Of a DNA stretch of 48,912 bases, positions 1 to 48,912 are shown piece by piece. Numbering within the stretch: position 1 is the first letter of the stretch; the number at the start of each line of letters is the position of its first letter. The stretch covers positions 1 through 48,912 of the forward strand of contig JANJVS010000041.1 in NCBI GenBank assembly GCA_024709955.1. Direction: 5' to 3'. Below the pieces are notes generated by a model. That model was not told where the DNA came from. It made no database searches and saw only the letters and a program-made list of their open reading frames with translations. This DNA comes from Rhodocyclaceae bacterium. Lineage in GTDB: Bacteria > Pseudomonadota > Gammaproteobacteria > Burkholderiales > Rhodocyclaceae. Both the position numbers and the translations under genes were made by a program.

Positions 1-255
1 GCCGGAGAAGAGGACGATGGCAAAGGCAATCTTGCTTTCCTCGCCTGTGCCCCACTTGGCCTTGAACGCCACGCTGAAGACGACGGTGTAGACGGCGAGC
101 ATGAATAATGGATTGAACAGGGACCAGACAACGCCCAGCACGGAGCCCTTGTAGCGCCCGATGAAGTCGCGCCTGACCAGGTCGCGCAGCAGCCCGCGGT
201 GGCGGATCAGGCTGCCGAGCATGGCGGCGGGGGTGGCTGGGTGCTGGATACTCAT
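1..255 (-). CDS. ABC-2 type polysaccharide/polyol export permease, N-terminal part (truncated by window edge)
   Basis: Minus-strand translation MSIQHPATPAAMLGSLIRHRGLLRDLVRRDFIGRYKGSVLGVVWSLFNPLFMLAVYTVVFSVAFKAKW...; typical Wzm/TagG-like start. Runs off the left edge, so absent from the ORF track. Confidence 0.85.
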   Translation of the reverse strand, partial: MSIQHPATPAAMLGSLIRHRGLLRDLVRRDFIGRYKGSVLGVVWSLFNPLFMLAVYTVVFSVAFKAKWGTGEESKIAFAIVLFSG

Positions 256-378
256 GGTCGGGAAGTCGCCGGGCAAGAGCGGGATTTTACCGTGAAAGTG
301 GCGGCCTACGAGGCAAAAGAGCCCTGCGCGGTTCCGTGGGTTGGGTTTCGGTCCGACTGGGTGGCGGCCGGCCGTTGT

Positions 379-432
379 GTCGGGCTGAAGCCCGACCTAC
401 GAAACCCGGGCGGTTGAAACCCGACCTACAAA
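379..432. repeat. REP-like intergenic repeat (GTCGGGCTGAAGCCCGACCTAC plus a partial second copy)
   Basis: Dyad TCGGGCT-GA-AGCCCGA followed by CCTACGAAACC and a partial repeat TTGAAACCCGACCTACAAA. Confidence 0.6.
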
Positions 433-554
433 CCGTTGATATGTACGGCCGGTCCAACGGATCTCTTGAGCCCATACCGCTTTCCCCGGATTGCAGACCC
501 AGGCAAACCGCCATAAAATGGAATTCCTTACTTCATTGTTTAAAGGCTAATCCA

Positions 555-779
555 ATGTTGGCCAAACGCACAAGCAAAAATCAGGTGACGCTGCCCAAGG
601 CCATCGTTCAGATGGTTGGCGAGGCCGATTATTACGACGTGAGCGTCCAGGATGGAAAAATCGTTCTGACGCCGGTCCGCATCCATCAGGCGGAGAAGGT
701 GCGGAGCAAACTGGAGGAGCTGGGGATCGGCCCCGAGGACGTGGCGGACGCCATCGCCTGGGCACGCAAGTGCCCATGA
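555..779 (+). CDS. AbrB/SpoVT-like (MazE-like) antitoxin
   Basis: MLAKRTSKNQVTLPKAIVQMVGEADYYDVSVQDGKIVLTPVRI...: swapped-hairpin AbrB motif; stop overlaps the downstream start (ATGA at 776-779). Confidence 0.8.
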   Translation: MLAKRTSKNQVTLPKAIVQMVGEADYYDVSVQDGKIVLTPVRIHQAEKVRSKLEELGIGPEDVADAIAWARKCP

Positions 780-1231
780 CGCGCCCGCGGGTCGTTCTCG
801 ACACCAACTGTCTGATCTCGGCGCTGATTTTTTCGCGGGGGCACTTTGCCTGGCTGCGCGACGCCTGGCAGGCCGGCCATTTTGTTGCCCTTGCCAGCCG
901 TGACACGGCGAACGAGCTTTTGCGTGTGCTGCAATATCCCAAGTTCAGGCTCACACGCGAAGAGCGCGAAATCTTGCTGGCCGAATTCCTGCCTTACGTC
1001 GAAACGGTCAAGATCGAAAGCATCCCGGAAGGATTGCCAGACATCCGCGATGGCGACGATCGCATCTTTTTGAGTCTCGCCGTTGCCGGTGGGGCGAATG
1101 TGCTGGTGAGTGGCGACGGCGACATCCTGGCGGTGAAAGCGCAATTCGCCATTCCGATTCTGACAGGCGCCGAGTTTGCCGATTGGTTGCGCTTGCGCGG
1201 TCAGGAAAAGCCGATGCGTTTTCCCGAGTGA
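776..1231 (+). CDS. PIN-domain toxin (COG1569-type)
   Basis: MTRPRVVLDTNCLISALIFSRGHFAWLRDAW...LPDIRDGDDRIFLSLAVAGGANVLVSGDGDIL: PIN acidic residues present; ATGA overlap with antitoxin. Confidence 0.85.
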   Translation: MTRPRVVLDTNCLISALIFSRGHFAWLRDAWQAGHFVALASRDTANELLRVLQYPKFRLTREEREILLAEFLPYVETVKIESIPEGLPDIRDGDDRIFLSLAVAGGANVLVSGDGDILAVKAQFAIPILTGAEFADWLRLRGQEKPMRFPE

Positions 1232-1312
1232 ATCCGGGTCCGAATCAACCGATAGACGTGCATCCTTGCCCCCTGTCCGCTTGGGAGACGCTGATTAATT
1301 CGATATCGTCGT

Positions 1313-1371
1313 TCCGGCGTACGCCGGAACCCAGTCAAATCAAGCATCTGGACCCCGGCGTTCGCCGGGGT
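1313..1371. repeat. REP/BIME-like paired palindromes
   Basis: TTCCGGCGTACGCCGGAA ... CCAGTC ... CTGGACCCCGGCGTTCGCCGGGG: two dyads in the arrangement common in intergenic repeats of proteobacteria. Confidence 0.6.
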
Positions 1372-1452
1372 GACGAATTATTCAGCGCTTCCCTTGCGGG
1401 AAACAACGCGATAGCCCGCCGGTTTCGTGACCGTCGCGCGGCCTGCATGCTG

Positions 1453-1490
1453 TCTCCCTCTCCCGCTTGCGGGAGAGGGCCGGGGAGAAG
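1453..1490. repeat. Dispersed intergenic hairpin repeat (CCTCTCCCGCTTGCGGGAGAGGGCCGGGGAGA)
   Basis: Dyad CCTCTCCCGC-TT-GCGGGAGAGG; matches a motif class widely seen between proteobacterial genes. Confidence 0.5.
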
Positions 1491-1493
1491 GCA

Positions 1494-1608
1494 CGGTTCG
1501 TGGCGGGCGGCATGACAACCGAGGAGATTCTGGCCGACTATGCAGACCTCGGATACACGGTTTCCCGTGGCAGATTTCGGGATCCAGGGTGATGCGGTCG
1601 GAATGGTG
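1494..1608. pseudogene. Scrambled DUF433-family remnant (N- and C-terminal pieces in opposite orientation)
   Basis: Minus strand 1608-1546 reads HHSDRITLDPEICHGKPCIRG; plus strand 1494-1550 reads RFVAGGMTTEEILADYADL. Both are typical DUF433 motifs but they point at each other. Confidence 0.55.
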
Positions 1609-1727
1609 TATTCAGCCTCCTCGGTCATGCCGTCGAGTGTAGTCGCGACATCGGCGGAATGCCCGCGTGACGGCGTGACCGTCGTCAGGTCATTGCGCCA
1701 CCCACACCCTGCCCCTTGCGCATCCAC

Positions 1728-4004
1728 CTATTTGGTGAGCGCCATGAACAGCGCCGGCAGCTTCTCCGGCAGTCGCTGAACATTGTCGACCACGGTGTAC
1801 TGGCGTCCGAAGATGTCGGCGACGTAGTCGTCGGCCTTGGGGTCGAGGTTGATGCAGAAGGTGAAGATGCCCTGCTGGCCGAGTTCGCGCACGGCGCGGC
1901 GGGCGTCCTCGATGAGCAGTCTCTCGTCGCCGACGTCGACGTCGGCGGGCCGGCCGTCGGTGAGCACGAGCAGCAGCTTCTTGTCGGCCTTCTGGCCGTC
2001 TAGGTAGTGGGCGGCGTGGCGCAGCGCGGCGCCCATACGCGTGGACCAGCCGGCCTGCATTGCGGCGAGCCGTGCCTTCACGGTGTCGCCCCAGGATTCG
2101 CGATAGCCCTTGATGTGCAGGTAGCGCACGTCGTGGCGGGTGTTGGAATGGAAACCGCCGATGGCGAAGGGGTCGCCCAGGTGCTCGATGGCCCAGGCGA
2201 GCAGAGAGACCGCTTCCTGCGACAGTTCGAACACGGTCTGGTCGGCGCCGGCGACGTTCTCGTTGAGCGATTCGGAGAGGTCGAGCAGCAGGCTCACCGC
2301 GATGTTGCGGCCGCTGGTGCGGTGACTCATGTTGATGCGTGGGTCGGGCGTGGCGCCGCTCATGAAGTCGATGAGCGAGCGCACCGCGACGTCGAGATCG
2401 AGCTCGCTGCCTTCTTCCTGATAGCGGATGCGCACCTTGTCCTGCGGCTTCAAGAGGTCGAGCATGCGCTTCAGGCGCTTGGCGAGTGCGGTGTGCTTGT
2501 CGAGCAGGCGGTCGATGTCGGCGGGGTTGCCGCTGGGATGCAGGTGTTCGTACAGGCTCACCCAGTCGGGCCGGTAGGTCTGGCTGCTGTAGTCCCATTC
2601 CGGGTAGTGACGGGGCGGCAGCGATTGCACTTCGGATTCCTTCTTCTGCTGCTTATCCGGATCGTCGAAGAAATCCTCGTCGTCGCTGTCCTCGATGTAT
2701 TGCCACAGATGGCGGTTGTCGTCGCGGTAGTCGATGACGGTGTCGTCGAAGTGGACCCGGGCGAACTGGTCGCTCTGCAGCCGCGTACGCGCCGAGAAGC
2801 TGAGCGCGAGGTCGGCGATTTCACGGGTGTTCGACGCGCCGTGCGCCATGATCTCGCGAAAGCGCCGGGCGAACTCGAGGATGTGCGGGTTGGCGTAGCC
2901 GTGCGCGTCGTCGAGCAGGGCGCGCGACAGCATGGTGAGGCGGTGGCGCAGGCAGGACGTGGTGTCCGGGTCGCAATCGGCCTCGCCCGGATGCGGATGC
3001 AGGCGGAGGAAAACGTCGCGCAGACCGGGGTATTCGCGGCACAGCAGTGTGTCGATGCGACAATCCTCGAAAAACTCCACGCCCAGGCGCTGCAGCGGGC
3101 TGTAGTTGTCGGCGATGATCGGCGTGCTCCAGCGGCGATGGCCAACCATGTGCGCCAGCACGGCACGATAGCGATCGATGCCCTTCACGCCGTCGCGGCT
3201 GTCGAACACGTCCGGCACCCGCATGCCGAGACGATCGTAATACGGGATGGGCTTGCGCAGCGTGTCGAAGGCGGTGGAGTACGGCACCAGTTGTTCGGCA
3301 TCCTGCCACAGGCCGCGCAGGTACAGGTCCAGTCTGCGCTCGACGTCGGCGAACAGCACGCCGTGGCGCTCGCGCTGCAGCACGGCGCGGCTGTCGGCGG
3401 ATTTCAGCGCGAAGTACTCCTCCTGCCGCTGCGGGTGGATACGATAGTTGCGGATGCCGTATTCGACCCAGTTGCGCACGCCTTCCATGGACAGCTGGGT
3501 GAAGAGAAACGGGGCCTGCTCGAAGAAGGCCGGCAGCCCCGGGCTCGGAAAAGTGGTGTGGTGGCCATGGATCGAGCCGGTGGTGCGCACCATCAGATCC
3601 AGGGCAATGTCGAGGTAGCGTTCCAGCGGCTCCAGTGCATGCAGACGCCGCGCGACCGGCGCCAGGGTCTGGATGAAGGGTGCGATCGCCTTGCCATTGG
3701 GCGACCGGTGCATCGCGTGGATGGCCTGCATCACCGGCGGCAGGGCGTCTTCACCCAGCACCCTGGCCACCGAGGGCCACACCTCGAGGAAGGCAAGAAT
3801 GGGCTCGTCGCCGCGCCCCATGCGGCCGAGAAAGTGCGCGGCATCGAGGTAGGCCGACAGGCCCTCGCGCGTCAGCGCCGCCAGCGCCTCGGCCATGGCG
3901 TCCTCGAACACCGCCCTGACGCTCGGGAAGCCGCTGTTGAGCTGCGTCCAGTACGCAGCCATCAGGGGATGCTGGTATTCGGTGTCGGTGTCGGTCGTAC
4001 TCAT
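1728..4004 (-). CDS. cbbO: RuBisCO activase-associated VWA protein CbbO
   Basis: 759-codon ORF MSTTDTDTEYQHPLMAAYWTQL...; C-terminal VWA domain (LLLDLSESLNENV ... LLLVLTDGRPADVDV); directly downstream of cbbQ. Confidence 0.9.
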   Translation of the reverse strand: MSTTDTDTEYQHPLMAAYWTQLNSGFPSVRAVFEDAMAEALAALTREGLSAYLDAAHFLGRMGRGDEPILAFLEVWPSVARVLGEDALPPVMQAIHAMHRSPNGKAIAPFIQTLAPVARRLHALEPLERYLDIALDLMVRTTGSIHGHHTTFPSPGLPAFFEQAPFLFTQLSMEGVRNWVEYGIRNYRIHPQRQEEYFALKSADSRAVLQRERHGVLFADVERRLDLYLRGLWQDAEQLVPYSTAFDTLRKPIPYYDRLGMRVPDVFDSRDGVKGIDRYRAVLAHMVGHRRWSTPIIADNYSPLQRLGVEFFEDCRIDTLLCREYPGLRDVFLRLHPHPGEADCDPDTTSCLRHRLTMLSRALLDDAHGYANPHILEFARRFREIMAHGASNTREIADLALSFSARTRLQSDQFARVHFDDTVIDYRDDNRHLWQYIEDSDDEDFFDDPDKQQKKESEVQSLPPRHYPEWDYSSQTYRPDWVSLYEHLHPSGNPADIDRLLDKHTALAKRLKRMLDLLKPQDKVRIRYQEEGSELDLDVAVRSLIDFMSGATPDPRINMSHRTSGRNIAVSLLLDLSESLNENVAGADQTVFELSQEAVSLLAWAIEHLGDPFAIGGFHSNTRHDVRYLHIKGYRESWGDTVKARLAAMQAGWSTRMGAALRHAAHYLDGQKADKKLLLVLTDGRPADVDVGDERLLIEDARRAVRELGQQGIFTFCINLDPKADDYVADIFGRQYTVVDNVQRLPEKLPALFMALTK

Positions 4005-4041
4005 GGCGGTTCCCCTCCCCGCTCGCGGGGTCCGGGGGGTG

Positions 4042-4845
4042 TCAGACAAACGTCGCGTCGATGGCGTGATCGAGGGTCTCGCGGATGTCGGCGTCGTCGG
4101 TGATGGGCCGCACCAGCGCCATGTAGCAGGCCTCGCGCGGCGCGACGCCGTCCTTGATGAGGGTGGCCGCATACACCAGCAGCCGCGTGGAGATACCTTC
4201 GTCGAGCCCGTGGCCCTTGAGGCCGCGCGCGACGCCGCCGATCTTCACCAGCTTGCCGGCGGTGGTGGCGTCGAGTCCGGTCTCCTGCGCCAGGATGGTG
4301 GTTTCCAGCTCCACCGCCGGATAGTCGAAATCGAAGGCGGTGAAGCGCTGCTTGGTGGACTGCTTGAGGTCCTTCATCAGCGACTGGTAGCCGGGGTTGT
4401 ACGAGATCACCAACTGGAAGTCGGGATGCGCGTGGATCAGCTCGCCCTTCTTGTCGAGCGGCAGGGTACGGCGATGATCGGTGAGGGGATGGATCACCAC
4501 GGTGGTGTCCTGGCGGGCTTCCACGATCTCGTCGAGATAGCAGATCGCACCGATGCGCGCGGCGGTGGTGAGCGGGCCGTCGAGCCAGCGCGTGCCGCCG
4601 GATTCGAGCAGATAGCGGCCGACCAGGTCGGACGCCGTCATGTCCTCGTTGCAGGCGACGGTTACGAGGGGCTTGCCGAGTTTCCACGCCATGTACTCGA
4701 CGAAGCGCGACTTGCCGCAGCCGGTCGGGCCCTTCACCATCACCGGCAGGCGGTTGCGGTAGGCGGCCTCGTACAGCTGCACTTCCCGGCCCTGGGCCTG
4801 GTAGTAGGGCTCCCTGTGAACCTTGTACTGTTCAGTGTCGGTCAT
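4042..4845 (-). CDS. cbbQ: RuBisCO activase-associated MoxR-type AAA+ ATPase CbbQ
   Basis: MTDTEQYKVHREPYYQAQGREVQLYEAAYRNRLPVMVKGPTGCGKSRFVEYMAWKLGKPLVTVACNEDMTASDLVGRYLL: CbbQ/NorQ family Walker A. Confidence 0.92.
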   Translation of the reverse strand: MTDTEQYKVHREPYYQAQGREVQLYEAAYRNRLPVMVKGPTGCGKSRFVEYMAWKLGKPLVTVACNEDMTASDLVGRYLLESGGTRWLDGPLTTAARIGAICYLDEIVEARQDTTVVIHPLTDHRRTLPLDKKGELIHAHPDFQLVISYNPGYQSLMKDLKQSTKQRFTAFDFDYPAVELETTILAQETGLDATTAGKLVKIGGVARGLKGHGLDEGISTRLLVYAATLIKDGVAPREACYMALVRPITDDADIRETLDHAIDATFV

Positions 4846-4863
4846 GATTGCCTCGTCGGAAAG

Positions 4864-4888
4864 GGAAAAACCCCGCCGAAGCGGGGTT
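4864..4888 (-). terminator. Rho-independent terminator between cbbM and cbbQ (minus strand)
   Basis: Minus strand reads AACCCCGC-TTCG-GCGGGGTTTTTCCC: GC stem, UUCG loop, T tract. Confidence 0.8.
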
Positions 4889-4946
4889 GCAGGCGATCTC
4901 GCGGGGCGAACCGTCTGGAGCCCGGTCCGGTCCGCAAGCGGGCCGC

Positions 4947-6326
4947 TTACTTGTGCACGCCCAGCTTCTCGCGCCAGCCGGGGAACAGCGTGTCGGCGTC
5001 CTTCGGGAAGGATTCGAAGGCACGGGCGAATTCGCGGTGCTCCTTGGCGAATTCGATTGGGTCGGCGCCGGACTTCCAGCACTCGTACGACTGGCGCAGC
5101 GAGATCGCGCCGGCCGCCGGCGAGTCGATGTGGCCGTAGGAGCCGCCGCCGGCGGTGTTGATGACGTTGCCGTGGCCGAGGTTCTCGAAGAAGCCCGGCA
5201 GGCGCAGTGCGTTCATGCCGCCCGAGATGATCGGCGTGGTCGGCTTCATGCCGTACCACTTCTGGAAGTAGACCGGGCCCTGACACTCGTCGCGCTCGAT
5301 CATGTAGGCGATGATCTTGTCGTCGCCCTCGCCTTCCATCTTGCCGTAGCCCATGGTGCCGACGTGGATGCCGGAGGCGCCCTGCAGACGGGACATCTTG
5401 GCCAGCACGAAGGCGGTGTAGCCGCGCTTCGAGGAGGGCGAGGTCACGGCGCCGTGGCCGGCGCGGTGGTAGTGCAGGAACTGGTTCGGGTACTGGCGAC
5501 GGCAGGTGGTGACCATGCCGGGACCGCCGACGTAACCGTCCACCAGGAAGGCCAGCTTGTTGGCGTCCGGGCCGAAGCACTCCAGGGCGAAATCGGCGCG
5601 CGCCATCATCTCGTAGTGGTCGTCGGCGGTGATGTTCATGGAGAACAGCTTGGCCTGGCCGGTTTCGTCCATGGCGCGCTTCATGGCGTCATAGACCAGC
5701 GGGATGGTCTTCTTCAGCGGGGCGAACACCTGGTTGCCCTGCGGCTCGTCGTTCTTGATGAAGTCGCCGCCGAGCCAGAACTGGTAGGCCGCCTTGGCGA
5801 AGGGCTCGGGACGCAGGCCGAGCTTGGGCTTGATGATGGTGCCGGCGATGTAGCCGCCGTCCTTGACCGGGCGGCCGAGGATGCGCCACAGGTCCTCGAT
5901 GTTGTAGGCCGGGCAGTCGAACTGGCGGATCACTTCCGGCGGCACGTAGAAGTCGATCATCTTGGCGTGCTCGATGTCGCCCATGCCCTGGTTGTTGCCG
6001 ATGGTCAGGGTCAGGAAGGAGACCAGCATCATGCGGCCGTCGATGACGTTGCGGTCGAACAGGTCGATCGGGTAGGCGATGCGCATGTCCTCGGTCGCCT
6101 CGTCGATGTAGTACACCAGCGCATCGACGCCCTTGGTGAATTCGTCGGTGGTGCACACTTCGACGTTGGTGCCGGTCGAGGACTCGGCGGCGAAGTGCGC
6201 GGCGGCCTCCAGATAGCCGTAGCCCGCCTTGGGCTTCATCTTGTAGGCGCACAGGATGTGCTTGCCGCCCTTGATCAGGTCGTCTTCCTTGAGGTCAAGC
6301 GCGGCGTAGCGGTTCGATTGATCCAT
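4947..6326 (-). CDS. cbbM: Ribulose-bisphosphate carboxylase, form II
   Basis: [64 protein letters not shown]...; contains [14 protein letters not shown]; 460 codons. Confidence 0.97.
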
Positions 6327-6436
6327 TCTTGTGTCTCCTCGTTCAGTCAGCGTGTTGATGGTGTTCGATTGCGTGTTGGAAGGCATCTTAGTGAGCCTGG
6401 TCTATAAAGGCCAGTCACGTTTTTTTATCGTAATCA

Positions 6437-7213
6437 TCAGTGGTGCTTGATGCTTTCGCTATGCCACAGACGCAGCAAATCCAGGTCCACCAGGGACTTG
6501 CCGCGCAGGTCGCCGCGGCGCGCGCGGCAGGGGCGATCCGGCTCCCCGAGGTCGGAGAGCACGGCGAGCGCGCCGCTGAAGTCGTGGTCCAGCGTGTATT
6601 CGCTCTCGGTCACTAAGGTCGGCAGGCCGGCGGCGAGGCTGGCCCGCAGCCCGTTATAGGAATCCTCGAAGGCGAGGCAGGCGGCGGCGGGAAGTCCCAG
6701 GCGCTCCAATACCCAGAGATAGATGTCGGGCGCCGGTTTCTTCGCCGGCACCACGTCGCCGGCGCCAATGACCTCGAACCAGGATTCGGCGTCCGGCGCG
6801 AGGCTCGCGCGCAGGAGGGCCGCCACGTTCTCCGGAGAGGTCGTCGTCGCGATGGCGAGCCGCAGTCCGGCGGCCCGCGCGGCGCGTATCAGCGCCGCGA
6901 CGCCCGGCCGCAGCGGCAGGCGGCCGGCCTGGACCAGATGTACGAAATGCTGGGTCTTCAGCGTGTGCAGCTTGCGGATCAGCGTGTCGAATTCCGGCCG
7001 CGCCAGCAACTGGGGATCGTGCAGCCGCGCATAGTGCGTCATGCGTTCCTTGCCGCCGGTGACCGCCAGCAGCTCGCCGTAGAGCGCGGCATCCCAGCGC
7101 CAGGACAAGCCGGCTTCCTCGAAGGCCATGTTGAAGGCGATGCGATGGCCGTCGCGCTCGGTGTCCGCCAGCGTGCCATCCACGTCGAAGATCAGGGCTT
7201 GCAGGTTCGTCAT
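6437..7213 (-). CDS. cbbY: HAD-superfamily phosphatase, CbbY family
   Basis: MTNLQALIFDVDGTLADTERDGHRIAFNMAFEEAGLSWRWDAALYGELLAVTGGKERM; beside cbbM and divergent from cbbR. Confidence 0.88.
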   Translation of the reverse strand: MTNLQALIFDVDGTLADTERDGHRIAFNMAFEEAGLSWRWDAALYGELLAVTGGKERMTHYARLHDPQLLARPEFDTLIRKLHTLKTQHFVHLVQAGRLPLRPGVAALIRAARAAGLRLAIATTTSPENVAALLRASLAPDAESWFEVIGAGDVVPAKKPAPDIYLWVLERLGLPAAACLAFEDSYNGLRASLAAGLPTLVTESEYTLDHDFSGALAVLSDLGEPDRPCRARRGDLRGKSLVDLDLLRLWHSESIKHH

Positions 7214-7261
7214 GGGCGGCAACGATAGCGGGATAAATCCATAAGCAACAGTCACGATTAT

Positions 7262-7276
7262 TTATTGCGATGATAA
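7262..7276. promoter_or_regulatory. Candidate CbbR (LysR-type) binding box
   Basis: TTAT-TGCGATG-ATAA inverted repeat containing T-N11-A in the cbbR/cbbY divergent spacer. Confidence 0.4.
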
Positions 7277-7313
7277 GATCGGCTGAACAACAAGGCCGCA
7301 CGCACGGGGCGCG

Positions 7314-7341
7314 AAAACTCGGCGCCGGCGGAACGGTGGCC
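7314..7341 (+). repeat. 26-bp dispersed repeat, copy 1 (intergenic, upstream of cbbR)
   Basis: AAAACTCGGCGCCGGCGGAACGGTGGCC. Confidence 0.8.
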
Positions 7342-7361
7342 GTCAGAGGGAGCATATCGCC

Positions 7362-8291
7362 ATGAAGCATGTCACCTTGCGCCAGCTCAAGGTCTTCGAG
7401 TCGGTGGCGCGCCATTTGTCGTTTTCGCGCGCCGCCGAGGAACTGCACCTGACCCAGCCGGCCGTGTCGATGCAGGTCAAGCAGTTGGAGGAGCAGGCGG
7501 GACTGCCGCTCACCGAGATGGTCGGCAAGAAGGTCTATCTGACCGCGGCCGGCGAGGAGGTGGCGCGCCACGCCCGGCGCATCGCCCAGCAGCTGCGCGA
7601 AACGGAGGAGGCGCTCGACGCCATCAAGGGCGTGCGCGGCGGCCGGCTGTCGATCGGCGTCATCAGCACCGCCAAGTATTTCGCGCCGCGCCTGCTGGCG
7701 GAGTTCCGCCGTCGCCATCCGGGCATCGAGCTCAACCTGCGCGTGCATAACCGCGAAACCGTCGTGCGCCAGCTCGCCGACAACGAGATCGACCTCGCCA
7801 TCATGGGCCAGCCGCCGCAGGAGTTCGCCACCGTCGCCGAAGCCTTCGCCGATCATCCGCTGGTGATCGTCGCCGCCCCGGACCATCCGCTCGCCGCGCG
7901 CAAGCAGATCGCGCCCGCCCTGCTCGGCGAGGAGACCTTCCTGATCCGCGAACCCGGCTCGGGCACGCGCGCGACCATGGAACGTTATTTTTCGGACGTC
8001 GGCCTGGCGCCGCCGCACATCCTCGAAATGGTCGGCAACGAGACCATCAAGCAGGCGGTGATGGCCGGGCTCGGCCTGGCCTTCATCTCGGCCCATACCG
8101 TCTCGCTCGAATGCGAGGTCGGCCGGCTGGTGCGGCTGCCGGTGACCGGCACGCCGGTGATCCGCCGCTGGTTTGTCGTGCATCGCGCCGAAAAGGAACT
8201 GCTGCCGGTGGCGGACACCTTCCGCAGCTTCCTGCTCGCCGAGGCGCCAGGTCTGATGGCCGACCGCGCCCCGGCGCGGGCCGGCGGCTGA
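7362..8291 (+). CDS. cbbR: LysR-type transcriptional regulator CbbR
   Basis: MKHVTLRQLKVFESVARHLSFSRAAEELHLTQPAVSMQVKQLEEQAGLPLTEMVGKKVYLTAAGEEV; LysR HTH beside the RuBisCO genes. Confidence 0.92.
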   Translation: MKHVTLRQLKVFESVARHLSFSRAAEELHLTQPAVSMQVKQLEEQAGLPLTEMVGKKVYLTAAGEEVARHARRIAQQLRETEEALDAIKGVRGGRLSIGVISTAKYFAPRLLAEFRRRHPGIELNLRVHNRETVVRQLADNEIDLAIMGQPPQEFATVAEAFADHPLVIVAAPDHPLAARKQIAPALLGEETFLIREPGSGTRATMERYFSDVGLAPPHILEMVGNETIKQAVMAGLGLAFISAHTVSLECEVGRLVRLPVTGTPVIRRWFVVHRAEKELLPVADTFRSFLLAEAPGLMADRAPARAGG

Positions 8292-8310
8292 GCCGTGCGT
8301 CCGGGGCGGC

Positions 8311-10020
8311 TCAGGCCGAGCCGCTCTCGGCCCGGTACCACCAGCTCGCCGCGGCGTAGCGCTTCTCTTCCTCCGTCGCCGGCGTCGGCGCGGCGGGTGC
8401 CGTTGCTTCCCTGACGTCCAGCGCGGCCTTGTTCTCGATCGCGTGCAGCAGCTTGACGATCAGGTCGGAAATCGGCCCGATCTGGGCGTAGCAGAGCTCG
8501 GCCTCGCTGGAGCGGCCGTTCTCCTTGTGGCTGACCAGGGAGGCGATCAGCTCGTGGAGCATCCGGTGCGGCCGTTCCAGCTCGTGCATCTCGGGAATGT
8601 GCCCGTAGAGACGCAGGCCCTCGCCGTGATACCAGCGGCCCAGGTCGCACTCGCGGTGGCTGATCAGCTGCTCGCGCGGCAAGGCGTCCTTGCCGTCGAG
8701 ATAGTCGCGCACGTGGCGTTTCCAGGCCGTGTGCGCGGCGCGCGCGCCGGAAAGGTCCAGCTCGGTCAGGCCCTCCATGAAGGACTGGTAATCGTGCAGG
8801 GCCACCCGCTGCGCGCTGACGCGCGCGCGGTCCAGGTCGGCGTAATTGGCTTCGAGCACATTGACCACCTTGCGGTCCAGCTCGAAATTGGCGACCATTT
8901 TTTTCAGGATGTCGAGCACGGACTCCCGGTCGAGCCCCCGGCGGTAGGGGCGATCCTCGGTGAGCGCGGTGAAGATGTCGGCGACGGCGAGGATGCGCGC
9001 CTCCAGCGGAATGCGCGGATTGTCGGCGCCGAAGGGATAGCCGGTGCCGCACAGGCGCTCATGGTGCACGCCGCACCAGAGGGCGATGTCTTCCATGCCG
9101 TTGATCGAGGCGAGGATGCGGTAGGTGTAGTAGGGATGGCTGCGCACCGTCATCCATTCCTCTTCGGTCAGGCGGCCATTCTTTTCGAGATGCTCGGCGG
9201 GGATCGCCAGCTTGCCGAGGTCGTGCAGGTAGCCGGCGATCTGGATGCGCTTGCAGTCCGCCTCGGGGAAGCCGAACAATTGGGCCAGCGTGGCGGCGGT
9301 GGCGGCGACGCCGCTCGAATGCGTGGCGGTGAAGCGGCTGCGGAAATCGATGATCTGCGCCAGCAGCTCGGCGAAATCCAGTAGGGCGTCCTCGTCGAGT
9401 TCGACCGTGGAAAACGAGATGCGCGTGGCCATCAGGTTCAGCAGGTCGGAGGCGTTGAGGTCGAGCCAGAAGGCGTCCTTCGCGGAAACGGCGAGGAAGT
9501 TATCGATGAGTTCGGGCATCAGCACCTCGCCGCGCAGCGCGCCAATCCGCGCGTTGATGTCGCTCGCCTGCCAGAGGATCGGCCGTTCGCGATCGACCAG
9601 GCCATTCACGCGGTTGGCGAGATGCACGATGTGGCTGCCGACCGGCACCATTTCCCCCTCCACTTCGCGATGCTGTCCGTGCGCCCAGTCGATGCAATGG
9701 AAGCGCACGATGCGCGCCGACATTTCGAAGGGCTTGAACTTGCGCAGCAGCTGATAGCCGAAGCGCGCGCTGTGGAGGCTGGCGGAGCCCGCGCCGCCGC
9801 CGGCGCCATCCTGGCGCGGCAGGGTGCCGATGTCGTGGAGGGCGGCGGCGATCACCACGTCCTCCTTGGCCTTGCCGCTCAGCCCGGCCGCCTCGGCCAC
9901 GCGCAGCGCGATGTAGGCGACGCGCTTGTGGTGGTCGGCCATCGCCGGATTGATCAGGTCGAGCGCCTGCGACAGGGAAAAGACGAACTGATTGAGGCTG
10001 ACGTTGAGTTCATGCTTCAT
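8311..10020 (-). CDS. HD-GYP domain protein with a first HD-like domain and CZB-like C-terminal region
   Basis: LHDLGKLAIPAEHLEKNGRLTEEEW...HHERLCGTGYPFG (HD-GYP signature) and C-terminal HTAWKRHVRDYLDGKDALPREQLISHRECDLGRWYHGEG... resembling the chemoreceptor zinc-binding fold. Confidence 0.85.
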   Translation of the reverse strand: MKHELNVSLNQFVFSLSQALDLINPAMADHHKRVAYIALRVAEAAGLSGKAKEDVVIAAALHDIGTLPRQDGAGGGAGSASLHSARFGYQLLRKFKPFEMSARIVRFHCIDWAHGQHREVEGEMVPVGSHIVHLANRVNGLVDRERPILWQASDINARIGALRGEVLMPELIDNFLAVSAKDAFWLDLNASDLLNLMATRISFSTVELDEDALLDFAELLAQIIDFRSRFTATHSSGVAATAATLAQLFGFPEADCKRIQIAGYLHDLGKLAIPAEHLEKNGRLTEEEWMTVRSHPYYTYRILASINGMEDIALWCGVHHERLCGTGYPFGADNPRIPLEARILAVADIFTALTEDRPYRRGLDRESVLDILKKMVANFELDRKVVNVLEANYADLDRARVSAQRVALHDYQSFMEGLTELDLSGARAAHTAWKRHVRDYLDGKDALPREQLISHRECDLGRWYHGEGLRLYGHIPEMHELERPHRMLHELIASLVSHKENGRSSEAELCYAQIGPISDLIVKLLHAIENKAALDVREATAPAAPTPATEEEKRYAAASWWYRAESGSA

Positions 10021-10199
10021 GGCGGAATTCCCGGAGTCATGCGACGCGCGGACGCATCATGCCGGCCGGATGGGCGAATGCCAATGCGATGGACCGGCCG
10101 GTGCGGGATGATTCCCCAAACCGGCGGGCCCGTCAATCCCGCGTAGGTGGTAGCCGGATGGGTAATTCTCCCTATCCGCACGGCGCCACGCCGGCCGGG

Positions 10200-10228
10200 A
10201 AAAGTCGGCGCTCGCGAGACGGTGGCCA
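10200..10228 (+). repeat. 26-bp dispersed repeat, copy 2 (intergenic, degenerate)
   Basis: AAAAGTCGGCGCTCGCGAGACGGTGGCC. Confidence 0.7.
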
Positions 10229-10242
10229 GCCGGCGCCGGCTT

Positions 10243-10740
10243 TCAGGGCGTCGTTTTCCCGGGGATCTTCCAAAGGGTCGCGGTGATCCCGAGCGGGGTG
10301 ACGAAGGCCTTGACGTAACGGTTGCCCAGGGTCAGCCGCTTGCCGCCCTCGGGCAGCGCGGACATGACGATCTCGGTGAGCTCGCCGTCGCTGAGCTGGG
10401 TTTCCCCCTCGGCGTGCCACATCTGGATGTGGCCGCAGGCGTCGCGGTCCACCAGCAGGGCCTTGTCGCTCTTGGCCTCGGGCAGGCGGATCAGCACGCC
10501 GGCCGGCAGCTCGTAGCCGCGCGCCGGGCCGTGCGCGGTCATGACCTCCTCGCCGCCCCCGGGACGGGCGCTCGCCATCACCTCCAGCGCCTCGTCGTCC
10601 GAGATGCGGCTCTTGCCCTCGGTGTGCCAGACGATGAAGCCCTGCGGCCCGGTCTGGATCAGCAGGACGTTGTCCTCGGCGTGGAGGGTGCCGGCGCACA
10701 GGCAGGCGGCGACCGCGGCAAAACGCCGCAGCGCCTTCAT
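10243..10740 (-). CDS. Secreted/periplasmic hypothetical protein with internal duplication
   Basis: MKALRRFAAVAACLCAGTLHAEDN signal peptide; repeated unit GFIVWHTEGKSRISDDEALEVMASARPGGG / GHIQMWHAEGETQLSDGELTEIVMSALPEGG. Confidence 0.75.
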   Translation of the reverse strand: MKALRRFAAVAACLCAGTLHAEDNVLLIQTGPQGFIVWHTEGKSRISDDEALEVMASARPGGGEEVMTAHGPARGYELPAGVLIRLPEAKSDKALLVDRDACGHIQMWHAEGETQLSDGELTEIVMSALPEGGKRLTLGNRYVKAFVTPLGITATLWKIPGKTTP

Positions 10741-11294
10741 TCGCCTTTCCATTTGATCGAGCAGCCGATGCCGGGAATCTGCTCGCGCGGTCCCTGGCCG
10801 GTGAGGGCGACCTGCCGCATCGCCTCGAACAGGTCGCGGCGCGCGTCGGACGGCGCCGCTTCCTTGCGCGAGGCGTCGAGGCGGCCGCGGTATTGCAGCT
10901 CCAGCTTGGCGTTGAAGCCGAAGAAGTCGGGGGTGCAGACGGCGCCGTAGGCTCGGGCGACGGCCTGGGTTTCGTCCAGCACGTAGGGAAACGGGAAGTC
11001 GTGGGCGCGCGCGACCTGGACCATGTTGTCCCAGGAGTCCTCGGGATATTCGCTGGGGTCGTTGCTCATGATGGCGATGCTGCCGATGCCGAGCGTCGCC
11101 AGTTCGCGCGCATCGCGCACGATGCGGTCGATCACCGCCTTGACGTAGGGGCAGTGGTTGCAGATGAACATCAGCAGCAGGCCGTTGGGGCCGCGCGCCG
11201 ACGCCAGGCCGTGGCGTCGGCCGTCGACGCCGGGCAGGTCGAAATCCGCGGCCTGCCAGCCGAAATCGCAAACGGGAGTGGGGGTGCTGACCAT
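10737..11294 (-). CDS. Thioredoxin-like / AhpC-TSA family protein
   Basis: MVSTPTPVCDFGWQAADFDLPGVDGRRHGL...LLLMFICNHCPYVKAVIDRIVRDARELA; ATGA overlap with the downstream gene. Confidence 0.88.
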   Translation of the reverse strand: MVSTPTPVCDFGWQAADFDLPGVDGRRHGLASARGPNGLLLMFICNHCPYVKAVIDRIVRDARELATLGIGSIAIMSNDPSEYPEDSWDNMVQVARAHDFPFPYVLDETQAVARAYGAVCTPDFFGFNAKLELQYRGRLDASRKEAAPSDARRDLFEAMRQVALTGQGPREQIPGIGCSIKWKGE

Positions 11295-11318
11295 GCTGTC
11301 TCCTCCAGATGGTTGTGG

Positions 11319-14300
11319 TTATTGGTGTTCGGTCGGCTTCGATGATAGCGCGTCCGGCACGGGGGGATTTTTACCGGCGGCCTCCAGCGCCAGCTTGAGC
11401 GGCACGCCGGCCTCCGTGCCCGCGAGCGCTTCCGGCGGCAGCAGATGCAGGCGCTCGGCCGCGACGCCGGCCTTGCCGAGCAGCGCGACGGCGTTCTCGC
11501 CGCGCTTCCGCGCGAGTTCCAGCAGGCGGTCGTCGGCGACGCTTTCGGCGGCGCGCAGGCGCTCGTAGAGCTCGGCGTGGAAGTCGGCGCCCTTGAGCCG
11601 GGCGATCTCGTCCTCGCCCAGGGTCTTCTTCTCGCGCAGCAGGCCGGACAGGCGCGACATCATCTTGCCGGTCAGGCTTTCCTCCAGCTGGCCGGGATTG
11701 GCGCGGCGAAAGCCGTCCTTGAGCGCGGCGAGATCGGCGGAGCCGAAGCGGTCGCCGTAGAGCGCTTCGAGGGCGGCCTGTACCTTGGGCTGGCGCGAGG
11801 ACAGCGGGCCGGGGTCGCCCCGTTCCGAGACGCGCTGGCCCATGCGGACGATCACGGCGCGCCGCAGCTGCACATCCTGCAGCGCGACGCGGTCCGCCTC
11901 GGCATGCCTGCCGCCGATGGCGAGCACCAAGCCCGGCCGCTTGGCCAGCGCGTCGGCCAGCCGCGCGAGCTTTTCGCGTTCCGGCGGCGACAGCTGGGCG
12001 GCGCCGGCTTCGAACGCGATGTCCTCGACCTTCTCGCCGCCGCCGAGCAGCGCGCCGAGCGCGCGGAAGGGGGCGGTGACGATCTTGGTCAGCACGTTGG
12101 CGATCGCCTTCCAGACGATCTGGCCGTAGCTGAACTCCGGATCGTCGAGGCTGCCGGCGACCGGCAGTCCGAGGTCGATGCGGCCGTCGGCATCCTGCAG
12201 GATGGCGATGGCGAGGTCGAGGGGCAGCTCCTTGGCACTCGGACTCTCGACGCGTTCGCCGAGAACCAGCCGTTCCATGACCACCTGGTTCTCGCCCTGC
12301 AGCTGGCGCTGCTCGATCTTGTACTGCAGGTCGAGGGAGAGCTTGCCCGAGTCGATCTTGCGGCCGGCGAAGGTGGCGGTGTAGGGCGTCAGCCGCGTCA
12401 TCTCGACGTTGCGGAAGATCACGCGCAGGTCCATGAAGTCCTTCGGATGGAACAGGTCCACCTGGCCGACGGCGCGCGCCATGCCGTATTCATCCACCTC
12501 GCCGTCGAGTTCGAGCTGGCCGGGCGCGCCGGGCTGGCTCGACAGGTTGCCGATGCTGCCGCGCAGCCCGTGGATGCGCGTGCCGAAGGGTAGCAGCAGG
12601 GAGTGGTCGGCGAAATCCAGCTCGCCGTTGTAGAAGCGCAGACGGTCGATGTTGACGACGAAGGGGGGGCTCGCACCCGGCGCGGGAGGCGGCGCCCCGC
12701 CGGCCTCTTCCTCCCGCGGCTTGAGCGCCCGCCTGAAGTTGATGTTCTTGTCCTTGTCGATGATCAGCTGGGTGTCGAGGCCGCTGAGGCGCAGTTCGCC
12801 GAGGTCGAGCCGGCGGGGCGTCAGCGTCAGTTCGGGACTGGCGAGGTTCTTCCAGGCGAGCAGGACGTTGCCGTCGGTCTCGGCGAGGCGCAGCTCGCGC
12901 AGCGCGAAGTCGCCGCGGAAGCTCGGTCCCTGGGCGTCGTAGGCGAGCCGGCCCTGGGTGGAGAGCTTGCCGCCGGCGATGGCGAGCGTGGTCCTGCCGG
13001 CGAGATAGGGCTGGGCGGGGCGCAGCGCCAGGTCGGCCAGCTTGAACCGGAAGTCCAGGGCCGGCCCGGCGGGCACGAGCTTGCCTTCGCCCGTGAAGCG
13101 GCCGCCGCTGCGCACGTCGAAGGCAAGGCGCAGCGGCAGCGCGGCGTTCAGGTCGTCGCTGATGTCCGCGACGCGCAGAGAGGTGTCGTCTAGCGCCAGT
13201 TCCGCGGCTGGCGTTACGCCGGCGTCGCGCAGGACGAGGCCCAGCCCGGTGGCGGTGAACTCGGCGAGCCTGAAGCGCCAGGGCGTGGCGGCGGGCTGGC
13301 CCGGCTCGGCCGGCTGCGCGGTCGGCGCAAGCGGCCGCAGGGCCGCGAGCAGGTCGATATCGCCCCGGGCATCCCGCGTCGCCGCGACACTGCCGCCGTC
13401 GAGCTTGACGCGGCCGAGGGTCGCCTCGCGCTGGCCCAGGTCGATGCGCGCGTCCTCCAGGCTCAGGGCGCCGAAGCGCGGCGCGGCCGGGTCTGGGGCG
13501 GGAAATTCCAGCTTGCCGGCGGCGAGCCTCAGGGTGCCGAAGCCGGCTTCCCGCCGCGCCAGGTCGAAGCGGCCATCCCGCAGTTCGACGGTGTCGACCG
13601 CCGCGACGGGTCCAGGCTCCTGGCCGAGAGGCAGCCGCAGGCCAGCGACCTTGGCCGTCAGCCCCGTGATGACCAGGTCGAGCTTGTCGCCGCCGTTGCC
13701 GGCCCGGTAGCTGGCCGCCAGGGCGGCCTTGCCGGCGGGCGGCGCCGGCAGCAGGTTCCTGAGATAGGGGGCGAGCTGGGCGATGTCGAAATCGTCGAGG
13801 CGGAAGTCGCCGGCGACCGCCACCGGGTTGAGGGCGATCTCTCCTCCCAGGGCGAGACGGGCGCCGGCGGCGGTGCGCGCCTCCAGTCGGTAGCGGCCCT
13901 TGTCGTCGGGTAGCGTGGAAATCTCGTCGAGGGTGAGGTCGAGCGGCTCGACGCGGGTGGCGAAGCCGGGTTTGGCGCGACGGTCGGCGAAGTCCAGCCG
14001 GCCGCCGGCCAGCACGAAGCCGCGGATGTCGAGGCGCGGTGGCGCGGCGGACGGCTGTTCTTCCTTGTCCCGCAGCGCATCGAGGAAGGGAGTCCAGTTG
14101 AGCTTGTCGCCCGGCAGCTCGACCAGCGTCACCGCGAGGCCGTCGAGTCGGATCGCGTCGAATGTCAAGGTCCGGCGCGGCAGGCTGGCGGCGGAGACAT
14201 CCACCAGCAGCCCGTCGAAGGCGAGCAGGGGTTCGCCCGCCGGGTCGTCGAGTTCCAGCCTGCCGATGCGCAAGGCCAGCGTGAAGGGATTGAATTCGGG

Positions 14301-14474
14301 ACGGGCGAGGCTCAGGCGGTGGCCGGTTTTCTCCGCGACGAAGCGCTGCGCCTGCGCCTGGAGGATGCCCGGCAGGGCGAGCCAGAGGAACAGCAGCGCG
14401 AATACGGCCGGGCCCAGGACGGCAAGCGCCAGTTTGTTGCGCCGGGACAGGCGGGTAAGGGGTTTTGCTGGCAT
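11319..14474 (-). CDS. DUF748/AsmA-like large envelope protein
   Basis: 1052 codons; N-terminal TM LALAVLGPAVFALLFLWLALPGILQ; LRIGRLELDDPAGEPLLAF...; DUF748-like core and C-terminal helical region. Confidence 0.82.
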   Translation of the reverse strand: MPAKPLTRLSRRNKLALAVLGPAVFALLFLWLALPGILQAQAQRFVAEKTGHRLSLARPEFNPFTLALRIGRLELDDPAGEPLLAFDGLLVDVSAASLPRRTLTFDAIRLDGLAVTLVELPGDKLNWTPFLDALRDKEEQPSAAPPRLDIRGFVLAGGRLDFADRRAKPGFATRVEPLDLTLDEISTLPDDKGRYRLEARTAAGARLALGGEIALNPVAVAGDFRLDDFDIAQLAPYLRNLLPAPPAGKAALAASYRAGNGGDKLDLVITGLTAKVAGLRLPLGQEPGPVAAVDTVELRDGRFDLARREAGFGTLRLAAGKLEFPAPDPAAPRFGALSLEDARIDLGQREATLGRVKLDGGSVAATRDARGDIDLLAALRPLAPTAQPAEPGQPAATPWRFRLAEFTATGLGLVLRDAGVTPAAELALDDTSLRVADISDDLNAALPLRLAFDVRSGGRFTGEGKLVPAGPALDFRFKLADLALRPAQPYLAGRTTLAIAGGKLSTQGRLAYDAQGPSFRGDFALRELRLAETDGNVLLAWKNLASPELTLTPRRLDLGELRLSGLDTQLIIDKDKNINFRRALKPREEEAGGAPPPAPGASPPFVVNIDRLRFYNGELDFADHSLLLPFGTRIHGLRGSIGNLSSQPGAPGQLELDGEVDEYGMARAVGQVDLFHPKDFMDLRVIFRNVEMTRLTPYTATFAGRKIDSGKLSLDLQYKIEQRQLQGENQVVMERLVLGERVESPSAKELPLDLAIAILQDADGRIDLGLPVAGSLDDPEFSYGQIVWKAIANVLTKIVTAPFRALGALLGGGEKVEDIAFEAGAAQLSPPEREKLARLADALAKRPGLVLAIGGRHAEADRVALQDVQLRRAVIVRMGQRVSERGDPGPLSSRQPKVQAALEALYGDRFGSADLAALKDGFRRANPGQLEESLTGKMMSRLSGLLREKKTLGEDEIARLKGADFHAELYERLRAAESVADDRLLELARKRGENAVALLGKAGVAAERLHLLPPEALAGTEAGVPLKLALEAAGKNPPVPDALSSKPTEHQ

Positions 14475-14524
14475 CGCGCGCCTCTGGCCGGAGCGGCCGG
14501 GATGGGTTGTGAAATAATACAAAA

Positions 14525-15253
14525 ATGATACCCCGCTTCCATTGCCCCTTTCCCCTCGCCCCCGGCGCCCAGGTGGATCTGCCCGAAGCGGCGGCGCATC
14601 ATGCCATGCGCGTCCTGCGCCTCAAGGTCGGGGCGAATCTGATTCTCTTCGATGGCTGCGGCGGCGAGTGGCTGGCGCAAATAGTCGGCGCTGGCGGGAC
14701 GGTGCGCGTCGCGTTGCGGGAGTTCGCCGACCGCGAGGCCGAATCCCCGCTCGCCGTCACGCTGGTGCAGGCCCTGCCGGCCGGCGACAAGATGGACTGG
14801 GTGGTCGAGAAATCCGTCGAGCTCGGCGTCGCGGCGATCCAGCCGGTGGCGGCGAGGCGCTGCGTGGTCAAGCTGACCGCCGAGCGCATGGCGCGCCGCG
14901 TCGCGCACTGGAACCACATCGCCAGCGCGGCCTGCGAGCAGTGTGGCCGCAATCGCGTGCCGCGGGTTGCTCCCGTGCTTGATCTGCCTCAATACCTCGC
15001 CGAGGCAAGGGGGCAGAATGCCTTGTGTTTGCTACTGGCGCCGGAAGCCGGTGTTTCGCTGCGCGAGTTGGCGCGTCCGGCGGGACCGGCGACCGTCATG
15101 GTCGGCCCCGAGGGCGGCTGGGATGAAGGCGAGATGCGGGCCGCCGAGGCGGCGGGTTTCCGGACCCTGCGGCTGGGACCGCGCGTGCTGCGCACCGAGA
15201 CGGCCGGAGCGGCGGTCCTGGCGGCGCTGCAGGCGGCATGGGGTGATTTCTAG
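14525..15253 (+). CDS. rsmE: 16S rRNA m3U1498 methyltransferase RsmE
   Basis: MIPRFHCPFPLAPGAQVDLPEAAAHHAMRVLRLKVGANLILFDGCGGEW...; TVMVGPEGGWDEGEM motif. Confidence 0.93.
   Translation: MIPRFHCPFPLAPGAQVDLPEAAAHHAMRVLRLKVGANLILFDGCGGEWLAQIVGAGGTVRVALREFADREAESPLAVTLVQALPAGDKMDWVVEKSVELGVAAIQPVAARRCVVKLTAERMARRVAHWNHIASAACEQCGRNRVPRVAPVLDLPQYLAEARGQNALCLLLAPEAGVSLRELARPAGPATVMVGPEGGWDEGEMRAAEAAGFRTLRLGPRVLRTETAGAAVLAALQAAWGDF
14681..14707 (+). repeat. 26-bp dispersed repeat, copy 3 (inside rsmE; encodes VGAGGTV)
   Basis: ATAGTCGGCGCTGGCGGGACGGTGCGC; protein ...AQIVGAGGTVRVAL... Confidence 0.75.
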
Positions 15254-15298
15254 CCGCGCGAGCGCGCGGCACCGAAGCTTGTTTTAGGGAGAAGAAAA

Positions 15299-16846
15299 AT
15301 GTTCGAATCCGCGGAACTCGGCCACACGATCGACAAGGAAACCTACAAGAAGACGGTGCCGGCCCTGCGCGCCGACCTGCTCGATGTCCAGTACGACCTC
15401 AAGGAGCAGGGCAAGATTCCCGTGGTCATTCTGGTCAGCGGCCAGGACGGTGCCGGCAAAGGGGAGACCATCAACATCCTCTACGAGTGGATGGACCCGC
15501 GCTACATCTCGACGCTGGCCTTTTCCGCGCCGACCGACGAGGAGCACCAGCGCCCCTTCATGTGGCGCTACTGGCGGGCGCTGCCGCCCAAGGGGCGCAT
15601 CGGTATCTTCGCCGGCTCCTGGTATTCGAGTCCGATCCACGACAGCCTCGACGGCCAGATGACCCAGGCGCAGATGGATCAGCGCATCGACCAGATCAAC
15701 CGCTTCGAGCAGATGCTGGTAAACGAGGGCGCGCTGGTGCTCAAGTTCTGGTTCCATCTCACCAAGGAAGGCCAGAAGCGCCGCCTCAAGGCGCTGGAGA
15801 AGGACCCGCATACCGCCTGGCGTGTCACCAAGTGGAATTGGGAACGTCTGAAGACCTACGACAAGCTGCAGGAGGTGGTCGGCCACGTGCTGCGCATGAC
15901 CAACACGCCCTGGGCGCCGTGGATCATCATCGAGGGCGAGGACGATCGCTACCGTTCGCTGACCACCGGCAAGATCGTTCTCGACGCCATCCGCAAGCGG
16001 CTTGCCGAAACCGACAAGCAGACCACGCCCGTGGCGCCGCCGATTCAGCCGAACATCGACGGCCGCGATGTCATTTCCGAACTCGACCTGACGAAAAAGC
16101 TGACCAAGAAGCAGTACGAGGATCAGCTCGCCAAGTGGCAGGGCCGCCTGTCGGAACTGGTGCGCGATCCGCGCTTCAAACAGCATTCGGTGATCTGCGC
16201 CTTCGAGGGCTCGGACGCCGCCGGCAAGGGCGGCGCGATCCGCCGTGTCGCCGCGTCGATGGATGCGCGCGACTACCAGATCGTGCCGGTCGCGGCGCCG
16301 ACCGAGGAGGAGCGCGCCCAGCCCTACATGTGGCGCTTCTGGCGCCACATCCCGCGCGTCGGCCGCGTCACGATCTTCGACCGCACCTGGTATGGCCGCG
16401 TGCTGGTCGAGCGCGTCGAGGGCTTCTGTGCCGAGGCCGACTGGCTGCGCGCCTACACCGAGATCAACGACTTCGAGCACGAGTTGTCGCAGGCCGGCGC
16501 CATCGTTGTCAAATTCTGGCTGCAGGTCAGCAAGGACGAGCAGCTGCGCCGCTTCAAGGAGCGCGAGAAGATCGAGTTCAAGCAGTTCAAGATTACCGAG
16601 GAGGACTGGCGCAACCGCGAGAAGTGGGATGCCTACCACCAGGCGGTCTGCGACATGGTGGACCGCACCAGTACTGGCGTCGCGCCCTGGACCCTGGTCG
16701 AGGCGAACGACAAGAACTACGCGCGCGTCAAGGTGCTGCGCACCATCTGCGAGCGCATCGAGGCCGCTCTCGACGCGACGACGCCGACGGCCCTGCCATC
16801 CGCCAAGGAGAAGAAGGACGGCAAGAAGCGCGGCAAGAAGGGCTGA
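15299..16846 (+). CDS. pap: Polyphosphate:AMP phosphotransferase (two PPK2 domains)
   Basis: Two Walker-type PPK2 repeats: VSGQDGAGKGETIN and FEGSDAAGKGGAIRR, each followed by MWR(Y/F)WR. Confidence 0.93.
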   Translation: MFESAELGHTIDKETYKKTVPALRADLLDVQYDLKEQGKIPVVILVSGQDGAGKGETINILYEWMDPRYISTLAFSAPTDEEHQRPFMWRYWRALPPKGRIGIFAGSWYSSPIHDSLDGQMTQAQMDQRIDQINRFEQMLVNEGALVLKFWFHLTKEGQKRRLKALEKDPHTAWRVTKWNWERLKTYDKLQEVVGHVLRMTNTPWAPWIIIEGEDDRYRSLTTGKIVLDAIRKRLAETDKQTTPVAPPIQPNIDGRDVISELDLTKKLTKKQYEDQLAKWQGRLSELVRDPRFKQHSVICAFEGSDAAGKGGAIRRVAASMDARDYQIVPVAAPTEEERAQPYMWRFWRHIPRVGRVTIFDRTWYGRVLVERVEGFCAEADWLRAYTEINDFEHELSQAGAIVVKFWLQVSKDEQLRRFKEREKIEFKQFKITEEDWRNREKWDAYHQAVCDMVDRTSTGVAPWTLVEANDKNYARVKVLRTICERIEAALDATTPTALPSAKEKKDGKKRGKKG

Positions 16847-16849
16847 GGC

Positions 16850-18196
16850 ATGGGAGATGCGGATAACGCGGCATTGACCGATGCGCGGCTGGTGGCTTGG
16901 GTCCGCCAGGCCGCGCCCTACATCCACGCCTTCCGCGGCCGGCCCTTCGTCATCGCCTTCGGCGGCGAGGTCTTGCCGCTCGGCGTGGCCCAGGCGCTGA
17001 TCCACGACATCGCCCTGCTCGACAGCATGGGCATCCACCTCGTGCTGGTGCATGGCGCGCGCCCCCAGATCGACGCGGAGATGAAGAGCCGTGGCCTGGA
17101 GCCGCGCTTCCATAACGGCCTGCGCGTCACCGACGCCGAGACCCTGGAGTGCGTCAAGCGCGCCATGGGCGTGACGCGCATCGAAATCGAGGCGCTGCTC
17201 TCGCAGGGACTGCCGAACACGCCGCTGGCCGGCGCCTTCCTGCGCGTCACCGGCGGCAACTTCGTTTCCGCCAAGCCGGTGGGCGTGGTCGATGGCGTGG
17301 ACTTCCAGTTCACCGGCGCCGTGCGCAAGGTGGAGGCCGACGAGATCCGTGCCGACCTGGCGCAGGAAAACGTGGTGCTGATCACGCCGATCGCCGCCTC
17401 GCCTTCGGGCGAGATTTTCAACCTCGCCTGGGAAGAGGTGGCGGAGGCGGTGGCGGTCGCCATCAAGGCGGACAAGCTGATCTACCTCTGCGACGCGCCC
17501 GGGGTGCTCGACCGCAAGGGCGCGCATGTCCATGCCCTGACCGTCGAGGAGGGGGAACAGTTGCTGGCCAAGCGGGTCGCGCAGGCGCCGGAGGTGGCGC
17601 GCGTGCTGCCCGGCGCGGTGCGCGCCTGCCGCGCCGGCGTCGGCCGCGTGCATTTCCTCGACCGCGGCCGCGACGGCGCGATGCTCATGGAGCTGTTCAC
17701 CCGCGATGGCGTCGGCACCGTCATGACCCAGGCGCCGTTGGCGCGCCTGCGCGAGGCCACCCCCGAGGACGTCGGCGCGGTACTGGCCCTGATCGCGCCG
17801 CTGGAGGCCGACGGTACCCTGGTCAAGCGCGGCCGCGAACGGCTGGAAATGGAAATCGGCCGCTTCTCCCTGCTCGACCACGATGGCGTGGTGGTTGGTT
17901 GCGCCGCGCTATACCCGCTCAGCCGCGTCGCCGGCGAGCCGGCGGCGGCGGAGTTGGCCTGCCTGGCGGTGATGCCCGAATATCGTCGCGCCGGCTATGG
18001 CGATCAGCTGCGGCGCCACATCGAGGTGCGCGCCAAGGCGCAGAAGATCAAGCGCCTGTGCGTGCTGACCACGCGCACGGCCCACTGGTTCGTCGAGCGC
18101 GGCTATGTGGAGGCGGGATTGGAGGCGCTGCCGAAGGCGCGGCGCGAGTTGTACAACTACCAGCGCCGTTCGAAGGTGCTGGTGAAGAACCTGTGA
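16850..18196 (+). CDS. argA: Amino-acid N-acetyltransferase (N-acetylglutamate synthase)
   Basis: AAK-like N-terminus (FVIAFGGEVLPLGVAQALIHDIALLDSMGIHLVLVHGARPQI) fused to GNAT (LACLAVMPEYRRAGYGDQL). Confidence 0.93.
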   Translation: MGDADNAALTDARLVAWVRQAAPYIHAFRGRPFVIAFGGEVLPLGVAQALIHDIALLDSMGIHLVLVHGARPQIDAEMKSRGLEPRFHNGLRVTDAETLECVKRAMGVTRIEIEALLSQGLPNTPLAGAFLRVTGGNFVSAKPVGVVDGVDFQFTGAVRKVEADEIRADLAQENVVLITPIAASPSGEIFNLAWEEVAEAVAVAIKADKLIYLCDAPGVLDRKGAHVHALTVEEGEQLLAKRVAQAPEVARVLPGAVRACRAGVGRVHFLDRGRDGAMLMELFTRDGVGTVMTQAPLARLREATPEDVGAVLALIAPLEADGTLVKRGRERLEMEIGRFSLLDHDGVVVGCAALYPLSRVAGEPAAAELACLAVMPEYRRAGYGDQLRRHIEVRAKAQKIKRLCVLTTRTAHWFVERGYVEAGLEALPKARRELYNYQRRSKVLVKNL

Positions 18197-18208
18197 GATG
18201 GCGAGAGA

Positions 18209-18667
18209 ATGAGCGAAAAGATTGCCGACCTGCTGGATGGCCTGGATCTGTTCAAGGATTTCTCCTACCCGGAGTTGCGCACGGTCGCCAATTATCTGAG
18301 CTACCACCAGGTCGGGAAGGGAGCGGTGGTGTTCAACGAGGGCGATGCCGGCAATTACATGCTGATCCTCGTCGAGGGCAGCCTGGCGGTCTACAAGGGC
18401 GGCGAGGCCGGCCACCACCTGTTGTCCTATGAGGGGCGCGGCCGCGTCGTCGGCGAGATGGCGCTGATCGACCACGAACGGCGCTCGGCGACCTGCACCG
18501 CCCACACCGACTGCGAGCTGATGACCCTCGCGACGGAGGGCCTGGATCGCATGGCCCAGGAGTATCCCGGCCTGGCCTACCGCTTCATGTTCGCTCTCGC
18601 ACGCCTGCTGTCGCGCCGCCTGCGGCGCACCTCGGGCATGCTGGTCGAGTACCTGAGCGACGTCTAG
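18209..18667 (+). CDS. Stand-alone cyclic nucleotide-binding domain protein
   Basis: MSEKIADLLDGLDLFKDFSYPELRTVANYLSYHQVGKGAVVFNEGDAGNYMLILVEGSLAVYKGG...; no HTH. Confidence 0.85.
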   Translation: MSEKIADLLDGLDLFKDFSYPELRTVANYLSYHQVGKGAVVFNEGDAGNYMLILVEGSLAVYKGGEAGHHLLSYEGRGRVVGEMALIDHERRSATCTAHTDCELMTLATEGLDRMAQEYPGLAYRFMFALARLLSRRLRRTSGMLVEYLSDV

Positions 18668-18724
18668 GCATGGGCTCCGTGCCGAGCCTGTAGAATTCCA
18701 CCTTTACCCCATAAAGGAGTCCCC

Positions 18725-18997
18725 ATGGCAAGAATGGTCAATTGCGTCAAGCTCGGCCGCGAAGCGGACGGTCTCGACTTTCCTCCGATGCCCGGCGAAC
18801 TGGGCAAGCGCATTTTCGAAAACGTCTCGAAGGAAGCCTGGCAGCAGTGGATCCGCCTGCAGACGATGATCATCAACGAGAACCGTCTGAACCTCGCCGA
18901 TGCCCAGCACCGCAAGTATCTGGCCGAGCAGGTCGAGAAGCACTTCTTCGGGGAAGGAGTGGCGCAGGTGCAGGGGTACGTTCCGCCGCGCTCCTGA
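18725..18997 (+). CDS. yggX: Probable Fe(2+)-trafficking protein YggX
   Basis: [57 protein letters not shown]. Confidence 0.97.
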
Positions 18998-19015
18998 ACG
19001 GCACGGCCGATGCGG

Positions 19016-19051
19016 AATGAAAACGGCCGCCCGCGGGCGGCCGTTTTCATT
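19016..19051. terminator. Bidirectional terminator between convergent yggX and phoU
   Basis: 36-bp perfect palindrome AATGAAAACGGCCGCCCG/CGGGCGGCCGTTTTCATT. Confidence 0.92.
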
Positions 19052-19066
19052 TGACCGAGCCGGGGC

Positions 19067-19771
19067 TCAGTCGCGCTTGGCCACCTCGCGCTCCAGGTCT
19101 TCCAGGCCGAGGTGGCGCACATCGCGACCCTTTTCCATATAGACCACGTATTCCGAGATGTTCTTGGCGTGGTCGCCGATGCGCTCGATCGACTTGGCGA
19201 TGAACAACAGTTCGAGGGCGCGCGAGATGGTGCGCGGATCCTCGATCATGAAGGTGATGAGCTGGCGCATCGCCGCCTTGAACTCGGCATCGACCTCCTT
19301 GTCGCGCCGTACCACCTCGGTGGCCACCGACGAGTCGGAGCGGGCGAATGCGTCGAGGGCCTGGCGCAGCATGGCGACGACGATGTCGGCGACGTGGCGC
19401 AGCTCGATCTTCGGCACGAAATTGACGTCGCTGGTATGCATGGCGCGCGCCTGCTTGGCGATTTTTTTCGCTTCGTCGCCGATGCGCTCCAGGTCGGTGA
19501 TGGTCTTGATGACCGTCATGATCATGCGCAGGTCGATGGCGGCGGGCTGGCGCTTGGCGATGATGTGCGCGCAGGCCTCGTCGAGATCGACCTCCATGCG
19601 ATTGACGTCGTGGTCGGTGTTGATCACCTGCTCGCAAAGAATCAGGTCGCCCTCGGCCAGGGCCTCCATGGAGCGGATGATCTGGCGCTCGACCAGGCCG
19701 CCCAGTTGCAGCACCTTGCTGCGGATCTGCTCCAGCTCGGTGTCGAACTGCTTGAGGGTGTGCTCGGCCAT
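19067..19771 (-). CDS. phoU: Phosphate transport system regulatory protein PhoU
   Basis: MAEHTLKQFDTELEQIRSKVLQLGGLVERQIIRSMEALAEGD...RIGDHAKNISEYVVYMEKG. Confidence 0.95.
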   Translation of the reverse strand: MAEHTLKQFDTELEQIRSKVLQLGGLVERQIIRSMEALAEGDLILCEQVINTDHDVNRMEVDLDEACAHIIAKRQPAAIDLRMIMTVIKTITDLERIGDEAKKIAKQARAMHTSDVNFVPKIELRHVADIVVAMLRQALDAFARSDSSVATEVVRRDKEVDAEFKAAMRQLITFMIEDPRTISRALELLFIAKSIERIGDHAKNISEYVVYMEKGRDVRHLGLEDLEREVAKRD

Positions 19772-19858
19772 GCGCGGTCTCCTGGGGTATCGATGCGGAA
19801 TCGGCGGAAGTTTAAGGCGGTTGGATGACGGAATTGTTGCAGGGCGGTTAACCGCCGC

Positions 19859-20536
19859 TCACTTGCCCATCTGTCTCACACCGGCGGGAGTCGCCAGCAG
19901 CAGCAGATCGGCGCCGCGGCGCGCGAACAGGCCATTGGTGACGATGCCGACGATACCGTCGAGCGCGGTCTCGAAACCGACCGGATCGCTGATGTTGAGG
20001 CCGCGCACGTCGAGGATGACGTTGCCGTTGTCGGTGACGAAACCGGCGCGCAGCTTGGGCTGGCCGCCGAGCTTGGCGATCTGGCGCGCCACATGCTCGC
20101 GCGCCATCGGGATCACCTCCACCGGCAGCGGGAACTTGCCGAGGGTATCGACCAGCTTGCTCTCGTCGCAGACGCAGACGAACTTGTCGGCCACGGCGGC
20201 GACGATCTTCTCGCGCGTCAGCGCTCCCCCCCCGCCCTTGACCATCGCCAGCCCGCTGGTGATCTCGTCGGCGCCATCGACATACACCGGCATGCTGCTC
20301 ACCTCGTTGAGGTCGAGCACCCTGATGCCATGGCCTTCGAGGCGCATTTTCGTCGCCTCCGAGCTGGCGACGGTGGCATCGATGCGATTCTTGATGGCGG
20401 CCAGCGCATCGATGAAGAAATTCGCCGTCGAGCCGGTGCCGACGCCGATGATGGCGCCGGCGGGCACCGTGTCGGCCACATAGTCGCGCGCGGCCTTCGC
20501 CACCGCCTGCTTGAGTTCGTCCTGGGTCATGCTCAT
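19859..20536 (-). CDS. rpiA: Ribose-5-phosphate isomerase A
   Basis: [20 protein letters not shown]...[15 protein letters not shown]...[27 protein letters not shown]. Confidence 0.96.
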
Positions 20537-20548
20537 GTCTGCCTCCTT

Positions 20549-20577
20549 GAAAAAAAGCGCCCGGTCGCGCCGGGCTT
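20549..20577 (-). promoter_or_regulatory. Terminator-like hairpin in the rpiA leader (putative attenuator)
   Basis: Minus strand AAGCCCGG-CGCGA-CCGGGCGCTTTTTTTC immediately upstream of the rpiA RBS. Confidence 0.5.
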
Positions 20578-20695
20578 GTATTGTCATGCGGCAAAGTATA
20601 GCGCCGTCCTCGCGGCGAGAGGCGGACCTCTCGGGGAGATGACTTCGGCCGCGTACTGGCGGAGAATATGCGGGTCGCAACCGCAGGCGGGCAAC

Positions 20696-21886
20696 ATGAA
20701 CAATCGGCAATCCCTGGAAGCGCTCAAGCAGCTGGCCGTCTTGTACGTCGAGGACGAGGAAAGCATCCGCAACGAGGTCGCCTATTTCCTGTCACGGCGG
20801 GTTGGCAGGATTCTCACCGCCGCCAACGGCCGCGAGGGGCTGGATATCTATCGTTCCCAGCGCCCGGACCTGGTGCTCAGCGACATTCAGATGCCCGTCA
20901 TGGACGGGCTGGAGATGGCCGCCGAGATCAAGCGCCAGCAGCGCGAGACCCCCGTGATCCTGACCACCGCCTTCAACGACACCAATTACCTGCAAAAGGC
21001 GATCGCGCTCGGCATCGATGGCTACGTACTCAAGCCGATCGACCTCGAACAGCTGATGCAGGTGACCCTGCGCAGCGTCGATATCCTCATGCAGGCACGC
21101 GAGATCACCGCGAGCCGGGCCCAGCTGGCCGCCTATCACCGTGCCGCCGAGGAGGAACGCCAGCTGGTGGCGGGGCTGATGGCGCGCATGATGCGGCCCG
21201 AGCATCTCAAGGATCGCCAGCTGCGCCACTGGCTGCAGCCGACGGAGCTGGTGGGCGGCGACCTGGTGGCGGCGGCGCGCGGGCGCAGCAACAAGCTCTA
21301 CGTGATGCTGGCCGATTCGACCGGCCATGGCTTGCCGGCGGCGCTCAACCTGCTGCCGATCAATCACATCTTCTACAGCATGGTCAGCAAGAACCTGCCG
21401 GTTTCCCTGATGGTGGAGGAGATGAACTGGGCGGTACACGACCAGTCGCCGGCCGATCACTATGTCGCCGCGATCGTCGCCTGCATCGACGCGCGCAACC
21501 GCCTGGTCGAGGTGTGGAACGGCGGCCTGCCCGGCGCGCTGTTCATCGACGACCAGGGCGAGGTGATCCGCAGCTTCGAATCCGACAACTTCCCGCTTGG
21601 CATCCTCGACCGCACCTTCGTCGCCGAAACCGAGGTGTTCCAGTGGTCGGGCCACGGACGCCTGGTGGTGTATTCCGATGGCCTGGAGGATGCGGAGGAC
21701 GAGAGCGGACGCGCCTTCGGCCGCGAGGGCATCGTCGCGGCATTGCGGGCCGTGCCGCCGGAAAGGCAGTTCGACTCCGTGGTCAAGGGGGTGCGTGCCC
21801 ATCTCGCTGGCCGCCACGCCTTCGACGACATGACGCTGCTGATGGTGGAGAACTCGGGCGCGGTGGAGTCGGCGAAGAGCGCCTGA
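20696..21886 (+). CDS. Response regulator with PP2C/SpoIIE-type phosphatase output domain
   Basis: Receiver ([36 protein letters not shown]) plus SpoIIE-like [38 protein letters not shown]. Confidence 0.9.
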
Positions 21887-21926
21887 CGGGATGGTCTGGC
21901 TGGGCCGCCGCTGGCAGGCGGAGGGT

Positions 21927-22634
21927 TCAGGGCATGCGTGGGCGGAAAACCTCGTCGTAGCGCGTCAGGTCCGGCATGGGCAGCGCCGGGCGGCTTGGCA
22001 GGCAGGCGAGTTCCCCGGCGAGCCGGGCGAGGATGGCGCTACGCTGGTCCGCTTCCAGGTAGGGCACGTGATAGGCGAAGAAGGGCTGCAGCACCTCGAA
22101 GCCGCAGTAGCCGAGGGTACCTTGCAACAGCGGGCGCAGCATGCCGTCCAGTTCGCCATGGAGCGCGCCGGGACCGAACATGTGTTCGCGGCCGCCGAGG
22201 GATGCGACCACCAGCGCGCGCTTGCCCGCCATGCCGCCCTGGGCGTAAATGCGCTTCCCGCCGTAGAACACGCCGGAAAGGAACACCCGGTCGATCCAGC
22301 CCTTGAGCAGCGCCGGCACGGAAAACCAGAAGATCGGGAACACGAGCACCAGCAGGTCGGCGCGCAAGACGGCTTCCATCTCGCGCCGGATGTCCGGCGC
22401 CAACTGATTCGCCGCGACGGCATGGCGCTGTTCGAGTGCGTAGTTGAGATAGTCGGGATCCTGTCGGACGGGGAAGTCGCTGGCGCGGACGACGGGGTCG
22501 AAACCGCAGGCGTGGAGGTCCGACAGCGTGACTTCCCAGCCCTGGGCGGCCAGGTTGTCCCGCACCGTGTCGCGCAGGGCGGCGACGAATGAGCGCGGCT
22601 CGGGATGTACGTAAACGATGTGGGCGACGGGCAT
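21927..22634 (-). CDS. NAD(P)H dehydrogenase (quinone)-type flavodoxin-fold oxidoreductase
   Basis: MPVAHIVYVHPEPRSFVAALRDTVRDNLAAQGWEVTLSDLHACGFDPVV...LLVLVFPIFWFSVPALLKGWIDRVF. Confidence 0.88.
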   Translation of the reverse strand: MPVAHIVYVHPEPRSFVAALRDTVRDNLAAQGWEVTLSDLHACGFDPVVRASDFPVRQDPDYLNYALEQRHAVAANQLAPDIRREMEAVLRADLLVLVFPIFWFSVPALLKGWIDRVFLSGVFYGGKRIYAQGGMAGKRALVVASLGGREHMFGPGALHGELDGMLRPLLQGTLGYCGFEVLQPFFAYHVPYLEADQRSAILARLAGELACLPSRPALPMPDLTRYDEVFRPRMP

Positions 22635-22735
22635 GGCGGGGCTCCGAAGATGACTCCGTGCCGTTATAGTCGATTACCTCGGCCCAAGGGGTTGGTAACG
22701 ACATGTAACGGCATTTGCCCGGAATGGCGCGATCG

Positions 22736-22760
22736 AGTAGACTGGACAGTCCAGTCTACT
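22736..22760. promoter_or_regulatory. 25-bp palindrome, candidate TetR operator
   Basis: AGTAGACTGGAC-A-GTCCAGTCTACT, perfect 12-bp arms, 13 bp upstream of the TetR-family ORF start. Confidence 0.8.
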
Positions 22761-22773
22761 TTTGCTTGCTCCG

Positions 22774-23418
22774 ATGTCCAGTCCCGCCGAGCTGTCCTGT
22801 GCCAGTGATTGTCGCGTGCGCCTCGTGCAGGCGGCGACGGAGGCCTTCATCGCCGAGGGCTATCACGCCAGCGTCGATCGCATTGCCGCGCGCGCCGGCG
22901 TGGCGAAGCAGACGCTCTACAACCATTTCCCGCGCAAGGCCGACCTGTTCGCCGAGGTGATCGGCCAGGCCACGGTCGAGCTGCTGGTCGCCCTGGGCGA
23001 CGATGGCGAGGACCTGCGCGAGCGTCTGACCCGCTTCGGCGTGCGCTACCGCGAAAAGCTGCTCGGTACCGCCGGCCTGGGTCTTTATCGCACCCTGGTT
23101 GCCGAAACGCCGCGCTTTCCCGAACTTGCCGCCGCCTTCTACCGCGCCGGCCCCGAACAGACCGCGAGGCGCCTGCGCGCCGTTCTGGAAGATGCGATGC
23201 GGCGCGGCGAGTTGCGCGCCGACGATCCGGGCTTCGCCACCACCCTGCTGTTGTCCATGCTGGTCGGCGTCGAACGCAGCTGCCAGCTGTTCGCCGTCGA
23301 TTCCTCGCCCGAGCCCGATCCGGCGCTGGCCGGCCGGATCGTCGATTGTTTCCTGCGCGCCTTCGCCCCCGAAGCGCCGCATACCCCACCCACCGCCGCC
23401 AGACGGAGCGCACGATGA
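22774..23418 (+). CDS. TetR/AcrR family repressor of the RND efflux operon
   Basis: RLVQAATEAFIAEGYHASVDRIAARAGVAKQTLYNHFPRKADLFAEVI HTH; directly upstream of the efflux genes. Confidence 0.92.
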   Translation: MSSPAELSCASDCRVRLVQAATEAFIAEGYHASVDRIAARAGVAKQTLYNHFPRKADLFAEVIGQATVELLVALGDDGEDLRERLTRFGVRYREKLLGTAGLGLYRTLVAETPRFPELAAAFYRAGPEQTARRLRAVLEDAMRRGELRADDPGFATTLLLSMLVGVERSCQLFAVDSSPEPDPALAGRIVDCFLRAFAPEAPHTPPTAARRSAR

Positions 23419-24566
23419 AAAACAGACTCGCCCAGGCCCTGCCGATTCTTCTGTTGTCCCTTCTCGCCGCCTGCGGTGGCGACCAGAAAGGCGCCGCCGG
23501 CGGCGCTCCCGGCGCGGCACCGCCGCCCGAGGTGGATGTGATCACGGTCGCGGCGAGCAGCACGACCATCACCCAGGACCTGCCGGGCCGCCTGCAGGCG
23601 GTGCGTTCCGCCCAGGTGCGGGCGCGCGTCGAGGGCGTGCTGGAAAAGCGTCTGTTCGTCGAGGGCAGCGATATCGCCGCCGGCACGCCGTTGTTCCAGA
23701 TCGACCCACGCACCTACCAGGCCGCCGCCGCCGCCGCCGAGGCCGATGTGGCCGCGGCCAGGGCCGTGTTCGAGCGCTACCGGCCGCTGCTCGACATCAA
23801 GGCGGTGAGCCAGCAGGAATTCGACGCGGCGGCGGCCAAGCTCAAGCAGGCCGAGGCGGCGCTCGCCAGCGCCCGGCTCAACCTCGAAAACGCCGTCCCG
23901 CCAGCGCCGATTTCCGGCCGCATCGGCCGCGCGCTGGTCACCGAGGGTGCCCTGGTCGGCAAGGGTGAGGCTACCCATCTGGCGACCATCGAACAGCTCG
24001 ATCCGATCCGTGTCGAGTTCACCCAGTCCTATTCCGACATGCTGCGCCTGCAGCAGGCGGTGAAGGCCGGCAAGCAGAAGCGCGCGGATGCCGCCGAGGT
24101 CGAACTGGTGCTGGAAGACGGCTCGCTCTACGCCGAGAAAGGCAAGCTGCAATTTGCCGATCTCGCGGTCGATCCGAACAGCGGCGCGGTGATCCTGCGC
24201 GCCGAGTTTCCGAATCCGCGGCGGGAACTGCTGCCCGGCACCTTCGTGCGTGTGCGCTTCCCGCAGGCGCAGCTCGACGACGCGATTCGCGTGCCGCAGC
24301 GCGCGGTGCTCGGCGGCGCTGCGGGGCAGAGCGTGATGACGGTGGATGCCGAAAACAAGGTGGTGCCGCGGTCGATCAGGACCGGCGCGATGGCGGGCGG
24401 CGACTTCATCGTCACCGACGGCCTCAAGGGGGGCGAACAGGTGATCGTCAATGGCCTGCAGAAGGTCAAGCCGGGCGCAACCGTGAAGCCCGTGCCCTGG
24501 ACGCCGGGAGCGCCGCTGCTGGCTGCGCTGCCCACCGCGCCGGCGCAACCTGTCGAGAAGAAGTAA
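23415..24566 (+). CDS. RND efflux periplasmic adaptor (MFP), lipoprotein
   Basis: MKNRLAQALPILLLSLLAACGGD lipobox; VRARVEGVLEKRLFVEGSDIAAGTPLFQIDPRTYQAA; PISGRIGRALVTEGALVGKGEATHLATIEQLDPI. Confidence 0.94.
   Translation: MKNRLAQALPILLLSLLAACGGDQKGAAGGAPGAAPPPEVDVITVAASSTTITQDLPGRLQAVRSAQVRARVEGVLEKRLFVEGSDIAAGTPLFQIDPRTYQAAAAAAEADVAAARAVFERYRPLLDIKAVSQQEFDAAAAKLKQAEAALASARLNLENAVPPAPISGRIGRALVTEGALVGKGEATHLATIEQLDPIRVEFTQSYSDMLRLQQAVKAGKQKRADAAEVELVLEDGSLYAEKGKLQFADLAVDPNSGAVILRAEFPNPRRELLPGTFVRVRFPQAQLDDAIRVPQRAVLGGAAGQSVMTVDAENKVVPRSIRTGAMAGGDFIVTDGLKGGEQVIVNGLQKVKPGATVKPVPWTPGAPLLAALPTAPAQPVEKK
23892..23915 (-). repeat. 26-bp dispersed repeat, copy 4 (inside the MFP gene; encodes AVPPAPIS)
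   Basis: Reverse complement GGAAATCGGCGCTGGCGGGACGGC; weaker than the others. Confidence 0.5.
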
Positions 24567-24569
24567 GCC

Positions 24570-27500
24570 ATGTTGCCCAGATTCTTCATCGACCGGCCGA
24601 TCTTTGCCTGGGTTATCGCCATCATCATCGTGCTGGGCGGCTACCTCTCGCTGCGCCAGTTGCCCGTGGCCAGTTATCCGGCGGTCGCACCGCCGGCGCT
24701 GTCCATCAACATCAGCTATCCCGGCGCCTCCGCGAAGGTGATCGAGGAGACTGCGGTAGCCCTGATCGAGCAGGAACTGAACGGCATCGAGAATCTGCTC
24801 TACATGGAGTCGGCCTCCGAGCAGAACCTCGGCACGATCACGCTGACCTTCCAGGCCGGCACCAACCTCGACCTCGCGTCGGTGGAGACGCAGAACCGCA
24901 TCAAGCGCGCCGAGCCGCGCCTGCCGGAGGAAGTGCGCCGTCTCGGCCTGCCGGTGCTCAAGTCGGCGCGCAACTTCCTGATGGTGATTTCGCTGTTCTC
25001 GCCGGACAAGACGCTGGACAGCGTGGCGCTGGGTAGCTACGCGGCCGCCAACGTGATGGAAAGCCTGCGGCGCACGCCGGGCGTGGGCGAGGCCATCCTG
25101 TTCGGCACGGAATACTCGATGCGCATCTGGCTGAAGCCCGAGCGCCTCCAGTCCTTCGGCCTGACGCCGGCCGATGTTTCCAAGGCGGTGCGCGCGCAGA
25201 ACGCGCAGATCGCGACCGGCGAGCTCGGCCAGATCCCCGCCGTGCCGGGGCAGGAGTATGCCGCGACCATCATCACGCAGGGGCGCCTGAACACGCCGGA
25301 AGAGTTCGGCAACATCATCATCCGCAGCGACGGACGTGGCGCCACCGTGCGCGTGAAGGACGTCGCCCGCGTCGAACTCGGCGCCCAGGACTACAACGTC
25401 ACCGCGCGCGTCGACGGCCAGCCCAACGCCGCCATGGCGATCCGTCTGGCGCCGGGCGCCAACGCGCTCGATACCGCCAAGGCGGTCAACGCCAAGATGG
25501 CCGAGCTGGCGAAGTATTTTCCGCCGGGCATCGACTGGATGGTGCCCTACGACACCTCGACCTTCGTCGACACCTCCATCCGCGAGGTGGTGAAGACGCT
25601 GATCGAGGCGATGATCCTCGTCGTGCTGGTGATGTACCTGTTCCTCGAGAACGTCCGCGCCACCTTCATTCCGACCATCGTCGTGCCGGTGGCGCTGTTC
25701 GGTGCGCTGACGGGCCTGTATTTCTTCGGCTACTCGATCAACGTGCTGACGCTGTTCGCCATGGTGCTCGCCATCGCCATCGTCGTGGACGACGCGATCG
25801 TCGTGGTCGAGAACGTCGAGCGCATCATGAGCGAGGAGGGCCTGCATCCGCGCGAGGCGACCATCAAGGCGATGGGGCAGATCGTCAATGCCATCATCGC
25901 CATCACCGTGGTGCTGTCGGCGGTGTTCGTGCCGATGATCTTCTTCGGCGGCTCGGTCGGCGCCATCTATCGCCAGTTCGCGGTGACGCTGATCCTGACC
26001 ATGGGTTTTTCGGCGCTGATGGCGCTGACGCTGACCCCGGCGCTGTGCGCGACGCTGCTCAAGCACGAGGCCGGCAAGGACGACGTCCTGCCGTCCACCG
26101 GTTTCTTCGGCTGGTGGAACCGTTTCTTCGCCGCGACGGTGAAGCGTTACATCGGCACCACGCGCCGCATGCTCGGCAAGCCGGGACGCTGGCTGCTGGT
26201 CTATGCGACCATCTTCGCCGCGACCGGCTGGCTGTTCGCCAAGCTGCCGGGCAGCTTCCTGCCCAGCGAGGACCAGGGCTACTTCCTCAGCATCGTGCAG
26301 TTGCCTTCCGGCGCGACGCGCGAACGCACGCTCGAAGTGCTCGGCACCATCGAGCAGCATTACATGAAGCAGCCGGAAGTGGCGCACGTCATCGGCGTCG
26401 CCGGCTTCTCGTTCTTCGGCCGTGGCCAGAACGCCGCGATCACCTTCGTCCGCCTCAAGAGCTGGGACGAGCGGCCGAACAAGGAAAACAACGTCGATTC
26501 GGTCGTCCAGCGCGCCAACATGGCCTTCTTCCGCATCAAGCAGGCGATGATTTTCGCCATCAATGTGCCGCCGATTCCGGAGCTGGCGGCGGTTGGCGGC
26601 TTCGACCTGCGCTTGCAGGACCGGGGCGGGCTGGGGCGCGACCAGTTGCTCGAAGCGCGCAACATGGCGCTGGGCCTGGCGGCGCAGCATCCGGCGCTGG
26701 CTGGCGTGCGCCCCGAGGGACAGGAGGCGGGGCCGCAGGTCTATCTCGACATCGACCGTCCGAAGGCACGCGCGCTCGGCGTCGACCTCGGCGAACTCAA
26801 CGACACCTTGCAGGCGACGCTGGGGACCGCCTACATCAACGATTTCGTGCGCCAGGGCCGCATCCTGCGCGTGCAGATGCAGGCCGACGCCGACCTGCGG
26901 CGCACGCCGGAAGACCTCCTGCGCCTGCCGATCAAGAACGGCCGTGGCGACATGATTCCGCTCGCCGAGATCGCGACGGCGAAATGGATCGTCGGCGCCC
27001 CGAAGCTGGATCGCTACAACGGCCTGCCGTCGATGAAGCTGGCCGGCGGCCCGGCGCCGGGACGTTCGAGCGGCGACGCGATGAGCGCGATGGAGGAGAT
27101 CGCCGCCAAGTTGCCGCCGGGCATCGGCTTCGAATGGTCGGGCAGTTCCTTCGAGGAACGCCTGTCCGGCAGCCAGGCACCCTTCCTGTTCGCCGTGTCG
27201 CTGATCGTCGTCTTCCTCTGCCTGGCCGCGCTCTACGAGAGCTGGTCGATCCCGTTCGCGGTGATGCTGGTGGTGCCGCTCGGCATCTTCGGCGCGGTGC
27301 TGGCGGTGACCATGCGCGGCCTGCCCAACGACGTCTATTTCAAGGTCGGCCTGATCGCCATCATCGGCCTCTCGGCGAAGAACGCGATCCTGATCATCGA
27401 GTTCGCGCGCGAACTGCAGGAGCAGGGCAAGGAGCTCGTCGAGGCGACGCTCGAAGCCTGCCGCCTGCGCTTCCGACCGATCCTGATGACCTCGATCGCC

Positions 27501-27698
27501 TTCATGTTCGGCGTGCTGCCGCTGGCGGTGTCCACCGGCGCGGGCGCCAACAGCCGCCATGCCATCGGCACCGGCGTGATCGGCGGCATGTTCACCGCCA
27601 CGGTGCTGGCGGTGTTCCTCGTGCCGGTGTTCTTCGTCGTCGTCCGCCGCATCTTCCCCGGCCATGCCCGCCATCATGCGGAGAACCATCATGAATAA
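24570..27698 (+). CDS. RND efflux inner-membrane transporter (HAE1/AcrB type)
   Basis: [62 protein letters not shown]-type start; [18 protein letters not shown]; 1043 codons. Confidence 0.96.
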   Translation: [1042 protein letters not shown]

Positions 27699-29076
27699 GC
27701 TGTTGCCCCTGGCCGTCGCGCTCGCCGCCGCCGGCTGCTCGTTCATTCCCGCATACGAGCGTCCCGCCGCGCCGGTTCCCGCCGACTGGCCGGTCGCCGA
27801 AAAAGTCGGCGCCGGCGGGACGGTGGCCGCCATGGCGGACTGGCGCGCCTTCTTCGCCGATGCGCGCCTGCAGGAAATCATCGCCGCCGCGCTCGAACAC
27901 AACCGCGACCTGCGCATCGCCGTGGCGCGCGTGGACGAGGCGCGGGCGCTCGCCGGCATTGCCCGCGCCGACCGCTACCCCGGCGTGGATCTCGGCCTGC
28001 AGCAGCAGGCCGCGCGCGTGCCCGGCGACTTGAATTCCTCCGGTGAGTCGGCGGTCAGCCGACGTTTCGACGCCAACCTCGGCGTCGCCGCCTTCGAGCT
28101 CGACTTCTGGGGGCGTGTCCGGAGCCTCGACGCGGCGGCGCGGGCGAACTTCCTCGCCAGCGACTACGCGCAACAGTCCTTCCGCCTCGCGCTGATCGCC
28201 GACGTGGCCGCCGCCTATTACAGCCTGCTCGAACTCGACGCGCGCCTGGCGCTCGCCGAGGCGACGGTGCGGAGCCGCTTCGAGAGCCGCCAGCTCGTCG
28301 AGCGCCGCCGCGACGTCGGTCTGGCCGGCGATCTCGACTTCCTGGCCGCCGACGGCGCCTGGCAAGGCGCGCGCGCCGAGGCCGCCAGCCTGGCGCGCCA
28401 GCAAGCCGCCGCCGCGAACGCCCTGCGCCTGCTGGTCGGCGCCGAGCTGCCCGCCGCCACCGTCCCGCCAGCGCCGACTTTTGCGAGCGCGGCCGTTCCC
28501 GCCATCGCCGTGGGTTTGCCCGCCGAAGTCCTGCTGCGCCGTCCCGACGTGTTGGCGGCGGAGCAGAAGCTGATCGTCGCCAACGCCAACATCGGTGCCG
28601 CCCGCGCCGCCTTCCTGCCGAAGATCGTGCTGACGGCTGCGGCGGGCAGCGCCAGCGGCGCCCTGTCCGGCCTGTTCGCGGGCGGCAGCCGCGCCTGGAG
28701 CTTCGTGCCGTTGCTCAAGCTGCCGCTGTTCGACGCGGGGCGCACCGAGGGCAACGTCGACCTCGCCGAGGCGCGCAAGCACATCGCCGTCGCCGACTAC
28801 GAGAAGACGCTCCAGCAGGCCTTCCGCGAGGTCGCCGACCTGTTGTCCGCGCGCGCGCGCTACGCCGAGCAACTGCAGGCCCAGGAAGCGGCGGCCGCGG
28901 CGCAGGACGAGCGGCTCAAGCGCGTGGCGGCGCGTCACGCGGCCGGCGTGTCGAGCTATCTCGAACTGCTCGACGCCCAGCGCGAGCTGTTCGCCGCCCA
29001 GCAGGCGGTGCTGGCGACGCGGCGCGCCCAGGCGACCGTGGCGGCGAGCCTGTTCAAGGCCCTCGGCGGCGCCTGA
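27691..29076 (+). CDS. RND outer-membrane factor lipoprotein (NodT/OprM type)
   Basis: MNKLLPLAVALAAAGCSFIPAYERPAAPVPADW...; VRSLDAAARANFLASDYAQQSFRLALIADVAAAYYSLLELD. Confidence 0.94.
   Translation: MNKLLPLAVALAAAGCSFIPAYERPAAPVPADWPVAEKVGAGGTVAAMADWRAFFADARLQEIIAAALEHNRDLRIAVARVDEARALAGIARADRYPGVDLGLQQQAARVPGDLNSSGESAVSRRFDANLGVAAFELDFWGRVRSLDAAARANFLASDYAQQSFRLALIADVAAAYYSLLELDARLALAEATVRSRFESRQLVERRRDVGLAGDLDFLAADGAWQGARAEAASLARQQAAAANALRLLVGAELPAATVPPAPTFASAAVPAIAVGLPAEVLLRRPDVLAAEQKLIVANANIGAARAAFLPKIVLTAAAGSASGALSGLFAGGSRAWSFVPLLKLPLFDAGRTEGNVDLAEARKHIAVADYEKTLQQAFREVADLLSARARYAEQLQAQEAAAAAQDERLKRVAARHAAGVSSYLELLDAQRELFAAQQAVLATRRAQATVAASLFKALGGA
27801..27828 (+). repeat. 26-bp dispersed repeat, copy 5 (inside the OMF gene; encodes KVGAGGTVA)
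   Basis: AAAAGTCGGCGCCGGCGGGACGGTGGCC. Confidence 0.9.
28456..28482 (-). repeat. 26-bp dispersed repeat, copy 6 (inside the OMF gene, opposite orientation; encodes ATVPPAPTF)
   Basis: Plus strand GCCACCGTCCCGCCAGCGCCGACTTTT. Confidence 0.9.
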
Positions 29077-29702
29077 TGCGCCTGCTGCTCATCCTGGCGC
29101 TCGCCCTGCTGGCGGCGTGCGGTCGCGCACCGGAGTTCGCGCCGCTGCCCGCCGGCACGCCAGTGCTCTGCTTCGGCGACAGCGTGACCCACGGCACCGG
29201 CGCCGGTGACGGCGAGGACTATCCGACCCGGCTGGCGGAACTGACCGGCTGGCAAATCCACAACGCCGGCATTCCCGGCGACACGGCGGACCGCGCCAAG
29301 GGGCGCATTCGCGCCGCGCTGGAAGAGGCCCAGCCGAAGCTGGTGCTGGTCGAGATCGGCGGCAACGACTTCCTGCGCCGCCGGCCCGAGGCGGCGGTGC
29401 GCGAGGATATCCGCCAGATCCTCGCCGCCGTGCGCGCCTTCGGCGCCCAGCCGGTGCTGGTGGCGGTACCGCGCTTTTCCCTCGTCGGCGCGGTGGTGGG
29501 CGCCCTGCCGGACGCGGAACTCTACGCCGAGCTCGCCGCCGAGGAGAAGGTGCCGCTGGTGGACAAGGTCTTCGCCGGCGTGCTCTCGGACGAGAGCCTC
29601 AAGGCCGACCAGATCCATCCGAACGCCGCCGGCTACCGCGTGCTGGCCGAGGGCATCGCCGCCCGGCTGGCGCGCGTCGGCCTGCTCGCGGCGTCGAACT
29701 GA
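29076..29702 (+). CDS. GDSL/SGNH hydrolase (TesA-like arylesterase), lipoprotein
   Basis: MRLLLILALALLAACGRAPEF lipobox; CFGDSVTHGTGAG, GGNDFL and DQIHPNAAGY SGNH blocks; TGATG overlap with the OMF gene. Confidence 0.9.
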   Translation: MRLLLILALALLAACGRAPEFAPLPAGTPVLCFGDSVTHGTGAGDGEDYPTRLAELTGWQIHNAGIPGDTADRAKGRIRAALEEAQPKLVLVEIGGNDFLRRRPEAAVREDIRQILAAVRAFGAQPVLVAVPRFSLVGAVVGALPDAELYAELAAEEKVPLVDKVFAGVLSDESLKADQIHPNAAGYRVLAEGIAARLARVGLLAASN

Positions 29703-29780
29703 GGTCGCCGCGCTGGTCAGGCACCCGAAAATCAGCTACAGTGCCGCAACCTTTTATAACCATAATTCTGTGAGGTCACC

Positions 29781-30011
29781 ATGAGCAACAAAGGGCAGAT
29801 GCTACAAGACCCGTTTCTCAACACGCTGCGTCGCGAGCACATTCCGGTTTCCATTTATCTCGTGAACGGCATCAAACTGCAGGGCCAGGTCGAATCCTTC
29901 GACCAGTACGTCGTGTTGCTCAAGAACACCGTCACCCAGATGGTCTACAAGCACGCCATTTCCACCGTGGTGCCCGCCCGCCCCGTCAACATCGGCGACG
30001 CTCCCGAGTGA
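29781..30011 (+). CDS. hfq: RNA chaperone Hfq
   Basis: [69 protein letters not shown]. Confidence 0.99.
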
Positions 30012-30068
30012 TTTCCGCGACAAGCCGGCGTTCCGTCCGGATGCCGGCGGGACGCCGCCGGCCGACCG

Positions 30069-31259
30069 ATGTTTGATCGTCCGGCCGCCGGCGAGAATGC
30101 CCTGCTGGTCCAGCTCGACTTCGGCGACGGCGATTTCGCCGAGCGCCTGGAGGAATTCGAGCTGCTGGCCACCAGCGCGGGTGCGCGTCCGGTCGGCACG
30201 ATCACGGGCAAGCGCGGCCGACCCGATCCCGCCACCTTCGCCGGCAAGGGCAAGGTCGAGGAGATCGTCGCCGCCGCCGCGGCGGCGGACGCCGAGCTCG
30301 TCATGTTCAACCACGAGCTGTCGCCGGCCCAGCAGCGCAACCTGGAAAAGGCCTGCGAACGGCGCGTCATCGATCGTTCCAGCCTGATCCTCGACATCTT
30401 TGCCCTGCGCGCCAAGAGTCACGAGGGCAAGCTGCAGGTCGAGCTCGCCCAGCTCGAACACCTGATGACGCGGCTGGTGCGCGGCTGGACCCACCTCGAA
30501 CGCCAGAAGGGCGGCATCGGCCTGCGCGGCCCGGGCGAGAAGCAGCTCGAAACCGACCGGCGCCTGCTCGGCAAGCGCGTCGCGGTGCTCAAGGAGCGGC
30601 TCAGGACGCTGGAGCGCCAGCGCGCCGTGCGCCGCAAGCAGCGCGGCCGCGGCGAGGTGCTGTCCGTCTCTCTGGTCGGCTACACCAACGCCGGCAAGAG
30701 CACCCTGTTCAACGCCCTGACCAAGGCCGGCGCCTACGCCGCGAACCAGCTGTTCGCGACGCTCGACACCACCTCGCGCCGCCTCTACGTGCCGACCTGC
30801 GAACTGGCGGACGGCCGCTCGGGCTGCCAGGTCGTGCTGTCCGACACCGTCGGCTTCATCCGCGACCTGCCGCATGCCCTGGTGGCGGCCTTTCACGCCA
30901 CCCTCGAGGAGACCGTGCGCGCCGACCTGTTGCTGCACGTCGTCGATGCCGCCAGTCCCGACCGCGACCAGCAGATGGCGGCGGTGGCCAAGGTGCTGGC
31001 CGAAATCGGCGCCGCCGACGTGCCGCAGATCCTCGTCTGGAACAAGATCGACCTGACCGGGAGCGGTCCGGGAGTGGAGCGGGACGAGTGTGATAACATC
31101 GCCCGCGTCCGTGTCAGCGCTCGCACCGGCGCCGGCCTCGACCTGCTGCGAGCGGCGCTGGCGGAAATGTCCCGCAAGCTCGCGGCCCCGATTGAATACG
31201 ACGAAACCCAACCCCATATCGATACCCATGATCACCGGCATCCTGATGTCGCTCAATGA
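30069..31259 (+). CDS. hflX: GTPase HflX
   Basis: FNHELSPAQQRNLEKACERRVIDRSSLILDIFALRAKSHEGKLQVELAQLEHLMTRLVRGWTHLERQKGGIGLRGPGEKQLETDRR; VGYTNAGKSTLFN. Confidence 0.97.
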   Translation: MFDRPAAGENALLVQLDFGDGDFAERLEEFELLATSAGARPVGTITGKRGRPDPATFAGKGKVEEIVAAAAAADAELVMFNHELSPAQQRNLEKACERRVIDRSSLILDIFALRAKSHEGKLQVELAQLEHLMTRLVRGWTHLERQKGGIGLRGPGEKQLETDRRLLGKRVAVLKERLRTLERQRAVRRKQRGRGEVLSVSLVGYTNAGKSTLFNALTKAGAYAANQLFATLDTTSRRLYVPTCELADGRSGCQVVLSDTVGFIRDLPHALVAAFHATLEETVRADLLLHVVDAASPDRDQQMAAVAKVLAEIGAADVPQILVWNKIDLTGSGPGVERDECDNIARVRVSARTGAGLDLLRAALAEMSRKLAAPIEYDETQPHIDTHDHRHPDVAQ

Positions 31260-32478
31260 CCACGGCTGGGGCAACGACCCCAACCGCGGCGGCGGTCGCA
31301 ACGGCCCGCCCGACCTCGACGAGCTCTGGCGCGATTTCAATCGCCGCCTGTCCGGCGCCTTCGGCAAGAAGCGCGGCGGCCCCGGCAATTCCGGCGACGG
31401 GGGCGACGCGGGTGGCGGACCGAACTTCCCCGCCATGACGCCCGGCCAGTTCGGTGGCGGCATCGGCCTGTTGCTGGGCCTGGCGGCGGTGGTCTGGTTC
31501 GCCAGCGGCTTCTACATCGTCGACGCGAGCCAGCGCGGCGTGGTGCTGACCCTCGGCAAGTACAGCGAGACCACCGAACCGGGCCTGCGCTGGCGCTTGC
31601 CCTGGCCGATCCAGTCGCACGAGGTGGTGAATCTCACCGGCGTGCGCACCGTCGAGATCGGCTATCGCGGCTCGGAAAAGAACAAGGTGCTCAAGGAAGC
31701 GCTGATGCTCACCGACGACGAGAACATCGTCAGCGTGCAGTTCGCCGTCCAGTACCTGCTCAAGGACCCGAAGGACTACATCTTCAAGAACCGCCATCCG
31801 GACGACGCCGTGATGCAGGCGGCCGAGACCGCGATTCGCGAGGTGGTCGGCAAGAACAAGATGGACTTCGTGCTCTACGAGGGCCGCGACGTGATCGCCG
31901 CCAATACGCAGAAGCTCATGCAGGACACCCTCGACCGCTACGAGACCGGCATCCAGATCCGCGCCGTGACCATGCAGAGCACCCAGCCGCCCGAACAGGT
32001 GCAGGCCGCCTTCGACGATGCCGTCAAGGCCGGCCAGGACCGCGAGCGCCAGAAGAACGAGGGCGAGGCCTACGCCAACGACGTGATTCCGCGCGCGCGC
32101 GGCACCGCCTCGCGCCTATTGCAGGAGGCCGAGGGTTATCGCGCCCGCCTGGTCGCCACCGCCGAGGGTGAGGCGTCGCGCTTCTCCAAGCTATATGGCG
32201 AATACGCCAGGGCGCCGGAGGTCACGCGTCAGCGTCTATACCTGGAAACCATGCAGCAGGTCTATGCCAATACCAGCAAGGTGATGGTCGATACCAAGGG
32301 TTCCGGCAACCTGCTCTACCTGCCGCTCGACAAGCTGATGCACGCCGCTGGCACCATGACGGCCGCCGGCGGCGGCGTCGATGCCACCGAACGCCCCTCC
32401 GCGCCGGCCTCGGCGATGGAGAACCGCGACGTGCGCACGCGCGGCTCGCTCGGTTCGCGTGAACGGGGAGAACGCTGA
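31246..32478 (+). CDS. hflK: FtsH protease modulator HflK
   Basis: MSLNDHGWGNDPNRGGGRNGPPDLDELWRDFNRRL...; SPFH region FYIVDASQRGVVLTLGKYSETTEPGLRWRLPWPI. Confidence 0.96.
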   Translation: MSLNDHGWGNDPNRGGGRNGPPDLDELWRDFNRRLSGAFGKKRGGPGNSGDGGDAGGGPNFPAMTPGQFGGGIGLLLGLAAVVWFASGFYIVDASQRGVVLTLGKYSETTEPGLRWRLPWPIQSHEVVNLTGVRTVEIGYRGSEKNKVLKEALMLTDDENIVSVQFAVQYLLKDPKDYIFKNRHPDDAVMQAAETAIREVVGKNKMDFVLYEGRDVIAANTQKLMQDTLDRYETGIQIRAVTMQSTQPPEQVQAAFDDAVKAGQDRERQKNEGEAYANDVIPRARGTASRLLQEAEGYRARLVATAEGEASRFSKLYGEYARAPEVTRQRLYLETMQQVYANTSKVMVDTKGSGNLLYLPLDKLMHAAGTMTAAGGGVDATERPSAPASAMENRDVRTRGSLGSRERGER

Positions 32479-33359
32479 TGCAACGCCTGCCTGTCCTCAT
32501 TGCGCTGATCTTCGCCGCGTTCGTCACCGCCGGCGCCACCCTGTTTACCGTGGATCAGCGCCAGTATGCGCTGGTGTTCCAGCTCGGCGAGATCAAGGAG
32601 GTCGTCGAGGAGCCGGGCCTCTCGTTCAAGTGGCCGATGATCCAGAACGTGCGTTTCTTCGACCGCCGCATCCTGACAATGGATTCCGTCGAGCCGGAGC
32701 GCTTCCTCACCGCCGAGAAGAAGCCGGTGCTGGTCGATTCCTTCGTCAAGTGGCGCATCGCCGACGTGCGGCAGTTCTACATCTCCGTCGGCGGCGACGA
32801 GATGCTGGCGCGCACCCGCCTGTCGCAGACCGTGAACTCCGGCCTGCGCGAGGAGTTCGGCAGGCGCACCGTGCATGACGTCGTTTCCGGCGAGCGCGAC
32901 AAGATCATGGCCGACGTGCAGAAGAAGGCCGACGCCGACGCACGCGCGATCGGCGTCGAGATCGTCGATGTGCGTCTCAAGCGCGTCGATCTGCCGCCCG
33001 AGGTTTCCGAGTCGGTCTATCGCCGCATGGAGACCGAGCGCAAGCGCGTTGCCAATGAGTTGCGCTCGCAGGGCGCCGCCGAGGCCGAGAAGATTCGCGC
33101 CGATGCCGACAAGCAGCGCGAGGTGATCGTTGCCGAGGCCTATCGCGACGCGCAGAAGATCAAGGGCGAGGGCGATGCCAAGGCCGCCGCGATCTACGGC
33201 AAGGCCTTCGGTGAAAATCCCGAGTTCTATGCCTTCTACCGCAGCCTCGAAGCCTATCGCCAGAGCTTCAGCAACAAGAACGACCTGCTCGTGGTCGACC
33301 CGAGCGCCGATTTCTTCAAGTACCTGAGGAACGGCGCCAAGGGCGGCGGCGCCAAGTAA
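32478..33359 (+). CDS. hflC: FtsH protease modulator HflC
   Basis: MQRLPVLIALIFAAFVTAGATLFTVDQRQYALVFQLGEIKEVVEEPGLSFKWPMIQNVRFFDRRIL. Confidence 0.96.
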   Translation: MQRLPVLIALIFAAFVTAGATLFTVDQRQYALVFQLGEIKEVVEEPGLSFKWPMIQNVRFFDRRILTMDSVEPERFLTAEKKPVLVDSFVKWRIADVRQFYISVGGDEMLARTRLSQTVNSGLREEFGRRTVHDVVSGERDKIMADVQKKADADARAIGVEIVDVRLKRVDLPPEVSESVYRRMETERKRVANELRSQGAAEAEKIRADADKQREVIVAEAYRDAQKIKGEGDAKAAAIYGKAFGENPEFYAFYRSLEAYRQSFSNKNDLLVVDPSADFFKYLRNGAKGGGAK

Positions 33360-33374
33360 GTCGCGACCGGCCAC

Positions 33375-33557
33375 ATGTCCAACCTGCTGCTGGCGTTCGC
33401 CCTGATGCTGGTGATCGAGGGGCTGTTGCCCTTCGTCGCGCCGCGCGTCTGGCGCGAGACCTTCCGCCGCGCCATCGAGCTGGCCGACGGCCAGCTCCGC
33501 TTCATCGGCCTGACCTCGATCATCGTCGGCCTCGCGTTGCTGCTGCTGATCGGTTGA
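33375..33557 (+). CDS. DUF2065 (YjeT-like) small membrane protein
   Basis: [60 protein letters not shown]; conserved position between hflC and hisZ. Confidence 0.92.
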
Positions 33558-33561
33558 TCCC

Positions 33562-36031
<2,470 letters not shown>

Positions 36032-36059
36032 GCGTTGTCGCGCAGCGGCGTCGCTCAAG

Positions 36060-36085
36060 AAAGTCGGTGCCGGCGGGACGGTGGG
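36060..36085 (+). repeat. 26-bp dispersed repeat, copy 7 (intergenic, downstream of purA)
   Basis: AAAGTCGGTGCCGGCGGGACGGTGGG. Confidence 0.85.
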
Positions 36086-36196
36086 CGTACCCGCTTCCGG
36101 GCGGCAATAATCGCTTACATTTGCGCGGCCGGGAGACATTGCCGGCAAACATCACGATGCTGCAATATGCTTGTGAAGAGCAGATGGAGAGCGGCG

Positions 36197-36583
36197 ATGA
36201 AATTGAGCGGACGGCTTCAGCGCATACTGCTGGCGGGAGTCCTGTGCGCGGGCAATGCGTGGGCGGACCCGCACGGTCGCCCGTATCCGCCTCACGGCCG
36301 CCCGCACGGCTCGGTCGAGTTCGGCGTCTTCATCGGCGGCCCGTGGATTTACCCGCCCTACCATCCCTATCCGCCCTACTGGCCGCGCATCTACGTGCCG
36401 CCGGTCGCGCCCGTCATCGTCACGCCGCCACCTCCGCCTGTCTATATCGAGCAGCAGAACGCGGCGGTGCCGCAACTTGAACCGGGCTTCTGGTATTTCT
36501 GCGAGGAGGCCGGGGCCTATTATCCCTACGTCAAGGAGTGCCCGGGCTCTTGGCGGAAGGTGGCTCCCCGGCCGAATCCTTGA
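36197..36583 (+). CDS. Secreted Pro/Tyr-rich hypothetical protein
   Basis: MKLSGRLQRILLAGVLCAGNAWADPHGRPYPPHGRP signal peptide; low-complexity P/Y stretch then FWYFCEEAGAYYPYVKECPGSWRKV. Confidence 0.8.
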   Translation: MKLSGRLQRILLAGVLCAGNAWADPHGRPYPPHGRPHGSVEFGVFIGGPWIYPPYHPYPPYWPRIYVPPVAPVIVTPPPPPVYIEQQNAAVPQLEPGFWYFCEEAGAYYPYVKECPGSWRKVAPRPNP

Positions 36584-36596
36584 GGAGAATATCGAG

Positions 36597-37112
36597 ATGT
36601 GCGCCAGACCACCGTTCCATGCCCTGTCGGCCCTGCTGATTCTGGCGGGCTGCGCCAGCGTGCCGACCGCCCCCGACGTCATGGCCCTGCCGGGTACCGG
36701 CAAGAATTTCGAGGAGTTCCGCGCCGATGACATGGTCTGCCGCGACTATGCCTTCCAGCAGATCGGCGGCAAGGCGCGGGAGCAGGCGGCAAACGCGGCG
36801 GCGGTGACCCAGGCGGCGGTGGGCACGGCCGTCGGCGCGGTCGCGGGGGCCGCGATCGGCGGCCAGCGCGGCGCGGGCGTGGGCGCGGGCACCGGGCTGA
36901 TCGTCGGCGGCGCCAGCGGCGCTGGCGCCGCCCAGAGCGCGAGTTACGGCAGCCAGCGTCATTACGACATGGCCTACGTGCAATGCATGTACGCGAAGGG
37001 ACACCGGGTGCCGGTCAGCGTCGCCTACACGCCTTCCTCGGCGGCCGCGCCGGGAACGAGCCCGCCGCCGCCCCCGGCCGGCTCGCCACCTCCGCCTCCG
37101 GCGGCGCGCTGA
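36597..37112 (+). CDS. Glycine-zipper family lipoprotein
   Basis: MCARPPFHALSALLILAGCAS lipobox; GTAVGAVAGAAIGGQRGAGVGAGTGLIVGGASGAG; C-terminal HYDMAYVQCMYAKGHRVPV. Confidence 0.85.
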   Translation: MCARPPFHALSALLILAGCASVPTAPDVMALPGTGKNFEEFRADDMVCRDYAFQQIGGKAREQAANAAAVTQAAVGTAVGAVAGAAIGGQRGAGVGAGTGLIVGGASGAGAAQSASYGSQRHYDMAYVQCMYAKGHRVPVSVAYTPSSAAAPGTSPPPPPAGSPPPPPAAR

Positions 37113-37161
37113 GCGCGGATTGCCGGTTCAGGCAAACTTTTCCTGCCGGCTTGCCGGCCGG

Positions 37162-37443
37162 TCAGTGCAGGGTTTCGTTGCCGCTGCGCCAGAAGCTGGC
37201 ATCGCGGGCGAGGGCTTCCTCGGCCCGCTGCACCGCTGTCTCGAATTCCCGCAGCCGGCCCTCATCGGGAGCGCCGGTCGCGTAGAGCAGGGCGCCGAAC
37301 ACATCCACCGTGCTTTGCGGCAGCGCTGCGCGAATATACGGCGTCATGCCGCCGACCTCCTCGATGCGCCAGGCGATCAATTCGACGCGCATCTTGAGGA
37401 ATGAAAGCTGTTTCGAACGGAATTCGTGGTTGCTGGTCTGCAT
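37162..37443 (-). CDS. Hypothetical protein (93 aa)
   Basis: MQTSNHEFRSKQLSFLKMRVELIAWRIEEVGGMTPYIRAALPQSTVDVF...; non-overlapping ORF with plausible coding composition. Confidence 0.6.
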   Translation of the reverse strand: MQTSNHEFRSKQLSFLKMRVELIAWRIEEVGGMTPYIRAALPQSTVDVFGALLYATGAPDEGRLREFETAVQRAEEALARDASFWRSGNETLH

Positions 37444-37495
37444 GATTTACCTCGGTCAGAATGCTTCATGCGAATTCCAGCAACTCGCATGCCAG

Positions 37496-37864
37496 TCAGC
37501 CGGGTGGGGGAGAGTAGTGCGCTGCGAGCCAGACAGTGGGCTGTTCGGGGTCGGTCCAGACGACGCGGTGGCGGCATCGGGCGGGCAGATTGATCCAGTC
37601 GCCGGCTTGCAGATGGCGCGGGGCGGCTTCCCCCTCGATCTGCAAGCGCGCAGCACCGCGAACCAGCAAGACCCATTCGGCCTCGGGCTGGTCGTACCAG
37701 AATCCGGGGGGGCTCGCTTGGCCATGGGAAAGGATGCGCTCGATGCGGAACCCGGGCAGGGCGACAAGGGCATCGAAGATTTCGGCGTCGGGAAAGGCCG
37801 CCCCGGGCGGGATGCCGGAGAAAAGATTGCCTGAACGCGGGGAGTCGTGGTCGGAAATGTCCAT
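37496..37864 (-). CDS. Cupin-domain protein
   Basis: FWYDQPEAEWVLLVRGAARLQIEGEAAPRHLQAGDWINLPARCRHRVVWTDPEQPTVWLAAHY. Confidence 0.85.
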   Translation of the reverse strand: MDISDHDSPRSGNLFSGIPPGAAFPDAEIFDALVALPGFRIERILSHGQASPPGFWYDQPEAEWVLLVRGAARLQIEGEAAPRHLQAGDWINLPARCRHRVVWTDPEQPTVWLAAHYSPPPG

Positions 37865-37877
37865 CGACCGATGGGCC

Positions 37878-37902
37878 CCCCTCCCGGATTGCCCGGGAGG
37901 GG
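37878..37902. terminator. Strong hairpin downstream of the HU gene
   Basis: CCCCTCCCGG-ATTGC-CCGGGAGGGG; no clear T tract. Confidence 0.5.
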
Positions 37903-37918
37903 ATGCCTGAACAGCGGA

Positions 37919-38215
37919 TTACTTCTTCTTGGCGGCCTTCTTGCCGGCGACGGTGGCTTTGAAGGTGGCACCGGCGGTGAACTTCGGCACGGTGGTGGCG
38001 GCGATCTTCAGCGGTTCGCCGGTCTTGGGGTTCTTGCCGGTGCGCGCGGCGCGCTTCGCGGACTTGAAGGTACCGAACCCGACCAGGGTCACGGTATCGC
38101 CCTTGGCGACGGCCTTGACGACTGAGTCGATGATGGCGGACAGGGCACGCTCGGCGGCGGCCTTGGAAATGTCGGCGGCCTTGGCGGTGACTTCGATGAG
38201 TTCGGATTTGTTCAT
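37919..38215 (-). CDS. HU-family DNA-binding protein
   Basis: [89 protein letters not shown]. Confidence 0.95.
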
Positions 38216-38269
38216 GTGGAAGTTTCCTTGGTTGAGTTGATCAGGCTGTCTTTTTGCTGGGTTTACAAG

Positions 38270-38299
38270 CCTGGGGCTGTGGCATGCCACAGCCCCAGG
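38270..38299. terminator. 30-bp perfect palindrome between the NTTA-family gene and the HU gene
   Basis: CCTGGGGCTGTGGCA/TGCCACAGCCCCAGG. Confidence 0.6.
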
Positions 38300-38327
38300 T
38301 CATGTGGAAACGTATCATCCGCCGGTC

Positions 38328-38570
38328 TTATGCGGTCGTGTTGATGATGGTACCCGTTTTTTGGCCCTGTGCATTCACTACCGGCCTCGGCTCTTCGCGG
38401 TTTTCGGGCTGCCGTTCGGTGCGTTCCGGCATTTCGGCGCGCTGCGGCGCCTGGGTCTCGCGCGACTTGGCGTTTTCGTCGGCGCGCGCCGTCTTGGCTT
38501 CCAGCTGAGCCCTGGCCAGCTGCATCTGCTGATCAGCGGCGGATGCGGAACTTACGGAATTGATGGCCAT
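38328..38570 (-). CDS. Small hypothetical protein with C-terminal NTTA signature (paralogue A)
   Basis: MAINSVSSASAADQQMQLARAQLEAK...PVVNAQGQKTGTIINTTA. Confidence 0.75.
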   Translation of the reverse strand: MAINSVSSASAADQQMQLARAQLEAKTARADENAKSRETQAPQRAEMPERTERQPENREEPRPVVNAQGQKTGTIINTTA

Positions 38571-38587
38571 CTCTGTCGCTCCTGAAA

Positions 38588-38992
38588 TCAGGCCGTGGTG
38601 TTGACCACGGTACCCGTGAGTTGCCCTTGCGTGTTGATCACCGCCGTCGTGCCGGCCTGCTTGTCCGGCACGTCCGTCGTCTGCTGCTTCGCGACCACCT
38701 GATCCGCCTTGCTCGCCAGCATTGCTTGCGTCTGGCCCGCCGACTCGATCATCGCCAACCCCTGCCGTGCCCGCCCCGCGTTGGCCTGCGCCCGATCGGA
38801 CTGCGTCGCCAAGGAGCGTGCATTCTCCTGCGCCCTATCCGCAGTCTGCTGCGCGGCGACCGCCTGCCGTTGCAGGTTGCGCGCGTTCTGCTCCGCCTGC
38901 TGGGCGTTCTGCCTGGCCTGCAGCAATCTCATCTGCTGCAAGCCGTATTCGGCGGCAGATTGTGAACCGGAGGTTGATGAGATAGCAGCCAT
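38588..38992 (-). CDS. Small Gln/Ala-rich coiled-coil-like protein with C-terminal NTTA signature (paralogue B)
   Basis: MAAISSTSGSQSAAEYGLQQMRLLQARQNAQQAEQNARNLQRQAVAAQQTADRAQENARSL...AVINTQGQLTGTVVNTTA. Confidence 0.75.
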   Translation of the reverse strand: MAAISSTSGSQSAAEYGLQQMRLLQARQNAQQAEQNARNLQRQAVAAQQTADRAQENARSLATQSDRAQANAGRARQGLAMIESAGQTQAMLASKADQVVAKQQTTDVPDKQAGTTAVINTQGQLTGTVVNTTA

Positions 38993-39099
38993 CGTCGGAG
39001 TCCGAAGCCGTGACCTTGCAGCCATAATAGTCCCAAAGTCGAATGGGAACAAGGTATTGGCCGGGCCAGCGGTGATATATGCCACGCCGCTTGCCGGCT

Positions 39100-39124
39100 C
39101 ACCGTCCCGCCGGCGCCGACTTTC
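39100..39124 (-). repeat. 26-bp dispersed repeat, copy 8 (intergenic, upstream of the HugZ-like gene)
   Basis: Plus strand CACCGTCCCGCCGGCGCCGACTTTC. Confidence 0.85.
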
Positions 39125-39147
39125 CCGGGGAGCTTTAGAATCCGCGC

Positions 39148-39783
39148 ATGCTTTCCCGTCTCGAAACCCTCATCGACCTGCTTCATGGCGCCGGCGAGGC
39201 GGCCTTGGCGACCCAGTCGCTCGCCGTGCCCGGTTTTCCCTTCGCCAGCGCCGTGCCGTTCGCGCCGGATGAGCGGCATCGGCCGATCCTGCTGATTTCG
39301 CGGCTCGCCGAGCACACGCAGAACCTCGGCGCCGACCCGCGCGCCAGCCTGCTGTTGGCGCGACCGCTGGCGGCCGGCGAAATGGCGCGGGTGACGCTGA
39401 TTGGCACGGTCCAGCCGGTCGAAGCCCGTCCCGAACTGATCGCCCGTTACCTGCGTTACCACCCCGAGGCGGAACGCTTCCTGCAGCTCGGCGATTTCGG
39501 TTTCCACCGCCTGGAGCCGGCGCGCATCCGCGTCATCGGCGGCTTTGCCCAGGCGGGCTGGCTCGATGGAGAACGCCTGCTGGAAGCCGCAGGCCTCGCC
39601 GCCGCCGCCGAGGCCCGGCTGCGGGAAGCGTGCGCATCCCTGTTGCCGCCCGGCGCGGAATGGCTCGGCATCGACGCCTATGGTGCCGACCTGCGCCGCG
39701 GCGGCGTGCGCGAGCGGCTGCGTTTTGCCCACGGGCCGCTCGACGCGGCGGCCATCGGCCGGGAATTAGCGGCCTTGGTCTGA
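39148..39783 (+). CDS. HugZ/pyridoxamine-5'-phosphate-oxidase-like FMN-binding split-barrel protein
   Basis: LLHGAGEAALATQSLAVPGFPFASAVPFAPDERHRPILLISRLAEHTQNLGADPRASLLL plus C-terminal DUF2470-like region. Confidence 0.87.
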   Translation: MLSRLETLIDLLHGAGEAALATQSLAVPGFPFASAVPFAPDERHRPILLISRLAEHTQNLGADPRASLLLARPLAAGEMARVTLIGTVQPVEARPELIARYLRYHPEAERFLQLGDFGFHRLEPARIRVIGGFAQAGWLDGERLLEAAGLAAAAEARLREACASLLPPGAEWLGIDAYGADLRRGGVRERLRFAHGPLDAAAIGRELAALV

Positions 39784-41406
39784 GCGGTCGCGCAACAGCG
39801 CCGCCGCGCGTTCCGAGGCCACCAGCACGAGTTTCATCGAGGCGCGCGTCGCGCCGACGAAGAGCTTGCGCGCGGTGCGTTCGTCGAGTTCCGCGAAGTC
39901 GATCTCGGTGAATACGACGTAGGGAGCGGCTTGTCCCTTGAAGCGATAGACCGTTTCGAGCAGGATCTCGCCGGCGCTGTACTCCGGGTTGCCGAACAGA
40001 TCGTAGCGCCCACTGAAGGTACGCAAGGCGTGGGGACCGATGCGGCCGAGGCCGAACAGGCCGGAGTTCTCCCTGCCGCGGAAGCTGACGACGGCGATCT
40101 GCTGGCGCTTGAAGCCGGCGGCCAGCCCCTGGGTCAGGGCCTTCTTGGTCGTCTCCACTAGACCGGCGGTGTCAGCGTAACTCTGGATCTCCAGCGCCGG
40201 GCCGGCGAGGGGGCTGCCGGCCTCGATGGGGCGATCGACGATGCCGAGCCGGTTAAGTGTGAAGAGAATGTCGCGCGGCGAACGGTAGTTGGTTTGCGAG
40301 CGCAGCGTCACCCAGCCGGGCAGGGATAGCGGCGGCCGGCCGTATAGGTTCTGCAGCGGGTCTTCGAGCCACCAGGCGCGACCCGGCGGCTTGAGCAGGC
40401 GCAGCAGCAGGGGCAGCCATTCGGCGCGGAAGTCCTGGCCCTCGTCCACGATCAGTTCGTCGAACCGCCAGCCGGTAGCCGGCTCGGCGGCGGCGAAGCC
40501 GGCTTCGAGCGCGGCGAAGGCATCCGGACGGGTGAAGTCGATGGTTTCCCCAAGGTCGCGCAGCACCCGGTCGCAGAGCTGGTGATAGGTGGCGACGGTG
40601 ACGGCGGCGGGCATCAAGCGCGCCATGTGGTCCGCCAGCGGCCGGTTGAAGCAGACATAGAGCGGGCGGCGGCCAGCCGCGACGGCGTCCTGGCTGGCCG
40701 CCAGCGCGAGCTGGGACTTGCCCGAGCCCGCCGTGCCGACGACGCGCAGGCGAAAAGGCTCGCACTCGATGCGCCGGCCCCAAGCCGCAAGGCCGCCGGA
40801 CAGCCGCGTGTAGAGTGCCTCCGCCTGACCGGCGATGGCGCCGATCTCCGGCACCAGGGCGAGAACCTGGCCGAGGAAATCCTCGACGCGCCGCGCCAGC
40901 GGCGCCGGTTCGTCCAGGGGCAGGGTGGCCTCGACGATCTTGGCGAGCTCGGCCTTGCGGCTGGCATCGACGATGCGCGCCGGATCGAGACCGGCGATCT
41001 CGGGTTGGCGCACGCGATGGTCCGGGCAGTAGAGCAGGGCGTCGATGCCCGCCGCGTCGAGACCGGCGCGCGCCATGCGCTTGGCGAGCGCATCGCGGCT
41101 GCGGTGGATGTCCACGGCCAGCATCTTCTCGTGCTGGTCATATTGCTTGACGAGGCCGTCGGCCGACTCGCGCAGGAAGCCGGAAACTTGTTCGATCACC
41201 AGCACCCGCCCGCCGGGGGAGACGATGGCGAAATCGATGTCGTCGAACAGGGCGAAGCCCTGCTCGATGCGCGTCCAATGCACGCCGTGGAACACCGTGT
41301 AGCCGTCGGGCAGCTCGGCGGCGAGACGGGCGAGGGTGTCCAGTTCGCGCTGGGCCGCGCCGCTGGCGCTCAGCGCCTGCCAGTGGGATGGGACGATGCG
41401 GGCCAT
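39766..41406 (-). CDS. NERD-like domain plus UvrD-like superfamily I helicase
   Basis: IDFAIVSPGGRVLVIEQVSGFLRE (NERD-like), VVGTAGSGKSQLALAAS Walker A, FDELIVDEGQDF Walker B, C-terminal VYRFKGQAAPYVVFTEID...RKLFVGATRASMKL. Confidence 0.85.
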   Translation of the reverse strand: MARIVPSHWQALSASGAAQRELDTLARLAAELPDGYTVFHGVHWTRIEQGFALFDDIDFAIVSPGGRVLVIEQVSGFLRESADGLVKQYDQHEKMLAVDIHRSRDALAKRMARAGLDAAGIDALLYCPDHRVRQPEIAGLDPARIVDASRKAELAKIVEATLPLDEPAPLARRVEDFLGQVLALVPEIGAIAGQAEALYTRLSGGLAAWGRRIECEPFRLRVVGTAGSGKSQLALAASQDAVAAGRRPLYVCFNRPLADHMARLMPAAVTVATYHQLCDRVLRDLGETIDFTRPDAFAALEAGFAAAEPATGWRFDELIVDEGQDFRAEWLPLLLRLLKPPGRAWWLEDPLQNLYGRPPLSLPGWVTLRSQTNYRSPRDILFTLNRLGIVDRPIEAGSPLAGPALEIQSYADTAGLVETTKKALTQGLAAGFKRQQIAVVSFRGRENSGLFGLGRIGPHALRTFSGRYDLFGNPEYSAGEILLETVYRFKGQAAPYVVFTEIDFAELDERTARKLFVGATRASMKLVLVASERAAALLRDRSDQGR

Positions 41407-41408
41407 GC

Positions 41409-41726
41409 CTAGCGCGGCGGCGCGTCCTCGGGCAGCCTGACCTGCAGGCTCTCCCGATGGGTTTCGACCACCACCGCTTCGCCCTCGATCACGGCGCCAT
41501 CCGGCGTTCCGGACGGCATTGCGCGCATCTCGCGCCGCAGCTTGCGCGTCTTCCACCAGAAGTAGCCGAACAGCGCGGCGCCGACGACGAGGGCGACCGC
41601 CAGCACCACCAGCGAGAACATGAAGGCAGCGATCAGCAGCACGGCGCCCGCCGCATAGACGAAGATTTTTTTCAGCAGGCCGGGTTGCTGGCCGTCCTGC
41701 CCGGGAAAGGGGGGATGACTTCTCAT
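41409..41726 (-). CDS. Small membrane protein, hypothetical
   Basis: IFVYAAGAVLLIAAFMFSLVVLAVALVVGAALFGYFWWKTRKLRREM: one or two TM helices. Confidence 0.75.
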   Translation of the reverse strand: MRSHPPFPGQDGQQPGLLKKIFVYAAGAVLLIAAFMFSLVVLAVALVVGAALFGYFWWKTRKLRREMRAMPSGTPDGAVIEGEAVVVETHRESLQVRLPEDAPPR

Positions 41727-41822
41727 GGATTTCCTGAATGGGATGCGGACGGCGGGCTGCCGCCGTCCCAGCCCGCATCCTGCCCGAGTTTGGCGCATCA
41801 GGCAAAGCGCGGGGCGATCGCC

Positions 41823-42068
41823 TCAGGCCAGGACGAGGCGGAAGCCGGGCGGCGTGCGCAGGGTCTCCTCGGTCTCGACGATGAACAGGCGGCCGAGCAG
41901 GGCGTCGATCTTGGTCGGCATGAGCGGCGGCAGGACGTGGCTCGCTTCCAGCACGAGTTCCTCGCCCGACTTCAGGGCCGCCGCCAGCGGTCCGTAGCGG
42001 AAGCCCTCGGCGCTATCCTGGCCGATCAGGTCGTGCAGGGTGGTATCCGGCGTGCAAAGGTATTTCAT
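41823..42068 (-). CDS. Hypothetical protein (81 aa)
   Basis: MKYLCTPDTTLHDLIGQDSAEGFRYGPLAAALKSGEELVLEASHVLPPLMPTKIDALLGRLFIVE. Confidence 0.65.
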   Translation of the reverse strand: MKYLCTPDTTLHDLIGQDSAEGFRYGPLAAALKSGEELVLEASHVLPPLMPTKIDALLGRLFIVETEETLRTPPGFRLVLA

Positions 42069-42175
42069 CGCAGGCTCCTTGCCAAGGCGACGGAGGTCGC
42101 GGAATTGTCAAGCATCCGTCGTGCCCGAAAAGCGCCGGGATAAAATGGAAAACATTCCAACTTCGTCGATTCGCC

Positions 42176-42391
42176 ATGGCGGCACCGTTTTCCGGCCGGC
42201 CGAAGTGCATGCGCTGCGTGCATTTCTTCATCACCTACGATCCGTTCTTCCCCAACGGCTGCCGCGCCATGAACTTCAAGAGCCGCGGCCTGCCGCAGGA
42301 CGAGGTGCGTTCCGCATCCGGCAGTGGCTGCCTTTCCTTCCTGGAACGCCTGCTTCCCTCCGCCGGCAGGGCGGATGCCGGCGAGGGCTGA
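42176..42391 (+). CDS. Small cysteine-containing protein (CxxC...C...C)
   Basis: KCMRCVHFFITYDPFFPNGCRAMNFKSRGLPQDEVRSASGSGCLSFLERL; just upstream of dusC. Confidence 0.75.
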   Translation: MAAPFSGRPKCMRCVHFFITYDPFFPNGCRAMNFKSRGLPQDEVRSASGSGCLSFLERLLPSAGRADAGEG

Positions 42392-42397
42392 TGCGCG

Positions 42398-43366
42398 ATG
42401 TCCCGCCTCGCGCTCGCCCCGATGGAGGGCCTCGCCGACGACGTGCTGCGCGACGTATTGACGCGGGCGGGCGCTTACGACTGGTGCGTCACCGAGTTCG
42501 TGCGGGTGAGCGCGACGGTGCTGCCGCGCTCCAGTTTCATGCGCATCTGCCCCGAGCTGGGGAACGCCTCGCGTACGCGCGCCGGCACCCCCGTGCGCAT
42601 CCAGCTGCTCGGCTCCGATCCGGACCTGCTTGCGGCCAATGCCGCCGGCCTGGCGCGGCTGGCGCCGGCGGGCATCGACCTCAATTTCGGTTGTCCCGTG
42701 CCCCTGGTCAATCGCAACCGGGGGGGCGCGGCCCTGCTCGACGATCCGGAGCTGCTGCGGCGCATCGCCGAGACGGTGCGCCAGTCCGTACCCGCCGAGA
42801 TTCCCGTTACCGCCAAGATGCGTCTGGGCATCGAGGATGCCGCCCGGGCGCTCGATTGCGCCCGGGCATTGGAGGCCGGCGGCGTGCAGGAACTCGTCGT
42901 CCACGCGCGCACGCGGGACGACGGCTATCGCCCGCCGGCGCGCTGGGATTGCGTGGCGCCGCTGCGGGAGGCCCTGCGTATCCCGGTGATCGCCAACGGC
43001 GAGGTGTGGACCGTCGCCGACTGGCGCGCGATCCGTGCCGCAACCGGCTGTGCCGACGTGATGCTCGGCCGCGGCGCCGTGGCCGATCCGCTGCTGTCGC
43101 GGCGCATCCGCGCCGGCGAGGAGGGGACCGAAACCGAAGCGGACTGGGAAATCGTCGCCGGCCTGATCGCCGATTTCTGGGCCCAGGTGCGGCGCAAGGT
43201 GCTGCCGGGGCAGGCGCCGGGGCGTCTCAAGCAATGGCTGGTGCTGATGCGCCGCATCTATCCGCAGGCCGAGACGCTGTTCCGCGCCCTGCGCGAGCTG
43301 CGCAGGGCGAATGCCGTCGATGACGTCCTGCGGCAGAAACTGCCGCGCTCCGCCTTTCAAACGTGA
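42398..43366 (+). CDS. dusC: tRNA-dihydrouridine(16) synthase
   Basis: MSRLALAPMEGLADDVLRDVLTRAGAYDWCVTEFVRV...GIDLNFGCPVPLVNRNRGGAALL; DusC-type. Confidence 0.93.
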   Translation: MSRLALAPMEGLADDVLRDVLTRAGAYDWCVTEFVRVSATVLPRSSFMRICPELGNASRTRAGTPVRIQLLGSDPDLLAANAAGLARLAPAGIDLNFGCPVPLVNRNRGGAALLDDPELLRRIAETVRQSVPAEIPVTAKMRLGIEDAARALDCARALEAGGVQELVVHARTRDDGYRPPARWDCVAPLREALRIPVIANGEVWTVADWRAIRAATGCADVMLGRGAVADPLLSRRIRAGEEGTETEADWEIVAGLIADFWAQVRRKVLPGQAPGRLKQWLVLMRRIYPQAETLFRALRELRRANAVDDVLRQKLPRSAFQT

Positions 43367-43382
43367 CGCGAGGAGTCCGGGG

Positions 43383-43850
43383 ATGATCGAGCCCGCCACC
43401 GACAACGACTTTCAGAGCGCCCATGCGCTGCTGCTGATCGACAGCTTCCGCCGTCTCACCGGCCGCGAACTGCTGGCTGCGGCCGATACTCCGACGGAAG
43501 CGGCGCACCGGCTCTATCACGCGCCCTTTGTCGTGCTGTCCCACGATGCGGCACCGGACCCCGTGTTCACCTACGCGAATCTGACCGCCCAAAGACTCTT
43601 CGAGCTGCCCTGGGCGCGCATCGTCGGCATGGCCTCGCGCTATTCGGCCGAGCCGCTGGCTCGCGCGGAGCGGCAGCGGCTACTGGAGCGCGTCGCCAGC
43701 CACGGCTACATCGACGACTACAGCGGCGTCCGAGTGTCCAGCACGGGGAAGCGTTTCCTGGTGCGGGACGCGACGGTCTGGAACCTGGTGGATGCCCGGG
43801 GAAACAGCGCGGGGCAGGCGGCGAGTTTCGCCGACTGGACGGTGGTGTAG
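43383..43850 (+). CDS. MEKHLA-domain protein
   Basis: PFVVLSHDAAPDPVFTYANLTAQRLFELPWARIVGMASRYSAEPLARAERQRLLERVASHGYIDDYSGVRVSSTGKRF. Confidence 0.87.
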   Translation: MIEPATDNDFQSAHALLLIDSFRRLTGRELLAAADTPTEAAHRLYHAPFVVLSHDAAPDPVFTYANLTAQRLFELPWARIVGMASRYSAEPLARAERQRLLERVASHGYIDDYSGVRVSSTGKRFLVRDATVWNLVDARGNSAGQAASFADWTVV

Positions 43851-43869
43851 CGAAGCTAAGAGTTTGTGA

Positions 43870-43992
43870 TCAGCGCGCGGCGCGGGCGCGCATGGCATCG
43901 TACTGCTTCTTGAGCAGCGGCACCAGCAGCAGCGATCCGCCCGGAACGATCAGGGCGGCGAGAACGAGGAGGGTGTTGCGCGCGTGTTTCAT
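43870..43992 (-). CDS. 40-aa putative membrane protein (below the ORF-track length cut-off)
   Basis: MKHARNTLLVLAALIVPGGSLLLVPLLKKQYDAMRARAAR, single TM then basic tail, between two annotated genes. Confidence 0.6.
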   Translation of the reverse strand: MKHARNTLLVLAALIVPGGSLLLVPLLKKQYDAMRARAAR

Positions 43993-44090
43993 GGAACGAA
44001 TATTCGCATCGGGCGGGCCGCGCGCACGTGACAGGAATCACATCGAAACGCCGAAAAGCCGCGCGGGGCGCTGGATTCAGCGATGCGGCA

Positions 44091-44837
44091 TCAAGGCGGG
44101 TCCGGCGAAAGTTTTTTGCGCAGCAGACACTGCAGGCGCGCGCGGTCGTCCGCGTCGAGTTCGCCGCGGCTGTCGTCTCCGGAAAAGTGGCGGCGGAAGG
44201 CCAGTGTCGCCATGAGCGGATCGCGCGTGTCGTAGCCGAGGGCCGCCAGGCCGAGCAGGGCATCGAAGCCGGGCGCGGCCGGCGTGGCTTCCTCCAACTC
44301 GCACCAGAGGCCGAAGCCCAGGCCGGCGAGCGCCTGCCAGGGGAAGTGGCGGCTCGGGTCGGCCTTGCGTCGCGGCGCGACGTCGGCGTGGCCGATGAAG
44401 TTCGCCGCGGGAATCTTGTAGCGCGCCTTGAGGTCCGCCAGCAGCGGCAGCAGGACGGCGATCTGGGCGTCGGCGAAGGCTTCCGTGCCATCGTTGTCGA
44501 GCTCGATGCCGATGGAGGCGGAGTTGAGGTCGGTCAGGCCGCCCCACCAGGAGGCGCCCGCATGCCAGGCGCGCGCGTCCTCGGCCACCAGTTGCAGAAC
44601 GCGGCCGTCGCGGCCGATCAGGTAATGGGTGCTGACCGACTTGAGCGGGTTGGTCAGGGTGCGCAGCGCCGTGGCCGCATCGCCGTTGCTGGTCTGGTGC
44701 AGCACGACGTAGTTCGGTCGGCGCGCGTTGAAGTTGGGCGAGGGCACCCAGTCGTAGGCGCCCGTCGGTCCGCCGGGCAGCGTGCCGCAGCCGGCGACGA
44801 GGCCGACGAGCGCCAGGAGCGGGAACAGGTGCCGCAT
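44091..44837 (-). CDS. N-acetylmuramoyl-L-alanine amidase (AmpD-like) lipoprotein
   Basis: MRHLFPLLALVGLVAGCGTLP lipobox; YVVLHQTSNGDAATALRTLTNPLKSVSTHYLIGRDGRVLQLVAEDARAWHAG; FIGHADVAPRRKADPSRHFPW. Confidence 0.93.
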   Translation of the reverse strand: MRHLFPLLALVGLVAGCGTLPGGPTGAYDWVPSPNFNARRPNYVVLHQTSNGDAATALRTLTNPLKSVSTHYLIGRDGRVLQLVAEDARAWHAGASWWGGLTDLNSASIGIELDNDGTEAFADAQIAVLLPLLADLKARYKIPAANFIGHADVAPRRKADPSRHFPWQALAGLGFGLWCELEEATPAAPGFDALLGLAALGYDTRDPLMATLAFRRHFSGDDSRGELDADDRARLQCLLRKKLSPDPP

Positions 44838-44841
44838 GGGC

Positions 44842-45621
44842 TCAGAAAGTTCCGGGATAGGCGCCGCCGTCGAGCAGCCAGTTCTGGCCGGTGATGTAGC
44901 CGGCCTGCGCGCCGCAGAGGAAGGCGCAGGCGGCGCCGAACTCGGCCGGGTCGCCGATGCGACCGGCCGGGATGGTCGCCACGCGCGCCGCGAGCGCCGC
45001 CTCGTAGGCGATATCCTGGGCCTTGGCCTGGGCGCCGACCACCCCGCGGATGCGGTCGGTGTCGAACAGGCCGGGCAGCAGGTTGTTGATCGTCACGTTG
45101 TGCCCGACGGTCTTGCGCGCCAGGCCGGCGACGAAGCCCGTCAGCCCCGAGCGCGCGCCGTTCGAGAGGCCGAGCACGTCGATGGGCGCCTTCACCGCGC
45201 CCGAGGTGATGTTCACGATGCGGCCGAACCTGCGCTCGATCATGCCGTCCACCGTCGCCTTGATGAGTTCGATGGGCGTCAGCATGTTGGCGTCGAGCGC
45301 CTTGAGCCAGTCCTCGCGCGTCCAGTCGCGGAAGTCGCCGGGGGGAGGGCCGCCGGCGTTGTTGACGAGGATGTCGGGCCGCGGGCAGGCGGCGAGCGCC
45401 GCGGCGCGGCCTTCCGGCGTCGTGATGTCGGCCGCCACGGCCACCGTCCCGCCAGCGCCGAGTTTTTCGATTTCCGCGGCGGTCGCCTCCAGCGCCTCGC
45501 GGCCGCGCGCGACGATGGTGACGTGGACGCCTTCCTGCGCCAGCGCCAGCGCGCAGGCCCGGCCCAGCCCCTTGCTCGCGGCGCAGACCAGCGCGCGTTT
45601 TCCCGAGATGCCCAGATCCAT
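44842..45621 (-). CDS. Short-chain dehydrogenase/reductase
   Basis: MDLGISGKRALVCAASKGLGRACALALAQEGVHVTIVARG...ILVNNAGGPPPGDF; C-terminal ITGQNWLLDGGAYPGTF. Confidence 0.93.
   Translation of the reverse strand: MDLGISGKRALVCAASKGLGRACALALAQEGVHVTIVARGREALEATAAEIEKLGAGGTVAVAADITTPEGRAAALAACPRPDILVNNAGGPPPGDFRDWTREDWLKALDANMLTPIELIKATVDGMIERRFGRIVNITSGAVKAPIDVLGLSNGARSGLTGFVAGLARKTVGHNVTINNLLPGLFDTDRIRGVVGAQAKAQDIAYEAALAARVATIPAGRIGDPAEFGAACAFLCGAQAGYITGQNWLLDGGAYPGTF
45440..45466 (-). repeat. 26-bp dispersed repeat, copy 9 (inside the SDR gene; encodes KLGAGGTVA)
   Basis: Plus strand GCCACCGTCCCGCCAGCGCCGAGTTTT. Confidence 0.85.
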
Positions 45622-45704
45622 TGCTCTTCTCCTTGCCAGATTGCCCGCGATGCTAACGCGTCTGCGGCTAAACTCGCGCATCGCTCAAGGAGACCCCCCT
45701 CGCA

Positions 45705-46880
<1,176 letters not shown>

Positions 46881-46934
46881 GAGCCGGAATACAATCGGCC
46901 GCTGCCATATCCCAACAACAACGAGGAGAGACCC

Positions 46935-47879
46935 ATGAAACTACGTTCCCTGATCGCCGCATCCGCCGTCGCCCTGAGCGCCGGCGCCAGCCATGCCGCC
47001 GAGTTCATCAACGTGCTGACCGGCGGCACCAGCGGCGTCTATTATCCGCTCGGCGTCGCGCTGACGCAGATCTACGGCAAGGCGCTGCCCGACGCCAAGA
47101 CCTCGGTGCAGGCGACCAAGGCCTCCGCCGAGAACCTCAACCTGCTGCAGGCCGGCCGCGGCGAAATCGCCTTCACCCTCGGCGACACCCTCAACGAGGC
47201 TTGGAAGGGCAACGAGGAAGTCGGCTTCAAGACGCCGCTCAAGAAGCTGCGCGCCGTCGCCGCGATCTACCCGAACTATATCCACTTCCTCGCCAACGCC
47301 GACGCCGGCATCAAGACCCTCGCCGACCTCAAGGGCAAGCGCGTCTCGGTCGGCGCGCCGAAGAGCGGCACCGAGCTCAACAGCCGCGACATCCTCAAGG
47401 CCGTCGGCATGAGCTACAAGGATTTCGCCAAGGTCGAATACCTTGGCTACGCCGAGTCGGTGGAACTCATCAAGAACCGCCAGCTCGACGCGACCCTGCT
47501 GTCCTCCGGCCTCGGCGTCGCGGCGGTGCGCGACCTGGCGACGGCCGTCAAGATCGTCGTCATCCCGATTCCCGCCGACGTGGTGGCGAAGATCGGCGAG
47601 GCGTCCTATACGACCGGCGTCATTCCCGCCAACACCTATAACGGTCAGACCGGCGACGTCCCGACCGTCACGGTGCAGAACTACCTCGTCACCCACGAAG
47701 GGGTGCCGGCCGAGACGGTGTACAAGATGACCAAGTCGATGTTCGAGAACCTCGACGCGTTGCAGGCCGCCCATGCCGCCGCCAAGGCCATCGACAAGGC
47801 TAAGGCCGGCAAGGGCTCGCCCGTGCCGCTGCATCCGGGCGCCGAGAAGTACTACCAGGAAGCCGGCCTGTTGAAGTAA
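46935..47879 (+). CDS. TAXI-family TRAP transporter solute-binding protein
   Basis: AEFINVLTGGTSGVYYPLGVALTQIYGKALPDAKTSVQATKASAENLNLLQAGRGEIAFTLGDTL. Confidence 0.94.
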   Translation: MKLRSLIAASAVALSAGASHAAEFINVLTGGTSGVYYPLGVALTQIYGKALPDAKTSVQATKASAENLNLLQAGRGEIAFTLGDTLNEAWKGNEEVGFKTPLKKLRAVAAIYPNYIHFLANADAGIKTLADLKGKRVSVGAPKSGTELNSRDILKAVGMSYKDFAKVEYLGYAESVELIKNRQLDATLLSSGLGVAAVRDLATAVKIVVIPIPADVVAKIGEASYTTGVIPANTYNGQTGDVPTVTVQNYLVTHEGVPAETVYKMTKSMFENLDALQAAHAAAKAIDKAKAGKGSPVPLHPGAEKYYQEAGLLK

Positions 47880-47889
47880 GGACGGCGCC

Positions 47890-48912
47890 GTGACCGACCG
47901 TTCGGCGGCGCCCGACCACGGCCAGGAGGAATTCTCCGAGCACGGCGTGCAGCGCCGGCTCGGCGGCCTGCCGGCCGCCATCCTGGCCGGCGTCTGCCTC
48001 GCCTTCTCCATCTACCAGTTGGTGGTCGCGGCCTATCACCCGCTCTCCAGCCAGGTCACGCGCTCGCTGCACGTCGGCTTCCTGCTCGCGGTCGCCTTCA
48101 TCCTCTATCCGGCTTTCCGCCATGGCGCCAGGCTTTCGCGCGTGACGGCGGGCGACTGGGTGCTGGCGGCGGGCGGTTTCATCCTCAGCACCTACCACTG
48201 GGTGTTCGAGACCGAACTCATCGAGCGCGCCGGCGAACCCTCGACCGCGGACATGATGGCCGGCACGGCGCTGGTGATCCTCACCTTCGAGGCGGCGCGG
48301 CGCATCCTCGGCCTCGCGCTGCCCATCGTCTGCGGCCTGTTCCTGCTCTACGGCCTGTTCGGCCAGTACCTGCCGGGCGACCTGGCCCATCGCGGCTATG
48401 GCTTCGACCAGGTGATCGGCCAGCTCGCCCTCGGCACCGAGGGCATCTTCGGTATCCCGACCCTGGTGTCGGCGACCTACATCTTCCTGTTCATCCTGTT
48501 CGGCGCCTTCCTCGAACAGGCGGGCATGGTGCATCTGTTCAATTCCTTCGCCCTCGGCCTGGTCGGCCACGCCAAGGGCGGGCCGGCCAAGGTCTCGGTG
48601 CTGTCCTCGGGCCTGATGGGCACGATCTCCGGCTCCGGTGTCGCCAACGTGCTGACGACGGGCCAGTTCACCATCCCGCTGATGAAGAAGTTCGGCTACT
48701 CGGGCGTGTTCGCCGGCGCGGTCGAGGCGACCGCCAGCATGGGCGGCCAGATCATGCCGCCGGTGATGGGGGCGGTGGCCTTCATCATGGCCGAGAACCT
48801 CAACGTGCCCTATGCCGAGATCGTCAAGGCGGCGGCGATCCCGGCCATGCTTTATTTCGTCACCGCCTTTTGGATGGTGCATCTGGAAGCCGGGCGCAAG
48901 GGCCTCACCGGC
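47890..48912 (+). CDS. TRAP transporter fused permease (truncated by window end)
   Basis: GTG start, VTDRSAAPDHGQEEFSEHG...; VLSSGLMGTISGSGVANVLTTGQFTIPLMKKFGYSGVFAGAVEATASMGGQIMPPVMGAVAFIMAENL. Open to the right edge, so absent from the ORF track. Confidence 0.92.
   Translation, partial: MTDRSAAPDHGQEEFSEHGVQRRLGGLPAAILAGVCLAFSIYQLVVAAYHPLSSQVTRSLHVGFLLAVAFILYPAFRHGARLSRVTAGDWVLAAGGFILSTYHWVFETELIERAGEPSTADMMAGTALVILTFEAARRILGLALPIVCGLFLLYGLFGQYLPGDLAHRGYGFDQVIGQLALGTEGIFGIPTLVSATYIFLFILFGAFLEQAGMVHLFNSFALGLVGHAKGGPAKVSVLSSGLMGTISGSGVANVLTTGQFTIPLMKKFGYSGVFAGAVEATASMGGQIMPPVMGAVAFIMAENLNVPYAEIVKAAAIPAMLYFVTAFWMVHLEAGRKGLTG

Follow-up and report, generated by a model that had tools for sequence, protein, structure and literature searches.

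Nine copies of a 24-bp word in one contig

The window, i.e. the whole stretch of DNA that was analysed (48,912 nucleotides of contig JANJVS010000041.1), carries nine copies of a short word, distributed between intergenic DNA and the genes of an RsmE-like rRNA methyltransferase, an HlyD/AcrA-type membrane-fusion protein, an outer-membrane efflux protein and a short-chain dehydrogenase (Table 1). A previous reading of this DNA, made from the sequence only, had reported nine copies on both strands; all nine are present, within 1–4 bp of where it had placed them. Eight of them match the 27-mer with at most 3 mismatches, and 100 dinucleotide shuffles of the window gave 0. Copy 4 differs from the 27-mer at 6 positions and from the 24-mer at only 3. 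Note that the window also contains, at 37919-38215 on the minus strand, a small gene of ~300 bp (98 aa, HU-like by eye), several DNA-similar paralogues of which are found in each genome of the window's genus.

Table 1. Copies of the word in the window, and arrays, composites and a separate repeat family located elsewhere
Feature	Location	Strand	Context
Copy 1, AAACTCGGCGCCGGCGGAACGGTG	7315..7338	+	Intergenic, 24 bp ahead of a LysR-family regulator; divergent gap with a HAD hydrolase
Copy 2, AAAGTCGGCGCTCGCGAGACGGTG	10201..10224	+	Intergenic, directly past the stop of gene 10243-10740(-)
Copy 3, ATAGTCGGCGCTGGCGGGACGGTG	14681..14704	+	Within RsmE-like rRNA methyltransferase gene (14525-15253); frame IVGAGGTV, near the end of the PUA domain
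Copy 4, GAAATCGGCGCTGGCGGGACGGCG	23891..23914	-	Within HlyD/AcrA-type membrane-fusion gene (23415-24566), antisense; frame AVPPAPIS
Copy 5, exact consensus	27802..27825	+	Within outer-membrane efflux protein gene (27691-29076); frame KVGAGGTVA
Copy 6, exact consensus	28458..28481	-	Within the same efflux gene as copy 5 (27691-29076), antisense; frame TVPPAPTF
Copy 7, AAAGTCGGTGCCGGCGGGACGGTG	36060..36083	+	Intergenic, 29 bp past the adenylosuccinate synthetase stop
Copy 8, exact consensus	39100..39123	-	Intergenic, ahead of a CREG/PNPOx-like gene
Copy 9, AAACTCGGCGCTGGCGGGACGGTG	45442..45465	-	Within short-chain dehydrogenase gene (44842-45621); frame KLGAGGTVA
54-bp tandem array (example)	L213:13188-13366		G017
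Composites (and others)	L191:326-446, L192:13725-13854, L195:10465-10586, L201:153-275		G000
Separate REP-like family, GAAGTTTCGGCGTAGGCTAACnTCGGCGCAGCCGAnGTTAAGCGAAGCGGCCGAAGCCAACACC, attC-like GTTAAGC ends	L211:19832 region, L213:9723 region, L220:539		G017

Unit and abundance in the host genome

The host assembly, a Rhodocyclaceae MAG of 3.51 Mb in 237 contigs that contains the window (hereafter G000), holds 333 copies of the 27-mer (163 forward, 170 reverse) and 652 copies of the 24-mer with at most 3 mismatches, the latter equally shared between the strands. The reversed controls gave 0 in both cases, so that the genome-wide count is far above the composition expectation. In a logo built from 447 kb of G000, the information is confined to 25 columns with abrupt borders, which defines a unit of 24–25 bp, (r)AAAGTCGGCGCyGGCGggACGGTG. 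Outside these columns there is almost no information, which bears out the claim that the flanks of the copies are unrelated; the consensus of ~26–27 bp put forward earlier did capture a genuine repeat, but its final GCC lies in this uninformative part, outside the unit. The mismatch histogram over the same 447 kb is bimodal, with 94 copies having at most 3 mismatches and 8 having 4–5. The word carries ~36 bits of information in the window's genus, whereas 13.4 bits suffice to specify 652 sites; this excess favours a copying drive over ordinary site selection.

Placement of the copies

Genes and reading frames were taken from a simple purpose-made caller, and the placement counts below are approximate. 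In G000, 45 of the 95 sampled copies are intergenic, although intergenic DNA makes up only ~9% of the sequence. Half to three quarters of the copies lie inside coding sequences. The coding copies use two main frames, KVGAGGTV for those in sense orientation and TVPPAPTF for those in antisense (pooled p=2e-17 and 2e-15, respectively), both of which are flexible-linker-like. Intergenic copies avoid divergent gaps (9 observed in four genomes versus 26.8 expected) and favour convergent ones (28 versus 17 expected), while in tandem gaps they are found at a median distance of 20–55 bp past the upstream stop. Altogether, the copies occupy permissive places, namely linker frames, the DNA that follows stops and the space between convergent genes, and only rarely divergent promoters.

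The copies are more evenly spaced than random ones in three of four stretches (coefficient of variation 0.62–0.69 versus 0.91–0.96); the fourth, from G002, has a value of 0.83, which borders on the random range. The strand-bias check suggested by the sequence-only reading gave counts of 40/38 and 35/34 over 400 kb in two genomes, i.e. no bias, and this balance excludes a Chi- or KOPS-like polarity; polarity words of the Chi, KOPS or AIMS kind were rejected on this ground. The density is 0.086 per kb in DNA that is not shared with the sister species versus 0.170 in shared DNA (63 copies in total). Of 2.9 million viral contigs, only 49 have the word.

Conservation as DNA and origin by substitution

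The conservation of the word was assessed on 400 kb of colinear DNA from each of two complete genomes, G017 and G002. Of 68 alignable copies in G017, 62 occupy the same position in G002. At ungapped coding sites, the third-codon divergence between the two genomes is 0.085 within the word, as against 0.281 over the 30 bp next to it and 0.235 at a greater distance (word versus adjacent DNA, p=6e-11), and the reciprocal comparison gives 0.077, 0.307 and 0.244 (p=6e-10). Regardless of the residues encoded, the word is thus maintained at the DNA level amid faster-evolving surroundings, a pattern that has been reported for both DUS and USS (PMC2397512). Conservation is therefore not restricted to the protein level, and these synonymous sites, together with the intergenic copies, confirm the earlier statement that convergent protein motifs do not explain the repeat; a convergent protein motif was rejected for the same reasons.

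The same reading had called for a comparison of occupied and empty sites in a close relative. G005, a species of the window's genus that is devoid of the word, provides it: at orthologous coding sites, the alignments are mostly ungapped or net-zero, with no 24-bp gap, some linker sites being too divergent for judgement. For instance, the membrane-fusion protein reads LENTRVPAPIAGR in G005 and LENAVPPAPISGR in the window. It follows that the word mostly arises in place. At one site, its orientation is opposite in two species, which suggests that it originated more than once in one tolerant spot. The suggestion of a protein-invading mini-repeat analogous to Rickettsia palindromic elements (RPE) is not supported by these comparisons, as most sites lack the 24-bp gap and the third codon positions are conserved, unlike those of a decaying insert; an in-frame insertion of the RPE type was accordingly rejected.

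Hairpin arrays and composites

That no long inverted repeat is attached to the copies holds true in the window but not everywhere: some copies elsewhere in G000 belong to copy-hairpin-copy composites of ~100 bp, and a sister subclade has hairpin arrays with a period of 54 bp. These arrays are in-frame tandems (18 codons per repeat) of the unit AAAGTCGGCGCTGGCGG-AAATGAAGACG-TCCCGCCGGGCGCCGACT-CATCTCGG, with one hairpin per unit and a single word at the end. G017 and G002 each have about 60 second-arm copies, and the number of units varies between orthologous sites (0 versus 2, 0 versus 3). The arrays occur only in one subclade (G002, G004, G006 and G017), whereas the single word is genus-wide, and this genus-wide count led us to reject them as the source element. 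The composites, to which a minority of the G000 copies belong, consist of two words in direct orientation, 96–105 bp apart, that bracket ~75 bp of DNA containing a bulged hairpin, GGCTAACCGGC..GCCGGTTAAGCG.

Arrays and composites are secondary elements built on the word. They also mean that some copies move or expand via another process, which counts against the uptake reading developed below. A RAYT (PF01797), the REP-associated transposase that the sequence-only reading proposed to look for, was not found in G000, in G002 or G017 (both 100% complete) or in most members of the genus. REP elements of a RAYT were rejected, since no RAYT was found in key carriers, the single word is not an inverted repeat and it often lies in coding sequences. 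A separate REP-like family in G017 (Table 1) is unlinked to the word at the sites listed.

Distribution and dialects

A contig scan with a 22-letter core matched almost only Rhodocyclaceae MAGs, including Sulfuritalea and Sulfurisoma. Within the window's genus, 18 of 19 species have the word, with 95–652 copies each, and G005 has 0. The word or its bipartite form, AAAGTC-N12-ACGG, greatly exceeds the reversed control in genera g1, g2, g9, g11, g47, g62, g69, g70 and g88 and weakly exceeds it in g90, while the remaining Rhodocyclaceae genera are at background level. The search was extended to the order's other families (300 genomes in total) and to 229 genomes drawn from the class, essentially none of which carries the word. 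The word is thus restricted to one family, in which about nine genera carry it. Species without the word nevertheless exist inside carrying genera (G005, G195, G278 and G124) and offer natural contrasts for a receptor search.

The final two letters are characteristic of the species, being TG in G000 and CA, CG or CC in others; at the site equivalent to copy 9, for example, both G017 and G002 have the CA dialect. Genus g11 (G028) uses AAAGTCAGTC-cc-nn-C-rrs-ACGGCG, of which 200 kb contain 46 copies, versus 0 for the reversed control; in this dialect, the end boxes and their exact 12-bp spacing (AAAGTC-N12-ACGGCG) are strictly kept and the middle is variable. The dialect of genus g69 is AAAGTCGACGCTGGCGG. 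Note that three genomes, G386 (from another family of the order), G097 and G123, have a few near-exact copies that are clustered on single contigs, the system being absent; those of G386 are a mix of two genus dialects. These stray copies look like transferred DNA or MAG contamination.

Transformation genes

The check for competence genes prompted by the sequence-only reading had a mixed outcome. The host does have comEC, as do nearly all relatives, and a minor-pilin operon at L186:10237-17851, which adjoins ispH and encodes a PilE/ComP-like pilin (PF16732), FimT, PilV, PilW and PilY1. However, G005 and most other genera, whose genomes are free of the word, have comEC and minor pilins just as well, and so these genes do not discriminate carriers from non-carriers. 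ComP_DUS (PF16732) was rejected as a marker of the system because a PilE-like minor pilin matches it in nearly every genome; ComEC and GspH/FimT, likewise non-discriminating, were also rejected. As far as checked, the species without the word lack no competence gene among ComP_DUS, ComEC and GspH/FimT. Beyond the minor-pilin operon, G000 has a second pilin with a stronger ComP_DUS match, at L299 (G000:C197:11632-11895), and a second pilin of this kind also occurs in a few relatives (G008, G010 and G011).

Interpretation and alternatives

On the number of copies, the conservation of the word in permissive places, its depletion in acquired DNA, its preference for gene ends, its dialects and the presence of comEC and of the minor-pilin operon, we base the following proposal: the word would be a genome-wide self-recognition signal that acts like a DNA uptake sequence and whose end boxes are read by a minor pilin. 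We assign this reading a probability of roughly 0.64. Among the hypotheses raised earlier, that of an uptake-signal-like sequence provides the best explanation and is supported on every testable pattern. Several points weigh against it: the transformation genes do not separate carriers from non-carriers, the word is longer than the known uptake words and holds far more information than its number of sites demands, the arrays and composites betray a second process, and the depletion in unshared DNA is based on 63 copies. More specifically, AAAGTC and ACGGYR, exactly 12 bp apart, would be bound at the cell surface by a receptor belonging to the natural-transformation machinery, with a type IV minor pilin as the likeliest candidate; DNA bearing the word would be preferentially taken up and then recombined into the chromosome; and the resulting uptake bias would multiply the word at tolerant sites where near matches arise and hold it against mutation. 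Two elements of this scheme are inferred, namely the identity of the binding protein as an uptake receptor and the role of uptake or recombination as what drives the process. The broader view that the Rhodocyclaceae have a third, independently evolved family of uptake signals, with a 24-bp bipartite word, genus dialects, recognition by a minor pilin and selectivity for the DNA of their own kind, has in our opinion slightly better than even odds.

The site of a chromosome-scale protein, which the sequence-only reading also considered, is kept as a rival, though an unlikely one. The word would then be a chromosome-wide site for a cytoplasmic DNA-binding protein (nucleoid, repair, recombination hotspot) unrelated to uptake, with the end boxes as contacts and selection keeping hundreds of sites. 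Such a protein would account for a bipartite site with a fixed spacing and a relaxed middle and for a constraint at the DNA level on both strands, and dialects could track changes in the protein, even though they also count among the arguments against it, along with the sporadic losses: the word is wholly absent from single species, e.g. G005 and G195. Moreover, the word is asymmetric and yet displays no strand bias over 400 kb, unlike Chi or KOPS; it is not palindromic, unlike matS, parS and Noc sites; its ~36 bits far exceed the 13.4 needed; half of its copies are coding; and divergent promoter gaps are avoided. The concerted dialects across conserved sites and the fact that the word arises in place without insertion would also be expected of a selfish word that owes its spread solely to biased gene conversion or recombination (e.g. 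a recombination initiation site), with no surface receptor. We regard this as improbable, since it requires a hypothetical targeting enzyme and since the family-wide persistence of the word and its strict two-box spacing better fit a binding requirement.

A mobile mini-repeat, REP/BIME or RPE-like, inserted into genes and intergenic DNA would explain why the 54-bp hairpin arrays vary in copy number between orthologous sites and why G000 has copy-hairpin-copy composites. It is nonetheless highly improbable given that the arrays are limited to one subclade when the single word is genus-wide, that RAYT (PF01797) was not found in G000, G002 or G017, and that most coding sites show no 24-bp insertion and hold copies that are conserved, not decaying. 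As for chance or convergence on the protein motif KVGAGGTV in a genome rich in GC, the preference of the sense copies for one reading frame is what one would predict, but 0 copies are expected, both strands are used, 45 of 95 host copies fall in the 9% of the DNA that is intergenic and synonymous positions are conserved, which leaves this explanation with next to no credibility.

If the uptake reading is confirmed, the Rhodocyclaceae would be the third bacterial family to tag its own genome with uptake-like words, and an environmental family rather than a host-bound one, with many genomes, dialects and natural absences. It would provide an independent replicate for asking why uptake words evolve (species barrier, repair, selfish drive) and contrasting receptors for locating specificity; it would also imply that environmental Betaproteobacteria are selective for the DNA of their own kind, and adding the word may render water and soil bacteria that are hard to engineer transformable. 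Our literature search returned no paper on the word or on uptake words in Rhodocyclaceae, and a 2025 paper names only the Neisseriaceae and Pasteurellaceae as having such words.

Comparison with known systems

Two of the known systems that resemble the word are mobile or invasive elements. REP/BIME sequences, which are mobilised by a RAYT, have a counterpart in the 54-bp arrays of one subclade, which are REP/BIME-like hairpins built from the word; the word differs from them in that no RAYT was found in key carriers, the single word is not palindromic, half of the copies are within genes and there is no insertion footprint. RPE likewise reside inside open reading frames at tolerated positions, whereas the word mostly entails no net insertion, is also intergenic, is conserved rather than degenerate as DNA and is not palindromic.

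The uptake words of Neisseria and Haemophilus, DUS and USS, share many copies, conservation in the permissive shared genome, dialects, a preference for gene ends and depletion in acquired DNA (PMC2397512, PMC3630211). Like the Neisseriaceae DUS, whose receptor is ComP, the Rhodocyclaceae word is present in hundreds of copies, both coding and intergenic, has dialects, is associated with gene ends and is rare in acquired DNA. It differs from DUS in being a 24-bp bipartite word, AAAGTC-N12-ACGGYR, without the CTG core; a few changes would not turn its consensus, or the reverse complement, into any DUS dialect (GCCGTCTGAA dialect, CTG core). Its density of ~120–190 copies per Mb is below that of DUS in Neisseria, and its copies are mostly single rather than arranged in inverted terminator pairs. 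Its uptake role and its receptor, unlike those of DUS, are putative. With the Pasteurellaceae USS (AAGTGCGGT, with extended flanks), it has in common an extended, asymmetric and modular organisation, its occurrence on both strands and the use of permissive coding frames. However, the USS core is absent, the left box AAAGTC being only superficially like AAAGTGCGG, and neither USS type (AAGTGCGGT or ACAAGCGGT, GCGG core) is identical to any 9-mer of the consensus; the host belongs to a different class of Proteobacteria (in the older scheme), and nearly all 24 positions are fixed in the window's genus. With its 24 bp, the word exceeds the known uptake words in length. In conclusion, an uptake-like system of this sort is a known kind of phenomenon, but its word belongs to neither the DUS nor the USS sequence family.
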